Assembly (NCBI GenBank): GCA_947184155.2
Contig: CAMXCT020002756.1
Location: 1-64,000 of the forward strand
Source: Cladocopium goreaui
Lineage: Eukaryota; Sar; Dinophyceae; Suessiales; Symbiodiniaceae
DNA: 64,000 nt
Direction of reading: 5' to 3'
Position numbers and translations under genes: made by a program. Under the pieces are notes generated by a model that did not search any database, had not been told where the DNA came from, and saw only the letters and a program-made list of their open reading frames with translations. This document shows, piece after piece, positions 1 through 64,000 of this stretch. The first letter of the stretch is position 1. Each line of letters starts with the position of its first letter.

Positions 1-2477
1 TTCTCCCTACAATTGACAGGATGAATTTAATGATACGGTTTCAATCGTCAATTTATCAATATGAAACCCTTAAAAAACGAAGTCGTTTCACCCCGAAAGT
101 CCTCCAAATGTAGATGTTTCCAGCCATTATTTTACAACGTCTGGAAGTTTCGCCTGCCGTGTGATCTTGTTCTCGAAACTCATCTTGGCCAACTGCAAAC
201 TCTTTGCAGGACCATGGAGCTGCAAGCAGCCTCCGACGGAGCATCTGATTTTGGGGATGCGATGGCTTTGTAAAAACATGATTATGGTTATGAGGTATAA
301 GATGTTATAAATGTCATCAGTGCCAATCTGAGATACCCTGCAAAAAAAACGAAATTCTTAGCTGGTTTGTAGATATTGACATTGATACCAAAAGACTAAA
401 GGATTAAAGTACCCATCAAGATCGATCTAGCTATAAGTTATATCTTATATAATGTTACAGGTTACACATTATTTCTACCGGGGAGAAAAAAAGGACATTT
501 TTCAATGGAAACAGCTCAGTGTGTGTCGTATACAATTGGGTACACCCTCATTTTATATAAGGCTATCATTTTTCTGGGGTATTGATGATGAACCATTGGA
601 TGGAATAGGTCACAATATTTTTAAAAGAACTCATGACCACTCATGATTGTGAATCTTGTAACAAACACATTCGAAAGCAGGGTTGCAACCACATATAATG
701 ACCAGCTTTTGTCTAATATCCTTGCACTTGTTGAAATCTTTATTTTTGGTTGATCACTATCGCTATCCATGCTTCTGTTGATTTGTGGTAAATACATTTT
801 CAATATTTTTCAATCATTTTCATACCCTTGTTCTTCCGTGCGGGGTAGCTCAGTTCCCAAATAGCTCTTGGTACCCAAGAGTTTGCATCAAAATAGCTTC
901 TGGCTAGACGTTTCATAACCTATTTGTGCGTTTTTTTGCCTGAAAGAGGGTGCCCATTTGAAAATCCAGCGGTTTCTCAAATGATCACAATATTTCCTCA
1001 CAGTAGTCAGCAAGTTTATGGTAAGGAGAGTCTACAGGAAACCTTTGTTTTTCCATGCTTAAAAACAACAAAAATTATCGGAGTTTCCTCGATTATTTTT
1101 CCCATCATCCAGTTCGACCCAGATATTTCCCAATGCAATGAATATCTCAGAGTTCCCATTACAATTAGTTGCGATATAATTAATATGGGAAATACATCTA
1201 GTATTTGCAATCTAGTGGGAATAGACATATCTCTAATATTCGCAGTGAAATGGAACAATCTAATCATCATATCCATTGTATATATGTACATAGATAGATA
1301 ATCATAGATAATCTATCTATCTTTATCTATATCCATATATTTCTCTCTCTCTCTATATATAATATATATCCAAGGACTATTTTTTCCCATTGCTAATCCC
1401 ATGAGATTCGCATGATATTTTCACCACGGGTGAAACAGTTCGCCAACCTTGCCTTGGACAAATTCTTCGAGATCTATGAGCCCGCCTCGGATGCAAGACG
1501 ATGCATAAAATGTATGGAAGAATGTATGAATGTATGTAACATAATTTATGTAATCATGACCATGTATGATTATATGATATATTATATTAATTTATATTAT
1601 ATAGTTGAGTCTTCCGTGGCCTTCCATGGTCTTCCATACTAATATAATTATATAGAGAAATTAGTCGTACCCGTGTCCACTGTTCAGAGCATCGAGATTT
1701 CTTTCATGGCGTGGCAGAGTACTGAAGCATCGTTTGGATGGAAGAGAATGTGGGAAACATATCAAAGACAATCAAAGACAATCAAAGACATAATACCCGT
1801 ACCTGTTGTTTTGCACTGGGCACCAACTATACCAACTATTACTATAATATACTATAATCACTTGGCATGTAATGGAGTTTAAGCAAAAATAGAAGTGGGG
1901 ATGCATCGAAATACTCTCAACAAGACAAAGAAACAGACCACCACCAACAAAACTTCGGTTTTTTGAGCAGCAAAACCAACCTGATTTCTACGACAGTTGG
2001 GAGAACAGCCAGGAACCCAACAATTTCCAGGGACATACTGTTGCACAGTGTCTGGGGCATGTCTGGGGCTGATGTGCGCAAAATGGGAATAGTTTTGATG
2101 TTTTGGAAAAGGAATCTATTAAAACCAAGAAAATAGACACTGGCTCAATAAACTTGAAGGGGAGCAAAGGGAAACCAATCAAAGCAGGAACAAGAAGAGA
2201 AGCACCGCTTTGGCCAATATACTGAAAACTCATGAAAACTCAACCTGTTATAGCGGCGAACCACTTTTGAACCACTACAATAATATGTTCAATGACCCAG
2301 ATCTTTCCAGTCTCACCGCATTTTCCCTGTTGAAATCGCAGCTATGGGAATGACAAGCAGCTTTGGTCGCTGTCCATAATGGTGAACAAAGTGCTAATGT
2401 CCTGGCGAACTGGGTGAGTTTTCCAGTGATTCAAGTGGCAGAAACGACTTGCGGATGTGGATCACAACATATCAAAA
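1..2477. other. No gene recognised, AT-rich
   Basis: I see no convincing exon here on either strand. The stretch is AT-rich and holds short simple repeats around 1310-1370 (TCTA, CTCT and TA tracts) and TA-rich tracts at 1560-1660. It is probably intron or intergenic DNA. Confidence 0.5.
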
Positions 2478-2655
2478 CTGGTTGGTGGTTTCAACCATCT
2501 TGAAAAATGATGGAGTTCGTCAATGGGAAGATTATCCCATATATATCCATATATTATTATCCCATATTATCCCATATTATCCCATATTATCCCATATTTC
2601 CATATATCCCATATATATATATATCACATACAAACTGTTTGAAACCACCAACCAG
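2478..2655. mobile_element. MITE-like inverted repeat, family 2, copy 1
   Basis: The ends are an inverted repeat, CTGGTTGGTGGTTTCAA on the left and its reverse complement on the right. The interior holds CCATCTTGAAAAAT, GAGTTCGTCAATGGGAAG and a (TCCCATAT)n tract. A second copy with the same ends and the same interior start lies at 4247-4360. The flanks read aaaa on both sides, so a 4-bp target duplication is possible. There is no coding capacity; it would be moved by a transposase elsewhere. Confidence 0.65.
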
Positions 2656-3687
2656 AAAACATACTTTGGGCCTGGCACCTATCGAGTTTCAGTGTGAACA
2701 TCCACTGCAATGGACCAACCGCTTTTTTTTTCAACTTCCGACATGTTGATTTGGGCACTTGCATGGCAACGATGTCTGAAACATTCTGAAACTATGGCAC
2801 CCCCATCCACAGGTGAATCATCATCATCATCATCATCATCATTTTCAATTCCTGATCCAAACACTGTCTGAGAAGGGACTTAACCCCCCTAAATCATACC
2901 CCAAGGACTTCCTATAAGCAGATACTTGGATGCATAGGGAATATATCAACAACGGCCATTTGGGAAGTTCCCATTTTCAGATGGATCAACTCCCCCTGGG
3001 TGACCAGTACCCAGCTCCTCCGTCGAAATGCTCATAGACTCCTTGGGTTTGGTCTCACATTGTGGTGCCAAAAGCGATGGAATTGACAGGTGTGAACCCA
3101 TCAAAACTGTTAAAACACGGCAACCGATATGAACCAATTGATCGGTTTGAAGTTTTAAGATGTTTTAAGATTTTCGAGGTAAAGGAATCGGAGGGGAATG
3201 ACAACCAAATGGCAATTTTTTGATCGGGATATAGCGGGATCAACATGTGGAAAACCATGGGTAAACTTGGGAAGCCAGGAAATTTCAATGCGAATCGCAA
3301 AACAAAAAAAGGAATTTCGAAATAACTACATTGTAACTACATCATGACAGGAACGGACATTCATTTGAAATGTTCCCGGCACCGATTTTTTTTAAAAGGT
3401 TTCTACGATACAACAGTCATGGGCAATAGTCATACGATGTATATAAGTCGTGGTTGGCTCATGTTTTTTTTTTTTTACGGCTAGTCTTTGGTGGATAGTA
3501 CCCAACATTGGAATCCCGTTGTTTCAAAAATGTCAATTTTGGACCACTCCTTGCCCGAAGTCCAGGTGTTTGTTCCACGCGTTTTCCATGTTTGGTGCTT
3601 GAATGAATACCAAGCACAAGCAACACGCAATTTAAAATAGCACCTTGGGGAGGATACACAACCACATTTTTTGAACATGCAAAAAAA
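2656..3687. other. No gene recognised; short (ATC)n
   Basis: I recognise nothing coding. A short ATC trinucleotide run lies near 2818-2842, and a poly-T run near 3465-3475. Confidence 0.4.
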
Positions 3688-3791
3688 TACCCTCTGGTAA
3701 ACTAACATAACTATGGAAAATCACTATTTTTGTTGGTTAAATCCACTATAAATGGCAATTTTCAATAGCTATGTTAGTTTACCAGAGGGTA
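3688..3791. mobile_element. MITE-like inverted repeat, family 1, copy 1
   Basis: This is a 104-bp near-palindrome. It starts TA-CCCTCTGGTAAACTAACATA and ends with the mirror, closing on GAGGG-TA. All five family members have TA on both sides of CCCTCTGGTA ends, which fits the TA duplication of Tc1/mariner-type transposases (inference). The two halves also resemble each other inside (AACTATGGAAAATCAC against the complement of ATTTTCAATAGCTAT), so the whole unit can fold as one hairpin. Confidence 0.75.
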
Positions 3792-3941
3792 GTGACTCTC
3801 CGGTAGATTCCAGTATGCACTTGGTTTTTTCTGGACGAATTTCTGCTTGCCCCGCTTTTTTGTAAACCGGGGTCATGACTGACCCACTGGCCCACTGGCC
3901 CACTGGGGTGAGCCACCAAGCGAATCCCGCATTTTGATGTG

Positions 3942-5314
3942 TCACCGAGAGGCCAAGAAGTGACGAAACTTGTCGCTGCGCATCGCCTTCTCAAAGTCTC
4001 CAATGTTCACCTGTAGCATCTGTAGCCATGTCACTTAAGCGAAACATGACATGTTTGATAATCAAACATGGCAACCTGGAAAATCTAAAAAAAATCTATC
4101 CATCAATGGGATTCAACGGGATGTTTGTTCACCCAGCTCGCCATGTGGACGATCACCGTGACAGGAAAAAAAACATGTCTTGTTCATAGTTCTGTCGGCG
4201 TGTCGGCATTTTTATCATTTTTGATATCGCAAATGAGCACTACTGTCTGGTTGGTGGTTTTAACATGTTTTAACCATCTTGAAAAATATGAGTTCGTCAA
4301 TGGGAAGGATTATCCCATATATTATGGACAATAAAAGCCATGTTTGAAACCACCAACCAGCTGTAAATTATCTGTGGATGCAAGTACCTTCCAAGGAAGA
4401 TTTTTTGGTGTCTGATTTGAGGGGTTAAGTCCTTTCCACGGAAATCTCAGGAAGTAATTCGATGGATCCATAGGGTAGGATAATTCCAAAACCAGGCATA
4501 AACCATTGAATCGTATGGTTCTCCAGTTGATCTCCATTCTGTTCCCACAAAACCATAGAATCCTGTGGATGAATCACTTTTGTGATGATTCTGAATGAAG
4601 CCATCATCTATGATGAGGTCCTTGCGACGCCGTATCTAACACGCTGGTCCACCACTGATCGGTTGGGTCTCGTTTTTCGGACGGTGATTTTTCGGATTTC
4701 ACATTGGGGCAATCTGGGGATTCCATTGTTGGAATCTATTATCTCCGTACTAATGTCACTTATAACATATCTCCATTTTGAATCTCAAAAAAGAGTTATT
4801 GGAGTGGTGGGATTAACTGAGCAGCAACAACTTTTCCCTGCTATTCTTGATTAAACACATGTTGTATCATCAATATTGCTGGGGGCATTCCGAAAATTGG
4901 ACATGTTGTCCCATGCATTTGGGTAAAACAACCATGTTTTCAAACTAACTTATATATGCCCAGTTGGTCATGTCACCATCTTAGTTCAACTCCTCAACTG
5001 CCGCAGCTTCATCACCTGGGATGTTGGGATGTCACCTGGCTCGCTTTTGCCTGCGATTCTCTCCTTGCACTGCCTCTGGTGGTTGACCTGGTAGAGGTTA
5101 CCCTCTGGTAAACGTTTACATAACTCTGGAAAATCACCATTTTTAATGGGAACATCAACTATAAATCACCATTTTCAATAGCTATGTAAACGTTTACCAG
5201 AGGGTACCCTTGTTGTGACAGAACCTGTACCAAGGCAGGGAACTTGGCGATCAACAGGTCCGTCTTGTCGAGCCGCCGGATAAGCTCTGTCAAAACCTTC
5301 GCCTCGTCCCACTT
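3942..5314 (-). CDS. Last two exons of an unrecognised gene
   Basis: Exon n-1 is 5225-5314 (30 codons, begins KWDEAKVLTELIRR, ends FPALVQ). Its acceptor is TTCGAG and its donor is CAG|GTTCTG. The last exon is 3942-4010 (acceptor CTACAG|GTGAAC), encoding 22 residues beginning VNIGDFEKAM and a TGA stop. Both junctions are in phase 0, so the two exons join cleanly. Third positions are GC-rich, unlike the surrounding AT-rich DNA. I do not recognise the protein; the visible part is helical and charged. The intron carries two MITE-like elements, one starting only 19 bp past the donor. The exons at 6297-6410, 7313-7407 and 9707-9822 may belong to the same gene. Confidence 0.55.
4247..4360. mobile_element. 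MITE-like inverted repeat, family 2, copy 2
   Basis: The ends CTGGTTGGTGGTTT and AAACCACCAACCAG are inverted. The interior shares CCATCTTGAAAAAT and GAGTTCGTCAATGGGAAG with copy 1 but is 64 bp shorter, because it lacks most of the TCCCATAT tract. The flanks ctgt/ctgt suggest a 4-bp target duplication. It lies in the intron between exons 5225-5314 and 3942-4010. Confidence 0.65.
5099..5206. mobile_element. MITE-like inverted repeat, family 1, copy 2
   Basis: This is a 108-bp near-palindrome with TA-CCCTCTGGTAAACGTTTACA at one end and its mirror at the other. It lies 19 bp downstream of the splice donor of the minus-strand exon 5225-5314, inside the intron. The unspliced reading frame runs into the element and stops there. 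Confidence 0.75.
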
Positions 5315-6296
5315 CTCGAAAACACATGGAAAACCGGCATAAAACTTGTGTTCATCTATGTATATATGTGCATAGTGTAAACATAACATTCCAATATAGA
5401 TATAACATGATATAACTATAACGTGATATCTGATATATGTATGTTGATGTATGTTGCCGTGCTAAGGATCAGTAACAATCATGGATTGGAATTCCTAGTA
5501 ATGTTCCTGATCGCGGCTTGTGTTTGTCATCGTGTCCTTGACTTTCATGCAATGATTTGAGGGCAACCATCCCTTTTTAATGACAACACTATATCCATAC
5601 ATCACCATGCTCGTAGGCTAAAACCCCACTCACATCCCCTATTCAAATTCACGTGCAAACTAATTTCAAATTATGTAGTCCTCCACAATTGCTTAATGCC
5701 ACACTTTTGATGGCCAAGTCCAGCATTTTGTTTCGTCTCAATATTGGCGACCCAAAAATCCTAGATACTATGAGATAAGATACATCATAAGTCCTCATTT
5801 TTCATATGAAAACCTCCATCTATAGATGTTGTTTCCCATCGTTTTCCCATTCATCATGTTATTCTTCTCCATTCACATTACCGAGGCCCATCATCCGTAT
5901 TTGTCCAAAAGGTAAATCTCCAGTCGTGGGTGGATTCCAATCTTTTCCATCGTTTACAGGTTGTTTTCCTCATATTTTGTTGCATCCCCATCATATCCGG
6001 ATTAACAACCGTAAATCATCCTATATGACTACCTGATATGTCACTCCCAAAAAGACAACAAAATTATGTATCCCTATTTTGGCTGGATTTTCTGAAATTT
6101 ATCGTTTTGGAGGTTGTTATGTCTCTTAACCAATACAAACCAATCACACCACGTGAAATCCCCCTGAAATCGCCATCATATCTCCATTTTGACCGGTCGA
6201 AATCTCCTTAAACAGCTATAAATCATCAAAAAATCCACAGTTGTCATATTTCAAGCATCAAACCCAGGTGATTTTCCTGAAACCCCATCGTTTTCT

Positions 6297-6410
6297 TCAC
6301 GCAGCGACGGTGTTGGATTCCGCGTCCACGATCTCCTCGAAGGCGTTGCGCAGATCTTCAAGCTGCGCGTTCTTCCTGGGGAGATACTGCAGGATGCGGC
6401 CAGTAGCGGT
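6297..6410 (-). CDS. Exon of an unrecognised protein
   Basis: One minus-strand frame reads GRILQYLPRKNAQLEDLRNA and continues with FEEIVDAESNTVAA before TGA at 6297-6299. GC at third positions is high and the reading is helical and charged, unlike the AT-rich surroundings. The exon may start at the AG|G acceptor in CTCCCCAG|GAAGAAC. The TGA may be a true stop. Alternatively, a GC donor just before it (GTC|GCTGCG) would leave phase 0 and allow joining to exon 5225-5314. The family is not recognised. Confidence 0.4.
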   Translation of the reverse strand, partial: TATGRILQYLPRKNAQLEDLRNAFEEIVDAESNTVAA

Positions 6411-7312
6411 TCAGTTGACATACTAAGTGGCTGAATTCTATGGTTTACTATAGATCTGGGGGGCACCATCCTGTGGGATAAAAAGGATATTTCATAGTAG
6501 GACTTCACTGAATTATGCTGAATTAACTCTGATTTATGGTAGATATATGATATAACTATAGAATACTATAGATATCTATAGTTTTCATAGGGTTTTTAAT
6601 AAGCAACATTCACAAAACTGGGGAAAACCATCCTCTGGGATTTTTCATGGGATAATAACGATATTTAATAGTAGGACTTCATTTGATATAATATATAATA
6701 TATGTACATATATCACCATCAATATCTCAACTGGTGATATTTAATGGGAGATAATAACATATAATAACCATATTTAATACTGGGACAAATAACTATAACG
6801 GAATTCTCATGGGACTAAGCCAAGTATCCCAACTGGTGATATTCAATGGGAGATAAGAACTATCATTAATGGGATATTGATGGTGATTTATACCCAACAA
6901 AATGGTGACACTATTAATGGGATTTTAATAGGTTTGGGATTTTGAACCAACGATGAACGGGATTTTGACTATAATGCCAAGTATTAATATGGTCGTCGAG
7001 AAAATTATGGAAATGGAAAAAAGGTTCGGAAAGAGTAGGGAAACAACTGTAACAGGTCGGACCCTATATTTCCATAATTCTGTTTTACCCAAAATTCTGT
7101 AACTATGAATGAATAAGTTTATTTATGACTATCCCATCCAACCAACTAATGAGATCCAACAAACACATGTGATATATATCGTGGTGATATCATAGGACTC
7201 GAATAGTGATGACTTAATGGGATGTAATGGGATTTACTGGGGGATAGTGGAATATACAACTGCCATGATGTGCCATGTTTTTTGTTGGATATAAGGACTT
7301 TAACCAACACAC

Positions 7313-7407
7313 ATTCAGGGAAGCGGGATATCCACCATTCCAGCTGCTCTTCATCCAGATCATAGCAGGCCCTGCGTTGTGACCGCTCCAGGAGGGCAAG
7401 GCCATCG
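7313..7407 (-). CDS. Candidate exon, unrecognised protein
   Basis: After the acceptor CCGCAG|CGATGG, one minus-strand frame reads DGLALLERSQRRACYDLDEE and then QLEWWISRFPE, before a possible donor at GAAT|GTGTG. The block is clearly GC-richer than its surroundings. I cannot name it; it may belong with the other minus-strand exons between 3942 and 9822. Confidence 0.35.
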
Positions 7408-7742
7408 CTGCGGTGACTGGACCCACCGTGCCGGATTTCACCACACTGGAATGGTGCTGGACCAAAAAAAAACCTCCTCTGGGCGAACTGCTCAGCGGAT
7501 TTGATCAAAAAATCTGAAAGCATACAGGGGCCATACGCCGAGCAAATATGTTCACAGGTATATATGAACTATATCCTGGGTCCTTACTTTACGGAATTTC
7601 AACATCTGAGATAAATTGAAATGTGTCGCACAAAACTGTGTTTATCGCACGAGAGGGATGTCTCAGCAAGTATATGCAGTGGAACCAACAATAGAAAAGC
7701 CACCAAACGTAGGCATACGTGAAATGTTGAAGATAACAAAGT

Positions 7743-7847
7743 TACCCTCTGGTAAACAAACATAGCTATTGAAAATGGCCCATTTATAGTTGATTTACCT
7801 ATTAAAGATGGTTATTTTCCATAGCTATGCTAGTTTACCAGAGGGTA
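7743..7847. mobile_element. MITE-like inverted repeat, family 1, copy 3
   Basis: This is a 105-bp near-palindrome bounded by TA on both sides, with CCCTCTGGTAAACAAACATA and its mirror. The interior orientation is flipped relative to copies 1 and 2 (ATAGCTATTGAAAAT on the left), as expected for a near-symmetrical element inserting either way. Confidence 0.75.
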
Positions 7848-8342
7848 CAACAACCAACATTAACACATTACAGTCTGCCTTGGTCTGTCCAAGAAACGGG
7901 GGCGCCAAACAAATTCCAATCTTGATTCGGAAAATGGCCATATACCACCGGATCTGTAGGACGCGATTGGTTGACAAACTGATCTCTGTTTGTGCAGCAA
8001 CACATGGGAATTTAAGCAGCAAAAATTGGGATATGAGTTGATATGAGCTGCGAAGAGTGGATAGAGCAACAAAAACATATAGATGCATAATATAAAAATG
8101 ATCACTCATGTGAATAGGATTGAATAGAAGTATAGATGCATAGAAGTACAACTATCCGAAACATCCCTAAAACATACTAAATCATACTAAATCTAATATA
8201 CCAATGCACATACATGAAAAGATGCCAAGACAATCTTAAGACCAATAAATACATAAAACATCATAAAACAAGTAGTAGCATCTTTAAACAATCTCAAATA
8301 CCAACATAAAATAATATAAACCAAATGTGACAGTATTGTCAG

Positions 8343-8449
8343 CATTGTCCATGCAAAGCAAGGGGATGTTGCTTCGGGGTTCGGAACGAGGCAGTCGATG
8401 AAGATGTTCCCTGTCGACTCTTCGAATATGTAGCCATTGTCACCGAACC
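8343..8449 (-). CDS. Candidate exon, unrecognised protein
   Basis: One minus-strand frame reads GDNGYIFEESTGNIFIDCLV then PNPEATSPCF, with an in-frame TAA just upstream, so the exon should begin near 8445. The composition is balanced and codon use looks coding. There is a faint resemblance to GN-[IV]-D segments of sugar isomerases, but it is too short to name. Confidence 0.35.
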
Positions 8450-9337
8450 CTTACCCAGAAGGGTGATACGGGTCTTGCCGCAACAACACACACCCACACA
8501 CACAAAAAATACAGTATTTAATACAGTATTTGGCACCGAATTGTGGGGAAACATTCATCAATACTTCGAACATGTTTATTGTTCAATTGCTGCCTGTCAA
8601 CTATTATTTTTCTACAAAATTCTGAATCGGGGGCATTCGAAATTGCACTGGGTCTAACCTCAATGACGTACGATGGGATGATCAAAATCCCATAATGTCC
8701 GATCTAGAATTGGACATGGCCATGCCATTGAACGAACAAATCGCAAATTTGCCTCCAACAACGTTTAAAAAATATTGACATTATGTGGAATCCATAAATT
8801 GTTGTCAAACAAACTAGTGAACAGTCTTTCATGAATCTATTTTTTTGGGCCCAATGATGTGGAAATTTGAAACAATTTTTGTTTGTCAAACATATGCTAG
8901 GAAAAAATGCATCTAATTCAAAGATGGAAAACCTTGAAATCTAAATTTCCCCAACCATCCTGCCAACAAAAATGTGACAAATACCCACTTGGTCATGCCA
9001 AATTTTGGTGAACAGGAAAAATGTGTCCCTGCATAGAACCCGGAAGGACCAACCCGGCCGAAGCGTCTTCTTGAGTTGTTTCATGGTTGCAATTTCCTGC
9101 CACAAACCGGAAACAAACGACATTGCCAAACAACCTGGCGCAAACTTAGCATGTTTTTCCCAAGGTGTTGCGCAAATGTCTTGCAATGTTCAAATCTGGC
9201 CGAAAAATTGAATACAGGATACATGTTTGCAAAAACATAACTATTCAATTGTCGAAAATGTGTGGCAAACCAATTTATATCACAAAATTCAAGTACTGTG
9301 GTTTGAACATCGAATTGTTTTGTTCATTGTCCAGCTG

Positions 9338-9338
<1 letters not shown>

Positions 9339-9372
<34 letters not shown>
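9339..9372 (+). repeat. (CAA)n microsatellite
   Basis: About eleven CAA/ACA triplets lie in AT-rich DNA with no gene nearby. The apparent poly-Gln or poly-Leu readings are products of the repeat. Confidence 0.85.
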
Positions 9373-9706
9373 TGTAGCACATGCCTTTATTGTCCGTCGG
9401 TGTCAAAAATGTGAAAACACCGTCTAAACCCAGAACCAACCACAAAATCAAATTTGCGTTTGAACTGGAAATTTGTGCCAAACAGTGTGGGTGCAATAGG
9501 TACACTGACGATAACATGATTCTTGAACCCATGCATCATGGTTTCCATTTTCCCGATGTCAAAATCAAAAGGCGCACGAAACATGAAAACGAAACAACAC
9601 CTTCTGATTTAGGGAACAATTGAGATGGCATGGTTTTTGAAAAACGCGGGGAACCCAGGGAAAACATTATGTATACCAGGCAGTTGACAAGCCAACTTCA
9701 AACCAC

Positions 9707-9822
9707 CTGAAAACAATGCGCCAGTTTCCAACTTCCCGACCAATCTCGGCGGAAAGCCATGCCTTGTCCGCTGCTGCAGATTCCATAGCTGTCGTGCAGA
9801 ACACGCCAGTTACAACGTTTAC
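9707..9822 (-). CDS. Internal exon, unrecognised protein
   Basis: The exon is bounded by a good acceptor (TTCTAAG|GTAAACG) and donor (TTTTCAG|GTGGTTTG) and is 116 nt long (phase 0 in, phase 2 out). The frame reads TAMESAAADKAWLSAEIGRE then VGNWRIVF, which looks like the start of an amphipathic, possibly organelle-targeted or helical segment. I cannot assign a family. It lies on the same strand as the other small exons in 3942-9822. Confidence 0.45.
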
Positions 9823-10159
9823 CTTAGAACTTCCAAACTTCAAAGCAGTCGTAGTTGCGGTAAGTCTAGACCAACTTACTTATTTTACTTCGTGCGATCC
9901 CCATGGTGACAAACAACATCCTGACAGAAATGTTGACACAATGAATCTCATTACAAATGGTGCATGTACCAGGTAGTTCCCTGCTGCGCCAAGAAGTTTC
10001 AGCAATCTTCGTTGGCTTTCGGGCATGAAGGACCCAAAGGACGGGGTGCGCGCATGTGCTCACTGACATCAATGTTTGGCTGGTTGAATGAGTGGAGGAA
10101 CGACTGACTTAATCATAAATTAAACAGCTGAATTGGGCACTGAAGAATGCATGAGTGAA

Positions 10160-10820
10160 TGATTAAGGGCTCAAGGACAAGCGTACGCCTTCTCTTACCT
10201 GGCAAACTTCTTCTCTTAGCCATCTCTTCTCTCATTATTTTGGCCAAGTCTTCCTTGAAGCCCGCCCCTTCTCCAAGGAATTTTGCCCTGGGCCAGCTCT
10301 CATCTGAGCTGTTTCTTCTCTGGGCCAACTTTTCTTTGCCTTCTTTGAGCTACTTTTCCTCTGAGCCTCTTCATCTGCACGCTACCATTATACCACATGA
10401 TACCATTCTGCTTTGAGCTGCATCTTGTCCGGGCTATTTCTTTCCAAGCTACTTCTTCTCTGAGCTACCTCTTCTCTGAGCTACCTCTTCTCTGAGCTAA
10501 CTCTTCAGTGAAGCAGCTCTTCTCTGCACCGCATTTTCTCTGAGCTACGAGTTCCCCTCTATCCAGGTGCTTTTGGCGAACTCTTCTCAAAAACTATCTC
10601 TCTTCTCGGCTACCTCTACGAATTTCCTCTTCAGCCTCTTCTCTGAGCCACTTCTTTGATGCAACACCTCTTGTCTGAGCCGCCTCTTCTGTGCATTGCT
10701 TCTACTCTCAGCCCGTTCTTCTTGAGCTACATCTTCTCTGTCAAGTCTCCTCTGGCCTACATCTTCTCTGACCCTCGACTTCTGCTCTGAGCTGCCTCTT
10801 CTGTGAAGCATAGCTTCTCT
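10160..10820 (-). repeat. Degenerate TCTTCTCTGAGCTAC repeat tract
   Basis: The plus strand carries many diverged copies of a CTTCTCTGAGCTAC-like word about 15-24 nt apart. On the minus strand it reads as an Arg/Glu-rich low-complexity frame (10587-10850). I take it as a decayed minisatellite rather than a gene, although a charged coiled-coil exon is not excluded. Confidence 0.5.
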
Positions 10821-10934
10821 TCGAAGCGCTTGCGCCGTGTCTAGCAACAACCGCTTCCATTCCTGCAGGGCACCAGAGTCTCATGATGATCATGATGTCC
10901 AAAATTGATGTGCGGTGCAGAAGCTCCAGCATGC

Positions 10935-11330
10935 CTAGCAATGAACACTTGCCGTTTCGCAGAGCATGAGATTCGCATCGCAGCAAAAGTTGATCTGCGG
11001 CGAAGCAGATTCAATGCGTTCTGCAAAAGCCATCTGCAAATCCCGCAAAGCAAGGACGCACCAGCAAGCCCGCACATCTTCGTGGCGCAGCAGCTTCGCT
11101 TCGAACACCCGGGTTGCGATGTCGCATAGCACGGGAGGTGCACCAAATTGGCCACCGTGCCCGCAGCGTACATTACACAGTGCGGACTTGTCCATGGCCC
11201 TTTCCAGACCGAGCCGCGGGAACATAGACCTTTCCTTCGCGACCGCTCGAGCCACATCTGCGAAACATAGTGTTTGGCCACTAAAGCTGCGAGCCACTGA
11301 GGCGCATGTGTCAACACCCTAACTAGTCAT
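10935..11330 (-). pseudogene. GC-rich degenerate gene fragment, helical-repeat-like
   Basis: A minus-strand frame contains TLCFADVARAVAKERSMFPR, then CDIATRVFEAKLLRHEDVRA and CWCVLALRDLQMAFAERI. The recurring short helices with A-x-A-x-A patterns resemble dinoflagellate and plastid-lineage RAP/OPR-type organelle proteins, but the match is by eye only. A second minus-strand frame is open over the same stretch, so the true frame is uncertain. There is no start or splice context that I can defend. Confidence 0.3.
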
Positions 11331-12421
11331 GCCACCTGTGTGATTGAATTGGTGCCGGCAAAGTTGCCCAGTGATACTTGTATGAAAAACGAAGGTTGCA
11401 AAATAAACTCCCTTTGATAAACATCGATGGATCAAAATACTTTCATGTATGTAAGCATATAGATGTGAGGCAGTTTCTTTTTTGCGCTTGTCCTGGCACA
11501 TATTGAGACATCGATTCCGGCAACTTCGTGACACTTGTCCTGACATATGCTAAGACATCAATCCTGACATATCTTCTGACATACTGTATATATTATATAA
11601 AGCATATTCTGACATATTCTGACATCATGTTTCCTATCTGTTGCTTGTAGTCAGAGGTGTACACCGACTAGCGCAGATTCTTCGGACACAGATTCTGACA
11701 GATCAAATCATCGAAATCAGCTCTGACACAAAAAAGTCTGACGTACTGTGACGTATGATCTGGCAAAGCTCATGAAGACATCTTCTGACATTTGCCCGGG
11801 GAAATTTCATGCGATGCATATTGTGCATATATTCTGACTATATTTTGACATCTGCCTGCCAAATTTCACGTGACATGTAATCTAACACTAGAGACCCGCA
11901 TCTGGCAAGCCAGGAAGGAGACCAGTGTCAGTTTTTTGTATGTCAACATGGATTCCCCTCAGCCAACGTGATCTGAGAATTGCGCCCTTTCATGTTGGCG
12001 ACTTATCCAAGCTAGCGTATTTATACCATGGGCAAATGTTTTAAATGCATCACTTCTGTCTTGCAATTTTATGCAAATCCCACAATATAATCAATGGTCC
12101 TCCATAGTCATTGCTAAAAATAATCTAAAATCATTTCTTCTGCTCAAAGATACAATGGCCAAGATTCAACAACCACCCGTGCTGCCGACTAATCGTGAGA
12201 CAAAACAATGAGCGTGGAGAGCGTGGAGAACTTTCTTCCTGGATGACAATGGGTAACATGCTGAGTATTATTTACCTATCTATGGTCATGGCATGCACCT
12301 AGCGATTTTTTCATGGTTACCTTCATGAAATGTGGCAATTGGAAAATCCCACCCATTTCTAGATGATTTTCCCTGAAAAAGACCTCCATTTCGTTCGGGG
12401 ATTTTCCCAGCCCAGTTTGAT
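11331..12421. other. No gene; CTGACAT-rich stretch
   Basis: From about 11520 to 11890 the word TCTGACAT/TTCTGACATA recurs many times at irregular spacing, often followed by ATATT. It looks like a decayed short-period repeat. I see nothing else. Confidence 0.4.
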
Positions 12422-12531
12422 TACCCTCTGGTAATGACTAACGTAGCGAACTGGAAAATCACCATTTTTAGTGGGAAAATCAACTATTTCTATGGCCATT
12501 TTCAATAGCTACGTTAAATTACCAGAGGGTA
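12422..12531. mobile_element. MITE-like inverted repeat, family 1, copy 4
   Basis: This is a 110-bp near-palindrome, TA-CCCTCTGGTAATGACTAACG to a mirrored end and TA. It is the most diverged of the short copies; one arm has GGTAATG where the others have GGTAAAC. Confidence 0.7.
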
Positions 12532-13279
12532 TATAATCCATCATAAGGGACTCACCTGAAAATAGCTGTTCTGAGGCCATGGCCGGGGATGATTCTAATC
12601 ATCTGTCTGGGACACCTGAGAAAACACATGTACATTAAATCATCACTAAGTTCCGTTAGAAAGCAATCCCATTAAATATCAATATGCAAATTCATCCCGT
12701 AATATCCCGTAATATTTAATATTGATTTCCATTGATTTCCATTGATTATCCCATAAAAAAGTCTACAAATCATCGGTCGAAGTTGACGTTAAGGAAAAGG
12801 GTACGCTGGCTGTGCCGCCTTAACAATTCAAATTGTGAATTCTTCACTCTGCCTCTGTGAGTGCCACCCGCTGCCCACCCACAAAGCGCCCTGAACTTTG
12901 TTGTTCTTGCTGTGTGCACTCTTCACGCTACGTCCGCAATCCAACGCTGTGTACACCATGTCTACAACGTATCGTTAGTGGATGTTGCATACATACGTGC
13001 ATGCACCGAAAAATACAATGCAATATAGCGATTTACACATATAATGCAATGTAATTGTAGCATCAATCACTTGATTCATGGTATTATGGCGTTACAAAAA
13101 ACGATCGTTCAGCGAAAAAAAACGTCACACCAACCACAGCGCCCCAAGAAACGCCCCGCTCAGTGAAGACTTGAAAAAAACTGATAGGTTGCCCCCGATG
13201 TGTCGGTGTGTCTGGCGGGGCATCAGCATAAGCACAACGCCATTGCTCGACAAACATAGCTGTTGAGTCACACAAAATT

Positions 13280-13600
13280 CTGGCAAAACAAAGCACACAG
13301 GTTGTTGATATGACTCGACCTAGAAGGTCTTGTTCCATTGGCCATTCTGACGTAGCCTTCTGCATAGTCGTTGTGGATGATGAACTTGATGTGGATTTGC
13401 GTAGGGCAGCCGCTTCGACATGGATATCGATCAAGAACCCTTGTTTTGGAGAAGAGGAAGGCAGCAAATGTGGCACTTGTGAGATTGAGATAGACCTTCC
13501 ATCCTTGCAAAGAGGTCTGACAATTCCATTATCGCCCTGCCAAACAGCCACCATAAGGCATGGATCTTTGTTGTAGCAACAACTTCTTGCTAAACTGGAA
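13280..13600 (-). CDS. Candidate exon, unrecognised protein
   Basis: This lies in the longest open minus-strand frame of the first 14 kb. It reads CLMVAVWQGDNGIVRPLCKD, SISISQVPHLLPSSSPKQGF, IDIHVEAAALRKSTSSSSST and TTTMQKATSEWPMEQDLLG. A second minus frame (reading PTQIHIKFIIHNDYAEGYVR) is also plausible over the middle, so the frame is not settled. I recognise no family. Confidence 0.35.
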
Positions 13601-13658
13601 GAAAAAAATGAACGGTGACTGCTAAGATCTACGGATCCAAGTGTGTGGCCGATCAAAA

Positions 13659-13841
13659 TACCCTCTAGAGTAAACTAACATAACTATGGAAACATCACCA
13701 TCTTGAATGGGTAAATCACCAATTTTTAATAGGTAAATCACCATGTTTAATGGGTAAATCACGAAAATCACCATGCTATTATGGGTAAATCAACTATAAA
13801 TGGGAATTTTCAATAGCTATGTAAACGTTTACCAGAGGGTA
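13659..13841. mobile_element. MITE-like inverted repeat, family 1, expanded copy 5
   Basis: It has the same TA-CCCTCT ends and the same right arm as the others, but is 183 bp long. The interior word AATGGGTAAATCACCA is repeated about four times, so this copy has grown by internal tandem duplication. The left end reads CCCTCTAGAGTAAAC where the other copies read CCCTCTGGTAAAC. Confidence 0.75.
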
Positions 13842-15057
13842 ATCCTCTTCCTCTATATCCCGTTTTCAAGCTGGTTGATTTAACCTCCAAATATTAAAAT
13901 CACCGTTCCTATCATCATCCATCACCACAAAATTTGGTGGATTCTTCCCAGCTACAAACTTCCATTAAATTCAAGACAGTTGATTTTCCCAGTAGCTGGA
14001 AAATATTAAGACAATATTCTGGAAACATATGGAAATATATGGAAAACTTCCAGAAAAAATAGCTGGAAAAAGATGGAAACGCCAGAAAAACCTCCATTTT
14101 TTCTTCGTGGACTGTCCTATCTTTTCCCACATTTGTCCATGAAAAAAAACAAAACCAGCCTCACTGGCCGCGCTGGCGCCACGTCCTCTGACGCGGCAAA
14201 GTGCAGCCCAGCCAAACCCTGGGCTTTGGAATGGGAGAGGGATGGATTTGCATGGGAAATGATGGGTTTGTGTGGATTTATATGGATTTATAGCGGAAAA
14301 CTCAGATTTCACCAGTGAAAAACTATGGATTTAACCAAGTCACAATAGAAATTAAAGTATCGGAAAAGATGTGATTAGCTTGGGACTTAATCAATATCAC
14401 TTAAGTTCTGATGTCTTTTCTGCAATTCTTGCAGGAAATGGTGGATTGAAACGTTCGAATTATGGTTTTGATAAAGTTTTTAAATTACAAAACCATGGAT
14501 TTGGGAGCTGCAACCTCCTCACTGGATCTTATCTTTGCACTTAGTCTAACCTTCCGAGCACATAGTACCTATAAACTGCTTATCTTTGGACTGTTAGATA
14601 GCATAGTTTATGGGTACTATTACTATTAGAATATATATTGGATATCTATGGGTACCCATATACTGCCTATAGCGTATCTTACGCATGATTTATCACGACC
14701 CGTTGCATACCTGCTACATACTGGCCACCTATCCATTGCTCAGAGCGCACCTGTGAGTACCTGTATACTAATTATACAAAAAGCTTGCTATACACCTATA
14801 GATTCCCTTTGCACTCCCTACTGTATATCCCATTCTATCCTATTTATCACCCGCTTCTAGCTGCACAAACATTCCCTCTTCACCACCTATATAAACTCCT
14901 AAACTACAAAATACACTTCCACTAGACGACGGATGGCCCGAGAGCGTAGAGGAGCAGGGTCTTCTCTTGTTAGTATGGAGACGCAATTTTAGAAACGATG
15001 TATGAAAGATGTGTTATAGGCAGTCGTGAAGAGGAGTATCAAGACCAAATAGTGAGA
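13842..15057. other. No gene recognised
   Basis: This is AT-rich DNA. A GC-richer island at about 14150-14260 could hide a short exon, but neither strand gives a reading I would defend. Confidence 0.35.
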
Positions 15058-15965
15058 AGCTTTTACACACAGTAGCTTTTACACAGACACTTTTACACAG
15101 AAAGCTTTTACCCACAGAAGCTTTTACATACAGAAGCTTTTACACAGACACGTTTACACACAGATACGTTTACACACAGACACTTTTACACACAGACCCT
15201 TTTACACACAGGAGTTGCTTTTACACACAAATGCTTGTACACACAGAAGCTTTTACACATAGACGCTTTTAGACACAGGCACTTTTACACACAAACACTT
15301 TTACACAGAAACTCTTTTACACACAGACGCTTTTTCACGCAGACGCTTTTACACACAGACGCTTTTACACACAGAGGCTTTTACACACAAACACTTTTAC
15401 ACACAAACACTTTTACACACAAACACTTTTACACACAGACGCTTTTACACACAGACGCTTTTACACACAGACGCTTTGACACACAGACGCTTTTACACGG
15501 ACACTTTTACACATAGACATGTTTACACACAGACACTTTTACACACAGACCTTTTTACAGACAGGAGCTGCTTTCAGACGCTTTTACACGGACACTTTTA
15601 CACACAGACATGTTTACACACAGACACTTTTACACACAGACCTTTTTACAGACAGGAGCTGCTTTTACACACAAACGCTTTGACACACAGAAGCTTTTAC
15701 ACATAGACGCTTTTACACACAGGCACTTTTACACACAAACACTTTTACAGACAAACATTTTTACACACAGACGCTTTTACACGCAGACGCTTGTACACAC
15801 AGAAGCTTCTACACACAAACGCTTTTACACACAGACGGTTTTACATACAAACACTTTTACGCAGAAACACTTTTACACACAGACGCGTTTACACACAGAC
15901 GGTTTTACACACCAGCGCTTTTACACACAATCACTTGTACACACAGACGCTTTTACACACAGGCC
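15058..15965 (+). repeat. 16-bp tandem array, ACACAGACGCTTTTAC
   Basis: More than fifty tandem copies of a 16-bp unit, CTTTTACACACAGACG, vary at the last few bases (AGC, GAC, ACG). Because 16 is not a multiple of 3 and the unit has no stop in any forward frame, all three forward frames stay open for long stretches. They translate to the same 16-residue peptide cycle (FYTQTLLHTDAFTHRR). The long open frames are therefore a product of the repeat rather than evidence for a protein. Confidence 0.9.
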
Positions 15966-16020
15966 GGCCCATGTACTCACAGCGAAGTCATCGTTGTCGT
16001 GGCCACCTCAGCAATCCGAC

Positions 16021-16760
16021 GGGGTGGTGTGGCGAAGTCCTATTTCCATGTGACTCGAAACCAGCATCTATAAACATGTCATGAGGGCTATGTGCTTTGG
16101 GGCCCCCCAACCAAGGTGGTTTGCCATCTCCTGAAAAAAGTATAAACGGGCGGACCTGGCAGGCGGCGAACGTTTCTGGGCTGGGACACGCACAGTATTA
16201 CAATATGATATAAGTTGGTTCTTTTTGGGTTTAGGGTCCTGACTCCTGACTGTGACTGGAATTGAAACTCTTATCTTAACACTCATACATCCATCTCTAT
16301 ATATTAACACTCATACATCCATCTCTATTTCATATCGCTATTCCTATCTCAATATAAAATATATCGATTTGTCTCTTTGTGGTAGCAGCCTGCCTATCCA
16401 TGCAATCCATCCCATCCCGGGGCCCTGACTCCATGCAAACCTAGCTGCACAGACCAACAACTATATGCGCAAAAGGAATCGGCAGCTTAGCTTTATTCAT
16501 CTTCGATGGAGTCTCAGCCCGTTCTGCTTGACGCACGCCGATGCACTGTGGTGAGACAGGATGCACTATGGTGAAACTGAATGTCTCAAGCAAAGATGCG
16601 TGCATCAGCAAGTCTCAGACAGTTCTGGTTGACTCATGCTGATGCACTTCATTTTCAAATTCAATTGACATCAGTGGCTACCGCGGTTGATCTTTATCTG
16701 GGCACCTCCACGAACACGACCTTAGGTCCAGCATCTCTGTGAACGCAGCAAGATCTTCCA
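16021..16760 (+). repeat. Long direct repeat, left copy
   Basis: This 740-bp segment recurs at 21571-22438. Shared words include GGGGTGGTGTGGCGAAGTCC, TCATGAGGGCT, GGGGCCCCCCAACCAAGGTG, GGCAGGCGGCGAACGTTTCT and GCAAGATCTTCCA at the end. It lacks about 75 bp present in the right copy after GACCAAC. The two copies bracket all the satellite arrays. I see no LTR signature (TG...CA ends, PBS, coding interior), so I call it a segmental or dispersed repeat. Confidence 0.8.
16600..16647 (-). other. Conserved-tip hairpin 1
   Basis: Tip T-CAGA-CAGT-TCTG-GTT. The outer arms GTGCATCAGCA / TGCTGATGCAC are perfect, and an inner AGTC/GACT pair is present. It is within the left long direct repeat. Confidence 0.75.
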
Positions 16761-17616
16761 CATTGCATCACAAGTGGTGTTGAAGATATCCCGACTACTG
16801 CCGGTTGGGATCCCAGTCTCGACGAACGTAAAACTATGCCTTTCATTAAAAGAGTCAACGACCTTTCAAGTCCTCTGCTCCATTCATCCGCGCGCCTGTA
16901 ATCACGGTCACATAGCTGACACCATCAGAGGACATAGGACATTCCTTGAAAAGACATAGGTCGCATTATGCAAAGAGGTTTGAGTGGAAGGGCAAAAAAT
17001 AGAAGGGTAAAATCCAACTACCATGCTAATAAATGGGCTAACGCCCAGGTGCCGCCGCCCCCCTTTTTGAGGCTTCGGAATCGCAGATGACTGAGAAAAT
17101 GTAAGAGTCATAACTTAAAACAGTATTTGGATATTTATCTAACTATAGACTATAGTGTTATGAGAATATTGCAGCTACAGGGCTTGTATGACAAAATATT
17201 TTTTAACCATTTGCTGCACCATTCTGGCAACCATTCTATTTACTATGCTGGAAGCACCCCTGTTCTTGTAACCGTTCTGTTTCCTATTCTGGAAGCATCT
17301 CTGTTCTCTTAAACATTCTGTTTCCTGTTCTGGAAACACCTCTGTTCTTTTAACCATTCTACTTCCTATTCTGGAAGCACCTCTCTTCTAATCATTTGAT
17401 GAATTTTTCTCAAGCCACCAGTCTTCCTGTAGCCATGCCACCTGCTATCCTGGAATCATATTTTTGATGGTCATCCTATCTGCGACCCTGAGGCCCTGAG
17501 GTAAACAAGTTTTCAAACTATCCCAGTCCCATGTCTTAGAAACACTCCACTGTAGTCAGTCATTCCTTCTGTCAAAGCTCAATAGAATGGGCGGCCAGAA
17601 AAAGACACCGCAAAAA

Positions 17617-18977
17617 TGCAATATTCGACCTGGCAAAGCGCTGGCAAAGGGCTAAAGCTGCACGGAGGGTTTTAGGGCCCTGGTGGAACGTGCTTCGCGC
17701 AGGTTTTGAAACCCTCTAAATGCAGAATTTCGACCTGGCAAGGCAGCGGCAAAGGGCGAAAGGTGCACAGGAGGGTTTCGTGTCCTAGTGAAACGTGCCT
17801 GGCGCAGGTGTGGAAACCGTCTAAATGCAATATTCGACCTGGCAAAGCGCTGGCAAAGGGCTACAAGCTGCACGGAGGGTTTTGGGGCCCTCATGGAACG
17901 TGCTTCGCACAGGTTTTGAAACCCTCTAAATGCAGTGTTTCGACTTGGCAAAGCAGGGCAAAGGGCGATGGCAAAGCGCTGGCAAGGGGCTAAAGCTGCA
18001 CGGAAGGGTTTGGGGCCCTGGTGGAAGGTGCTTCGCGCAGGCTTTGAAACCCTCTCTAAATGCAGAATTTCGACCTGGCAAGGCAGGGGCAAAGGGTGAA
18101 AGGTGCACAGGAGGGTTTCCTGTCCTAGTGAAACGTGCCTCCTAGGGGTGGAAACCGTCTAAATGCAATATTCGACCTGGCAAAGCGCTGGCAAAGGGCT
18201 AAAGCTGCACGGAGGGTTTTGGGGCCCTGGTGGAACGTGCTTCGCGCAGGTTTTGAAACCCTCTAAATGCAGTATTTCGACCTGGCAAGGCAAGGGCAAA
18301 GGGCGATGGCAAAGCGCTGCGGAAGGGTTTGGGGCCCTGGTGGAACGTGCTTCGCGCAGGTTTTGAAATCCTCTAAATGCAGAATTTCGACTTGGCAAGG
18401 CAGGGGCAAAGGGCGAAAGGTGCACAGGAGGGTTTCGTGTCCTAGTGAAACGTGCCTGGCGCAGGTGTGGAAACCCGTCTAAATGCAATATTCGACCTGG
18501 CAAAGCGCTGGCAAAGGGCTAAAGCTACACGGCGGGTTTAGGGGCCCTGGTGGAACGTGCTTCGCGCAGGTTTTGAAACCCTCAGAGTTTCGGGCCCTGG
18601 TGGAACGTGCTTCGCGCAGGTTTTGAAACTCTCTAAATTCTAAATGCAGAATTTCGACCTGGCAAGGCAGGGGCAAAGGGCGAAAGGTGCACAGGAGGGT
18701 TTCGTGTCCTAGTGAAACGTGCCTGGCGCAGGTGTGGAAACCGTCTAAATGCAATATTCGACCTGGCAAAGCGCTGGCAAAGGGCTAAAGCTGCACGGAG
18801 GGTTTTGGGGCCCTGGTGGAACGTGCTTCGCGCAGGTTTTGAAACCCTCTAAATGCAGTATTTCGACTTGGCAAGGCAAGGGCAAAGGGCGATGGCAAAG
18901 CGCTGGCAAGGGCTAAAGCTGCACGGAAGGGTTTGGGGCCCTGGTGGAACGTGCTTCGCGCAGGTTTTGAAACCCTC
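17617..18977 (+). repeat. Satellite with A/B/C monomers of about 105-130 bp
   Basis: Twelve related monomers start near 17617, 17721, 17825, 17930, 18060, 18164, 18267, 18377, 18483, 18643, 18747 and 18855. Type A starts TGCAATATTCGACCTGG. Type B starts TGCAGAATTTCGACCTGG and carries CACAGGAGGGTTTC. Type C starts TGCAGTATTTCGACTTGG and includes an extra GGGCGATGGCAAAGCGC. The order is A B A C B A C B A B A C, a partial higher-order A-C-B unit. All share GAAACC-TCTAAA at the end. Minus-strand frames over it are long but are repeat products. Confidence 0.88.
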
Positions 18978-19033
18978 TTCATAAAAAGGGTTTTTTAAGC
19001 GTTGGAGGTTTGTTTTAAGGGTTGAACGGTTTA

Positions 19034-20420
19034 AGGGATGGGCAAACGGCAGGCTTGGAGCCTATAAGAAGGACATTGCTGTGTGCCTTGGAGGCCTGTT
19101 GGCCGCAGGATGAAGCATGCCAAGGTTCCCTTGTGTTTAAGGCCTGGCAAACGGCAGGCTTGGACCCCCCATGACGGGTTGTAAGGGTTTTAAGGGTTTT
19201 AAGCGTTTAAGGGCTGGCAAACGGCAGGCTTGGACGCCCATAAGAAGACATTGATGTGTGGCCTTGGAGTGCCTGTTGGCTGCAGGATGAAGCATGCCAA
19301 GGTTCCCTTGTGTTTAAGGCCTGGCAAACGGCAGGCTTGGACCCCCCATGACGGGTTGCAAGGGTTTTTAAGGGTTTTAAGCGTTTGGAGGGTTTTTAAG
19401 CGTTTAAGGGCTGGCAAACGGCAGGCTTGGACGCCCATAAGAAGACATTGATGTGTGGCCTTGGGGTGCCTGTTAGCTGCAGGATGAAGCATGCCAAGGT
19501 TCCCTTGTGTTTAAGGCCTGGCAAACGGCAGGCTTGGACCCCGCATGACGGGTTGTAAGGGTTTTAAGGGTTTTTTTGGCGTTTGGAGGGTTTTTAAGCG
19601 TTTAAGGGCTGGCAAACGGCAGGCTTGGACGCCCATAAGAAGACGTTTGTGGTGGCCTTGGGGTGCCTGTTGGCTGCAAGATGAAGCATGCCAAGGGAAT
19701 GTTTAAGGCCTGGCAAACGGCAGGCTGCGACGCCCATAAGAAGCCATTGATGTGTGGCCTTGCGGGCCTGGCAAACGGCAGGCTTGGACCCCCATGACGG
19801 TTGTAATAAGGGTAAGGGTTTTAAGCGTTTGGATGGTTTTTAAGGGTTTGAAGCGTTTAAGGGCTGGCAAACGGCAGGCTTGGACGCCTATAAGAAGACA
19901 TTGATGTGTGGCCTTGGAGTGCCTGTTGGCCGCAGGATGAAGCATGCCAAGGTTCCCTTGTGTTTAAGGCCTGGCAAACGGCAGGCTTGGACCCCCCATG
20001 ACGGGCTGTAAGGGTTTTAAGGGTTTTAAGCGTTTGGAGGGTTTTTAAGCGTTGTTAAGGGCTGGCAAACGGCAGGCTTGGACGCCCATAAGAAGACATT
20101 GATGTGTGGCCTTGGAGTGCCTGTTGGCTGCAGGATGAAGCATGCCAAGGTTCCCTTGTGTTTAAGGCCTGGCAAACGGCAGGCTTGGACCCCCCATGAC
20201 GGGTTGTAAGGGTTTTAAGGGTTTTAAGCGTTTGGAGGGTTTTTAAGCGTTTAAGGGCTGGCAAACGGCAGGCTTGGACGCCCATAAGAAGACATTGATG
20301 TGTGGCCTTGGGGTGCCTGTTGGCTGCAGGATGCAGCATGGCAAACGGCAGGCTTGGACCCCAGGACGTGGCAAAGGGCAGGCTTGGACGCTAAGGGAAT
20401 GTGTCGCCTTGCGGTGCCAA
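19034..20420 (+). repeat. Satellite of about 197-bp units with GGGTTTTAAG spacer
   Basis: Units begin GGGCTGGCAAACGGCAGGCT at 19211, 19408, 19606, 19861, 20059 and 20255 (spacings 197, 198, 255, 198, 196), with an earlier diverged start at 19034. The 255 gap holds an extra half-unit. Each unit contains the core GGCAAACGGCAGGCTTGGAC twice, a GAAGCATGCCAAGGTTCCCT block, and a spacer of repeated AAGGGTTTT that resembles, but is not, a telomere repeat. No gene. Confidence 0.88.
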
Positions 20421-20589
20421 GGGAATGTTTAAGCGATGGCTTTTAAGGGCTGGCAAGTGGCCTTGGAAAGCTAAGAAGGAGAAGTTCCACACCTGCGGTG
20501 GTCCCAGGCGCCGCCCCTGCCTTGGCCAAGGCCGGGGTCGGTGGATATGAACAGGTACTACCACTGCCTCGATCTGCCAAATTCGTATC

Positions 20590-20700
20590 CTGTCTCATGA
20601 GGGCGGTGTGCTTTGGGGCCCCCCAACCAGGGTGGTTCTGGCAGGCGGCGGACATTGCTGGCCACCTCAGCATTTCGACGGAGGGGTGAAGTTCGTACCA
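20590..20700 (+). repeat. Partial third copy of the long direct repeat
   Basis: TCATGAGGGCGGTGTGCTTT, GGGGCCCCCCAACCAGGGTG and GGCAGGCGGCGGACATTGCT match the middle of the 16021 and 21571 repeats, at lower identity. Confidence 0.6.
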
Positions 20701-20714
20701 TGTATTTGTACCAT

Positions 20715-20744
20715 GTATTGCTCAGACAGTTCTGGTTGCAATAC
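20715..20744 (-). other. Conserved-tip hairpin 2
   Basis: Tip T-CAGA-CAGT-TCTG-GTT, closed by GTATTGC / GCAATAC (7 bp, perfect). Confidence 0.75.
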
Positions 20745-21570
20745 AAGAATCAAAGTTAAACATCAAGTAACTAAGCTGCTCACAAAGGTGTTGAGTCAGG
20801 AAAAGAACCGACCTGGCCCCCCGCCAGGGTGGGGGAACCATCCTATCCCCTCAAAGTATTATAGGAGCAGGCCATAATTATATACCTATTATCAAAGTCT
20901 GAAGCTAAGGCCTAAGGCTATTAATCTAAATATTGTAAAGATCTAAGATGACGGCTCGATGATGTGCACCTCATCACAATACGTGACCAAGTGTGTAATG
21001 TCATGGCGAGCCTAACTAATACTTTTGTCAGTCCCGATATTGTCCTGCAAAAGCTTGAAGCGATCACTGCTTGCAGCAGCTGAACCAAAGCGTGCACGGC
21101 GACAACCTGGTCGTCCATCGTGCTCTGGACAGCCGCGATGGGAGTCAGAGGAAACAATCTTCTCTCGCAGACAGATAGCCAGTCACACGTCTCGTGCATG
21201 TAGATGTTGAGTTTTGACCTCGTCAACCATCAATTTGAAACCACTCGATCAAGACCAAAAAAGGTCAATGGACCATCTCAAAGGGGATCACTTTGAAGAA
21301 GCAACAGAAAATAATTTTTGCTTTTCTTTACTTAGAAACGTCCGTCCGTCCAGAGAGAGGCCTATCTGCCCACAACAAGAGATCTGGGGGGAACCAGGGT
21401 TACTGGCACTGCAGGCCAAAGGTTATCATAGATTCAATTGGGAGGAAGTGACAATAGATGTACCATGGCTGATGGCAAGACCATGGTACACCATCACTTC
21501 CATTGAAAGTCATAAGACCTGAGGAGGAGCCTGGACACGTATACCTTTTATTGTGTGTGCATGTGTCGAT

Positions 21571-22438
21571 GGGGTGGTGTGGCGAAGTCCCATTTCCATG
21601 CGAACCGGAAAAAAAAGGAAATGATGTGACTCGAAACCACCATGTATAAACATGTCATGAGGGCTGTGTGCGTTGGGGCCCCCCAACCAAGGTGGTTTGC
21701 CATCTCCCCAAAAAAAGTATAAACGGGCGGACCTGGCAGGCGGCGAACGTTTCTGGGCTGGGACAAGCACAATATTACAACTTTATTATTTAATGGGATG
21801 GCCCTTGTGCTCCTTTCCATGTTCTTTTTGGGTTTAGGGTCCTGACTCGTGACTGTGACTGGAATTGAAACTCTTATCTTAACACTCATACATCCATCTC
21901 TATATATTAACAGTCATACATCCATCTTTATATCATATCTCTATCTCTATCTCAATATATAATATATCGATTTGTCTCTTTGTGGTAGCAGCCTATCCAG
22001 GTAATCCATCCCGTCCCGGGGCCCTGACTCGATGCAAACCTAGCTGCACAGACCAACGATGCGGACCTGCAAAGCATTCAAGGACTATGACGAATGACTG
22101 TGACAGATCACATTCAGTGATGTCCCGGCACAACTATATGCGCAAAAGGAATCGGCAGCTTTATTCATCTTCGATGGAGTCTCAGCCCGTTCTGCTTGAC
22201 TCACGCCGATGCACTATGGTGAGACAGGATGCACTATGGTGAAACTGAATGTCTCAAGCAAAGATGCGTGCATCAGCAAGTCTCAGACAGTTCTGGTTGA
22301 CTCATGCTGATGCACTTCATTTTCAAATTCAATTGACATCAGTGGCTACCGCGGTCGATCTTTATCTGGGCACCTCCACGGACACGACCTTAGTTCCAGC
22401 CTCTCTGTAAACGCAGCAAGATCTTCCAGCCAGTCAGC
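21571..22438 (+). repeat. Long direct repeat, right copy
   Basis: This is the counterpart of 16021-16760, 868 bp long. It keeps the block after GACCAAC (GATGCGGACCTGCAAAGCAT and on) that the left copy has lost. A diverged third relative of its second half lies at about 23440-23825. Confidence 0.8.
22268..22315 (-). other. Conserved-tip hairpin 3
   Basis: Same arms and tip as hairpin 1 (GTGCATCAGCA / TGCTGATGCAC), because it lies in the duplicated segment. Confidence 0.75.
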
Positions 22439-22595
22439 AGGATGCCTCATACTTGAGATTCACAACGCAGTCGTTGCAGTGCCCGCAAATGTAACATCTC
22501 TCGGCTGCCATTGTCTTCCAAACATGTTCTATGCTTCCAGCTGTTTTTTTAAATATATTTCATATGATGATGATGAAAGTGTGGTATTGTCACGG

Positions 22596-22874
22596 TCATG
22601 ACCTTTGCCCAGCCAGCAGAGACTTGCTGAGATGTGTAGCTATCGTCTGACTCGTTTGGATCGCCGGGTTCTTGGTTGGCACCGCAGCAACTACAGATGG
22701 TGTTCGCTTCCTTCCAATGACACATTTTTTCAAAACAACTGGCCAACCAGCTTTTACCAGATAGTGCTCGGTTTTTGGTTGAAACGAATACTGCTTGGCC
22801 AATTCAGAGCTCCTAGGCACAAATGCAAGAATGTGTCGTAGAAGTTGATCACCGAAGACATCCGCCCTTGCCAT
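22596..22874 (-). CDS. Hypothetical protein, about 92 aa
   Basis: The frame begins MARADVFGDQLLRHILAFVP and has a hydrophobic, amphipathic start, then FQPKTEHYLVKAGWPVVLKK. The second motif recurs, diverged, in the minus-strand frame near 45075-45165 (LPETAHHLIKAAWPCIFGG). Two independent loci therefore share an F-x-P-x-T-x-H-x-[LI]-[VI]-KA-x-WP segment. I recognise no family. It could be one exon of a longer gene continuing upstream. Confidence 0.4.
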   Translation of the reverse strand: MARADVFGDQLLRHILAFVPRSSELAKQYSFQPKTEHYLVKAGWPVVLKKCVIGRKRTPSVVAAVPTKNPAIQTSQTIATHLSKSLLAGQRS

Positions 22875-22932
22875 GGCAGACTACGTTTAAATAACAAGAT
22901 AATTTATGTGAATTTGTTTGTTGTGGAACCTG

Positions 22933-23178
22933 TCATGTCCAACGATGTGGGTGCTGCCGCCGAGTATCCTTCAACACCAAGACCCATAATCGGCTGTCAT
23001 CATCTCTTGCTTCTTCATCGTAAAACAGAATGTAATACAGTGTGAAATCGACCGTGGGCTCACACATCCAAGATAGTGGCAAATGGCCCCAGAAATGGCG
23101 GCCCATGTCTGGAGGGCCGTTCATGTGCACTTGGTCGTAGATGTACAATTCTCTGAATGGATAGCAACAGCGCATCAT
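22933..23178 (-). CDS. Hypothetical exon, aromatic-rich
   Basis: One minus-strand frame reads FRELYIYDQVHMNGPPDMGR, HFWGHLPLSWMCEPTVDFTL, YYILFYDEEARDDDSRLWVL and VLKDTRRQHPH. Codon use looks coding, with many Trp/Tyr/Phe. The start and splice sites are not resolved. It may be part of the same transcript as 22596-22874. Confidence 0.4.
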   Translation of the reverse strand: MMRCCYPFRELYIYDQVHMNGPPDMGRHFWGHLPLSWMCEPTVDFTLYYILFYDEEARDDDSRLWVLVLKDTRRQHPHRWT

Positions 23179-23680
23179 TCAAATCAACTGAATTTGTTTG
23201 AAACGACGTATATTGCAATCTCCCCGCAGCTGCAAAGCAATCGGCAGCCATGCGTGACTTGATGTTAGTACAGCTACAACATTTTGGGGACCTCAGTTGA
23301 TTGCTAGAACTTTTCCAATATGGACTTGCATTCTTGCAATCTTTACTCGAAGACCCGGCTTTTCGATAGTGCAGTCCACATGTGAGCAAGAATCTGCAGC
23401 TTCATGATGTCACATAGGCAAGCGTGAGGATGAGCAATGCCATCCTCTCCCGGGGCCCTGGCCTGATGAAGACCGAGCTGCGTAGAAGAACCGAAGCCCT
23501 GCCAAGCATTCAAGGACCAAGACTGGCGACTGTGACAGATTACATTGAGTGATGCTTTCTTATTTGCATAAGACCTCCATGCACATTCTCATGGTTTTCT
23601 GCACAGATACTTTCCACTTTGTGCGAAAACTAAAGCAATGAGCAACTTTTTGTCATGATGAAGTTGGGTGTAGCTGCCAA

Positions 23681-23710
23681 AGTCTCAGACAGTTCTGTTT
23701 GACTTCTGCC
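23681..23710 (-). other. Conserved-tip hairpin 4 (weak)
   Basis: Tip T-CAGA-CAGT-TCTG-TTT, closed only by AGTC/GACT. It may be a decayed copy. Confidence 0.45.
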
Positions 23711-23743
23711 GCTGCCCTATGGTGAAACAGGATACATGATGCG

Positions 23744-23789
23744 TGCATCAGCAAGTCTCAGACAGTTCTGGTTGACTCATGCTGATGCA
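23744..23789 (-). other. Conserved-tip hairpin 5, 97 nt past the phosphatase stop
   Basis: Arms TGCATCAGCA / TGCTGATGCA with the canonical tip. On the minus strand it lies 97 nt beyond the stop codon of the gene ending at 23886. Confidence 0.75.
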
Positions 23790-23885
23790 TTTCATTTGGA
23801 AATTGAAAAAAAACGTGCTACCAAGGCTCGTAGTGCGCAAGCAAGTGCGAGCTAGGCTGTGCCATGTTCGAGATCCCGGCACCAC

Positions 23886-24572
23886 TCAGAGCGCTGTTGA
23901 CAATGCATCCAAAACATATTCTCGATGGCGCCATGGGCGAAGAGACGGCCTCTTTGTGAGCAACAGCTTGATCGCATCCTCCGCGCTGTAGTCATAGGCC
24001 ACAATAAGCCAAGCACACAAAATCGCGGCGCTGCGATTGATCCCACCAAAGCAATGAAACAAAATGTGCATGGGCTTGTCTTCGTGGACGGCAATGATTG
24101 ACTGTTGCCACAGTTGGAGGCATATGCTTTTCCAGCTGGAGAGGCATTTCCTTTGCAATGCTTCGTGCCGTTCCAAGTCGCGGCCCGGCTGCTTCAATGT
24201 GATGTCATCCAACTGACAATGAATATGAACTACATCGTGCTCATTGAAATAATCTTTCCAATTCGATGGAGCTCCATGTGATTGCATCTCAGTCTCACAC
24301 ATGGAAACAACCACTGTTACAGAGACACCAAGATCTTCTTTGATGACATCCAAGTTGCAAGCGGCTTGCAAGCTGCCAAGCAGCACACTTGCCCTTTCTG
24401 TAGGCTTGCAAACAAGGCAACCATCCACAGGCCACGCAGCTATGGATGAGAAGCTGTAAGTGTGTTGGTAGATGATTTCGTCCAAGGCCGTCCATGAAGC
24501 AGTATCATTGTACGCATCCTGGATGTCCTTTTGCCTGGCTTGCGACCACTTCAGCATCACACGTTGCGCCAT
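23886..24572 (-). CDS. Dual-specificity/tyrosine phosphatase-like protein
   Basis: From the ATG at 24572 this is 228 residues. Around residues 172-181 it reads FHCFGGINRSA, the Cys-x5-Arg active-site loop (C174, R180) followed by Ser, as in dual-specificity and other Cys-based phosphatases. The preceding SVTVVVSMCETE (84-95) and HDVVHIHCQLDD (112-123) fit the family's central strands; D122 or D123 is a candidate general acid. The helix after the loop (AAILCAWLIVAYDYSAEDAI) also fits. The exon begins at an AG|G acceptor (TTCTCAG|GTAGGC) just upstream of this ATG, so an upstream exon is possible. Phosphatase activity is inferred from motifs only; the substrate is unknown. A conserved-tip hairpin follows the stop. 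Confidence 0.7.
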   Translation of the reverse strand: MAQRVMLKWSQARQKDIQDAYNDTASWTALDEIIYQHTYSFSSIAAWPVDGCLVCKPTERASVLLGSLQAACNLDVIKEDLGVSVTVVVSMCETEMQSHGAPSNWKDYFNEHDVVHIHCQLDDITLKQPGRDLERHEALQRKCLSSWKSICLQLWQQSIIAVHEDKPMHILFHCFGGINRSAAILCAWLIVAYDYSAEDAIKLLLTKRPSLRPWRHREYVLDALSTAL

Positions 24573-24738
24573 GGATGAGCCTACCTGAGAACACTGATGT
24601 CTTTTACCTGAGAAGAAAAAAGCTGCCACATCGTACATTCAAGCTGTGGAGTGAAGCACCTGGAAGCGACAACACAAAGCTCTTCAAGCAGGCAAATCTT
24701 TTTGGCAACTCAGGCACGAAACACAGATTTGCTTTCAT

Positions 24739-24775
24739 GCATGGAAACTCAGACAGTTCTGGTTGCTTCACATGC
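24739..24775 (-). other. Conserved-tip hairpin 6
   Basis: Canonical tip T-CAGA-CAGT-TCTG-GTT. Arms GCATG-GAA and TTC-A-CATGC pair with small bulges. It lies between the 24940 gene and the phosphatase gene. Confidence 0.65.
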
Positions 24776-24829
24776 GAAACTTGCAAAAGGAAATAATTCT
24801 ACGTAAACCTCAAACAGTACTGGTGTGCT

Positions 24830-24869
24830 CGCTTGTGAAGCTCAGACAGATCTGGTTGCTTCACGTGCG
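24830..24869 (-). other. Conserved-tip hairpin 7, 71 nt past a stop
   Basis: Tip T-CAGA-CAGA-TCTG-GTT. Arms GTGAAGC / GCTTCAC, 7 bp perfect, continuing outward with CGC/GCG. It lies 71 nt beyond the stop at 24940 on the sense strand. A diverged, poorly paired relative lies at 24809. Confidence 0.7.
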
Positions 24870-24939
24870 ATGCGTTAAAAACCAGTGAGTTCTGCCAGGT
24901 TCTTACTTGCTAATTGCATGCTGTCTTGAAAGCCAGCTG

Positions 24940-25821
24940 TCAGGCATTGTTCCACTTGCCCGCTTTCACTTTGGCAGGCGTTTCTACAATGAGATCAGAA
25001 GCAGGTCGTTTTTGGGTGGTGCTCATTTGCAGTCCACAGATGCCACGTCGCTCTGCTTCCACTGCGTCCATCTGCTCATCAGTGGCCAGCTTGAAGATCT
25101 TCTCAGCGATCACAGTCATGTTGGCACCTTGATCGTCGGCGGAAACTTTTCCCACCAACAGATGCACTTTGTGATCTGCCATGTTGAAATGGTGCGTTTG
25201 TTCCAGTTGGCAGAAAGCTTCAACAGAGAATGGTTTGGGATTTTTTGCTGCCACAGCGATGACCTTGGTGTGCTGCATCATGAAGACTTCATCATCTCCA
25301 GTGCCCGATTTCTTGATGGTTGGCTCCTCATCGTCCGCGCGAACGAGCATACTGATGTACCCAGGGAAAATGGGTGCATCTTGCAATTTCACACCAAAGC
25401 CTGAAAAGAGCAGATCTTCATATGGACAAGCAATGGGATAAACCATACCAACGGCTCTCTGGTTCTCCAAGCGCAGGATCTTGCGTACCATCGGCCGGCT
25501 CTGGTCATTGTATTCTTTGTACAACGCCGGCTGTGCAGCTACGACTTGAAACTGACATTCTGGCAATTGCACAGTTGCTGTTTCACTCTCTTGCGTCTGC
25601 AACACACCGGCAGCGGCTGCAGGCACATTGGATCGTGAAATGCCCGCTTTGCGGTTGTTTGTCGCTAGCCTCACGTCCACTGGCTGCTTGAAACAAATTC
25701 CTGCTGGACCACGTTTCTGTAAGAGTGTGAGAAGTTGCTCCTTGGAAGCTACAGCCGCCAGAGCTTGAAGATTCTGTTCGTCGACCAGAATTCTTTCAAT
25801 CTCTCCAGTGTGATCTGCTAC
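24940..25821 (-). CDS. Hypothetical protein, last exon of 293 codons
   Basis: The frame opens at an AG|G acceptor (CTCTCTAG|GTAGCAG, exon start 25821, phase 0) with an in-frame TAG just before it, and runs to a stop at 24940. It begins VADHTGEIERILVDEQNLQA, then ASKEQLLTLLQKRGPAG, suggesting a small helical N-terminal domain. The middle reads PALYKEYNDQSRPMVRKILR and VGMVYPIACPYEDLLFSGFG, and the end reads KRPASDLIVETPAKVKAGKW, a basic tail. I recognise no family. The upstream exon or exons with the true start were not found. It sits head-to-tail with the phosphatase gene on the same strand, with two conserved-tip hairpins in between. Confidence 0.55.
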   Translation of the reverse strand, partial: VADHTGEIERILVDEQNLQALAAVASKEQLLTLLQKRGPAGICFKQPVDVRLATNNRKAGISRSNVPAAAAGVLQTQESETATVQLPECQFQVVAAQPALYKEYNDQSRPMVRKILRLENQRAVGMVYPIACPYEDLLFSGFGVKLQDAPIFPGYISMLVRADDEEPTIKKSGTGDDEVFMMQHTKVIAVAAKNPKPFSVEAFCQLEQTHHFNMADHKVHLLVGKVSADDQGANMTVIAEKIFKLATDEQMDAVEAERRGICGLQMSTTQKRPASDLIVETPAKVKAGKWNNA

Positions 25822-27239
25822 CTAGAGAGCCGAGAGTGCTTCATTAAAAGCCTTTGGGGCCAACTGCTTTCATTGCCCATATGCTGTTGGCAGAAGAAGC
25901 CTTTGGGTAACGAGCGCTGTCAAAGGCTCTCCTTGCCATGTGTCAATTTGATGTCATTGATTTTGCCTTTGCATGCATGCTGCATGTAGAAAATTCATGG
26001 TTTAAACCATGCATGTGCACGACCAATGCGCTATATATATATATATATCTATTGGCAAGAAAAGGATACTATATTTCTTTTTTGGCTCAAATTGGTTCCG
26101 CCCACACGGGTGGTTAACCATGCGCTGTCCGAACAAAAAAGATAATAGATATTTTTTTTTTAAATATATCACAGATTTCTCCCTGTTTTTGTGTCGATGT
26201 TTCCTTTTTTGGTGCAATTAAACCTCCCATGGTTTTCCATGCATGCATGGAGCAGGCGTTGCTGCATTTATTTTTGAAGATTCAAGTCCGAGACCGAACA
26301 GATTCATGTGTTGCATGAACAGATTCATGTGTTGCATGCATGATTTTTTTAAACAGATAGCAACATTTACTTGTCTGCATGCCAGTCACATGATCTGTGC
26401 ACGTGACCAGCCACAAATTCTTCAGTCCAAAATCTTTGGAGTTTTTTTTTTCAACCTGGCGAATGCATCTCGGCATGCTTTGCCAAAGCGGTGCTATGTG
26501 GACACTGGAGCTGGTCAATGCCAGCACGGTCAGAGGATGGAAGGTGCCACCCCCTCCGCCATGCTGGGTGTGGAATGCTGCAGCGGGAGAGAACAGCAAT
26601 TTCAAAATAATGGGGAATGATGGTTCCAATTAAGGGGAGTGCCAGCTCCGCTACCATGCATGGTTGTGGATTACGGCGTGTTTCTTTCATGCACGCAGCC
26701 ATTTGAAGATTTGCAGGCGCAGTGGTTCGGGCCATGGCTTTGCACAGGCTGAAACCAGAGAAGAACAAAAAGGGTGGCCACAAAAAGGTCAAGGCTAGGA
26801 AGGCACAGGTGCCAGGGGCCACCCGTTCGTTTCGCATGATGCCTGACAAGCTCCATCCAGGACTTGTGTCTTGGTGTTTTGGTTGCACCCATGGGAGGGA
26901 GATGGAGGGTGTTGCATTTTTTGTATCAATCTAGTTGTTTGGCAGGCGCCTGCATGCGCCAGCCATGCAAGTCAAGCTGCATGTATCGTTGAATAGTCAG
27001 GATTACCATTTACCGGCTGATAACATCCCCATGTATACTTCGTCAACCAAACAAGGTGTTCACTCAAAACTGTTACTTTGCAGTAGGTGCATTCAAACTA
27101 TGACCTCACTGCTGCAATCCAAGGCTGGTGGCATTGAATGCTGGTGGATTTCCTTTTGCACTCTTGAGCATGGTCGAGCTGATCTTCCGAAGCATGTCGC
27201 AACCTGCGGTGGTTGCTTGTCCGTATGCATCGGTGAATG
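25822..27239. other. Intergenic; short repeats, weak plus-strand exon
   Basis: A (TA)n tract lies at 26032-26052, and a 21-bp unit GAACAGATTCATGTGTTGCAT is duplicated at 26298-26340. A weak plus-strand reading at about 26735-26860 (MALHRLKPEKNKKGGHKKVK) is basic and may be an exon, but I cannot support its ends. Confidence 0.35.
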
Positions 27240-27565
27240 AATAAATACATATACATATACATATACATACACATACATATACATATACATTTACATATAC
27301 ATATACATATACATACACATACAGACATACATACATGCATGCATGCATACATACATACCTACCTACCTACCTACCTACCTACCTACCTACCTACATACAT
27401 ACATACATACATACATACATACATACATACATACATTACATACATTACATACATAACATACATAACATACATACATACATACATACATACATACATACAT
27501 ACATACATACATACATACATACATACATACATACATGCATACATACATACATACATACATACATA
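27240..27565 (+). repeat. TACA/TACC microsatellite
   Basis: An ATACAT-rich lead passes into long (TACA)n, a (CCTA)n block at about 27357-27393, then (TACA)n again with a few TTACATACA and ATAACATACA interruptions. Like the 16-bp array it is open in several frames (cycles such as HTYI or MYVC), which are repeat products. Confidence 0.92.
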
Positions 27566-27953
27566 TTGTCACCTAGAGTTCGATAAAAAATAAAGAGGTC
27601 TTTTTACAAACAAACAACTTCATGGTGTATATATTTACTGTATATAAAAACATGTATTGTCGATACATGCGTTTTTTCAACCCACAAGGTGAGATCATCC
27701 ACAGATATCTTCACCATCAAACTTGAAGAAACTAGCAATCATTTGGGGGAGAAAAAAACACCAGTTACCAGTTGTCAACCCTTCCACGCTATCCCCATCA
27801 CTCTTCGATCCCAGACTTTGGGATGCGCAGAGATTTTCGCTGGATGCAAGAGCATTTGCGGTGGCTTCAGGCTAGGGGTTGGGGATGAATCAACCATGGA
27901 GCCAACCCAGCAGTGCAACCGTAAATGCCAGCCCCAAATCAACACATGTGCAG

Positions 27954-28087
27954 TAATGTCAACCCTGGATTAATAAACCCCTAGGCTGGTTAATTGGGGG
28001 GATACCATTTAAGTATTGGATTATGACTATTGGAGGAGTACCACCCTAATTAATAAACTATGGTTTATTAATCCGGGGTTGACATTA
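27954..28087. mobile_element. MITE-like inverted repeat, family 3
   Basis: The ends TAATGTCAACCCTGGATTAA and GGGGTTGACATTA are inverted, and the next 10 bp (TAATAAACC / GGTTTATTA) also pair, giving a roughly 25-bp arm in a 134-bp unit. Only one copy in this window. No coding capacity. Confidence 0.6.
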
Positions 28088-28187
28088 TTCAATTTGAGGT
28101 TTTGGACATTTCCTCTGAAGAATTGATAGATGAACCATGAATTTGAAGGTGCTGGCATTTTGAAACATCCTTCTATCTATCGCATGT

Positions 28188-28303
28188 GAAACCGCTGGAC
28201 AGGTCTCTTGGCTATGCTGCTGCTAGCTTCGAGCTGGACGACAGCCCACTGCAAGATTTCCTGAGTGGCATAGGCTTTGCCTACGCCTTGGCCTTGTGCG
28301 CCA
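28188..28303 (+). CDS. Candidate exon, unrecognised protein
   Basis: After the acceptor GGACAG|GTCTCTTGG, one frame reads SLGYAAASFELDDSPLQDFL then SGIGFAYALALCAR, with a donor possible at CCAGG|GTAATC. The end is hydrophobic, perhaps a membrane segment. It could be a lone exon or an upstream exon of the 29111 gene; I cannot decide. Confidence 0.35.
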
Positions 28304-29110
28304 GGGTAATCCGTGGTGTTGCTCAGATCAATTCAAAGTATGCAACACTTGTGACTATACAAGGGATTTCAAACAAAAGTAATACCATTGATGTAATCTT
28401 ATACCAGTGAACCCATCTACATACTTTTATATTTTGTAATGTATACCATCCGTGTATCAGTTTCTACCAGTGCCTTTTGAACATTCATCACAGGATAGCT
28501 TGAGAAACAGTTCAAGCATCGTGCACAAGAGCCCCATCCATCTCGCACGCAATCGCTGCCAACTAAGGCTGGCCTTTTTTGGCTAGCACCAGTTTGCTCA
28601 TCTTGGATATGGGTTAACAGGCTACTCGTCTCAAGTTTCAGTCAATCCCAGGTGCAAAATCTTAGATCATGCAGCCTCTAGTCATTTCAAACCTGTTTCA
28701 ATCATGGGTATATGACAAGATATGACAAGTCATGTTGTCTTGCCAGACTCATGGCCCCAATGTCGAACTCAACAAAACTGTTCACAAGTCAATCAAAGTG
28801 GTCATCCAAAACCTCTTTATGCCGGGAGTCTTTTTGTTGTTGCCTATAGGGGAACAAGCAAACGTTCACGGCTATGTCCACTTGGCAATCCCAAAGTGCC
28901 TTCAGTGGCATCTGCGAGTCTTGGTAATATACTTACGGCTGAAAGGGCATGGGTGTTGGAGGTTCTTTCAATCCAAATACGGTGTTGGTTTGAACCTGTT
29001 TGGATAGCATTGGATCAGTCTTACCCAAAATGAAAAGCCTGGAAGATTTAAGCTCTGCCACATCCCTCAGAAACCATTTGGTTCAAGTTAAAAACTTGTT
29101 GGTGCCAACC

Positions 29111-31651
29111 ATGTCGGACAGCCCACCAGCTCTAGCGTCCTCACCAGCATCTCCTGTGGCCGATTCCAGCGAGTGGATGCATGTTGGGCCAGAGATGGGG
29201 GAGGCGGAGTATGTTGTTGCCTTACAGAAGTTGGGCATTCAAATGGCTGCCAGCATCCCACAGAAGCTCCAGGAACGGGCTGTGACTCCATTATCGGTTC
29301 AACCCGAGTGTGATCTGCTCATAGGTGATTTCAAATGCAAAACCAAGGAAAGAGACTTGTTTCCTATCTGCACTAATTTCAGGATGTCGGGATTCAGGGA
29401 TTTTGAAAGAATTTGAAACAGTGTTTGTTTGATAGGACCCCCACATAACTCTACCAATTCCAGCTGGGTTAAGATGTCCATCTAAGGTTGAAGAACTACT
29501 GGTGCATCTTCTCAATCTTGAAGTTGCATACATTTCGATCTCGCCACCCATCGAAACCGGAGCTGATGATTGTGATGGAATCATTCAACGACCATTTCCA
29601 GGCAACAAGCCATGCATATATTATAAGTATCCAACCCAAATCAGAAATTTATTAAAGTTTGATTATTGATGTTTCCCAATTACAATATGCAAACCATCCC
29701 AAGCTCCATGCAGGGCCTTGCTATCCGAGCTGATGAGCACACAGCTGCTTGGCTGCCTTATGTGCTGTCCCATGTCAGGGCACATTCAAAAAATCAAACA
29801 GGGAACACTGATGATCCATTTGTGCGCTCCAAAGGATACACAGACCAAAATGAAGAACACGGTGGGGAAGGTTCAGAAATTGTGGTCTGGACTTCGCAGG
29901 ACATATGGTGGGATGTTAGTGTGAACCATTCGTCCCTTTCAAAACCTTTATTCAACAGAAATGTCCATAATAAAAAAAGGTGCTTGTCCAATCGGTTTTA
30001 ATTACATCATTGCCCAGTCCCAAGAGTCCATTTGAAAGCCACATTACAAGCTTGCACTGGGAAATTGTAGCTGCAGGATGTGGCAGAATTCACCAGATGC
30101 TTCCAGATCACCATGGGTTCAGAAGATCAAAGACTTCATGGAGAAAGCCCACGATGACCCAACACCAGTGGGGAAGGGGGCAGAGCCGGATGCTGAAACC
30201 GAATACATGGGGAGTGACCAAGAATTATCTGTGAGTGATACTTCAGATGGAATCCCTGACCATTTCATGGGGATGGTTGACGAACCTGTGATGGCATCCC
30301 ATGATGAGGTACCTTGGTTCTTACTTTGAAACTTTCATTTTGACACAGGAGTGAAAAACTAGTCTGAATGATATCAGGGTGATACGTAGTCGCTAGCCCA
30401 AGTGTGGTTGAAACAGGTTTCAAAACATATGCATGCACAATCCTGCAAATCTATTTGTTATACACCCACCATGTGAACATCCCCCAAGATTGGTCACAGG
30501 ATATTTGTTTCATCGTGGTACTATATAGTTGCCTTTCCTTGTAATTATATACTTTACCTAACTATGTGCATCCTGCGGCCCAGGACAGCGATGTCAGCAG
30601 CAACATCTGGGGTGACCAACAGCTTCAACTTGTTCTGGCTGATGATATTGGCCTTGAAGGCGCATCCAAGGAACCTGCAGCCAGCTGTGACCAGGGAGCA
30701 GATGGTGCAGGCCATGAGGGCGAGTCCCATGAACCGGGATCTAAGCACATTGAGGCTGCCAATGCCCTCTTCACTGATGAGGAATGGGGTGTTAAAAAAC
30801 ATGGCTGTTGTTTTATACTGGGAAGAGTGTACAGGATAAAACCATTTAACACAAAAAAACAACTTTGGTGATTGTCTTTAGTGGGGTTCTTACACTAAGG
30901 ATCCTGAAGCTTTCAAGGATGCCTTGAATGAGATCAAACCAGAACCTGTGGATGTGGAGCCAGCTCATGGGTCCAAGTCCAAGAAGCGTAAGTCCAAGTC
31001 CAAGTCCAAGTCCAAATCCCGTTCCAAGCGAGCTAAGGGGGGTCATGATACTTCTACAGAAGCTAGAGCTGGTTCTGTGGATAGAGAACAGGTGCTGCAA
31101 TCGTTTGATCAAAAGTACCAGGATGTGATCAAAAGTCTCCCACATGTTCTGTGGCCAACGTCTACGAAGCATGGTGAACACAGCTACACGGCGACCCTTA
31201 TCTTCCAACCCAAGAATACTTTATGATTCGGGGTTAGTTGAAATCATGGTATGTCTTATGGTCACTATAGGCTGGTAGGCTGGGGACTCATACCTCAAAA
31301 CCATTCAGCTAAGGAGAGTGGGCGAAGCCAGAGTGGAAGTGCTTCTCAGGCAGCAGGCGCTGAAACCCAAGTCAGATGTTCAGGGCAACAAGCTTTCGGG
31401 TGAGAAGGGAAAGTCGACACTTGGGTCAGATTGAACAATATGTTATAACCTCAAGCTCCACAATTTTCTTTCCGGGAAGACCAGTAGAAGGGAACCCCAA
31501 CTCACTATACCCAAAGCTAGCATTCAAACATAATATCAACAGCCCGTGATGCACGGCCTGTCTTAGGATGACGTTCGCCAAGAACATCAAGGATACCTGG
31601 GATCAGGTGCGAAAGAAGATGGGCATGGCTGACCCAGAGGAAGTTGATTAA
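29111..31651 (+). CDS. Multi-exon acidic/Ser-Lys-rich protein of dinoflagellate type
   Basis: The start is ATG at 29111, giving MSDSPPALASSPASPVADSS and an acidic helical stretch. Later exons I can bound are: about 30107-30308 (KIKDFMEKAHDDPTPVGKGA, donor GAG|GTACC), 30584 to about 30797 (acidic, ends FTDEEWGVKK), 30900 to about 31190 (DPEAFKDALNEIKPEPVDVE, a KSKSKSKSR basic run from (AAGTCC)n, then QVLQSFDQKYQDVIKSLPHV), 31309 to about 31408 (LRRVGEARVEVLLRQQALKP) and the last at 31567-31651 (MTFAKNIKDTWDQVRKKMGM, TAA). An exon near 29690-29790 is likely. The basic run suggests nuclear targeting. The organisation resembles multicopy dinoflagellate proteins of unknown function; no known domain is seen. 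Confidence 0.5.
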
Positions 31652-31958
31652 GTAATTTTCAATCGTGGTGGCTGAAAGCCTGCCATATGACATCAGAGTG
31701 TTGCAGGCATGGCTACATACACTAGTAGGATCGCTGGAAGGGTGGCAATGAAATGAGCGAGTGCATTCCAAATTCCACTATCATGCTTTCACAGAATCAC
31801 AGAATTTGTGGTGGTTTGATGCTGACCTTCCAAAATTCTGAGATGCAGCGTAGTCTAGGGGAAGCGATGGGGCGCCTCCTTTCTTAGCCACACTGCGTGT
31901 GTTATCACAACAGTTTGAACGCCTGTGGCAGTGAGATGTGAAAATATGATGCCAAAGA

Positions 31959-32632
31959 TTGAGCCACGGGGATATCAGCAAATTAAGTGACAATCGTTGG
32001 GTTTATGGGAACACCAAAGAATGGGGGCCAAATAAGAAACCTAACCCATCCAGATTCTTCAGCCTTACATCCATTGCTACCATCAACCGTGGTCAACCGT
32101 GCCCGCTCAGGAATTGCATGGTGTGCAGATGCTGCATTTGTCTCCTCATGTGTTGCATCACCAATACACCATTTATATTGGAGCAGCCTGGGAGTTCACT
32201 TTTGGAGTGGCACCCATATTTCCAACTGCTGTGTCGGCGATTCAAAATCTACCGCGTGCCATGCCCTAAACAAGTTGATATGATTAGATGAAGAATTCAG
32301 CCCCAAAAGTTAAGGAGGTCATGTGCCATCTGGAATCGATCCTAGGTATTTGTATGGCTTGGATCCTTCGGAGGAGGCAGTGCCTGGTCAGGAATTATGG
32401 GCCCCACCATGCTGGAAAATTAAAGGAAAAAACCATTGGTTTCAACACAGGATGTTTTCGGGACCCTGGAATATCCTTGAGGATTGCCATGGCCCATGCA
32501 TTCAGGTCCAAAGCCGACGTTGCTTTACTCCAATTATCAATGGATTCAATCCCTCTACTTGCCACTGCCGAGCAACGTGGAATGGACATCGGAGATGAGC
32601 CGGAAGCACCTGGGAACCGAATAGGTGTTTAG
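31959..32632 (+). pseudogene. Fragment of the dinoflagellate EQP-SSLLE multicopy family
   Basis: Near 32160-32260 one frame reads TPFILEQPGSSLLEWHPYFQ followed by LLCRRFKIYRV. I recall a very large dinoflagellate family with the same EQP-x-SSLLE-x-P core (recalled, not looked up). Flanking frames switch between KEWGPNKKPNPSRFFSLTS and the later FNTGCFRDPGISLRIAMAHA, so several exons or frame breaks are needed. No start found. It is probably a decayed copy or the 3' part of a gene; such families are often near mobile DNA. Function unknown. Confidence 0.4.
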
Positions 32633-32659
32633 TGCTATGGGTCTCCCATAAATAGTCTG

Positions 32660-32915
32660 ATAGATAGATAGATATATATATATATGTATATATATATAAC
32701 CGGTGAGTATGTACTATATATATATGTATGTATGTATGTATGTAAGTAATGAAATGAAATGAAATGTAATGTAATGTAATGCAATGTTATGTTATGTTAA
32801 GTTATGTTATGTTATGTTATGTGATGTATGTATGTATATGTGCACCACACCTATCAGTACCATATAGAGTCATCCCACCAACCCAACCCAACCCAACCCA
32901 ACCCAACCCAGGTAT
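32660..32915 (+). repeat. Microsatellite cluster
   Basis: GATA/TATATG, (TATG)n, (AATG)n, (TTATG)n and (ACCCA)n blocks follow one another. The (ACCCA)n at about 32882-32910 reads CCAACCCAACC. Non-coding. Confidence 0.85.
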
Positions 32916-33317
32916 ATCGATGGGTCAGGAATTCTGCGTGTTTGCGGGGGCAGTGACCTGAAGAACAGCCAATACTACCCGAAGCTCTTCGGACATGCTG
33001 TGGCACAGGCCTTTCAGGCTCATGCGAAAGAGGTTCAGGATTCTGTGAAAACCCAACTGATGCTCGGTTCAAGTTGGCTTCCCAACATCAGCTCCCAACA
33101 GCCATTGACAGGCAATCAATGGTTTCTCAACCGTATGCCAGTTATGACATAATTCGGCTTCGCATCAGGCATGCAGGTCACACTGTATACCCTTACTTAA
33201 CATATCAGCATTAGCATAAGACATTGTGGTCAGTATCCGGCCCAGGAAAAAACTCCAAAAGATGGAAAAGCCAATCCGGCGTATGAAGGACTGTGCATTT
33301 CATGGGGCTATCATGGG

Positions 33318-33650
33318 CCATTTACACACACACATATATATATATATATTGTGTATGGCATATATGTATCATTATATGTGTACATATATTATATGTATAT
33401 AAATGTAAATATACATGTGCAGTGCATATGTTAGTATATTTATAGATACATGTATATTTAGCATATATATATATCCAATATGCCATATATATATATATGG
33501 TCCTTTTGTAAATATATATATATATATATATATATAACCAATATGCCATATATATATGGTCCTTATATCTATATAATATGTTTTACATATATGTAAAACA
33601 TATCATACAGAAAGGACCATATATATATATATATATATGGCATATTGGTT
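33318..33650. repeat. TA-rich inverted repeat with paired GGTCCTT arms
   Basis: From 33536 to 33650, AACCAATATGCCATATATAT and ATATGGTCCTT pair with AAGGACCATAT and ATGGCATATTGGTT. The central ATATGTTTTACATATATGTAA is itself self-complementary. A partial copy of the left arm lies at 33474-33506. The block is preceded by (TA)n and (CA)n runs. This is either a TA-rich MITE or a microsatellite-driven palindrome. Confidence 0.65.
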
Positions 33651-34221
33651 TATATTCCAAATCAATCCAAAGCAGATCCCCAGAATACCCAGTGATTGAG
33701 GTTTCAGATCCCCAGAATACCCACCAGTTGTCCAGCTCTAATCCCAGTGATTGAGTTTTGGGGATATATCAGCACAACCCCTTATTATCCCATCAATCAT
33801 CACCAGTCTGTGGAGTCTGGGAATTCCGGTGCAGGATCTTTCATGGGCTTCTTCAGCTGACCTGCCGCAAGTCTTGGAAGCCCTGCGATCCTAGATGGAT
33901 CTATAGCAATGCTGCCACTAATTCGGGGGCTTGTGCAGCCCGGGAATGGAAACCATGACCCAGAAGCAAAATATATTGGGATTTCCCTCAGGCTTGGATC
34001 TATAGGAGCTAACTTTTTGATTTTGATCCAAAAAAAAACAAACTTTGTGGAGAAATTGCAATTTTTGATGAAACAATCAAAATCCGAGAATCCGGGAAAA
34101 AGCCGAGAATCACCCAAGAATAGCCGGGAAATTTCTTGGATTTTGGAGCAGCTCGGAATTTTGGAAAATCACACACATTTTCCCCGAAATTGCCCAAGAA
34201 TGTTCTCGCATTCTCGGATTC

Positions 34222-34405
34222 TTGGTTTCCCGGTTTCTCGGTTTCTCGGTTTCTCGGGGTGTTGTTCTATGTTATTCTATGTTGTTCTCGGTTTCTCGGT
34301 TTCTCGGTTTCTCGGTTTCTCGGTTTCTCGGTTTCTCGGATTCTCGGTTTCTCGGATTCTCGGTTTCTCGGATTCTCGTTTTCTCGGATTCTTGGTTTCT
34401 CGGTT
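34222..34405 (+). repeat. GGTTTCTC octamer array
   Basis: Tandem GGTTTCTC/GGATTCTC units are interrupted once by GGGGTGTTGTTCTATGTTAT. The 8-bp unit is open in three forward frames (cycles such as FLGFSVSR), so the apparent frames at 33909-34513 are repeat products. Confidence 0.88.
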
Positions 34406-34660
34406 ATATGCTTAGAGGTCTCAGAAGGATTCATTCCCGGAGCTGCATTTTTCAAGCCTAAAATAGAAATTCAGAGCGATTCCATTTTGGAGAAATTGAT
34501 CCCTATAATATGACGAGCGACCATGTAAAAGATATGTCTCTGCTGTCTTGAGAGTGAAGCATTTTAAGTCAAGAGATCATAACATATATCAAGATTATTT
34601 CATGAATGTATTTCTAAACCCCAGCCATCTGCGGTCAAGTCTATATAGGTTGGTTTAACC

Positions 34661-37600
34661 ATGGCCAATTCGACGGTGCCCACACATCGAGTCCGTGGGA
34701 AGTCAGCCCCCCGGGGCCGGAGTCCAGATCCTAAATCGTTGAAGAAGGCAGCCAAGGCAGCCAAAGAGCGAGAGAGAAGGTCGAAGAAAGAACATGTAGG
34801 TTTGGTGACCCCACCACCCAAAACCAAGACAACACCGAGCTCTAGCCAGTCTAGTGCTCCAAAGGAATCATGCAGGAGGAGGATTTCCTTTGGACCGGAC
34901 ACTGTCCATGAGATCGACCCTGAAAACAAGACCAACAAAGACATGAAGATCGAGGAAGCAGATCAAATCCTTGCAAGCTTGAAGAAGGACCCAACGCCTA
35001 TCATATTTGTGTAGGGCTTTTTTTAGTCCCATCCCACACATTTCAAAACATATCCTCATATTTGTGTATGGCTTATTTTTAGTCCCATCCCACACATTTC
35101 AAAACATATCCTCATATTTGTGTATGGCTTATTTTTAGTCCCATCCCACACATTTCAAAACATATCCTCATATTTGTGTTCATCAAAGCCTGCAGGATGG
35201 AAAGAAGACAAAGATCAACAAGGAAAGGGAAGCCAGCTCATCGGACGTGGAAGAGATGGAGGCAAGGAAAAGGTGGTGGTCCAGATTTGAAAAGCCAGGG
35301 CAGTTCCACAAAGTACCAGGGCTAACTAGAGAGCAGCTTAGAAGCAACCGTAAAACAGACACAGCTTCCATCCCACAAATGCAGCTATGGTGGGAATCCA
35401 GAATGCACACTTCGGAACAGGAAACCAAAGTGAAAGAGAAGAAGCGAAAGGAAGGTCAGGATGAACGCAAGAAAAACAAGACAAAGGACAATAGAAGGAC
35501 AGATGAGAAGAAACCCAAGAGTACCGATGGCAAGACAGACAAAACAGCCGAAGCCAAAGGTAAGTCAGATGGAGAGAAGACCAAGGATACTGACAGGAAA
35601 AAGAAAGCCAAGACAGATGATGCAAAGAAAGAAGAGACGACTGATAAGAACGAGAAAGAATCCAAGGATGCCGAGAAGAAAGCTGATTCAGACAGTGAGG
35701 AAAGCAGTGAAGACACGGGCAGCAACGGGTCTTCAACAGAGACAGAAGACGAAAGTCAAGGCATCGATGGTGAAGAGATCGAGTCTGGTGAGAGCACCAG
35801 TGATGCAGAGGAGAAAAGCGAAGATGAATCATCAACTGAGGCAGAAGATGATGATGAGAGTGACGATGATGAAATCGATACCGATCGTGAAGACGAGGAA
35901 TCTGCTTCTGAAAAAGAAGATTCCCAGAAGCCTGTTGGAATTCTAAAGAAGCACAAGGCGCCAGCGAAGACCAAGGAAGAGAAGGAGAAGGAGGGACAGA
36001 AGGCCAAGGAAGAGGAGAAAGAGAAGGAGAAGGCGGCACAGAAGGCCAAGGAAGAGGAGGAACAGAAGGAGAAGGCGGCACAGAAGGCCAAGGAAGAGAA
36101 GGAACAGAAGGAACAGAAGGAGAAGGCGGCACAAAAGGCCAAGGAAGAGAAGGAACAGAAGGAGAAGGAGGCACAGAAGGCCAAGGAAGAGAAGGAACAG
36201 AAGGATAAGGAGGCAAAGAAGGCCAAGGAAGAGAAGGAGGCACAGAAGGCCAAGGAACAGAAGGAGAAGGAGGCACAGAATGCCAAGGAAAAGGAGGAGG
36301 CACAGAAGGCCAAGAAGACAAGCCAGAAGACAAAAGACAAGGATCAAGAAGTGGAAGAGTCTAGCGAGGATGAGGAAGAGGAATCTGAAGGCAGCCAGTC
36401 AGAGTCAGAGTCAGAACAGACGAAGAAGAAAAAGGACAAGTCCAAGAGGAAGGCCTTGAAGGCAGAGAGCAGAAAGAAGAAGAAAGATAAGAAGATGAAA
36501 GACAAGAAAGGCAACAAGGCCAAGACCAATGACCAAGAGACTGAGCCAAAGTTGAAGGAGGTTGAGAAAGACTTGGTCAAAACAAAGAAGCGTGACCGTG
36601 ATGATGATGATGAAAAGGATGGGAAAAAGAACTCCTCGACCCACAGGAAGGAGTGGCAGACCTTTGGCAGGTGGGTGAAAAACAAGAAGCGATGTCCTGC
36701 AAAGATTGCAGCAGCATGCAAAGACCAGGACTGCCTTGATCATTCATACTCACTGGTCATCAAAACCTTTTGGGTGTAAATCTGGGCAACCAATATTACA
36801 AAAGAAAACTTTTATACTATAGGGACTATATGGAAGGTACATCAATATATATATAATATATATAATATATATAATATATATATATATAAATATTAGCCAT
36901 TGACCCTGCCTACATATGCCTACATATGCCTACCACCACCTTGAAACCGTATTCTTTACTTTCCAATCCCAATCTACTTGTCACAGGACACCAGGCTGCG
37001 ACTGTTCAACGACTACATGGACAACGGAGAGGACTTTGCTGAAGTTGAGGCTATCTTCCAAAGTCGTTTGGAGGAAAGCCAAAGGAGTTCAGTGAAATAT
37101 GGGTTTAGAAATGACCAATGGCTCATAAAGCACCATGGCGCCAAGAAAGCTGAGAAAATCATGGCTCGCAAGAAGTCGTTGGGGTTGAATCTCGGTTCAA
37201 GATATGTTGGCCCCGGGAAAGAATTTGAAGCATCAACCCATCTGGTCCCGGTGCCATGTTTGGTCCTGCCTGCATAGAATCCACCACCAAACTTCTGTAG
37301 CTTCCTTGCTCCTGCCAAGGACAATGGAGGACCCGGAATTCCCAGGCGAAGACGAGTTCCTCTACTTCGTCTTCATCGAATTCAACATCGAGGACATCAA
37401 GGAATACAAACGTATTACAGCATTGGAAATGACTGGAACCTTGGATCCTGATGGCGTGAAGGCTTTCGTGGATGTTACTCAGCTAAATTGGGACAGTATA
37501 CTTCACCATAGTACCTATTACCCACAGTTTAATTGGTTGTTTGTTTAGATTGGTCGTCCACCAAGAGTAACCAAAAGTGTCACTAGTAACTAGTATCATC

Positions 37601-38667
37601 CAACCATCCCTCATGCTGGTCTCATCTTTCCGGATCATTCCCCATCTACTTAGTATCATCCAACCATCCCTCATGCTGGTCTCATCTTTCCGGATCATTC
37701 CCCATCTACTTAGGCCGGCGGGTGCTTGGATGGGAAGCAACACTTGGCTCTTGGCGACAAGCTGGGCGCAGAGGGGGTTGCAAAGATGTTGGGTTCTGTT
37801 GGCCTGAAGGGTGATGCTTCTGCCACCAAAACCAAGAAGGGCAAAGGTCAGAGGAAACCGAAGGCAAGTGCAAAACAAGAAGCCAAGGAGGCACATACTT
37901 AGTCTATCCATGGATTTAGATTTCATGAGTCTAGATTTCGAATGTTTCATTATACCCAGTCAACTCATGAGTCCACCCCATGCCATGGTACAGGTTACGC
38001 CGGAGACTCCTTTGGAAAAGGCGGTGAAGCTGCAGGAAAAGGTCCTGAAGGATGCGAATAGCTGCCGGACACCAGACTGCACTATAGTATAGTCAAATGG
38101 CTCGATATGGATTGTAGATTATGTTTTTGGATGAATCCTCTTAGATAGATTATTATTAGTCAACAACCTATCTAATAATCTATTATAGTCAAATTCCTCT
38201 TCGCTGATGTTTATGGACGCCATCAACATCTTTCTATCTAAGGGACTTCGCTTTTAAGCTTCGCCCCATTTCGATGTCCAATGACCTTATCCAGCAGTTG
38301 AAAGCTTGTGCGGTGAAGTTGCAAACGTGCGCAGAGCAATTGCAGCAGAAGATCCGCAACAAGAAGGACACAAATAAGCATTACGTTGCCATCCTGGCAG
38401 AGGCAACAGTTTTTATTTTTTCTGGGGTACAAACCTGTGACAAACACTTACTGGTTTTCCTATAGTCAAGGCAAACATCCTTTGTCACACTCAGTCTTAG
38501 TGATTGCCCTCCAGGTCACTGAGATCACGAACATGGCAAAGGAACGAGTTGATTTGGCTAAGGCTTTGATCCGTGCTGTTGACAAACCCCGGCCAAAGAG
38601 CAGGGCTAAGCCGGGTGAGGGAGAGAAGCCTTTGGCAATCACCAATGGTGAAGCCACCGCTGCATAG
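34661..38667 (+). CDS. Multi-exon Lys/Glu-rich protein, dinoflagellate type
   Basis: The ATG at 34661 has good context (AACCATGG). Exons by frame and splice fit: 34661 to about 35007; 35196 to about 36740; 36987 to about 37190; 37346 to about 37475; 37714 to about 37895; 37994-38075; 38243 to about 38390; 38515-38667 (TAG). Exon 2 (over 500 codons) starts [20 protein letters not shown], has [20 protein letters not shown], then a long acidic region and repeated [14 protein letters not shown] cycles, predicted as a charged helix. Later exons look folded: [60 protein letters not shown]. It resembles multicopy dinoflagellate genes of unknown function. Two introns carry tandem duplications that include splice-site-like words. 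The antisense frames over exon 2 are shadows. Confidence 0.6.
35003..35180 (+). repeat. 56-bp tandem repeat, three copies, inside an intron
   Basis: The word AGTCCCATCCCACACATTTC recurs at 35025, 35081 and 35137. Each unit ends CCTCATATTT-GTGTATGG, a possible donor, followed by CTTATTTTTAG, a possible acceptor. The array therefore repeats both splice-site-like words within the first intron of the 34661 gene. Confidence 0.8.
37591..37710 (+). repeat. 60-bp tandem duplication including a splice acceptor
   Basis: Two identical 60-bp copies (37591-37650 and 37651-37710) each start TAGTATCATCCAACC and end CCCCATCTACT; each is followed by TAG. The second CCATCTACTTAG is the acceptor before the exon at 37714, so the duplication has produced two competing 3' splice sites. 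Confidence 0.8.
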
Positions 38668-39239
38668 GCTTGTTTCACGCAATTTACATTTTGATGTTTG
38701 TTCGATTCCGAACATGGCTTTTAGGGTTTGACAGTGGCTCTTAAACCTTCCCAATTTGCAAGGGATGAAAACATTAAGAAAACATTTTGAAGTTGTAGAT
38801 TCAATTCAAAGAAACTCCAATTCTGTTCACAGGGAGGGCTGGGTCTACTGTGGTTTCTCTGGGGTACTTCAAGTTGCAAAACACGCAGCCTAATCCCATA
38901 CATCTGAAAGGATCGGAGCGATCCAATGCGATGGAAATAGAGTGGCAGAACTCACCCTCAAGATTTTGGGTATGTGCATATATCTCAAATGACAAATGGT
39001 TTCATTGGACATCCCCTTTCCATATGGCAAGTGGTGGCTTCAACCCATCGAACATGTAGCACATGTGTTAGACTCCCACGCAGGCCCAGATCCCGATCTC
39101 CTCAACATCGGCGCCCTCACAAGGACGAGTTCAAGAGTGCCTCGGAATTCAAGCTCAGGGCATTCCACCCAACCAAGAAAATCGAAAAACAAATCCCATT
39201 GACCCTTCATATCTGTTCATATCAATATAATCATTTTTG

Positions 39240-39261
39240 ATATATTTATATATACACACAC

Positions 39262-39293
<32 letters not shown>

Positions 39294-39345
39294 GTCACCT
39301 ATATATATATATATGTGACATATATGTATATATATATATACATAC
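39240..39345. repeat. TA/CA microsatellite
   Basis: (TA)n with CACA and TGTCACC/GTGACA words; partly palindromic. Non-coding. Confidence 0.8.
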
Positions 39346-39645
39346 ATGTAAACGTATATGGAAAATACACATGGATTTATCAATAGAAATCTCTTCATGC
39401 AAATACTTATGTATATCCGGTTGGGGGATCCGATCTTGATTGTGAGGCTTGCTGCAATTAGCATCGGCTTCTTCAAAGAGGATACTTCGAAAGATTTGTG
39501 ATGGGGCCGCTTGGCCCAAAACGATGTCAAACATGAAATGGAAAAAATAAGGGATAAGTCTTTCTATGAAAAAAAACAAATGCAACATGGGGGTGATAAG
39601 TAACAAATCAATCCTTGGACTAAACCTTTGCCACACTTCATCCTA

Positions 39646-41800
39646 GGCTACATCAGCAGCTGATGGTTGCAGAGATGCCAGAGAACTTGTGGCTGATGGG
39701 GTTAAATGTCCCTTGGCAAGGGAAATGAATCGGTGGCTTCAAGGTGGACACCCTGAGCGGTCCTTTGCAAGGCCCGTTGGAGTTTTGATTGCCCCATTTT
39801 ATTAAATGGGGAAGGGGTGCGACTGTATATTTTGTATATGCCCTCAATGTTGAACCCAGAAATATGGTTTTAATCTTGGTTTTATTATATGTAATATGGA
39901 TGATACCATCAACACCCCAGGTGGTGCAAAGAAGTGTGCACTATCCACCCAGACACCGTTGGTGTTCCCCTGCTGGTCACTAATGAGTCTGGGGACGAAA
40001 TTGAATCAGTGTCGGATACAGCAATCATTTGGCCATGGGATTTCTTTGCCCATCTTGATGAGACTGGAAAGTTTTTGCAATGGATCTCGGATGATCCCAA
40101 TTCAGCCAGTACAAGAACCATCGAGTATTGGAGCCACTGTGAAGGATTGGACTTCTTTCGGAGGTTGGATCTCCCGCCAGAGCGCTATGGGTCTTGTGTT
40201 CCACTTTACTTTCATACTGATGGGGTGAAAGTCTACAAGAATCAGAAAGCTTGGGTGTATTCAATCAGCTCTGCCTGTCGGAAAGGGCCATCCATGGCAA
40301 CAAAGTTGGTCTTCATATTGGTGAGGGATAACATGGTAGTCAAGGGAAAAACGCATGATGCAATTGGAAAATTGGCTGGCTACATATGCGATACACTAAT
40401 GAGTGGTTGTTTCCCTTCCCTGGACCATGAAGGGAATCAATTCGATCCAGGGTCCCAGGCTTTTCGAAGAGCTGGACAAACTTTTGCATCTGGGTGGTCG
40501 ATGGCCTTCACGGGATTCAAGGGTGACTGGGAAGCTCGCGTGATTGTGCATAAATTGACCCGGTATTATCGTTCAAAATATACCTGTGAACATTGCATGG
40601 CATCCTATTCGAAAGACTTCACCTTTGCTGATTTCCGGCCAGATGCAGCTTCTCAATCTGTACGGTTTTCCCATGACCAATTCCTTTTACTGAATCCACA
40701 GCATGATCAAAGCAACTGGCAACATGTGAAGGGGTGGACCAAAGATCGAAACTTGGAAGAAACTCGCATTTGATTCAGACATGTTGTTTCCACATTCTTA
40801 TTTTCATTTCTGAATGGTTGGTTTGTTTGATGGTTTGGTTCAGTTTCCCCAGCATTCCCACCGGATGTGCCTGAAAAAAAAATCAAAATCACCAGGGTTG
40901 CAACCATGGTTGCCATTGCCACCTCAATTTCCGGGTCGGGGCATGCACTCACATGGTAGCCCCAGGACCTACTTCATGTCTTCCATCAAGGAGTTCTTTG
41001 TTGTGTGATAGCAGGCCTGATTTGCAGTCACATTGAGAGCTACTATCCCGCCATTACCTTGAAGGATCTCGACAGGGTCTTGTCAAAAGAAGTATACCCA
41101 CATTACAAACAATGGTGCCGGAGAAAGGGGAAACATGCAACAGCGTGTTCACACAGGTTCAATGGAGCCCGATTTGGGAAGGAGTCATGGCCCGCTTACC
41201 CTGAACTGGGTTCAATTTTCAAAGCAGCTGTTGTAAAGACTATGCTTTACTGGTGCAACGATTTCTTGAAAGAAGCTGTTGGGCGTGTAGCTGGTGCAGA
41301 AATGAGGTTCCATTGCATATATGGATTTGCAAAATTCCAGTTCCTGATGGACATCAATGGGCCATTCTTTGAACCCAACAAAACACGTGAGACTGTGAAG
41401 TATGCCCGGGCTGGATTGCTGTTCTATCAAAAACTGGCTGGGGATGATAGATCCCGGATTGATGACCACCGATTCTTCAAACTCATTCCCAAATTCCATT
41501 GCCTTTACGAGCTTACGCTATACATGGAGGAAACCAACCGCAACCCACGGTGCCTGAGTTTTGTAAAGTCTTGTTATACTTGTTTTAAAATGTTTTAAGC
41601 ACGTATGTACTTGTTTTTTTTTGGCATCCTCACAAGGGTTTTTGGAGTTCCATGGCTACCTATAGCTCAGGTTCGAGCATTGCTACCAAGATGAGGACTT
41701 GATGAAGGAAATTGGCCATATCGCTAGCCGAACCCACCCAAGCACAATGGATGTAGTGACACTTAGAAGGTACCGAGCCCTGCTGGAATTCTTTCACTGA
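39646..41800 (+). CDS. Multi-exon transposase-like protein of a dinoflagellate family
   Basis: Exons: a possible one at about 39650-39780 (DGCRDARELVADGVKCPLAR); 39921 to about 40765; about 41005-41549; and 41671-41800. The last junction was checked: CACG|GTGCC donor, GCTCAG|GTTCG acceptor, phase 2, joining ETNRNP-R to FEHCYQDEDLMKEIGHIASR, then STMDVVTLRRYRALLEFFH and TGA at 41798. The main exon has VPLYFHTDGVKVYKNQKAWV and a Cys pair with FADFRP after it. The next has DHRFFKLIPKFHCLYELTLY. From memory this matches a very large dinoflagellate family related to DNA transposases, perhaps CACTA/Tnp2-like; the DG and later acidic residues could be catalytic, but I cannot show it. The part between 40765 and 41005 is unclear, so this copy may be damaged. 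Confidence 0.5.
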
Positions 41801-42154
41801 GATACCGGGCTTTGAGCTCGGCAACGCAGTTGACACCGACCGCGGAGATGGAAAAACATGTGGTGATGGGTTTTGGGAGTTCCAAGTTGTGGTTTTGAAT
41901 CTGTTGGTGAGTTTGTTGTTTTCAAAAAAGTGGTACCAATCCTGTGGTGCCAAACCTGTTTGGGATGTATGTGCTGCCAAACCTCTTTGGGAAATATCCC
42001 AAAAAGAACATGTATGTGGTGCCAAACCTAGGGCTGTTGAGCGACGAACAGGCAATGTGAGCAACAAACATGTCAACTTGGTTTTCCCGAAAAATGGTGT
42101 GACTGTTTTGTTGAATCTACCACACCCCCTATATATAAGGTTAAAACAGTTTAC

Positions 42155-42230
42155 CCCATATATATATATGTTTATTTATTTATTTATTTATTTGTTTATT
42201 TATTTATTCATTTATATATATATATAAACA
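42155..42230 (+). repeat. (TTTA)n and (TA)n microsatellite
   Basis: TATA and TTTA runs between the transposase-like gene and the 84-bp duplication. Confidence 0.85.
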
Positions 42231-42342
42231 GATATCCGGAAACTTCCGCCCCCAGCTTGTTTGGGGAGTGGCTCAAGCATGCATGCCCAGGATGCCAAAC
42301 TTTGTTTCCAAAAAAATGAGCGACCCTGGAACAGAATAAAGC

Positions 42343-42510
42343 AGAAGCTGCTGTGATTTCACAAGTTAACTGCAGAGATCCACAGCACAGTGCCTAGCCA
42401 TGCCAACGAACCTTTCATGACAGCTCAGAAACTGCTGTGATTTCACAAGTTAACTGCAGAGATCCACAGCACCATGCCTAGCCATGCCAACGAACCTTTC
42501 ATGACAGCTC
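42343..42510 (+). repeat. 84-bp tandem duplication
   Basis: Two nearly identical copies (42343-42426 and 42427-42510) contain CTGCTGTGATTTCACAAGTT and CCATGCCAACGAACCTTTCA. They lie just downstream (sense) of the RPA-like gene's stop, and so may be in its 3' UTR. Confidence 0.8.
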
Positions 42511-42549
42511 TCGTTGAAAGCTGTTATGGTTACATGAACCCGAAGGCTT

Positions 42550-43860
42550 TCAATTCAACACTCTTGGCTCTCTAGGTAGATTCACTGTCGCCAAAATAGC
42601 GATTTCATCATCACGCTCCGTCTGACAACTGTGTGTGTCGTGCCGTTTGCAGTGTCCAGTGTCTGGGTCGATCTTTGTGCGGCAGTTTCTGCATGCCACA
42701 TACGTGGGATTGCCTAAGACAGATGTCACCCACACATTGTTGAGCTGCACCTCGATGACGGTATCCTTTGCCTGCGGTGCAAAGAAGCAGTACTTTTTTT
42801 TCGTTCAATCCTTTTCATTCAAAGATTTTTCAAACATTTGTTCTTTCAGTTCTTTTCTTTCAAGCAAACCAGACACAAACAACACACACGGACACACACA
42901 TACACACACTCACATATGGACCAATGTGGAACAAAGGTAGCTTGACGAATGGTAGCAACTTTCCCAGGCCTCAGCTTCTTCATTGCTTCTGAAGTTAGGC
43001 GATGGGCGCCAGTCTGCAACCACGGTGTCGAGACCGCTTCCCCTCTGTCATCGGACAACTGCTTCAAAACATTCACTCTTTCTCCCACTGGATTGATGTG
43101 CAAAGCAGCAAACATATTCTTGCCGCTATCCATCCAATGCTCGGCACTTGCTTCCACGCTTCCATCCAACTTCTTTGACAACAGAGCATTGTCAATCTGA
43201 ACAACATCGCCATTTGTCACTGTCACACACTGGCTCGTCATACGATGCCCCCACACGTTCACCGCAACTTCGTTCCTTGATTCATCTTTTAACCAGAGAG
43301 TCACTTTGGGCACCTTAGTTGGTGGCGTTTCCTTCAAGGTCACCTTCCCGATCACATCGGCACGCTCATACCCTTGGCAATGTTCTGTCAAAATTCCAAA
43401 GTCGGACCTCGCCACTCGCCACTGGAAACATATTGCGGAGAACCGCCGCAGCTGGATGGGATTCTGCGATTGCCGTCGCTTTCCCTGTTTTCGACACATC
43501 CGCCGAAAAGCCAGCCAGAAAATGTCGAATGCTGCTTAATCTCTATCTGTGTGACCTGCAGAAATTTGGGTTGAAAAAACACTTTGGCTCTATCTTGAAC
43601 TTCTCCTTGGGTGGAGCCTCTGATCTCTGCATACAATCCTTGTCCCTTTTTGTCTACCAAACGCACAATAGCTTTCCACCATGGTTTTTTGCCGGCGGCT
43701 TCAATTTTCTTCACATCGTGGTAAATGGGACGTAGCATCACTGCCACAAACTTGGCATTGTTCTTTGTGACTCTTTCCAGTGTCACTGCTTGCAAATTCA
43801 TGTTGGTGGAAGAACTCTGCGGGAGCAAAGCAGCCAGTGCGGCGAGGACCATGTAGGTAT
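42550..43860 (-). CDS. RPA70-like single-strand DNA-binding protein
   Basis: Three minus-strand exons can be read. The first (about 43815-43500) has ERVTKNNAKFVAVMLRPIYH, WWKAIVRLVDKKGQGLYAEI and KVFFQPKFLQVTQIEI, resembling the first OB fold (DBD-A) of the RPA large subunit. The second (about 43420-42900) has YERADVIGKVTLKE, KVTLWLKDESRNEVAVNVWG and GDVVQIDNALLS, the DVIG...L-x-D...V-x-WG pattern of DBD-B. The third (42550-42771) has GNPTYVACRNCRTKIDPDTG then HCKRHDTHSC, a DBD-C-like zinc site with four or five Cys. The protein is shorter than host RPA1 and I see no N-terminal domain, so a mobile-element or divergent copy is possible. Exon junctions between the first and second exons are ambiguous. 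RPA-like genes accompany Helitrons in some eukaryotes, and a helicase of that type lies further upstream on this strand. Confidence 0.55.
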
Positions 43861-44250
43861 CACAGCAGATGTACGAGTAGTGGCAACAATAGATGCATCG
43901 TTCAAAGGAATTAAGTCTGTTTGAAAATAAGTATATCACATACTCTTGGCAGCTGCGCAGAAATTCGTTGCCAGGTGTGACATGTTATTAATGTAGTTAT
44001 AACATTTCGCTTCTGCGTGCTGATATCTCGATCTTGTTCCATGCCACGTGGGACGCATTGGTTTCAGAGCGTCTAATGACAGCAAATGAAAATGACAGCA
44101 AATGAAACTCAAGCAGAAAACAATCCTTTCCATGCATAGTCCTGAAAATGATAAACCAGCAGAGACTACCGAATGCTATCCTTTTTCTACGCTGCTGTTA
44201 CAGTCTGAGAAAGTTCTGTTTGCAGAAGACTGCAATCGGTATATTACAAG

Positions 44251-44294
44251 CTACAGAAGTATTGCTCAGACAGCTCTGGTTGCAATACAAGTAG
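44251..44294 (-). other. Conserved-tip hairpin 8
   Basis: Tip T-CAGA-CAGC-TCTG-GTT. Arms GTATTGC / GCAATAC, with CTAC/GTAG further out. Confidence 0.75.
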
Positions 44295-44329
44295 CACGTT
44301 TGAAATCAAATGGCGTTTGGACAACAGGA

Positions 44330-44361
44330 GGCTTCGCTCAGACAGTTCTGGTTGCAATGCC
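44330..44361 (-). other. Conserved-tip hairpin 9, 76 nt past a stop
   Basis: Canonical tip. Arms GGCTTCGC / GCAATGCC pair at 6 of 8. It lies 76 nt beyond the stop of the gene ending at 44437. A decayed relative lies near 44190-44233. Confidence 0.65.
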
Positions 44362-44436
44362 AACTGTGTGTCCTCCGTTGCAAATTTGCGCCGCTGCTGA
44401 ACTGGCGACATGCATTTTCAGTCAACGTTCTTTTCG

Positions 44437-45027
44437 TCATGGCAGGACGTTGCGATTGGGCAGAGCTTTGTGACAGCTAAGCCTCATGATATACGGTTGA
44501 CTTGTATTCCGAAAAACCACTAAGTGACGCTGCGGACCTGTTTCCTGAGCCCGCGCCCAATGAGGACGATGTTCTGCAAGCAATTTGCTGATACTCTGGT
44601 GATTGCGAAGGATGAAAGTATCCCCAGTGCAATCGCTCCAACGAAGATCCATATCATCAGGCTCAACATAGGAGCCCCAGGTCTTGTAGATGTACTCACC
44701 AATACAGCAAAGAAGATCACTGACTGAGGTGATTTGATTTTGACTAGGTTTTAAAAGGCATGAATATGTGAACAGTGCCAATTCTTCCGGGGCACGCAGA
44801 TCTGGAACGCATTCATTAGTTGTGGCATCCATGGAGTCGTCTCTTCTCTCAGTCAGAAGTTGTTTGGTTTGATTGATGTCAATCAACAGTAAGACTCTGC
44901 GGCTGTTGCGAAGACCTGGCATATAAGGTTCCATGTGTCTGCGAAAATGATCATGAGGAAGAGCAGGATTGGGGTTTCCCCATATCGGACGATCATCATC
45001 ACGCGAGCGTGATCGTTCTCGCGCCAT
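44437..45027 (-). CDS. Hypothetical protein, 196 aa
   Basis: The ATG at 45027 gives MARERSRSRDDDRPIWGNPN, a basic Arg/Ser start. After it come YMPGLRNSRRVLLLIDINQT and LTERRDDSMDATTNECVP, a helical centre with SVSDLLCCIGEYIYKTWGSY, then QRHLVVFRNTSQPYIMRLSC. It is one uninterrupted exon as read. I recognise no domain. It is transcribed on the same strand as its neighbours, with two conserved-tip hairpins between it and the RPA-like gene. Confidence 0.45.
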   Translation of the reverse strand: MARERSRSRDDDRPIWGNPNPALPHDHFRRHMEPYMPGLRNSRRVLLLIDINQTKQLLTERRDDSMDATTNECVPDLRAPEELALFTYSCLLKPSQNQITSVSDLLCCIGEYIYKTWGSYVEPDDMDLRWSDCTGDTFILRNHQSISKLLAEHRPHWARAQETGPQRHLVVFRNTSQPYIMRLSCHKALPNRNVLP

Positions 45028-45229
45028 GGCGAAGGTGAGTCTGAGCTTTTATCTGAGCTGAGATGGTGCCTGTCTTCTTCTGATAAGAACATTCCTCCAA
45101 AAATACATGGCCAAGCAGCTTTTATCAGATGGTGTGCGGTTTCTGGGAGCAAAAAATAGTGGCTGAAACTCAGACTACAATACCAAAATAATCTATATGA
45201 CTTTGTTGCACATGTTTCCGAAGTGTCAT

Positions 45230-45800
45230 GTTTCGCATGTCTTCTTCTAGAGCTGCCCATATGCACTACAAACAATGTTGTTCCATTCCGCGACAAGCTA
45301 GCATCCAATGAAGCTTTCACATGTTTTTTCAATATACGTGCTTTGCACATCAAACTTCCGGCCTCCACGAATGGATCCTGCGGTTTCATTGCCCAACCTG
45401 GCATCAAACGACAATCACATAGGACACGTTGATTGAACGGCGGCTACATGCACATGGCATATCTCAACTCACTTCTGATGCTGTGAAAGTGATTTGTTAT
45501 TTCCAAAGATCAAAGGTCACAAACCAGTGGCAAAACACTAAGATCCGACATGGAACCAGCATATTTAGAATTTGAAACACATTCTTTGGCATCACACGCT
45601 CTTTTGATGATATATACGGTCGATGAAGCAACATTGAAATCAATGGATGTGAATATGAAGATAGAAAAATGCATGGTCAAGCACAAATCGATCTCGTGTG
45701 TTCTTCCACTGCAGACGCTTTGCGCATGAACACCTCTGTCCTCCACGAAACAAGATGCTGCAGTTCCATGGCACAACCTGGCGTCAAACGAAACTGACGC
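45230..45800 (-). repeat. Dispersed repeat with AACCTGGC[AG]TCAAACGA word
   Basis: Around 45360-45435 and 45710-45815, two diverged copies share CTCCACGAA, GATCCTGCGG/GATGCTGCAG, TTTCATTGCCCAACCTGGC or its variant, then ACACGTTGATTGAAC/ACATATTGAAC. Further relatives occur at about 58520-58590 and 58745-58805. Fragments of the exon reading LPETAHHLIKAAWPCIFGG lie next to it (about 45075-45165). Confidence 0.5.
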
Positions 45801-45873
45801 GGAACATATTGAACTAACTTAATATGGATATGAAGATATAGAATCATGCATAGGGAAGCAAAAATTGATTTCA

Positions 45874-45944
45874 ATGACTTCTTTTAGAAAAATAGGCTGA
45901 AGGCAGTGAGGTTTGAGAAGTTCCTGTGGGCAGCTGTTAGGCTC
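45874..45944 (+). repeat. YR element split repeat A1
   Basis: 71 bp, begins ATGACTTCTTTTAGAAAAAT, ends AGCTGTTAGGCTC; identical to A2. Confidence 0.9.
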
Positions 45945-45950
45945 TAGGTA

Positions 45951-46580
45951 ATGCCCCCTAGCAATCTGTGCGCTAAGTGTAGACAGATTGCTGCGGCTGC
46001 TGGTGATACTTGGTGTGCTGGGTGCTCGAGCTGGGAATTCCTCGGGCGAGAGCTGAGTGCCAGCTGGGACTCGGTGGGAGCCCGTTTGCTGGCAGGTGAC
46101 CTCTGCCTTACTACTGCCCGCCAGGTTAAAGCCCTGCGTTCTCTGAGCGCTGGCTTGGCTAGGCGTAGTGAGGGGTCTGGTACTGCTGGCGAGAGCCGTG
46201 CAGAGCCTGTACTGAGGGAACGCAGCCCAGCACACCGTGAGGTGAGGACTTCCTTGCCGAGGCGACGATCGTCTACGAAGGCACCAGTCACCAAAGAGGA
46301 GACAGAAGAGGAGGACGATCCCAACGAGTCAGAAGAGGAGAGTGAGCGCAGAGGGCGTGCAAAAAGCCCTGACCACCGTCCCTTGCCGGACGCAGACCGA
46401 AGGCCGCCAGAGCCTGAGGGACCGCCCCCTGGGCATAAGAAAGACTCTGGTACTCACCGTGAGTCTCGACGTGAGCATCAGCGAGAGGACACCCGGAAAT
46501 CTCGTCATCATCATCATCGAGAAGGCGACCGAATCCGCCGAGGTTCTCATCAGCGTGGAGGACGCAAACACGGCTATGAG
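45951..46580 (+). CDS. YR element N-terminal ORF, CxxC protein
   Basis: The ATG at 45951 lies 6 bp after repeat A1. The start reads MPPSNLCAKCRQIAAAAGDT, then WCAGCSSWEFLGREL, a CxxC...CxxC pair that could bind zinc. A long Arg/Ser/Glu/Pro-rich tail follows (SPDHRPLPDADRRPPEPEG and similar), suggesting a basic, disordered nucleic-acid-binding, gag-like role (inference). Beyond about 46580 the frame leaves the conserved reading, and the next conserved sequence is in the +1 frame, at the point where the missing reverse transcriptase would be expected. That junction may be the deletion point. Confidence 0.55.
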
Positions 46581-48415
46581 TTTTCTGAATGTTACATGGG
46601 AATATGTTGCTTCACAGGGAATTCGTCTGGATTTACAACCAAAAGTACGACGGGAGTTTGTTTCTTGCTTGGCCGCATTACCATTCATTCACACGTTCCT
46701 TGGTGCTGAGATAGAGCCGGTCATCACAGCCTCAGATGGTTCACATAGAGGCGGTGCAGTAGGCATTGCGAGAGAACTCAGTGCAGAAGGTGAAGATTTT
46801 GTTAGACATGCACTGGGGTCGGGGTCTACAAAAGAATCTGGGATATTCATATTGTCTTTGTTCAATGGTATTGGTGGGGCGTTCCGCTGTTATGATATAT
46901 TGGGATTGAAGGCAGTAGGAATGGCAGCTTTTGACATACATGGACCTGCACAAAGAATTACTTCAAGAAGGTGGCCGGCCGCTGAACTATATGGAGATGT
47001 GAGATCTATTGACAAAACAATGGTACAGCAGTGGCTTTTACGATATCCAGGAATTTCTGAAATACATATACAGGGGAGGTTTCCCATGCACAGATCTTTC
47101 CTCAGTCAATGCGCTTGGACAAGGTTTAGCGGGGCCGAACTCAAGCCTATTTCATGAATTACCCAGGGTGATCAAACTGGTAAAGAAAACTGTCCCTCGA
47201 CATGTACTGGTCAAGTATGCTGCTGAGAATGTGGCGTCTATGAAAAAGGAAGAATGCTGTAAGATTACTGCGGAACTGGAAACCTTTCCTTATCATTTGA
47301 ACTGTGCTGATGCGGTTCCCATGCAACGACCTCGACTTTGCTGGTGCTCTGAGCAACTTGAAGGATCTATTGATGGACTGGAGTTCACTGAGAAAGAGTT
47401 TTGGACAGAAGTCTGTGCTGCCGCCCCATATCCAGCAATGGAGGACTGGATAGAGCCTGGTTACGTTTGGAATGGAGGTCTAGACGGATACGTACTTCCA
47501 ACTGCCCTAAAATCTATTGTGAGGAAACGACCCCTTCCTGTGCCGGCGGGGTTGAGCAGATGTGACAGTGACACATTGGCGCGCTACGAAGCTGACAAGT
47601 TCCGGTTCCCTCCATATCACTATTTGCCACGGTTCTTATTTTGGAATGAGGGAAAATGGCGACTAGCAAATAGCTCAGAAAAGGAACTTTTGTTGGGGTA
47701 TGGCTATGAACACACATCTCTTTGCTGGGCGGCATCATTGATCAAAGGTGATCCTCAGAGATATGAAGATGAGAGGTTATCCCTTTTAGGCGATTGCTTC
47801 AGTATATATTCCTTTGTTGTGGTGGCTGCAGCGTTAAGCAGAAACTTTTTGCCGTATATTCACTATGCGCACCTGGCGAAAAGGATGGGGTTAGCGCCAG
47901 GAGTCCTGGCCCCTGTACGACTCACTGCCCCTTTAAGTCGTAAACTTCAGTATGGCTTGGCTCTGGGAAAGCGAAAGTGCACTGTGAAAGAACTGAATCA
48001 GGTCTTACTCACAAAAACCAACCATACGGGTTCTGACATTCGCTTGACCACTGGAGAAATCATGAATCCCAGGGCTGTGGTGCGTCAAAGCATTTGTGCC
48101 GAATGGTGGGATTGGAAACCTTTATTCCGGTTCAGGTGGCAGAGCTATGAGCATATCAATAGTTTGGAGTTGCGTACGATATTGCAAGCTATTCGATACC
48201 ATGTTAGCCACCGACACTGTTCCCATGTGAGACTCTGCCATGTCACCGACAGTTATGTCTGCATGAGCATCATTGCCAAGGGTAGGACCAGCAGTAAATT
48301 ACTGGCTCAAACTCTGCGACGTATCAATGCTTATTTGTTGGCCTTTGGAATTTACTGCATTTTAGGACATGTAGAAAGCAGTCAGAATCCGACTGATGAA
48401 GCGAGCCGAATTTGA
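46580..48415 (+). CDS. RNase H domain with nested C5-cytosine methyltransferase (frameshifted)
   Basis: The frame-1 part (to about 47075) has PVITASDGSHRGGAVGIARE, the first strand and catalytic Asp of an RNase H. It then has IFILSLFNGIGG (methyltransferase motif I, SAM binding) and PAAELYGDVRSID. The frame-2 part has GGFPCTDLSSVN (motif IV, catalytic Pro-Cys), KYAAENVASM (motif VI, ENV), MQRPRLCW (motif VIII) and ERLSLLGDCFSIYSFVVVAA (motif X, with GD instead of GN). After it RNase H resumes: HINSLELRTI (Glu), HVTDSYVCM (Asp), HVESSQNPTDEASRI (last Asp). The spacing around PCTDLS resembles DNMT3 more than DNMT1 (by eye). One extra nucleotide at about 47071-47080 separates the frames just before the catalytic loop. 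The 3' end overlaps the recombinase ORF. Confidence 0.75.
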
Positions 48416-49361
48416 TTTCAAGTTTTGTGCGCGCCGGACCAAAGCCGAGCGGGCAAAGGACCGCAAACATGTGTTGCTCTGGGATGCAGCTATCACTAAA
48501 AGAACGCAGGAGAGGTACTACACTGGACTTCAGAGATTACTGCCCTCTCTGAAAGGCATAAAATCTAGTCGACATTTGGATGACACAGTGTCTGATTGGA
48601 TACAAACTATGTGGGAGCAGGGAGAGACACTACATATTGTCAGTGACGCTTTATGTGGTCTTCAACATTACCAACCATGGACGAAAAACAGGATTCCTCT
48701 GTCTTGGCGGTGATTTAAGGTGTGGAGGAAAGTTGAGGCACCCAACAGAGCTCCCCCTCTTACAACTGCTTTGGTTGAAAGCTTAATAATGTATGCTGTC
48801 GGTCACTGTGATCTTCAGTTTGCCTGCATGCTGGTTTTAGGCTTCTATGGACTTCTGCGGACGGGAGAATTTTTACAAGTCTGCGCTCAGGATGTCATGG
48901 TTGGTAAAGCTGTAGCTCTTATCAGTTTGAAAAATACAAAAACGGGCCTGCGCAACTCAGCCCAAGAGACAGTTTCAGTGCATGAGACATTGGCGCTGGA
49001 TGTGCTCCGTGCGTCTCTTGAAGAGAGCAAAGCAGCAAGGAGGACTAAAGTGCCTTTGTGGACACGATCTGCCGAGTCTTTTAGGAACGCGTTTCGTCAC
49101 CATTGCAAAGTCTTCGATCTGGGTGAACATAACTTTAGACCTTATTCATTGCAGCGTGGTGGAGCGACAGCCTTGTTTCAATCCACTGGCTCCATGGAGC
49201 AAACATTGCTCAAAGGACGCTGGGGATCAACCAAAGTGGCCAAAATATATTTGGCCGATGGCCTATCGTACCTCCCGGGGTTAACTTTGAGTCCCAAAGC
49301 CAAGGAGAAGACCCGTTTCTGGTCCCTTTACAATCAACTAAAGCTTGATCGTGCCCCTTAA
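48396..49361 (+). CDS. YR element tyrosine recombinase (one in-frame TGA)
   Basis: It starts inside the end of the RNase H ORF (overlap 48396-48415, different frame), an arrangement usual for DIRS-order elements. The N-terminal core-binding part has ITKRTQERYYTGLQRLLPSL. A TGA at 48711-48713 interrupts the reading, and the same frame continues with FKVWRKVEAPNRAPPLT. The catalytic part has FYGLLRTGEFL (first Arg), FRPYSLQRGGATALF (the H-x-x-R box with Tyr-Ser in place of His), then GRWGSTKVAKIYLADG (Trp and the nucleophile Tyr). It would integrate a circular DNA copy without target duplication. The stop makes this copy probably inactive unless the TGA is read through. Confidence 0.8.
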
Positions 49362-49381
49362 TAGGGGGGGAACGTGGAATA

Positions 49382-49625
49382 ACACCGGCAGTTGTTTCAT
49401 TTGTTTCATTTCATTTTTTTTCTCTCAAGAAACTTCCTTCCATGGAAGGCCTGTTTGGATGTGATGTGAAAACTCCTACCATGGGGTTCGTGTTTCTTTC
49501 TCCTACCATGGAGACTTTCAACGTTTTGAGAGAGAGAAAAGCAAGAACAAAGGGGAGCGTGCAAAATGCACAGCTCCAAAAACCTTGAAGCTCCATGTCG
49601 AAAACAAGAGCTGACCTGATGCCTA
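49382..49625 (+). repeat. YR element split repeat B1
   Basis: 244 bp, begins ACACCGGCAGTTGTTTCATT and ends ACCTGATGCCTA; differs from B2 at only a few positions (for example AAAACTCC/AAAATTCC and GTGTTTCTT/GTGGTTCTT). Confidence 0.9.
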
Positions 49626-49695
49626 TGACTTCTTTTAGAAAAATAGGCTGAAGGCAGTGAGGTTTGAGAAGTTCCTGTGGGCAGCTGTTAGGCTC
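49625..49695 (+). repeat. YR element split repeat A2
   Basis: 71 bp, same as A1, directly abutting B1 (one base shared); followed by 21 bp that occur only here. Confidence 0.9.
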
Positions 49696-49716
49696 CCATC
49701 CAACACCCACCCTGGG

Positions 49717-49959
49717 ACACCGGCAGTTGTTTCATTTGTTTCATTTCATTTTTTTCTCTCAAGAAACTTCCTTCCATGGAAGGCCTGTTTGGATGTGATG
49801 TGAAAATTCCTACCATGGGGTTCGTGGTTCTTTCTCCTACCATGGAGACTTTCAACGTTTTGAGAGAGAGAAAAGCAAGAACAAAGGGGAGCGTGCAAAA
49901 TGCACAGCTCCAAAAACCTTGAAGCTCCATGTCGAAAACAAGAGCTGACCTGATGCCTA
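49717..49959 (+). repeat. YR element split repeat B2 (right end)
   Basis: 243 bp, the right end of the element. The flank continues ATCTTCTCCGAC. The left flank before A1 reads TTGATTTCA. No target duplication beyond a shared A/AA is seen, as expected for recombinase insertion. Confidence 0.88.
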
Positions 49960-50276
49960 ATCTTCTCCGACAACCTACAGTTCAAAGACTCAAGTCTGAT
50001 AGTGTCAAAGTAAACTGTTTGTCACTAAGAAGAACACGCATTCTTGGGCATCACGCATTGTTCCTTCCACAGCCTGTTTGCGAATGAAAATCAAGTACAA
50101 ACAATACTTTTACAGCACCATTTCTGAAAAGAATAAACCAACAGACACTACCAATTGCAATCTTTTTTCTACGCTGCTGTTGCATTCTGAGAAAGTTCTG
50201 TTTGCAGAAGATTGCAATCAGTAGATTACAAGCTGCACGTTTGAAATTAAATGGCATTTGGACAACAGGAGGCTAC

Positions 50277-50314
50277 AGTGGCATCGCTCAGACAGTTCTG
50301 GTTGCAATGCCAAC
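50277..50314 (-). other. Conserved-tip hairpin 10
   Basis: Canonical tip. Arms GGCATCGC / GCAATGCC; the single non-pair (C against A) becomes G-U if transcribed from the minus strand. AGT/ACT pairs further out. A decayed relative lies near 50180-50215. Confidence 0.72.
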
Positions 50315-50370
50315 TGTGTGTCCTCCGTTGCAAATTGAAGCACTACAGCTTAGCGACGCAACGGGAGGCT

Positions 50371-50413
50371 ACAGTGGTATTGCTCAGACAGTTCTGGTTG
50401 CAATGCCAGCTGT
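50371..50413 (-). other. Conserved-tip hairpin 11, 18 nt past the kinase-gene stop
   Basis: Canonical tip. Arms ACAGT-GGTATTGC and GCAATGCC-A-G-CTGT pair over about 13 bp with one bulge. It lies 18 nt beyond the stop at 50431. Confidence 0.75.
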
Positions 50414-50430
50414 ATGTTCCCGTTGCAAAT

Positions 50431-52755
50431 TTACGCCGCAGCTGAACTTGCGGGAGACATTTTTAGCCTCTCTGTGGTAAGCCACGATGAAATCCACTGC
50501 CATCGCACATGCAGAATTGCGATGGCCGTCGCTGCCAGATGGTCAATTTCTGTGTCAGACATCTCAAATTCATAAAAACACAATGTGGTACGCCAAGACA
50601 TCTTCTCGATCTCTGCATCCGCCGTTTCATTCTTTCCAGCTCTGGGACGCAACCACTTCTTCAATGCTTCAATGGCACCTAGGATCTTGTCTGCTTGCAA
50701 ACCATATTTGCAATGGTCACCATCTTCATCACCTTGGTGAAACCATCCAGCGTCAACGTAGCGAAGCAATCCAAGCACACGATCTGAAGTAGCGAAGTTA
50801 AAGGCACCTTCAACTGAGCGCTCCCAACACTTGTGCTCAGCACGCTGCCTTTCTATCTGGCCGATGTGTTGAAGGGGCAGCATGTTGTGCACCAGTCGCA
50901 GCAAATCTTGCACCACTCGAAACACATGAGGCTCCCGATTGACTTCAGGAATTTGCGCGCTGCGACGTGATCTTCTTGATCTCTTCCCTCTGTTCATTTC
51001 ATATGGCAGCATGTCCTGCGAGCTTTCACGCTGCTCGTAGGTCAGCCCCAAAGGACGATCTGGCCTTTCTGGTCGTGCAAAAAAACCACGCTGCCCCGGC
51101 ACCACCCGAAACTGCTGCTTCAAGTCCTGGAGACTCTGCTTCATCATGGAGTCTTGCCACTGACCCAAATTCAAGCCACACAAGATAGCTCCGACCCCTT
51201 CACGACACACTTCACCCCATGAGTCTTCGGCAATTCTGTGCCAAAAAATCGTGGCAATGTGTCCACTTGGATGCAGACAGTTTGTAATCTCAAAAACTTC
51301 AGACGAAGAATTCTGCGATGCTGCCGCCAAGTTTGCACCATGTCTTTTGCAGATGCCAATAGTTTCTTCTCCACGCAACATCAACAACTTCTTTGGTGCA
51401 GCCAAGATAAACAAATGCCATTGATCAGAAGCATCGTCTTTAGGACTGCATTTCACAAGCACTTCCACTTCAGATGAGAGATCAGTTCGTGTCAGTTTGC
51501 ATACCAACAAACTGGACACTTCTAAGAGCTGCGGACAAATTGTCGTGCCCCATTGATTGATTTCCAGAGGTGCCACTGGCGACGCAGCTGCTGCACCATG
51601 CACTTTGGATGCAGATTTTGGGTGAAAGGATACGGGAAGCTCGCCTCCTTGTCCCCTGTCTCAGGCTTCACTTGTTCGAGCTGTGTTTCCAGGTCTTGCA
51701 AATAAGACGGACTCGGCGATGGAAACCTCCGCGCAAGTTGCCAAGACTCTTTTTGGAAGATATACCATCAGAATGCTAAGTAAAGATGTCAAGATGACAT
51801 GATGTGAGAAGTAACTATCAACAGGCGAAGATGAAATGTCTAACCATATTATGCAATACCAAGTGCTACCAAGACACCTCCAGCGTGCAGTGCCCATTTC
51901 GCCAGTCACCAAAGCATCACGTATCAAAGTTTGCACTTTTTCATACGGAGTTTGCCAGCCATGGGCGATCGCATCGCTTCGGTGGGGCTGCATCAGGTTG
52001 CTGTCTTGGTTGATCATGGTCTGCAAAATCCTTTTGAAAGAGCCTCCAACATTTGGATAGTCTGTCATGTCTCGCAGTCCATCCAGATCGCAAAATACCC
52101 AGACTGGAGCTGAATGTGGCTCCCTTGCTTCTGCCAGGCCGACATTATCAATCTTGGCATCCCAAGGTAATACATCCTGATGCACGAACCGGAACAGAAG
52201 ACGCAAAATCTCGACCTGCATCTGAACATAGGATTCCCATGCCTGAGGCGTGCATTGCATTGTCGTGAAGAATGATGTCAATTTCGATTTGCCGGTGAAG
52301 ATCAACTTCTCTGCAAGCAGGATAGATGCGTCACCTTCTACCATTGAAGAATTTCCTTCAAAAAAATCACCCTCTCTCACACTGGTCTTCTCCAAGAAGA
52401 TTTGCCCGAAACAATACATCATTTCTTTCTCCACGACGGATTTGTACTTGTCAAATCTATGCTGCTCTGCTCCCCACTCAGCCTTGGTTTTCCCATCTGT
52501 CATCATCTTAACTACAAAATTGTAGTTGTCAAGCATGAACACATCTTTGAAGGCGCCGCTACCACAGCGAGAAACATTGTCTCGGATCGTGATATCTCCC
52601 TTCTTTCGCGTCGTATCCTGGAGGACCAAAACAACGGTAGCATTGCTAATCTTCTCTACATGCTTCTTTTTTCCAGTTTTGATCCATTCCTTCGCAGTAA
52701 CCTGCAGCTGCCCTTTCACCAGCTTGAAGTCTTTATATGTAGCCACAGTGGACAT
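50431..52755 (-). CDS. Protein-kinase-like protein with novel C-terminal half, 700 aa
   Basis: Two exons join with matching phase. Exon 1 is 52755-51878 (ATG start MSTVATYKDFKLV, donor TGGAG|GTGTCTT, phase 2). Exon 2 is 51655-50431 (acceptor GAGACAG|GGGACAAGG). Exon 1 looks like a divergent protein kinase fold: glycine loop CGSGAFKDVF (residues 64-73), VVKMM with the candidate Lys at 83, a long insert, a catalytic-loop-like HQDVLPWDAKIDNVGL (192-207) where D194 and N204 fit HxD...N, and CDLDGL (222-227) in place of DFG. Exon 2 (about 408 aa) has no family I recognise: VLVKCSPKDDASDQWHLFIL, a basic patch NRGKRSRRSRRSAQIPEVNR, then FRVVQDLLRLVHNMLPLQHI. The unspliced frame through the intron gives a hydrophobic run that I regard as an artefact. 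A conserved-tip hairpin follows the stop and another lies upstream. Confidence 0.65.
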
Positions 52756-52875
52756 GGCGGCGATCGAGTGGGTCGTTGAATGACGTGTTGCAGCTTCAAG
52801 TAATAACACATTCATAACAAAGTGATACAAAAGCTTGATGTGAAAGAAATCCAATGTCACCGAAAAACCAAGCAG

Positions 52876-52945
52876 TCACACGTGCCTGAACGGTACCCGC
52901 CTCTCAGACAGTTCCGGTTAAGACAGGTTGCTCCAGCACGTGTGA
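52876..52945 (-). other. Conserved-tip hairpin 12, upstream of the kinase gene
   Basis: Tip T-CAGA-CAGT-TCCG-GTT (A/C, that is G-U on the minus strand). The outer arms TCACACGTGC / GCACGTGTGA are a perfect 10 bp but set further out, with an unpaired inner part. Confidence 0.65.
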
Positions 52946-53381
52946 CAATGTAGATGTATGACACGTATGGCAGAAATTGAAATTACAACTGCAGCTTGAG
53001 CTAAAACAATGATAGACCTCATTATTGAAAAGCTTGAGCCGGGATCAAGACAAATAGCTCTTGATGCCTTCAACAACTGCAAATGTTCATGCTGCCACAG
53101 CCACGATCCATGAGCCAACTGTGCACCGTTTTTTCCAGACGCCAACAGGCGCACAGAAGAAGCAAAACACCACAGACGTTTCCAAGCCTTTGATATCTTT
53201 GGAGCTGCAGCACCAGAGTGGCTTATGCCTTGGACATTCACAAGAGTAGCTGCGCCTTGTTGACATAAGTAAGGCAATCAATCATGGCAGCAGCCCAATG
53301 TGCGTATACGTCTGGACGTTTTCCGCGCAGGTTCTGCGCATGCATAGGTGAAACGATCTGAGACCTAAGTCCGCAACAGAT

Positions 53382-53415
53382 GCGGCACGCTCACACAGCT
53401 CTGGTTGCATGCCGC
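53382..53415 (-). other. Conserved-tip hairpin 13
   Basis: Tip T-CACA-CAGC-TCTG-GTT (inner stem weakened by one change). Arms GCGGCACGC / GCATGCCGC, 8 of 9 with the ninth G-U on the minus strand. Confidence 0.65.
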
Positions 53416-53508
53416 TGTTGCTCTGAGAGATACCTGCCACCTTTCAATGCGAAAGTATACCCATCTTCACACAGGCAGGATAAATATCTCTGAAACATAA
53501 TTCCCAAA

Positions 53509-53552
53509 CAGTAGCAACACGCTCAGACAGCTCTGGTTGCATGCTACTACTG
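53509..53552 (-). other. Conserved-tip hairpin 14, 15 nt past a stop
   Basis: Tip T-CAGA-CAGC-TCTG-GTT. Arms CAGTAGCAACACGC / GCATGCTACTACTG form 14 consecutive pairs on the minus strand if three G-U or U-G wobbles are allowed; on the plus strand those three are A-C mismatches. It lies 15 nt beyond the stop at 53567. Confidence 0.75.
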
Positions 53553-53566
53553 CTTGGACGTGAAAG

Positions 53567-54454
53567 TTACAAGTTGCAAGATGACAACCAGTCCTCAATC
53601 TGACTTGGAATCTGGCGAGTCATTTTCCCATCTTCATCTGTCTGTGCCCATTGCCTCACACCCTTCAAAGATGACGTGCAATTCAAATCAAAATTTGCTA
53701 ACGAGCGATAATATTTCAAACACTGCAAGCAATGAGCTTGCCCGGCATAAAGATATTCATATTCCTCTTGTCTTTCTGGCGTCATCTTTCGTTTCTTTTT
53801 GTGCTTGGTATCAAGTTCTGGACAATGAGGTGCAGCACTGCATTGCTCCAATTTCTCATAAGCTTGTATGGAACTTGCTGAGTCACTTTGGACGCTTGAT
53901 TCTGAATTGCATCTCGCAGCGTGGGTTCTTTTCCCAGGAGCCTGTGACGGTGCATGTGGCAGCTTTGACCAAAAAGTAGGTTTTCCACTGCTGCTGGCAT
54001 CTGCGTCATTACATAATGCTCGCCACCCTTCCAGATCTCTTGCAATCATGTTCAAACGTGTTGCATATCGTGCAGAAGCATTGACGGCTATGTCCTCTAT
54101 TTTTCGTTCAGCTTCGAAAAGAGAAACATCTTGAGGAGACACCTGTTTTGCCCCAAGCAGCATGAGGAGGTATAGAAACTTTGAGAGAAAAAGACAAGCG
54201 CTTTCATGTTCTTCCACATGCAACCAATCTGCATACTCCAGCATTAGGTCCTGCAATTCCCGCAAGTTTTCTTCCACGAGAACATGTCCACGATTTTGAG
54301 ACCATTGGATCAGACGCTGAGCGGCTTCTTCCACCTCTGGGAGTGTTGCATGCTCAATGTCAGACTTAACATTCAATTCCCGCAGCAATGCCTGGAATTT
54401 CAACTTTTGAACCTCTGCCAAAGTATCTTTGTGCTGTTGCAACATTGCCTCCAT
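53567..54454 (-). CDS. Helical protein with C-terminal QAHCLxC domain
   Basis: ATG at 54454 (MEAMLQQHKDTLAEVQKLKF), about 295 residues in one exon. The first half is helical (EVEEAAQRLIQWSQNRGHVL, ACLFLSKFLYLLMLLGAKQV). The middle is Ser-rich and likely disordered. A basic DTKHKKKRKMTPERQ precedes a C-terminal domain reading EYEYLYAGQAHCLQCLKYYR, then NCTSSLKGVRQWAQ and QIPSQIEDWLSSCNL. The same domain closes the J-domain protein at 55418 (EYMFLYSAQAHCLTCMEFYS ... VSCGKTARQWA ... IPLDVEAWLQAHDL). There the second Cys pair is complete; here it is C-T-S-S. The start region is duplicated just upstream. Function unknown. Confidence 0.55.
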   Translation of the reverse strand: MEAMLQQHKDTLAEVQKLKFQALLRELNVKSDIEHATLPEVEEAAQRLIQWSQNRGHVLVEENLRELQDLMLEYADWLHVEEHESACLFLSKFLYLLMLLGAKQVSPQDVSLFEAERKIEDIAVNASARYATRLNMIARDLEGWRALCNDADASSSGKPTFWSKLPHAPSQAPGKRTHAARCNSESSVQSDSASSIQAYEKLEQCSAAPHCPELDTKHKKKRKMTPERQEEYEYLYAGQAHCLQCLKYYRSLANFDLNCTSSLKGVRQWAQTDEDGKMTRQIPSQIEDWLSSCNL

Positions 54455-54560
54455 GGCTGCATCCAAGCAAGGTTCTAGTTACCACTGACGCTCTACTACG
54501 CTGTCTTTTTGCTGTTCCAACATTGCGTCCATGGCTGCATCCAAACAAGCTTCTAGTTAC
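54455..54560 (-). repeat. Duplicated start-codon region
   Basis: The segment spanning the ATG of the 53567 gene (words CCATGGCTGCATCCAA and TTCTAGTTACCA) occurs twice about 90 bp apart. The outer copy would encode a similar first eleven residues, then diverge to a stop. Confidence 0.6.
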
Positions 54561-54738
54561 CAAAGTCCACATGTTTTGGCTGCTTCAATGTGGTATCACT
54601 TCTCCAACAGCACAGGTTGTAGCAATCACTGCTTGAGCCATAGTACCGGATCGGACGCTGAAAAGCTATCAGATCCAAAGCTTGCAACACCACAATTCAA
54701 ACACCTCCAAAGATGCAGGCTGAGTTGCAAGCAGAGCT

Positions 54739-54990
54739 GTGTTGCCGTGCAACCACCATCTCCCAGAAGACCACCAAAGCAGACGAAAGAAAGCTCGCAA
54801 ATTGCCAAAGAAAGTTTGCAATTTCACTCTGCATGACATTGGCCAATACGCTGCCAGCGACGACAAGAATGAATCAGTTAAAGAGAAGAGAGATGAATTG
54901 CTTGACGGCATCATTGAGATTGGCAGGACTTTTCTGAGATGGAGGCCAGTGTCAGTGACTGATTCAAACCCGCAGCCCTTGACACTTTAA
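54739..54990 (+). CDS. Small plus-strand ORF, unrecognised
   Basis: One plus frame reads RRKKARKLPKKVCNFTLHDI, GQYAASDDKNESVKEKRDEL and LDGIIEIGRTFLRWRPVSVT, ending TAA at 54990. The charged-helix pattern looks coding, against the direction of its neighbours. The 5' end is uncertain because three frames are open between 54600 and 54840; an exon border near 54790 is likely. No family recognised. Confidence 0.4.
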   Translation: MLPCNHHLPEDHQSRRKKARKLPKKVCNFTLHDIGQYAASDDKNESVKEKRDELLDGIIEIGRTFLRWRPVSVTDSNPQPLTL

Positions 54991-55417
54991 TCCAGGGACC
55001 TGTGTGTTGAAAGTGCAAACCAAAGAAAGTTGGCAAATGGCAACAGCATGATGAAGTCAACAAACCCATGTTTTTATCTCATTCAATGTACCGCTCTGAA
55101 AAACTGCCACTGCATTGTAAACAGGTTTCTGAGCGCAGCGCGTGAGATTGCCATGCTTTCTCCTCCTAAACTGCACAACTTCAAGCAACCATGTGGGCTT
55201 CGTGACCACAATAAACGCAAAATGCTCCATCAACTTTTTTTTGACGACCAAACAACGTAGACACCATGAAGGTGATGCAACTGCATTCATCGATTTTCTC
55301 GCTTTCTGCTACTCGATCCCTGTACCATCAAAGCACTCTGAAACTGCTACATCGCCTTTCAGGTGGGAGCATGTGTTGTGGCTCACACGGCAACATCATA
55401 CTAGAACAACCAGCACA

Positions 55418-56023
55418 CTACAAATCGTGTGCTTGAAGCCAAGCTTCAACATCCAATGGTATATCAACAGCCTGTCTCCTGCGTCTGCTCCTGCTCGTCG
55501 TGGCCCATTGACGGGCCGTTTTTCCGCAGGACACACATTTCACATTAAATCCTTCCATCGAACTATAAAATTCCATGCAAGTCAGACAATGAGCTTGAGC
55601 AGAATACAGAAACATGTACTCCATTTTTTTTCTACTGTCAAGACTTCCATGTTTCGCCTCGAAATCGTCCATATGAGGCGCCAAGGAACATGCTGGTGCA
55701 CCGCTGTCTGCTTGTGGCTGTTGTTGAGATGAAGTTCCTGCACCTGTCTGGTGCTCAGCACCATTGCCCGTTCCTGCATTCCAGTCTTGTGGCAGCTTTC
55801 TCACCAATTCGTCCCACGCATTGTTGAAGCGCTGATTGAATGCATTGCACGCTTCCTTCTTGTCATCATCCACGCATTTGTCAGGGTGGTTTTTGCGCAG
55901 CAACTCCTTCCGCCGGATCTTCAAGATTTGAAAGTCTTCAAACGTAACAGCATACCAACTAGATGTCTGCAGCTGCAAAACTTCAAGTAACCAACTGATC
56001 TCAGCGGTAGCAGCACTCCACAT
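55418..56023 (-). CDS. J-domain protein with C-terminal CxxC domain, 201 aa
   Basis: ATG at 56023 (MWSAATAEISWLLEVLQLQT). Residues about 27-75 read EDFQILKIRRKELLRKNHPD then KKEACNAFNQRFNNAWDEL. The HPD at 46-48 with flanking helices is the J-domain signature of DnaJ/Hsp40 co-chaperones, which stimulate Hsp70 ATPase. The middle is Gly/Gln/Ser-rich (GAGTSSQQQPQADSG). The end carries EYMFLYSAQAHCLTCMEFYS and VKCVSCGKTARQWATTSRSR, a likely zinc-binding CxxC...CxxC, then IPLDVEAWLQAHDL. The last part is shared with the 53567 protein. The J-domain is short and followed directly by low complexity; chaperone function is inferred from HPD only. Hairpin 15 lies about 115 nt upstream. Confidence 0.65.
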   Translation of the reverse strand: MWSAATAEISWLLEVLQLQTSSWYAVTFEDFQILKIRRKELLRKNHPDKCVDDDKKEACNAFNQRFNNAWDELVRKLPQDWNAGTGNGAEHQTGAGTSSQQQPQADSGAPACSLAPHMDDFEAKHGSLDSRKKMEYMFLYSAQAHCLTCMEFYSSMEGFNVKCVSCGKTARQWATTSRSRRRRQAVDIPLDVEAWLQAHDL

Positions 56024-56138
56024 GGCCAAGGCCACAGACGAATTTCAAGTAAGCAACTTTCAATCAGTTTCGGTTAAGGAAGCAGCAACGTCTCAAAACC
56101 TACTTGTATGTCCTGTGCTAATTTGAAAGCATGCACCA

Positions 56139-56162
56139 CCCTTCGGACAGTTCCGGTTAGGG
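56139..56162 (-). other. Conserved-tip hairpin 15
   Basis: Tip T-CGGA-CAGT-TCCG-GTT (the inner stem changed at both sides relative to CAGA/TCTG). Arms CCCT / AGGG. Confidence 0.68.
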
Positions 56163-56470
56163 CAGCCACAATGTGACAACATATGGTGACATGTAAGCGA
56201 ATTTTGAATTCAAATATGATGTCTATCAGTTTGCAATTGAGCAGCAGTGGGAAGCGGCTGGAAAAGACTCATCGCCATATGATAACTTCTGCTCATGATG
56301 GCACAAACACTTATGCAAGGCAACCTTATCGGACCGCGCCTTTTTCCAGACAACCAACAGCTCTAGATGTCGCTTGTGCATGAAATGTCCAACAGTTCCG
56401 TAGCACCAACAATAAACAAATAAAGATATGCGAGGCTACTTTCACCAATTTTGTCTGCCAGACAAGCGAC

Positions 56471-56508
56471 TGCAATCTTGCTCAGACAGTTCTGGTTGCA
56501 AAATTGCA
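56471..56508 (-). other. Conserved-tip hairpin 16, 124 nt past a stop
   Basis: Canonical tip. Arms TGCAATCTTGC / GCAAAATTGCA: 10 of 11 pairs, the last G-U on the minus strand. It lies 124 nt beyond the stop at 56632. Confidence 0.75.
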
Positions 56509-56577
56509 ACTTCTTTAAAAAATAGGTATCTGCTTGCAAACACCTGACAATAGGCAACTTTGTCTCTGAACGAACTC

Positions 56578-56588
56578 TTGCTGTTGTT

Positions 56589-56625
<37 letters not shown>

Positions 56626-56626
56626 T
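56578..56626 (+). repeat. (TTG)n microsatellite in 3' UTR
   Basis: About 14 TTG triplets immediately after the stop of the 56632 gene (CAA on its sense strand). Confidence 0.88.
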
Positions 56627-56631
56627 ATCCT

Positions 56632-57235
56632 TTAAATGATGCCCTGACATTCAGCATCAATAGTGTACAAAAGCGTCCCATCCGGCGCCCGCCCCTCAGC
56701 TTCCAAGGGACCAAAGTACTGATACCATCCATCGCCGATGGCTCTCAGCTTCTCCAGCACCTGAAGACGCGCAAACAAACAGTTACCGAACATGCCATGG
56801 ATGCATTTATTTCGAACAGATTTCTCTTTACCGAACATGCCAAATGGGCGATGCCATGCGTAGTAAATGTGACCTTGTGAGCTCCGATCTCCTTGATGTG
56901 CCCTCCTTTAAGATCAGTGTCGCGGCAGCGATGGATGGCCTGCATTTGTGGCTCAAATGGATGCGTTTGAAATGCAAACAAAGAATTGAGATTCCAGCTC
57001 AAATCAAAATGTGGCAAAGAAAGACCACCCGTGTCCGGGCCTCTAAAGCAGTACTTTTCAGACCCCATCGATCTTTCCAGTGTGGCTGCACTGCCTGATG
57101 TTCCATAAAGATTTTCTGGGCATCAGAAGGTGTCAGGCCAACATACACTGTCAGCGTGGTGCCCGCCATGCTACTTCCTTGCAGCAATGTTGTCGATCTA
57201 CAGGCCAGAACCACAAAAGCTTCAGAACTTACCAT
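56632..57235 (-). CDS. Three-exon paralogue 1, unknown family
   Basis: Exon 1 runs from an ATG at 57235 (or 57169) to about 57025 and holds MAGTTLTVYVGLTPSDAQKI and HWKDRWGLKSTALEA, ending at an apparent GC donor (AGAG|GCCCGG). Exon 2 is 56939 to about 56850: AIHRCRDTDLKGGHIKEIGA then HKVTFTTHGIAHL. Exon 3 is 56760-56632: VLEKLRAIGDGWYQYFGPLE, then EGRAPDGTLLYTIDAE, TAA. The gene at 57505-58422 has the same three exons and the same motifs. The conserved parts (MAGTTL-x2-YVGLT, RWGLK-x-T, GDGW-x2-[YF], DGTLLY) suggest a small folded protein under constraint, but I know no family. The first-exon donor position is the same in both copies. Confidence 0.6.
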
Positions 57236-57389
57236 TCTGAAACTGATAGCTTCAACTGCGCAAGCTTGACACAGGCTAGAAAAACCATAGCTCTCGGGCC
57301 TGTCCAAACCAGCTTTTTTCTTCTCTTTCTAACTATTTTCTACAATCTTTGGTGTGAGACAATCATTCAAAAGGAAAACAATCTGGTTT

Positions 57390-57422
57390 GGGTGATTCTC
57401 GGACAGTTCCGGTTGAATCCCC
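57390..57422 (-). other. Conserved-tip hairpin 17
   Basis: Tip T-CGGA-CAGT-TCCG-GTT. Arms GGGTGATTC / GAATCCCCC, 8 of 9. Confidence 0.7.
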
Positions 57423-57454
57423 CTCCCCGGAACCCGCTCACAAAAATCTGGTTT

Positions 57455-57488
57455 GGATGATTCTCGGACAGTTCCGGTTGAATCTTCC
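57455..57488 (-). other. Conserved-tip hairpin 18, 17 nt past a stop
   Basis: Tip T-CGGA-CAGT-TCCG-GTT. Arms GGATGATTC / GAATCTTCC, 8 of 9. It lies 17 nt beyond the stop at 57505. With hairpin 17 it forms a tandem pair sharing ATCTGGTTTGG upstream. Confidence 0.72.
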
Positions 57489-57504
57489 TCCCAGAGTCCG
57501 CTCA

Positions 57505-58422
57505 CTAAGTTGTCATGGCAGCGCCATCACGGCTGACAACATACAGCAACGTCCCGTCGGACGCAAACTTCTCCGCCTCTAAGTTCTTGTAGAAGCGAAA
57601 CCAGCCATCGCCAAGTCCTTCCAAATTGCCGTTGACCTCAAGTAATGCCACGCACCAATAATATATATATAGATATTATATATATATATTTATACATCTA
57701 GAATATTCATATATAATATATACTCATGTTATAGAACTTACAAAAGAAAGCAATGCCTTCCGTGGTGAAAGTCACCGTGTGGGCCCGCACGGATTCCGCA
57801 TCCACAGCCTGCCCCTCTGACTCCACGCAACGCCGAATTGCCTGGACCAACACGGCAAGAGAGCAAAAGGGCAGGACAGTAAAAAGGAAAGAGAGAAGAT
57901 GCGAAGACAGGATGATGCGAAGATGAGCAGATGTGCACAAATGAGATGAAGAGGTGAGGATGTGAAGCTGTGAGGAGGTGAAGATGTGAAGATGATCAAA
58001 TGTGCAGAGGAGCAGATGTGAAGATGGAAGATGTGAGGGTATGAAGATGTCAGGATGTCAAGATGCAAAGCTGAGAAACTGTGAAGATGATAGAAGATGA
58101 TAGTAGATGACAAAATAAGCACATGTGCAGAAATAGCGATGGCTGACAGAATCCAACTATTTGACTAACAAGTCGCTCAAATGTTTTCAGGATCAAACAA
58201 AAATATTTCTGTGAACTTCAAAACATATTCCTAAACAGCCTCTTCCACTGTTGGCTTCAAACCCCAGCGCTGCTTGTATTTTGGCTGGACAGGAAGACGT
58301 TGCTGGAACAACCGATCTGCCGCCGCAGCTGTGAGACCAACGTAGGTGAGCAAAGTAGTGCCCGCCATGCGTCCCGGGGCAGCAACAACAAAAGAAAAAG
58401 ATGTTGGAGCCAAACTGAACAT
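57505..58422 (-). CDS. Three-exon paralogue 2, unknown family
   Basis: Exon 1 runs from the ATG at 58422 (MFSLAPTSFSFVVAAPGRMA) or the inner ATG at 58368 to about 58241: MAGTTLLTYVGLTAAAADRL, then PVQPKYKQRWGLKPTVEE, at a GC-donor-like GAGAG|GCTG position. Exon 2 is 57841-57742: AIRRCVESEGQAVDAESVRA then HTVTFTTEGIAFF, with a good GTAAGT donor. Exon 3 is 57636-57505: VNGNLEGLGDGWFRFYKNLE, then KFASDGTLLYVVSRDG, TAG. It is head-to-tail with paralogue 1. A roughly 400-bp first intron holds a degenerate GATGTGAAGATG tract. The hydrophobic start of the long form could be a targeting signal, but the inner ATG lines up with paralogue 1. Confidence 0.6.
57880..58140 (+). repeat. Degenerate GATGTGAAGATG tract (intronic)
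   Basis: Diverged copies of GATGTGAAGATG/GATGAGCAGATG fill intron 1 of paralogue 2. On the minus strand it is a pyrimidine-rich CATCTTCACATC tract. Non-coding. Confidence 0.6.
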
Positions 58423-58822
58423 GTTCAGAACTTGCTGCAGACATGCTTGTGTCCAACTTGCTAAAAAGACAACCTCAAGTTCCTAGCAAATCAACGGTTC
58501 GGTCCTTCACAGAATGCAATGATGTTGTCCCATTCCAGAACCTGGCATCCAATGAACAACGGCTAGGTGCACATGGAACCAGTGAAGTTTGAATTTGATA
58601 CACATGGACCACTTGAAACAGAGACTACATGTCTGACTGTTGCTATTCACATGCAAATACCAGCATTTGGAAATGTCCAAGCAAATTACAGTCACTTCAG
58701 AATAGCCGATTCCAAAAACAAATGGCCAACCAATGACATCTAACCTTGACCTCGCGGTTCTGCACAACCTTGCATCAAATGAAAGTCAAATGGAACAGAT
58801 TGATTTCATGATTTGTCCATGA

Positions 58823-58960
58823 GTGATTTCATACCTATCATCTAATATCCATCAACATCCATCATCCTCATCATCATCCATCATCATTATCATCATCATC
58901 ATCATTCAAATTCAGTCATCATCAGTCATCACCATCCTCATCATCATCATGATCATCATC

Positions 58961-58992
<32 letters not shown>

Positions 58993-59002
58993 CATCATCA
59001 TC

Positions 59003-59037
<35 letters not shown>

Positions 59038-59040
59038 TGG
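58823..59040 (+). repeat. (ATC)n / (CAT)n microsatellite
   Basis: A long ATC/CATCAT tract with occasional CACC and TTCA breaks. Poly-Ile or poly-Asp frames over it are repeat products. Confidence 0.9.
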
Positions 59041-59202
59041 CCAGATCCATCAATACACCATCCAAATGTGTATGAGAACTCGAATCAACGTAGACATTTG
59101 TCCCCTGGAAGAAAGAGTTCCAATCCAAACACGAATTTAAAACACAATCATGAATTTGAAACACAACCTGCCAGCGAATGCAAATCAAGCGGACAACAAT
59201 GC

Positions 59203-59520
59203 ATTCACGGCAGCAAATCCAAGGCAGGAATGCCGAAACAGATGTGCTACAGATGGCCAAGCTGACCAGTCATGAAGTGCAATCACTGCCTGCGATCACT
59301 TTGTCAACAAACAATCACACAAACGTCAAAACCAACCATCCATATCTGTTGAGACGTTGATTCACGGCAGCAAATCAAAGGCAGGAATGCCGAAACAGAT
59401 GTGCTAAAGATGGCCAAGCTGACCATGCAGTCATGAAGTGCAATCACTGCCTGCGATCACTTTGTCAACAAACAATCACACAAACGTCAAAACCAACCAT
59501 CCATATCTGTTGAGACGTTG
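59203..59520 (+). repeat. 157-bp tandem duplication
   Basis: Copies 59203-59359 and 59360-59520 share ATTCACGGCAGCAAATC, GGCAGGAATGCCGAAACAGA and CATCCATATCTGTTGAGACG, with small differences. No coding signal. Confidence 0.82.
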
Positions 59521-59635
59521 AGACAATGAGACACTCTATCTTTTTGTCTGCTAATCGCATGGTTGGCACCACTCCGTGTCCTTGCCGTCATGTTCTCTCT
59601 GTCATACAAAATCTTACACATAGTATTCTTTTATT

Positions 59636-59664
59636 GCTGGCCACTCGGACATTTCCGGCTGCAG
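59636..59664 (-). other. Conserved-tip hairpin 19 (weak arms)
   Basis: Tip T-CGGA-CATT-TCCG-GCT keeps the inner stem. The outer arms GCTG...CAGC pair only partly. Confidence 0.45.
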
Positions 59665-59996
59665 CGCGGAAACAAAAATACTACACTGCAACATGCGTTT
59701 ACTTGATGAGAACAGAACGCATACAACATTGCACTGATGCAGTTACCATACAACTACTGAACTTTTTTCGTGAGAACACATCCCACAACATTCTGCAGAT
59801 GCGCGCCGCAGCAGTCTGTTGCAAAAAAAAAGCATGCCGACTGCAGCAGTGTTCGTAATAGTAAACATATCAATTCCAGAGATACTTATGTCCTTGCATC
59901 AACAACTGAGACATACGTTGCTATACGTTGTTTTTCAAACAGCGAACACCACTGCAGATCACACGACGATCCTACTATTGGAACCTGCGACACTCA

Positions 59997-62900
59997 TCAA
60001 ATCTTCATGGAGAGTTGTCGAGCAATGGCTTCCTTTTGCTGCCACTGCAATTTGCCCACGTAGGACAATGCTTTCATCTCGTCGAGCTTCGCCTGCTGCT
60101 CGAACTCTTTCATCCTTTGCACCAAAAGAGGATTGTGATCATGGAGAAAATGCTCAAACATGTGACGCGGTGGCAAATCAATGATCCACAAATCGTCCAG
60201 CTTTCGTGGTCTCGACAGCATGACATAGATCGCCAACGCGTAGTCGGCATCCTTCATCCACGCAGGTTTCGTGAGGAAAGCCACCAACCCGTTTCTCGCC
60301 GTGATGCCCTGCAAGCCATAATGCGTCAAAACACAACGTGGCGCCAGTGGAATTTGTTTGCGAATCACAGGCACGGACTGCTTCGGTCCCACTTGCAAGC
60401 TCCAGGCTTTGTCCGAGGCAACTGCGCGCAGCAAGACATGGCCCTTGGGGGCAACGTCACCAGGCACCTGAATGTTCTTGTAATTGGGATCGTCTATCTC
60501 CACCAACACTGCAACTGGCTGATATCTCAATACAACACAGCCACAGTTGTCGGCGATTGCGGGCTCGCTTGGGTGCAACTTGATGGATCGAACAATAACC
60601 GGCGACTCTCGGTTCAGCAGCGGAGCATCCAAAATACAACTGATGCGACAAGGCATACCTTCATACAGAGGACAAATACCAATCAGATAATGAGTTTTGG
60701 TCATGTTCACGATCTGTAGTGCTGCCATGCTCTGTTCCCGGGTGAGCTCATTTGGGCCCGTAGCTCGATCAATGGCCTGAACGAAATACACAGTCTTCTT
60801 CAATTCTTTGCCTTCCAAACCGACGCGAAGATGTTGAAGACGAGCTACTTGCTCCCAAGCAAGACCTCCCCAGTGAGCATCGAGCAAACGCTGCCGCAAC
60901 TCATCCGCCTGCAACTCCTTCTTGCCATAGGCCCTGGCCTCAAGGGCCGCCCACAGATCGTCCGACATCTCCTTGCCTTCCCGCATGGACTTGAGGATCG
61001 CCACTAGCTGCTGCCCAGATGGACACTCCGAAAATCTCCCAGACCCAGTGAAGTGAACAACCCGCTGCAAAGAGTTCTTGAACATGATGCGGCCCAACTC
61101 AGCGGCATTACTGGTGTGCTGTGCAGCTTCATTCTCAGGCAACTCCTCTTCATCACTTGACCGGCCATCGACGTGTGCATTGGTGGCACGCGGAGCATCA
61201 TGCCACTCGCACAGCGAGCGCTGTGCTGTCGGCCGCAGTTGCAGAAAGTCGCCAAGCTGGACACCAATTGGAGCTCTACCATACCACTGCTCGAGATAGC
61301 GACCCATATCCAACATCATGCGTTCCTGTCGCAGCAAAGAAAACCGAAAGCCAGCAGCATGATAAACATCAGGAGGATTCATGGACAGTTCATCGAGCAA
61401 TCCGGCCATGACGTCCATGAACTGCCTTTGCTCTTGGCCGACCGGAGAGAACGTCGGTCCAGCCCACTGTTCGGGCTCACATTCGCCCACTTGTGCAATG
61501 TCTTTGCTTCTGGACCCAAGAGACGAACAGCTGCATGTGTTGGCGCCCCAACAATGTAACCACCATCACCGAAGTAACGCCGGAACATTGGTCGCAAGAT
61601 TTTGGAGTAGGCGTATGTCTTGCCAGAGCCACCAGCGCCCAACCAAAGGCAATTGCAGCTTTCGGTGGCTGCGCCATCTGCCAAAGACGACTGTGGATTG
61701 GAACGATTCAGCCACATCTGCTCCATGACCCAAGCAATCGGAGCCACTGCCAAAATCTGTTGCCGATTGAGGGTGGAATTGACGACAAGCTCCGCAGCAT
61801 AGTCTCCTGGACCGATGCATTGAGCGTTGAGTGCAGCCAAAAATGGATCGATGGCTTGTTCCAAAGGCTCAAACTGCTGGTCTGGCATCTTCCTCCTCCA
61901 AACCTACATTGCAACAATTTCGATCACAAGGTGAAACGCAACCAAACAAACCGCAAGAAAACAAGCAAATCACTCGAAGACACAAAACACGATGCGCCAA
62001 GAAAGGAACCACCCCCGGCCTCCAGCACAAAACTCCAAGTACTGCTTCTGCAAAGCCATGCCTCTCTCAGCATCTGCCGCAGTCCAGCTGCGCTCGACAC
62101 CAGCCACACCGCTGCTTCGAATGCCCATGCCTCTCCTCACATCTGGAATTCCTCCAAGTGCATTGACAAAGTCACGAAGATGTCGCAAGGTGTCTTTCAA
62201 AATAGTTGCACGTGGATTGCTCAAGACGCGCATCCAATCCTGCTCTCGAAACATCGCTTCATGCAAAGCCTCATGATCCACAACGTACTGAGCCCGTTCC
62301 AGCCGCTCCAACTCATCCTGACGCCGCAGATCATCTTCAACTTCATCTCCTTCGATGTCAGGTGGAGCACAATCATCCTCAATGTCGTCGTCTTCCAGCT
62401 TTGTCATCAGAGCAAACCGCTCTGCCCGTCGACGACTGCTGCTGAGCCTGCGTGCAGCGTGATGTTGTTCAAAGCGCTCCATCCAGGCTGTCTGGATGAT
62501 AGAAAGATACTCCAAAGGCGACAGCTGAGTGTAGTGATATGGTGGCCTCACATCAAGATACCAAGCAATGCGCTCCAAAATCCGAGGAACGTCATGAAAT
62601 CGGCAGTCCCGGGGCCGCAGTTTTCGATGCAAGACACACATCAAAGTTGCCACAGTCTCCCCATCATCGCTTGCTGAAGAACGAGGGAAAAATTTGCGGA
62701 CAGTGCTGACATCTCGAATCACTGGCGAAGACAATCCTGCCAACATGCGCTCCTGCGCGGTCTCTCTGCGAACCAGCATGCATGCTTTCCAATGTTGCCA
62801 CTGCGGCACAAATCGAGCAAAAATCATCCCTTCCTTCTCATTCTTCTCCAAAATGTGACACGCAAAGCACTTGTAGGAATTGCTGCAATCACCAGTACAC

Positions 62901-63742
62901 GTCGGAAAGGGGAAACACAGCCCGAGCATGTGTGCAGCATATTTTTGAGGCTCCGCTTCCTGTGGCAAATGTAAATCAGACGGCACAACCACGTTGTCAT
63001 CAGCAGCTCTGACTTCCTGAAGGAATCAAAACTTCCACACGCATGAAAAACAACAATTTCTTCACAACACTTACTTAACATCATGCACAAAAGATTCACA
63101 AGTTGTGTTTTCGCCCAATGTCCTGCACCGACTCTTTATGATGTGGATAATGCTCGTCGAATGCAAAAATCTTCACTCCATCAACTTTACCAGCCTTTGC
63201 GCGTGGAACACGACGCACAAACCTCGAGTACATCGCCAGTGACATGCATTTCAGCAATGTGGAAGAGCCACGATGCAAATAATCATCTTTCTGATTGAAG
63301 TGCACTGGAACTTGCGTCACTCGGGTCCCATCGCCCTCATCTTCAATCACTTCTGCAATCTCATCCACAGCGACTGGCACGTCCTCCACATCTTCGACAA
63401 CATCAACTGGACCCGCGATGAGATGAGGTGCGTCGGCCAGTGCCGCTGCAATTGCATCTGCCCTGCACCGCATGATTGCAAATGGCAGATACCGAAAAAA
63501 CATGTTGTAGCCACGATATGTGACGTACTGTTCTTGTTCAAAGAGCAACTGATACGCCATCTCCCCGTTTGACTTGGCGATGCAGCGATTCATTCCGAAG
63601 GCCAGACGACGCAAGATACTCAGCGCACGACTTTGTGGCCCACTCATGCCAGGCGTCTTCTTTGCATCCACGTTCTCCATGTTGGCATCTTCCACGGCGG
63701 CCTGCTGTCGCTTTGCTTCTTCCTCTTCCAATCTCTGTACTC
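59997..63742 (-). CDS. Pif1/Helitron-type DNA helicase, multi-exon, frameshifted
   Basis: Exons read 3' to 5' on the plus strand. Exon 1 is 63742 to about 63100 (acceptor TGGCAG|GAGTACAG). It has KSNGEMAYQLLFEQEQYVTY and VPVHFNQKDDYLHRGSS, like the region before the helicase core of Helitron and large Pif1-like proteins. Exon 2 is 63016 to about 62005, beginning EVRAADDNVVVPSDLHLPQE, then KYAAHMLGLCFPF. Exon 3 is 61903-59997: LNRQQILAVAPIAW, Walker A LWLGAGGSGKTYAYS, APTHAAVRLLGPEAKTLHKW (motif Ia), LLDELSMNPPD (motif II), GVQLGDFLQLRPT (motif III), and near the end GLQGITARNG and YVMLSRPRKLDDLW (motif VI). A one-base shift near 61465, between TLHKWANVSP and EQWAGPTFSPV, breaks exon 3, so this copy may be inactive. 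Exons further upstream (Rep domain, if any) lie beyond the window. It unwinds DNA by family; the mobile status is an inference. Confidence 0.7.
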
Positions 63743-63771
63743 CTGCCATGTGTTCAACACAACCAGCAAAC

Positions 63772-63836
63772 ATTAACAACAACAGCAACAACAACAACAA
63801 CAGCAACAACAACAACAACAACAACACCAACAACAG

Positions 63837-63868
<32 letters not shown>

Positions 63869-63960
63869 ACAACAACAACAACACCAACCAGAAAGAAGAA
63901 ACATCAAAAGATAATAACAACAAAAGCAGAAAACAACAAATACAACAGCAACAACGAGAA
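63772..63960 (+). repeat. (CAA)n microsatellite in helicase intron
   Basis: Long CAA runs with CAG, CAC and CGA breaks lie just 5' of the acceptor of the helicase exon at 63742. On the sense strand this is (TTG)n. Poly-Asn or poly-Leu frames are repeat products. Confidence 0.9.
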
Positions 63961-64000
63961 TAGCAACTACCACAACAAGAATAACAATGACAAAGCAAAC

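Follow-up and report, generated by a model that had tools for sequence, protein, structure and literature searches.

What is a hairpin with an unvarying tip and arms that differ from place to place doing in a row of genes of the dinoflagellate Cladocopium goreaui? A sequence-only reading of the window (the whole 64-kb stretch of DNA analyzed here) had counted about 19 such hairpins and offered three guesses: a protein-binding hairpin of 3' untranslated regions (3'-UTRs), an mRNA 3'-end or trans-splicing boundary signal in gene rows, or a hairpin-type mobile unit. The first is still the best of the three, and we tentatively prefer to see here a new 3'-UTR RNA element whose tip would be read by a protein.

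The tip, the arms and the folded strand

The core TCRGACAGTTCYGGTT is matched 19 times in the window at up to two mismatches (13 exact, four with one mismatch, two with two), against 0.10 expected from shuffles. A covariance model (CM) trained on 18 of these copies recovers exactly these 19, on the minus strand throughout and at 35.1-47.7 bits, with the next best match at 17.7, and the earlier count thus stands by either route (Table 1). All 19 core matches lie on the plus strand, in the single orientation that had been claimed. The tip consists of a closing C-G pair, an asymmetric internal loop AAC/A, a four-pair stem CRGA/UCYG and the loop NCUG, replaced once by AAUG among 18 aligned window copies. 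In that alignment nine of 36 columns are invariant, five more are conserved to at least 90%, and no common sequence is found outside about 18 nt. Shorter outer stems fold with 7 pairs (at 56143), 9 (20722), 10 (57399) and 11 (56482), and hairpin E has about 25 outer pairs (52868-52953, folded with the inner stem imposed). Rfam 15 gave no family match at gathering score across the whole window, and none at E up to 5 in 53300-53600.

Six tandem pairs, spaced 65-132 nt, account for 12 of the 19 copies. Neither this arrangement nor the decayed extra copies also present in the window figured in the sequence-only reading.

Table 1. Hairpins and genes of the window, with core distances past the stop codons
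Feature	Position	Strand	Evidence or remark
Hairpin, arm type A (GAGTC/GACTT)	16605..16640	-	CM 43.4 bits
Decayed second hairpin of 16605 module, core AAGCAGAACGGGCTGA	16510..16547	-	84% over 38 nt to intact copy
Hairpin, arm type B/D (GTATTGC/GCAATAC)	20712..20747	-	CM 46.3 bits
Hairpin A, duplicate of 16605	22273..22308	-	CM 43.4 bits
Decayed second hairpin of 22273 module	22172..22207	-	CM 15.7 bits
Hairpin A2, second of gene 23886 pair	23675..23710	-	CM 40.0 bits
Hairpin A, first of gene 23886 pair	23748..23783	-	CM 43.4 bits
Hairpin C, second of gene 24940 pair	24739..24774	-	CM 40.5 bits
Hairpin C, first of gene 24940 pair	24832..24867	-	CM 41.2 bits
Hairpin D, second of gene 44437 pair	44256..44291	-	CM 44.7 bits
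Hairpin D, first of gene 44437 pair	44328..44363	-	CM 45.3 bits
Decayed third tip, D module of gene 44437	44205..44224	-	85% over 20 nt to core
Hairpin D, second of gene 50431 pair	50278..50313	-	CM 47.7 bits
Hairpin D, first of gene 50431 pair	50374..50409	-	CM 45.6 bits
Decayed third tip, D module of gene 50431	50187..50206	-	85% over 20 nt to core
Hairpin E	52894..52929	-	CM 38.4 bits
Hairpin F, second of gene 53567 pair	53381..53416	-	CM 42.5 bits
Hairpin F, first of gene 53567 pair	53513..53548	-	CM 42.0 bits
Hairpin G, between gene X2 and gene 55418	56133..56168	-	CM 38.9 bits
Hairpin H, behind gene X2	56472..56507	-	CM 43.1 bits
Hairpin I, second of gene X1 pair	57389..57424	-	CM 47.3 bits
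Hairpin I, first of gene X1 pair	57454..57489	-	CM 46.4 bits
Hairpin J, variant tip AGCCGGAAATGTCCGA	59635..59670	-	CM 35.1 bits
Gene 23886, dual-specificity phosphatase domain	23886..24638	-	PF00782 9.9e-11; dN/dS 0.29-0.60 vs 9 copies, one with 1 stop; core at 113 nt
Gene 24940, no assigned function	24940..25821	-	dN/dS 0.13-0.48, 3 copies, one with 2 stops; core at 83 nt
Gene 44437, no assigned function	44437..45048	-	dN/dS 0.29 and 0.46, 2 copies, one with 1 stop; core at 84 nt
Gene 50431, no assigned function	50431..51660	-	dN/dS 0.41-0.56, 3 copies, one with 2 stops; core at 32 nt
Gene 53567, no assigned function	53567..54478	-	dN/dS 0.42-0.59, 3 copies; C-terminal part paralogous to 55418; core at 29 nt
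Gene X1 (stop 57505), tandem paralogue of X2	57505..58482	-	GC and GT intron donors, by eye; core at 26 nt
Gene X2 (stop 56632), tandem paralogue of X1	56632..57328	-	last exon matches that of X1; core at 135 nt
PIF1/Helitron-type helicase frame	59997..61490	-	80% identical to the frame in locus C194

The claim that the outer arms pair although they differ by locus is borne out. In 17 copies, two with identical arms having been left out, 122 of 136 arm positions are paired (7.2 of 8 per copy; weakest copy 24749, with 5 of 8), whereas foreign arms pair at only 4.3 of 8, and none of 20,000 permutations that swapped arms attained 122, the best reaching 101. Both sides have changed in 9 of 12 pairs, a measure that is weak by itself because 12 of 500 shuffles (mean 7.0) were as high. 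Counted by cells, 51 are altered on both sides against 17.6 in shuffles (0/500 as high) and at most 23 in slid alignments; among nine hairpins with different arms the count is 28 against 10.9 (0/500), slid alignments giving 13 or fewer. One hairpin for each of 11 arm types from 35 sources gives 65 of 88 positions paired (0/20,000 permutations as high, best 63). The covariation is thus significant in the arms, but of that also claimed for the inner stem only pair 15-24 stands (A-U 12, G-C 4 and G-U 1 in 17 distinct rows), the remaining three pairs being almost invariant in the same rows.

Wobble pairs indicate which strand folds. In the first eight pairs of the window copies the minus strand holds 19 G-U against 3 A-C, the latter being G-U on the plus strand (p 0.0009), as the earlier reading had noted, and the bias toward this sense strand is 74 to 18 in 77 distinct hairpins. 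Since wobble pairs favor the minus strand, we take it to be the folded one. It could be argued that the hairpins have no function of their own and are relics of duplicated sequence in which pairing has survived; many copies are indeed duplicates of a few, and decayed ones exist. Yet there are 11 arm types, and both the pairing-preserving changes across 9-11 of them and the strand-specific wobble speak against this explanation, which we regard as the most improbable of those considered here. Judged by these substitutions, the folded tip is maintained by selection, and a selected structure with constant tip and interchangeable arms, folding on the minus strand behind minus-strand genes, is what the earlier reading had proposed.

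Position relative to genes and transcript ends

Seven copies had been placed just past minus-strand stop codons, and core distances of 26-135 nt agree with the arm-end distances then noted. In the paralogous locus C194 a hairpin of type A, the type at 22273, lies 48 nt beyond a 178-aa open frame. The stops at 57505 and 56632 are confirmed because X1 and X2 are paralogues with matching last exons; both have hairpins, with different arms despite the paralogy. Of the 13 window clusters, five are found no further than 150 nt behind a long minus-strand frame (10 such frames considered), a result equalled in 20 of 20,000 rotations. Across the 35 sources, 17 of 110 clusters are at most 100 nt downstream of a sense frame of at least 150 aa, against 5.5 expected and 4 antisense, and with the limit raised to 250 nt the count for long sense frames is 26; the orientation relative to genes is not random. 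Most of the other clusters belong to a repeat that has been amplified and has little open coding sequence. The one-way course of the row, the genome size and GC-AG introns, read by eye, suit a dinoflagellate; a search for a spliced-leader relic found none.

Several placements deviate from this pattern. Behind gene 55418 there is no hairpin in either of two loci, and in the window none lies close behind the stop of gene 51661. Hairpin E, 648 nt behind gene 53567 and shortly before gene 51661, and hairpin G are closer to the start of the next gene, and in the paralogous locus C194 hairpins are located between DUF6570, Rep and helicase frames; a 3'-UTR location is therefore not universal. Between the Rep-type frames of that locus hairpins may sit in an intron.

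Introner elements of Amoebophrya, likewise hairpin-forming repeats in a genome of the dinoflagellate line, are described in part of PMC7789003 as introns of genes, bearing terminal inverted repeats as well as direct repeats. We rejected this identity: none of the 19 hairpins lies inside an open reading frame of at least 150 aa, though such frames cover 31% of the window, and the tip is the constant part. The introns of X1 and X2 contain no hairpin match.

All ten aligned tails of gene 23886, themselves fetched by core, have at least two hairpins (A and A2) after the stop and before an A-rich block (AAAAAG in seven, AATAAAG in two, AAAAAAAAT in one), with TGCTSATTGCTTT-like sequence beyond. AAAAG/C, a published poly(A)-site word, lies after the last hairpin of every window gene tail (7 of 7), at a mean of 81 nt (p 0.004), and shows no enrichment across 66 de-duplicated clusters (33 have it within 150 nt; 25.9 random, 32 on the opposite side). 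Stop-side placement is seen for the seven window genes and one in C194, and on the poly(A) side the sequence words speak both for and against.

Hairpins that recur behind successive genes of a one-way row, with the nearest cores 26-32 nt past the stop, and stems that reach about 25 outer pairs would also suit an RNase III-like enzyme that reads the tip, cuts the stem and sets the mRNA 3' ends of the row. There are precedents: under the giant-virus "hairpin rule" of Mimivirus, Megavirus and Pithovirus, locus-specific arms likewise lie behind genes at or near the transcript 3' end, and Mimivirus mRNAs terminate at hairpins cut by such an enzyme (PMC4402537, in the part available), while yeast Rnt1p, itself an RNase III, favors certain loops on short stem-loops whose stems vary freely (PMC4334505, likewise). 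However, the viral hairpin, itself cut and polyadenylated, is described in that part of PMC4402537 as lacking sequence conservation, whereas here nine of the 36 aligned columns are invariant, the 16-18 nt tip is constant, the hairpins are often in tandem, and the row resides in a 1.17-Gb genome with introns. Rnt1p loops are mostly NGNN according to the part of PMC4334505 used, the minor AAGU/AHNN-type classes falling outside this comparison, and differ from NCUG with an AAC/A internal loop. Several stems have only 7-11 outer pairs, cleavage would not need two or three hairpins per tail, and the A-rich block of the gene 23886 tails lies further downstream. We consider processing of this kind rather unlikely.

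Copies in the genome and the question of mobility

The host genome (1.17 Gb) contains 339 exact cores against 4 for a control, those fetched being mostly in copies of a single row or of its derived repeat, and the idea of a general 3'-end or trans-splicing boundary signal is not supported. Our 35 sources comprise the window and 34 loci fetched by exact core. One orientation is kept in 34 of the 35, paralogous rows match one another in hairpin types and in their order, and two A-type hairpins account for 21 and 18 copies. Hairpins have been gained and lost in tandem. A single duplicated gene row, together with a repeat that stems from it, accounts for nearly all fetched copies; that the hairpin is restricted to this row is supported less firmly, with 99 of the 339 exact copies examined.

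Between the window and six paralogous loci, tips diverge by 0-3.8% and arms by 1.2-9.5%, compared with 6.6-14.2% for the rest of the tails and 3.5-8.5% for coding sequence. Tips and arms are less diverged than the remaining tail in all six comparisons (tip plus arms, p 6e-4 in C194, 2e-5 in L048 and 2e-4 in L023), and so are arms alone, at p < 0.05 in two of the six. Fetching by exact core is biased toward conserved tips and misses gene copies that have no hairpin, and divergence therefore supports selection less firmly than covariation does; purifying selection between loci is suggested with corresponding caution.

Helitron-type helicase genes adjoin the row. The frame at 59997 has 114 matches in the genome, its counterpart in C194 matches PIF1 at 2.3e-4, below Pfam's cut-off, and the core of hairpin J lies 337 nt behind the window's helicase frame, a hairpin also being found behind the helicase in both fetched 97% copies (L053, L054). 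Rep and helicase frames occur in C194 as well, and C327 has a helicase match some 6 kb away from its hairpins. The hairpin might be a selfish module of 40-75 nt copied to new places, possibly tied to these genes, its pairing preserved because copying needs a folded strand. The mobile unit proposed earlier is retained as a rival to this extent: E-type hairpins occur in differing surroundings (window 52904, L025, L034, L036), D modules lie behind three frames that are unrelated to one another (44437, 50431 and the C194 helicase), and hairpin number per tail varies between loci. On the other hand, the 18 aligned copies share nothing past about 18 nt, and the arms differ, whereas a transposed copy should bring its arms along; hairpins stay put in the ten gene 23886 tails (ascertained by core), and in all six loci the arms are less diverged than the sequence around them. 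We find a mobile module unlikely.

The hairpin that terminates a Helitron occurs once per element, with a CTRR end. Ours resemble it in their single orientation near Rep and helicase genes, but there are many per row, with different arms. It is a quite improbable, though conceivable, alternative that a large Helitron-linked element carries the row as cargo and marks each gene's 3' end with a hairpin code of its own, for which an element- or host-encoded tip reader would make or regulate cargo 3' ends apart from host signals, as a nuclear counterpart of the giant-virus rule.

One orientation in nearly all sources would also fit a recombination site at the DNA level, at which cassettes end in a single-strand hairpin that serves gain, loss and exchange in integron-like fashion. 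The row differs in gene content between loci that keep the hairpin modules (L021 and L023 have no matches to 24940, 42846, 44437 and 50431), unrelated genes have 3' modules in common, and the wobble bias is equally compatible with a single DNA strand. An attC hairpin, however, is constant at its base and not at its tip; the one junction noticed in passing joins A to B (L050 and L051), and no integrase of the integron kind is among the frames scanned. We regard such a site as very unlikely.

A tip that a protein may read

The iron-responsive element and the histone stem-loop are hairpins of untranslated regions of mRNA that proteins read by a constant apical motif. The present hairpins share with them a constant apical motif with a bulge or internal loop, the motif itself being different, and, as in cis-regulatory 3'-UTR hairpins, a covarying conserved structure lies on the mRNA strand. 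In the 3'-UTR reading, which we prefer, the hairpins would be cis-acting elements carried by the mature mRNAs of a co-oriented gene row. The tip would be the portion read, and the outer arms would merely prop it up, so that arms of any sequence would suffice if they pair over 7 to more than 20 bp. The tip is probably a docking site for a message-controlling protein; we infer that this trans-acting RNA-binding protein would occupy it more fully where two or three hairpins stand in tandem, and that stability, translation or localization of the row's messages would thereby be controlled.

Gene expression in dinoflagellates is described in a review (PMC12787238) as controlled mainly post-transcriptionally, and the part of it available names no structured mRNA target of this kind. 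In the gene row described here, 3' tails, hairpin numbers and gene content vary between loci while the tip is fixed. A defined tip of 16-18 nt, with hundreds of copies and natural decayed variants, would provide a ready bait and reporter for finding the trans-acting factor.

Hairpin family, covariation and folded strand

The core TCRGACAGTTCYGGTT, the constant tip of the hairpins, occurs in 19 plus-strand copies in the window (at most 2 mismatches), all in a single orientation, against 0.10 in shuffled sequence. On the minus strand, the one that folds, it reads AAC-CRGA-NCUG-UCYG-A; a C-G pair closes it in 15 of 17 distinct rows, and the outer helix runs from 7 to more than 20 pairs. Twelve of the 19 copies make up six tandem pairs, spaced 65-132 nt. 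A covariance model trained on 18 copies recovers exactly these 19, all on the minus strand, at 35.1-47.7 bits; the next scores in the window are 17.7 bits, on the plus strand at 4262, and 15.7 bits, at 22172, where a decayed copy lies. An Rfam search returned no family matching the hairpins.

The sequence-only reading held that arms differing between loci nonetheless pair, and the outer-arm test bears this out. With identical-arm copies dropped, 122 of 136 positions were paired across the remaining 17 copies, whereas the best of 20,000 trials in which 3' arms were swapped between copies reached 101. Cells changed on both sides yet still paired numbered 51, as compared with 17.6 in shuffles (0 of 500 as high) and no more than 23 when registers were slid. 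The count of pairs with two-sided change is a less telling measure (9 of 12; shuffle mean 7.0, with 12 of 500 equally high). For the nine copies with differing arms we obtained 28 cells versus 10.9 and a score of 0.782 versus 0.262, both unmatched in 500 shuffles. The inner stem contains a single variable pair (A-U, G-C and one G-U), and a fifth inner pair, supported in only one of nine, was rejected.

Wobbles in the window, counted on the minus strand, are lopsided (19 G-U versus 3 A-C). This bias shows the folded strand, not RNA as such, because a hairpin of single-stranded DNA would give an equal bias. That the hairpins are DNA recombination sites is among the readings we consider least probable.

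Several look-alikes were discarded. Eight stretches in viral contigs hold an exact 17-nt core; their free folds lack the hairpin, and the covariance model scores them at 13-22 bits versus 35-48 in the window. The one match to a looser double-core pattern was a phage tandem repeat without the hairpin in its folds, and prokaryotic genome contigs gave no match to the double core or to a 20-nt core. Spliced-leader relics were rejected on 1 match at 3 mismatches versus 3.65 by chance. In H/ACA snoRNAs and microRNA precursors the tip is the variable part, and both were therefore dropped as an identity. Exact core strings retrieved only two papers from the literature, both of unrelated title.

The gene row and its tails

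Along the minus strand of the window the arm types (lettered A, A2 and B to J) follow the order J, I, H, G, F, E, D, C, A, A2, A, B. The order is identical from I to B in C194, another contig of the same genome, and partial in five more (C58, C124, C26, C302 and C760): the hairpins mark one gene row. In C194 this row is compact, and its genes, named here by their window stop coordinates, are the tandem paralogues X1 and X2 (stops 57505 and 56632), 55418 and 53567 (with a common C-terminal part), 51661, 50431, 44437, 43388/42846 (OB-fold match, below cut-off), 24940, 23886 (phosphatase domain) and 22596. The row genes look real, since every comparison of at least 90 codons for which dN/dS was obtained (all but two) puts it below 1, and mostly at 0.1-0.6. 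Gene 51661 has a dN/dS of 0.68-0.94 and four stops in its C194 copy, and four other gene comparisons include one or two stops each. A 16.8-kb insertion or insertion set in the window is missing from C194 and C760, in which gene 24940 directly adjoins gene 42846.

Coordinates of window features
Feature	Position	Strand	Remarks
16-bp unit AGACGCTTTTACACAC, 57 copies	15055-15962		related arrays in many fetched loci
Repeat with A and B hairpins	16053-17032; 20545-22428		found at many fetched loci
AATAAAG, then CTGCYRATT-like sequence	near 22164	minus	behind A-type hairpins; also in L018, L022, L024
Insertion or insertion set	25820-42577		
Stretch without match in C194	45491-50115		
Block, presumably a retroelement with a tyrosine recombinase	45870-49960	plus	weak phage-integrase match (E 0.025, below cut-off); direct repeats of 79 and 244 bp nearby
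X2	56632-57328	minus	tandem paralogue of X1; GC-AG introns, exon ends GAG|GC (by eye)
X1	57505-58482	minus	tandem paralogue of X2; introns and exon ends as X2
Helitron-type helicase frames	59997-63998		also in L025

Of the 13 window clusters, five follow one of the 10 long minus-strand frames by at most 150 nt, which 20 of 20,000 rotations equal, and none of the 19 copies falls inside a frame of at least 150 aa. Over 110 clusters there is a real though modest gene-end excess, with 17 at a distance of 100 nt or less versus 5.5 expected and 4 antisense. The stops of X1 and X2 are confirmed by the match between the two genes, whose introns, by eye, have GC or GT at the 5' end and AG at the 3' end. 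In C194 the first core lies 29 (53567), 32 (50431), 84 (44437), 83 (24940), 79 (23886) and 48 nt (22596) past the stop; gene 55418 is without a hairpin behind it, in the window and C194 alike.

Dinoflagellate poly(A) sites have been reported at AAAAG/C (PMC2488372). All seven window gene tails carry AAAAG/C 34-137 nt past the last hairpin (p 0.004, two tails being homologous), and two of them also have it a few nt from the stop. As a general partner the word is not enriched within 150 nt over 66 de-duplicated clusters (33, compared with 25.9 at random and 32 on the opposite side). Enrichment over these clusters does hold for the more specific words AAAAAG, AATAAAAG and AATAAAGCTG (24, compared with 6.6 at random and 2 on the opposite side), a partly circular result since they were picked after inspection of the alignment. 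Ten tails of gene 23886 show an A-rich stretch and a TGCTSATTGCTTT-like sequence past the second hairpin. Taken together, the frame and stop positions and the poly(A)-word results make placement in the 3'-UTR likely for several genes. That the hairpins serve RNase III-type 3'-end processing appears unlikely.

Divergence between the seven window gene tails and six other loci is 0-3.8% in tips, 1.2-9.5% in arms and 6.6-14.2% in the remainder of the tails, with 3.5-8.5% in coding sequence; these figures should be interpreted with some caution, as the loci are related to one another and were picked for an exact core, which biases tip conservation. Fisher tests of tip plus arms versus the rest, for three of the six loci, gave 6e-4 (C194), 2e-5 (L048) and 2e-4 (L023). 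For arms alone the sign was equal in six of six, with p <0.05 in two. A complete lack of function is, like a recombination site, among the least probable readings. Hairpin number varies: type I has two copies in the window and one in C194, type G one and two, and behind gene 50431 there are two in the window and in L026, three in L048 and four in L032. Gene 23886 has at least two in all ten aligned tails, from loci fetched by exact core.

Copies across the genome and the Helitron-type helicase

The 1.166-Gb assembly, in which the window belongs to contig C2756, contains 339 exact cores, 162 of them on the forward strand and 177 on the reverse, versus 4 for a reversed-pattern control; 100 of these places were listed, and the 34 stretches fetched cover 99. 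Window and fetched stretches together contain 189 copies (at most 2 mismatches), 92 of them distinct, and orientation is uniform within source in 34 of 35 sources. In the exception, L041, one of four copies is reversed, with two tip mismatches and unpaired arms. The covariance model found 92 matches in stretches L018-L037 and 60 in L038-L051, L053 and L054. Among 77 distinct copies (at most 1 mismatch) there are 11 arm types, with 74 G-U and 18 A-C; when one copy per arm type was taken, 65 of 88 positions paired, against 63 in the best of 20,000 swaps. Most remaining fetched loci match the repeat that occupies 15-17 and 20.5-22.4 kb of the window. In L019, A and B hairpins alternate with a period of 209 bp. 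A regular expression for the AATAAAG/CTGCYRATT-like block found 24 blocks in 20 sources (related loci), all on the hairpin strand; 22 of them follow a hairpin by at most 172 nt.

Modules with D hairpins behind genes 44437 and 50431 are 80-88% identical in pieces of 86-158 nt spread across some 330 nt, and the two proteins have no mutual BLAST match. A D-module copy (393 nt, 97%) stands behind the C194 helicase, and the surroundings of E hairpins differ between occurrences. Upstream of the C194 row, hairpins lie between frames matching DUF6570 (3e-17), Helitron_like_N (7e-13) and PIF1 (2e-4, below cut-off). The window helicase has 114 genome matches, 30 of them long and 27 of these without internal stop, and the J hairpin behind it is kept in both fetched 97% helicase copies. 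More divergent helicase copies, about 67% identical, also occur. Between the window and C194, dS is 1.5 for the helicase versus 0.05-0.32 for row genes, so the two lack one common history, and the idea that the helicase has belonged to the row for as long as its genes was rejected. The link of the hairpins to Helitrons is suggestive but not established, and that they are a selfish module is a doubtful reading, ranking just behind 3'-end processing.

A possible tip-reading protein

We tentatively favor, as a possibility close to even, a protein that would bind the tip with regulatory effect, reading the constant apical motif and leaving the arms exchangeable. A constant apical motif on exchangeable arms would be expected if a protein reads the tip, and a 3'-UTR element fits the strand bias, the position behind stops and the tandem multiplicity. 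No comparable element was found in a search of open-licence papers, and the available text of a 2024 dinoflagellate genomics review (PMC11453091) has no word starting with "hairpin", "stem-loop" or "UTR". We take the hairpins as a new RNA hairpin family, known in kind, in an unusual setting.
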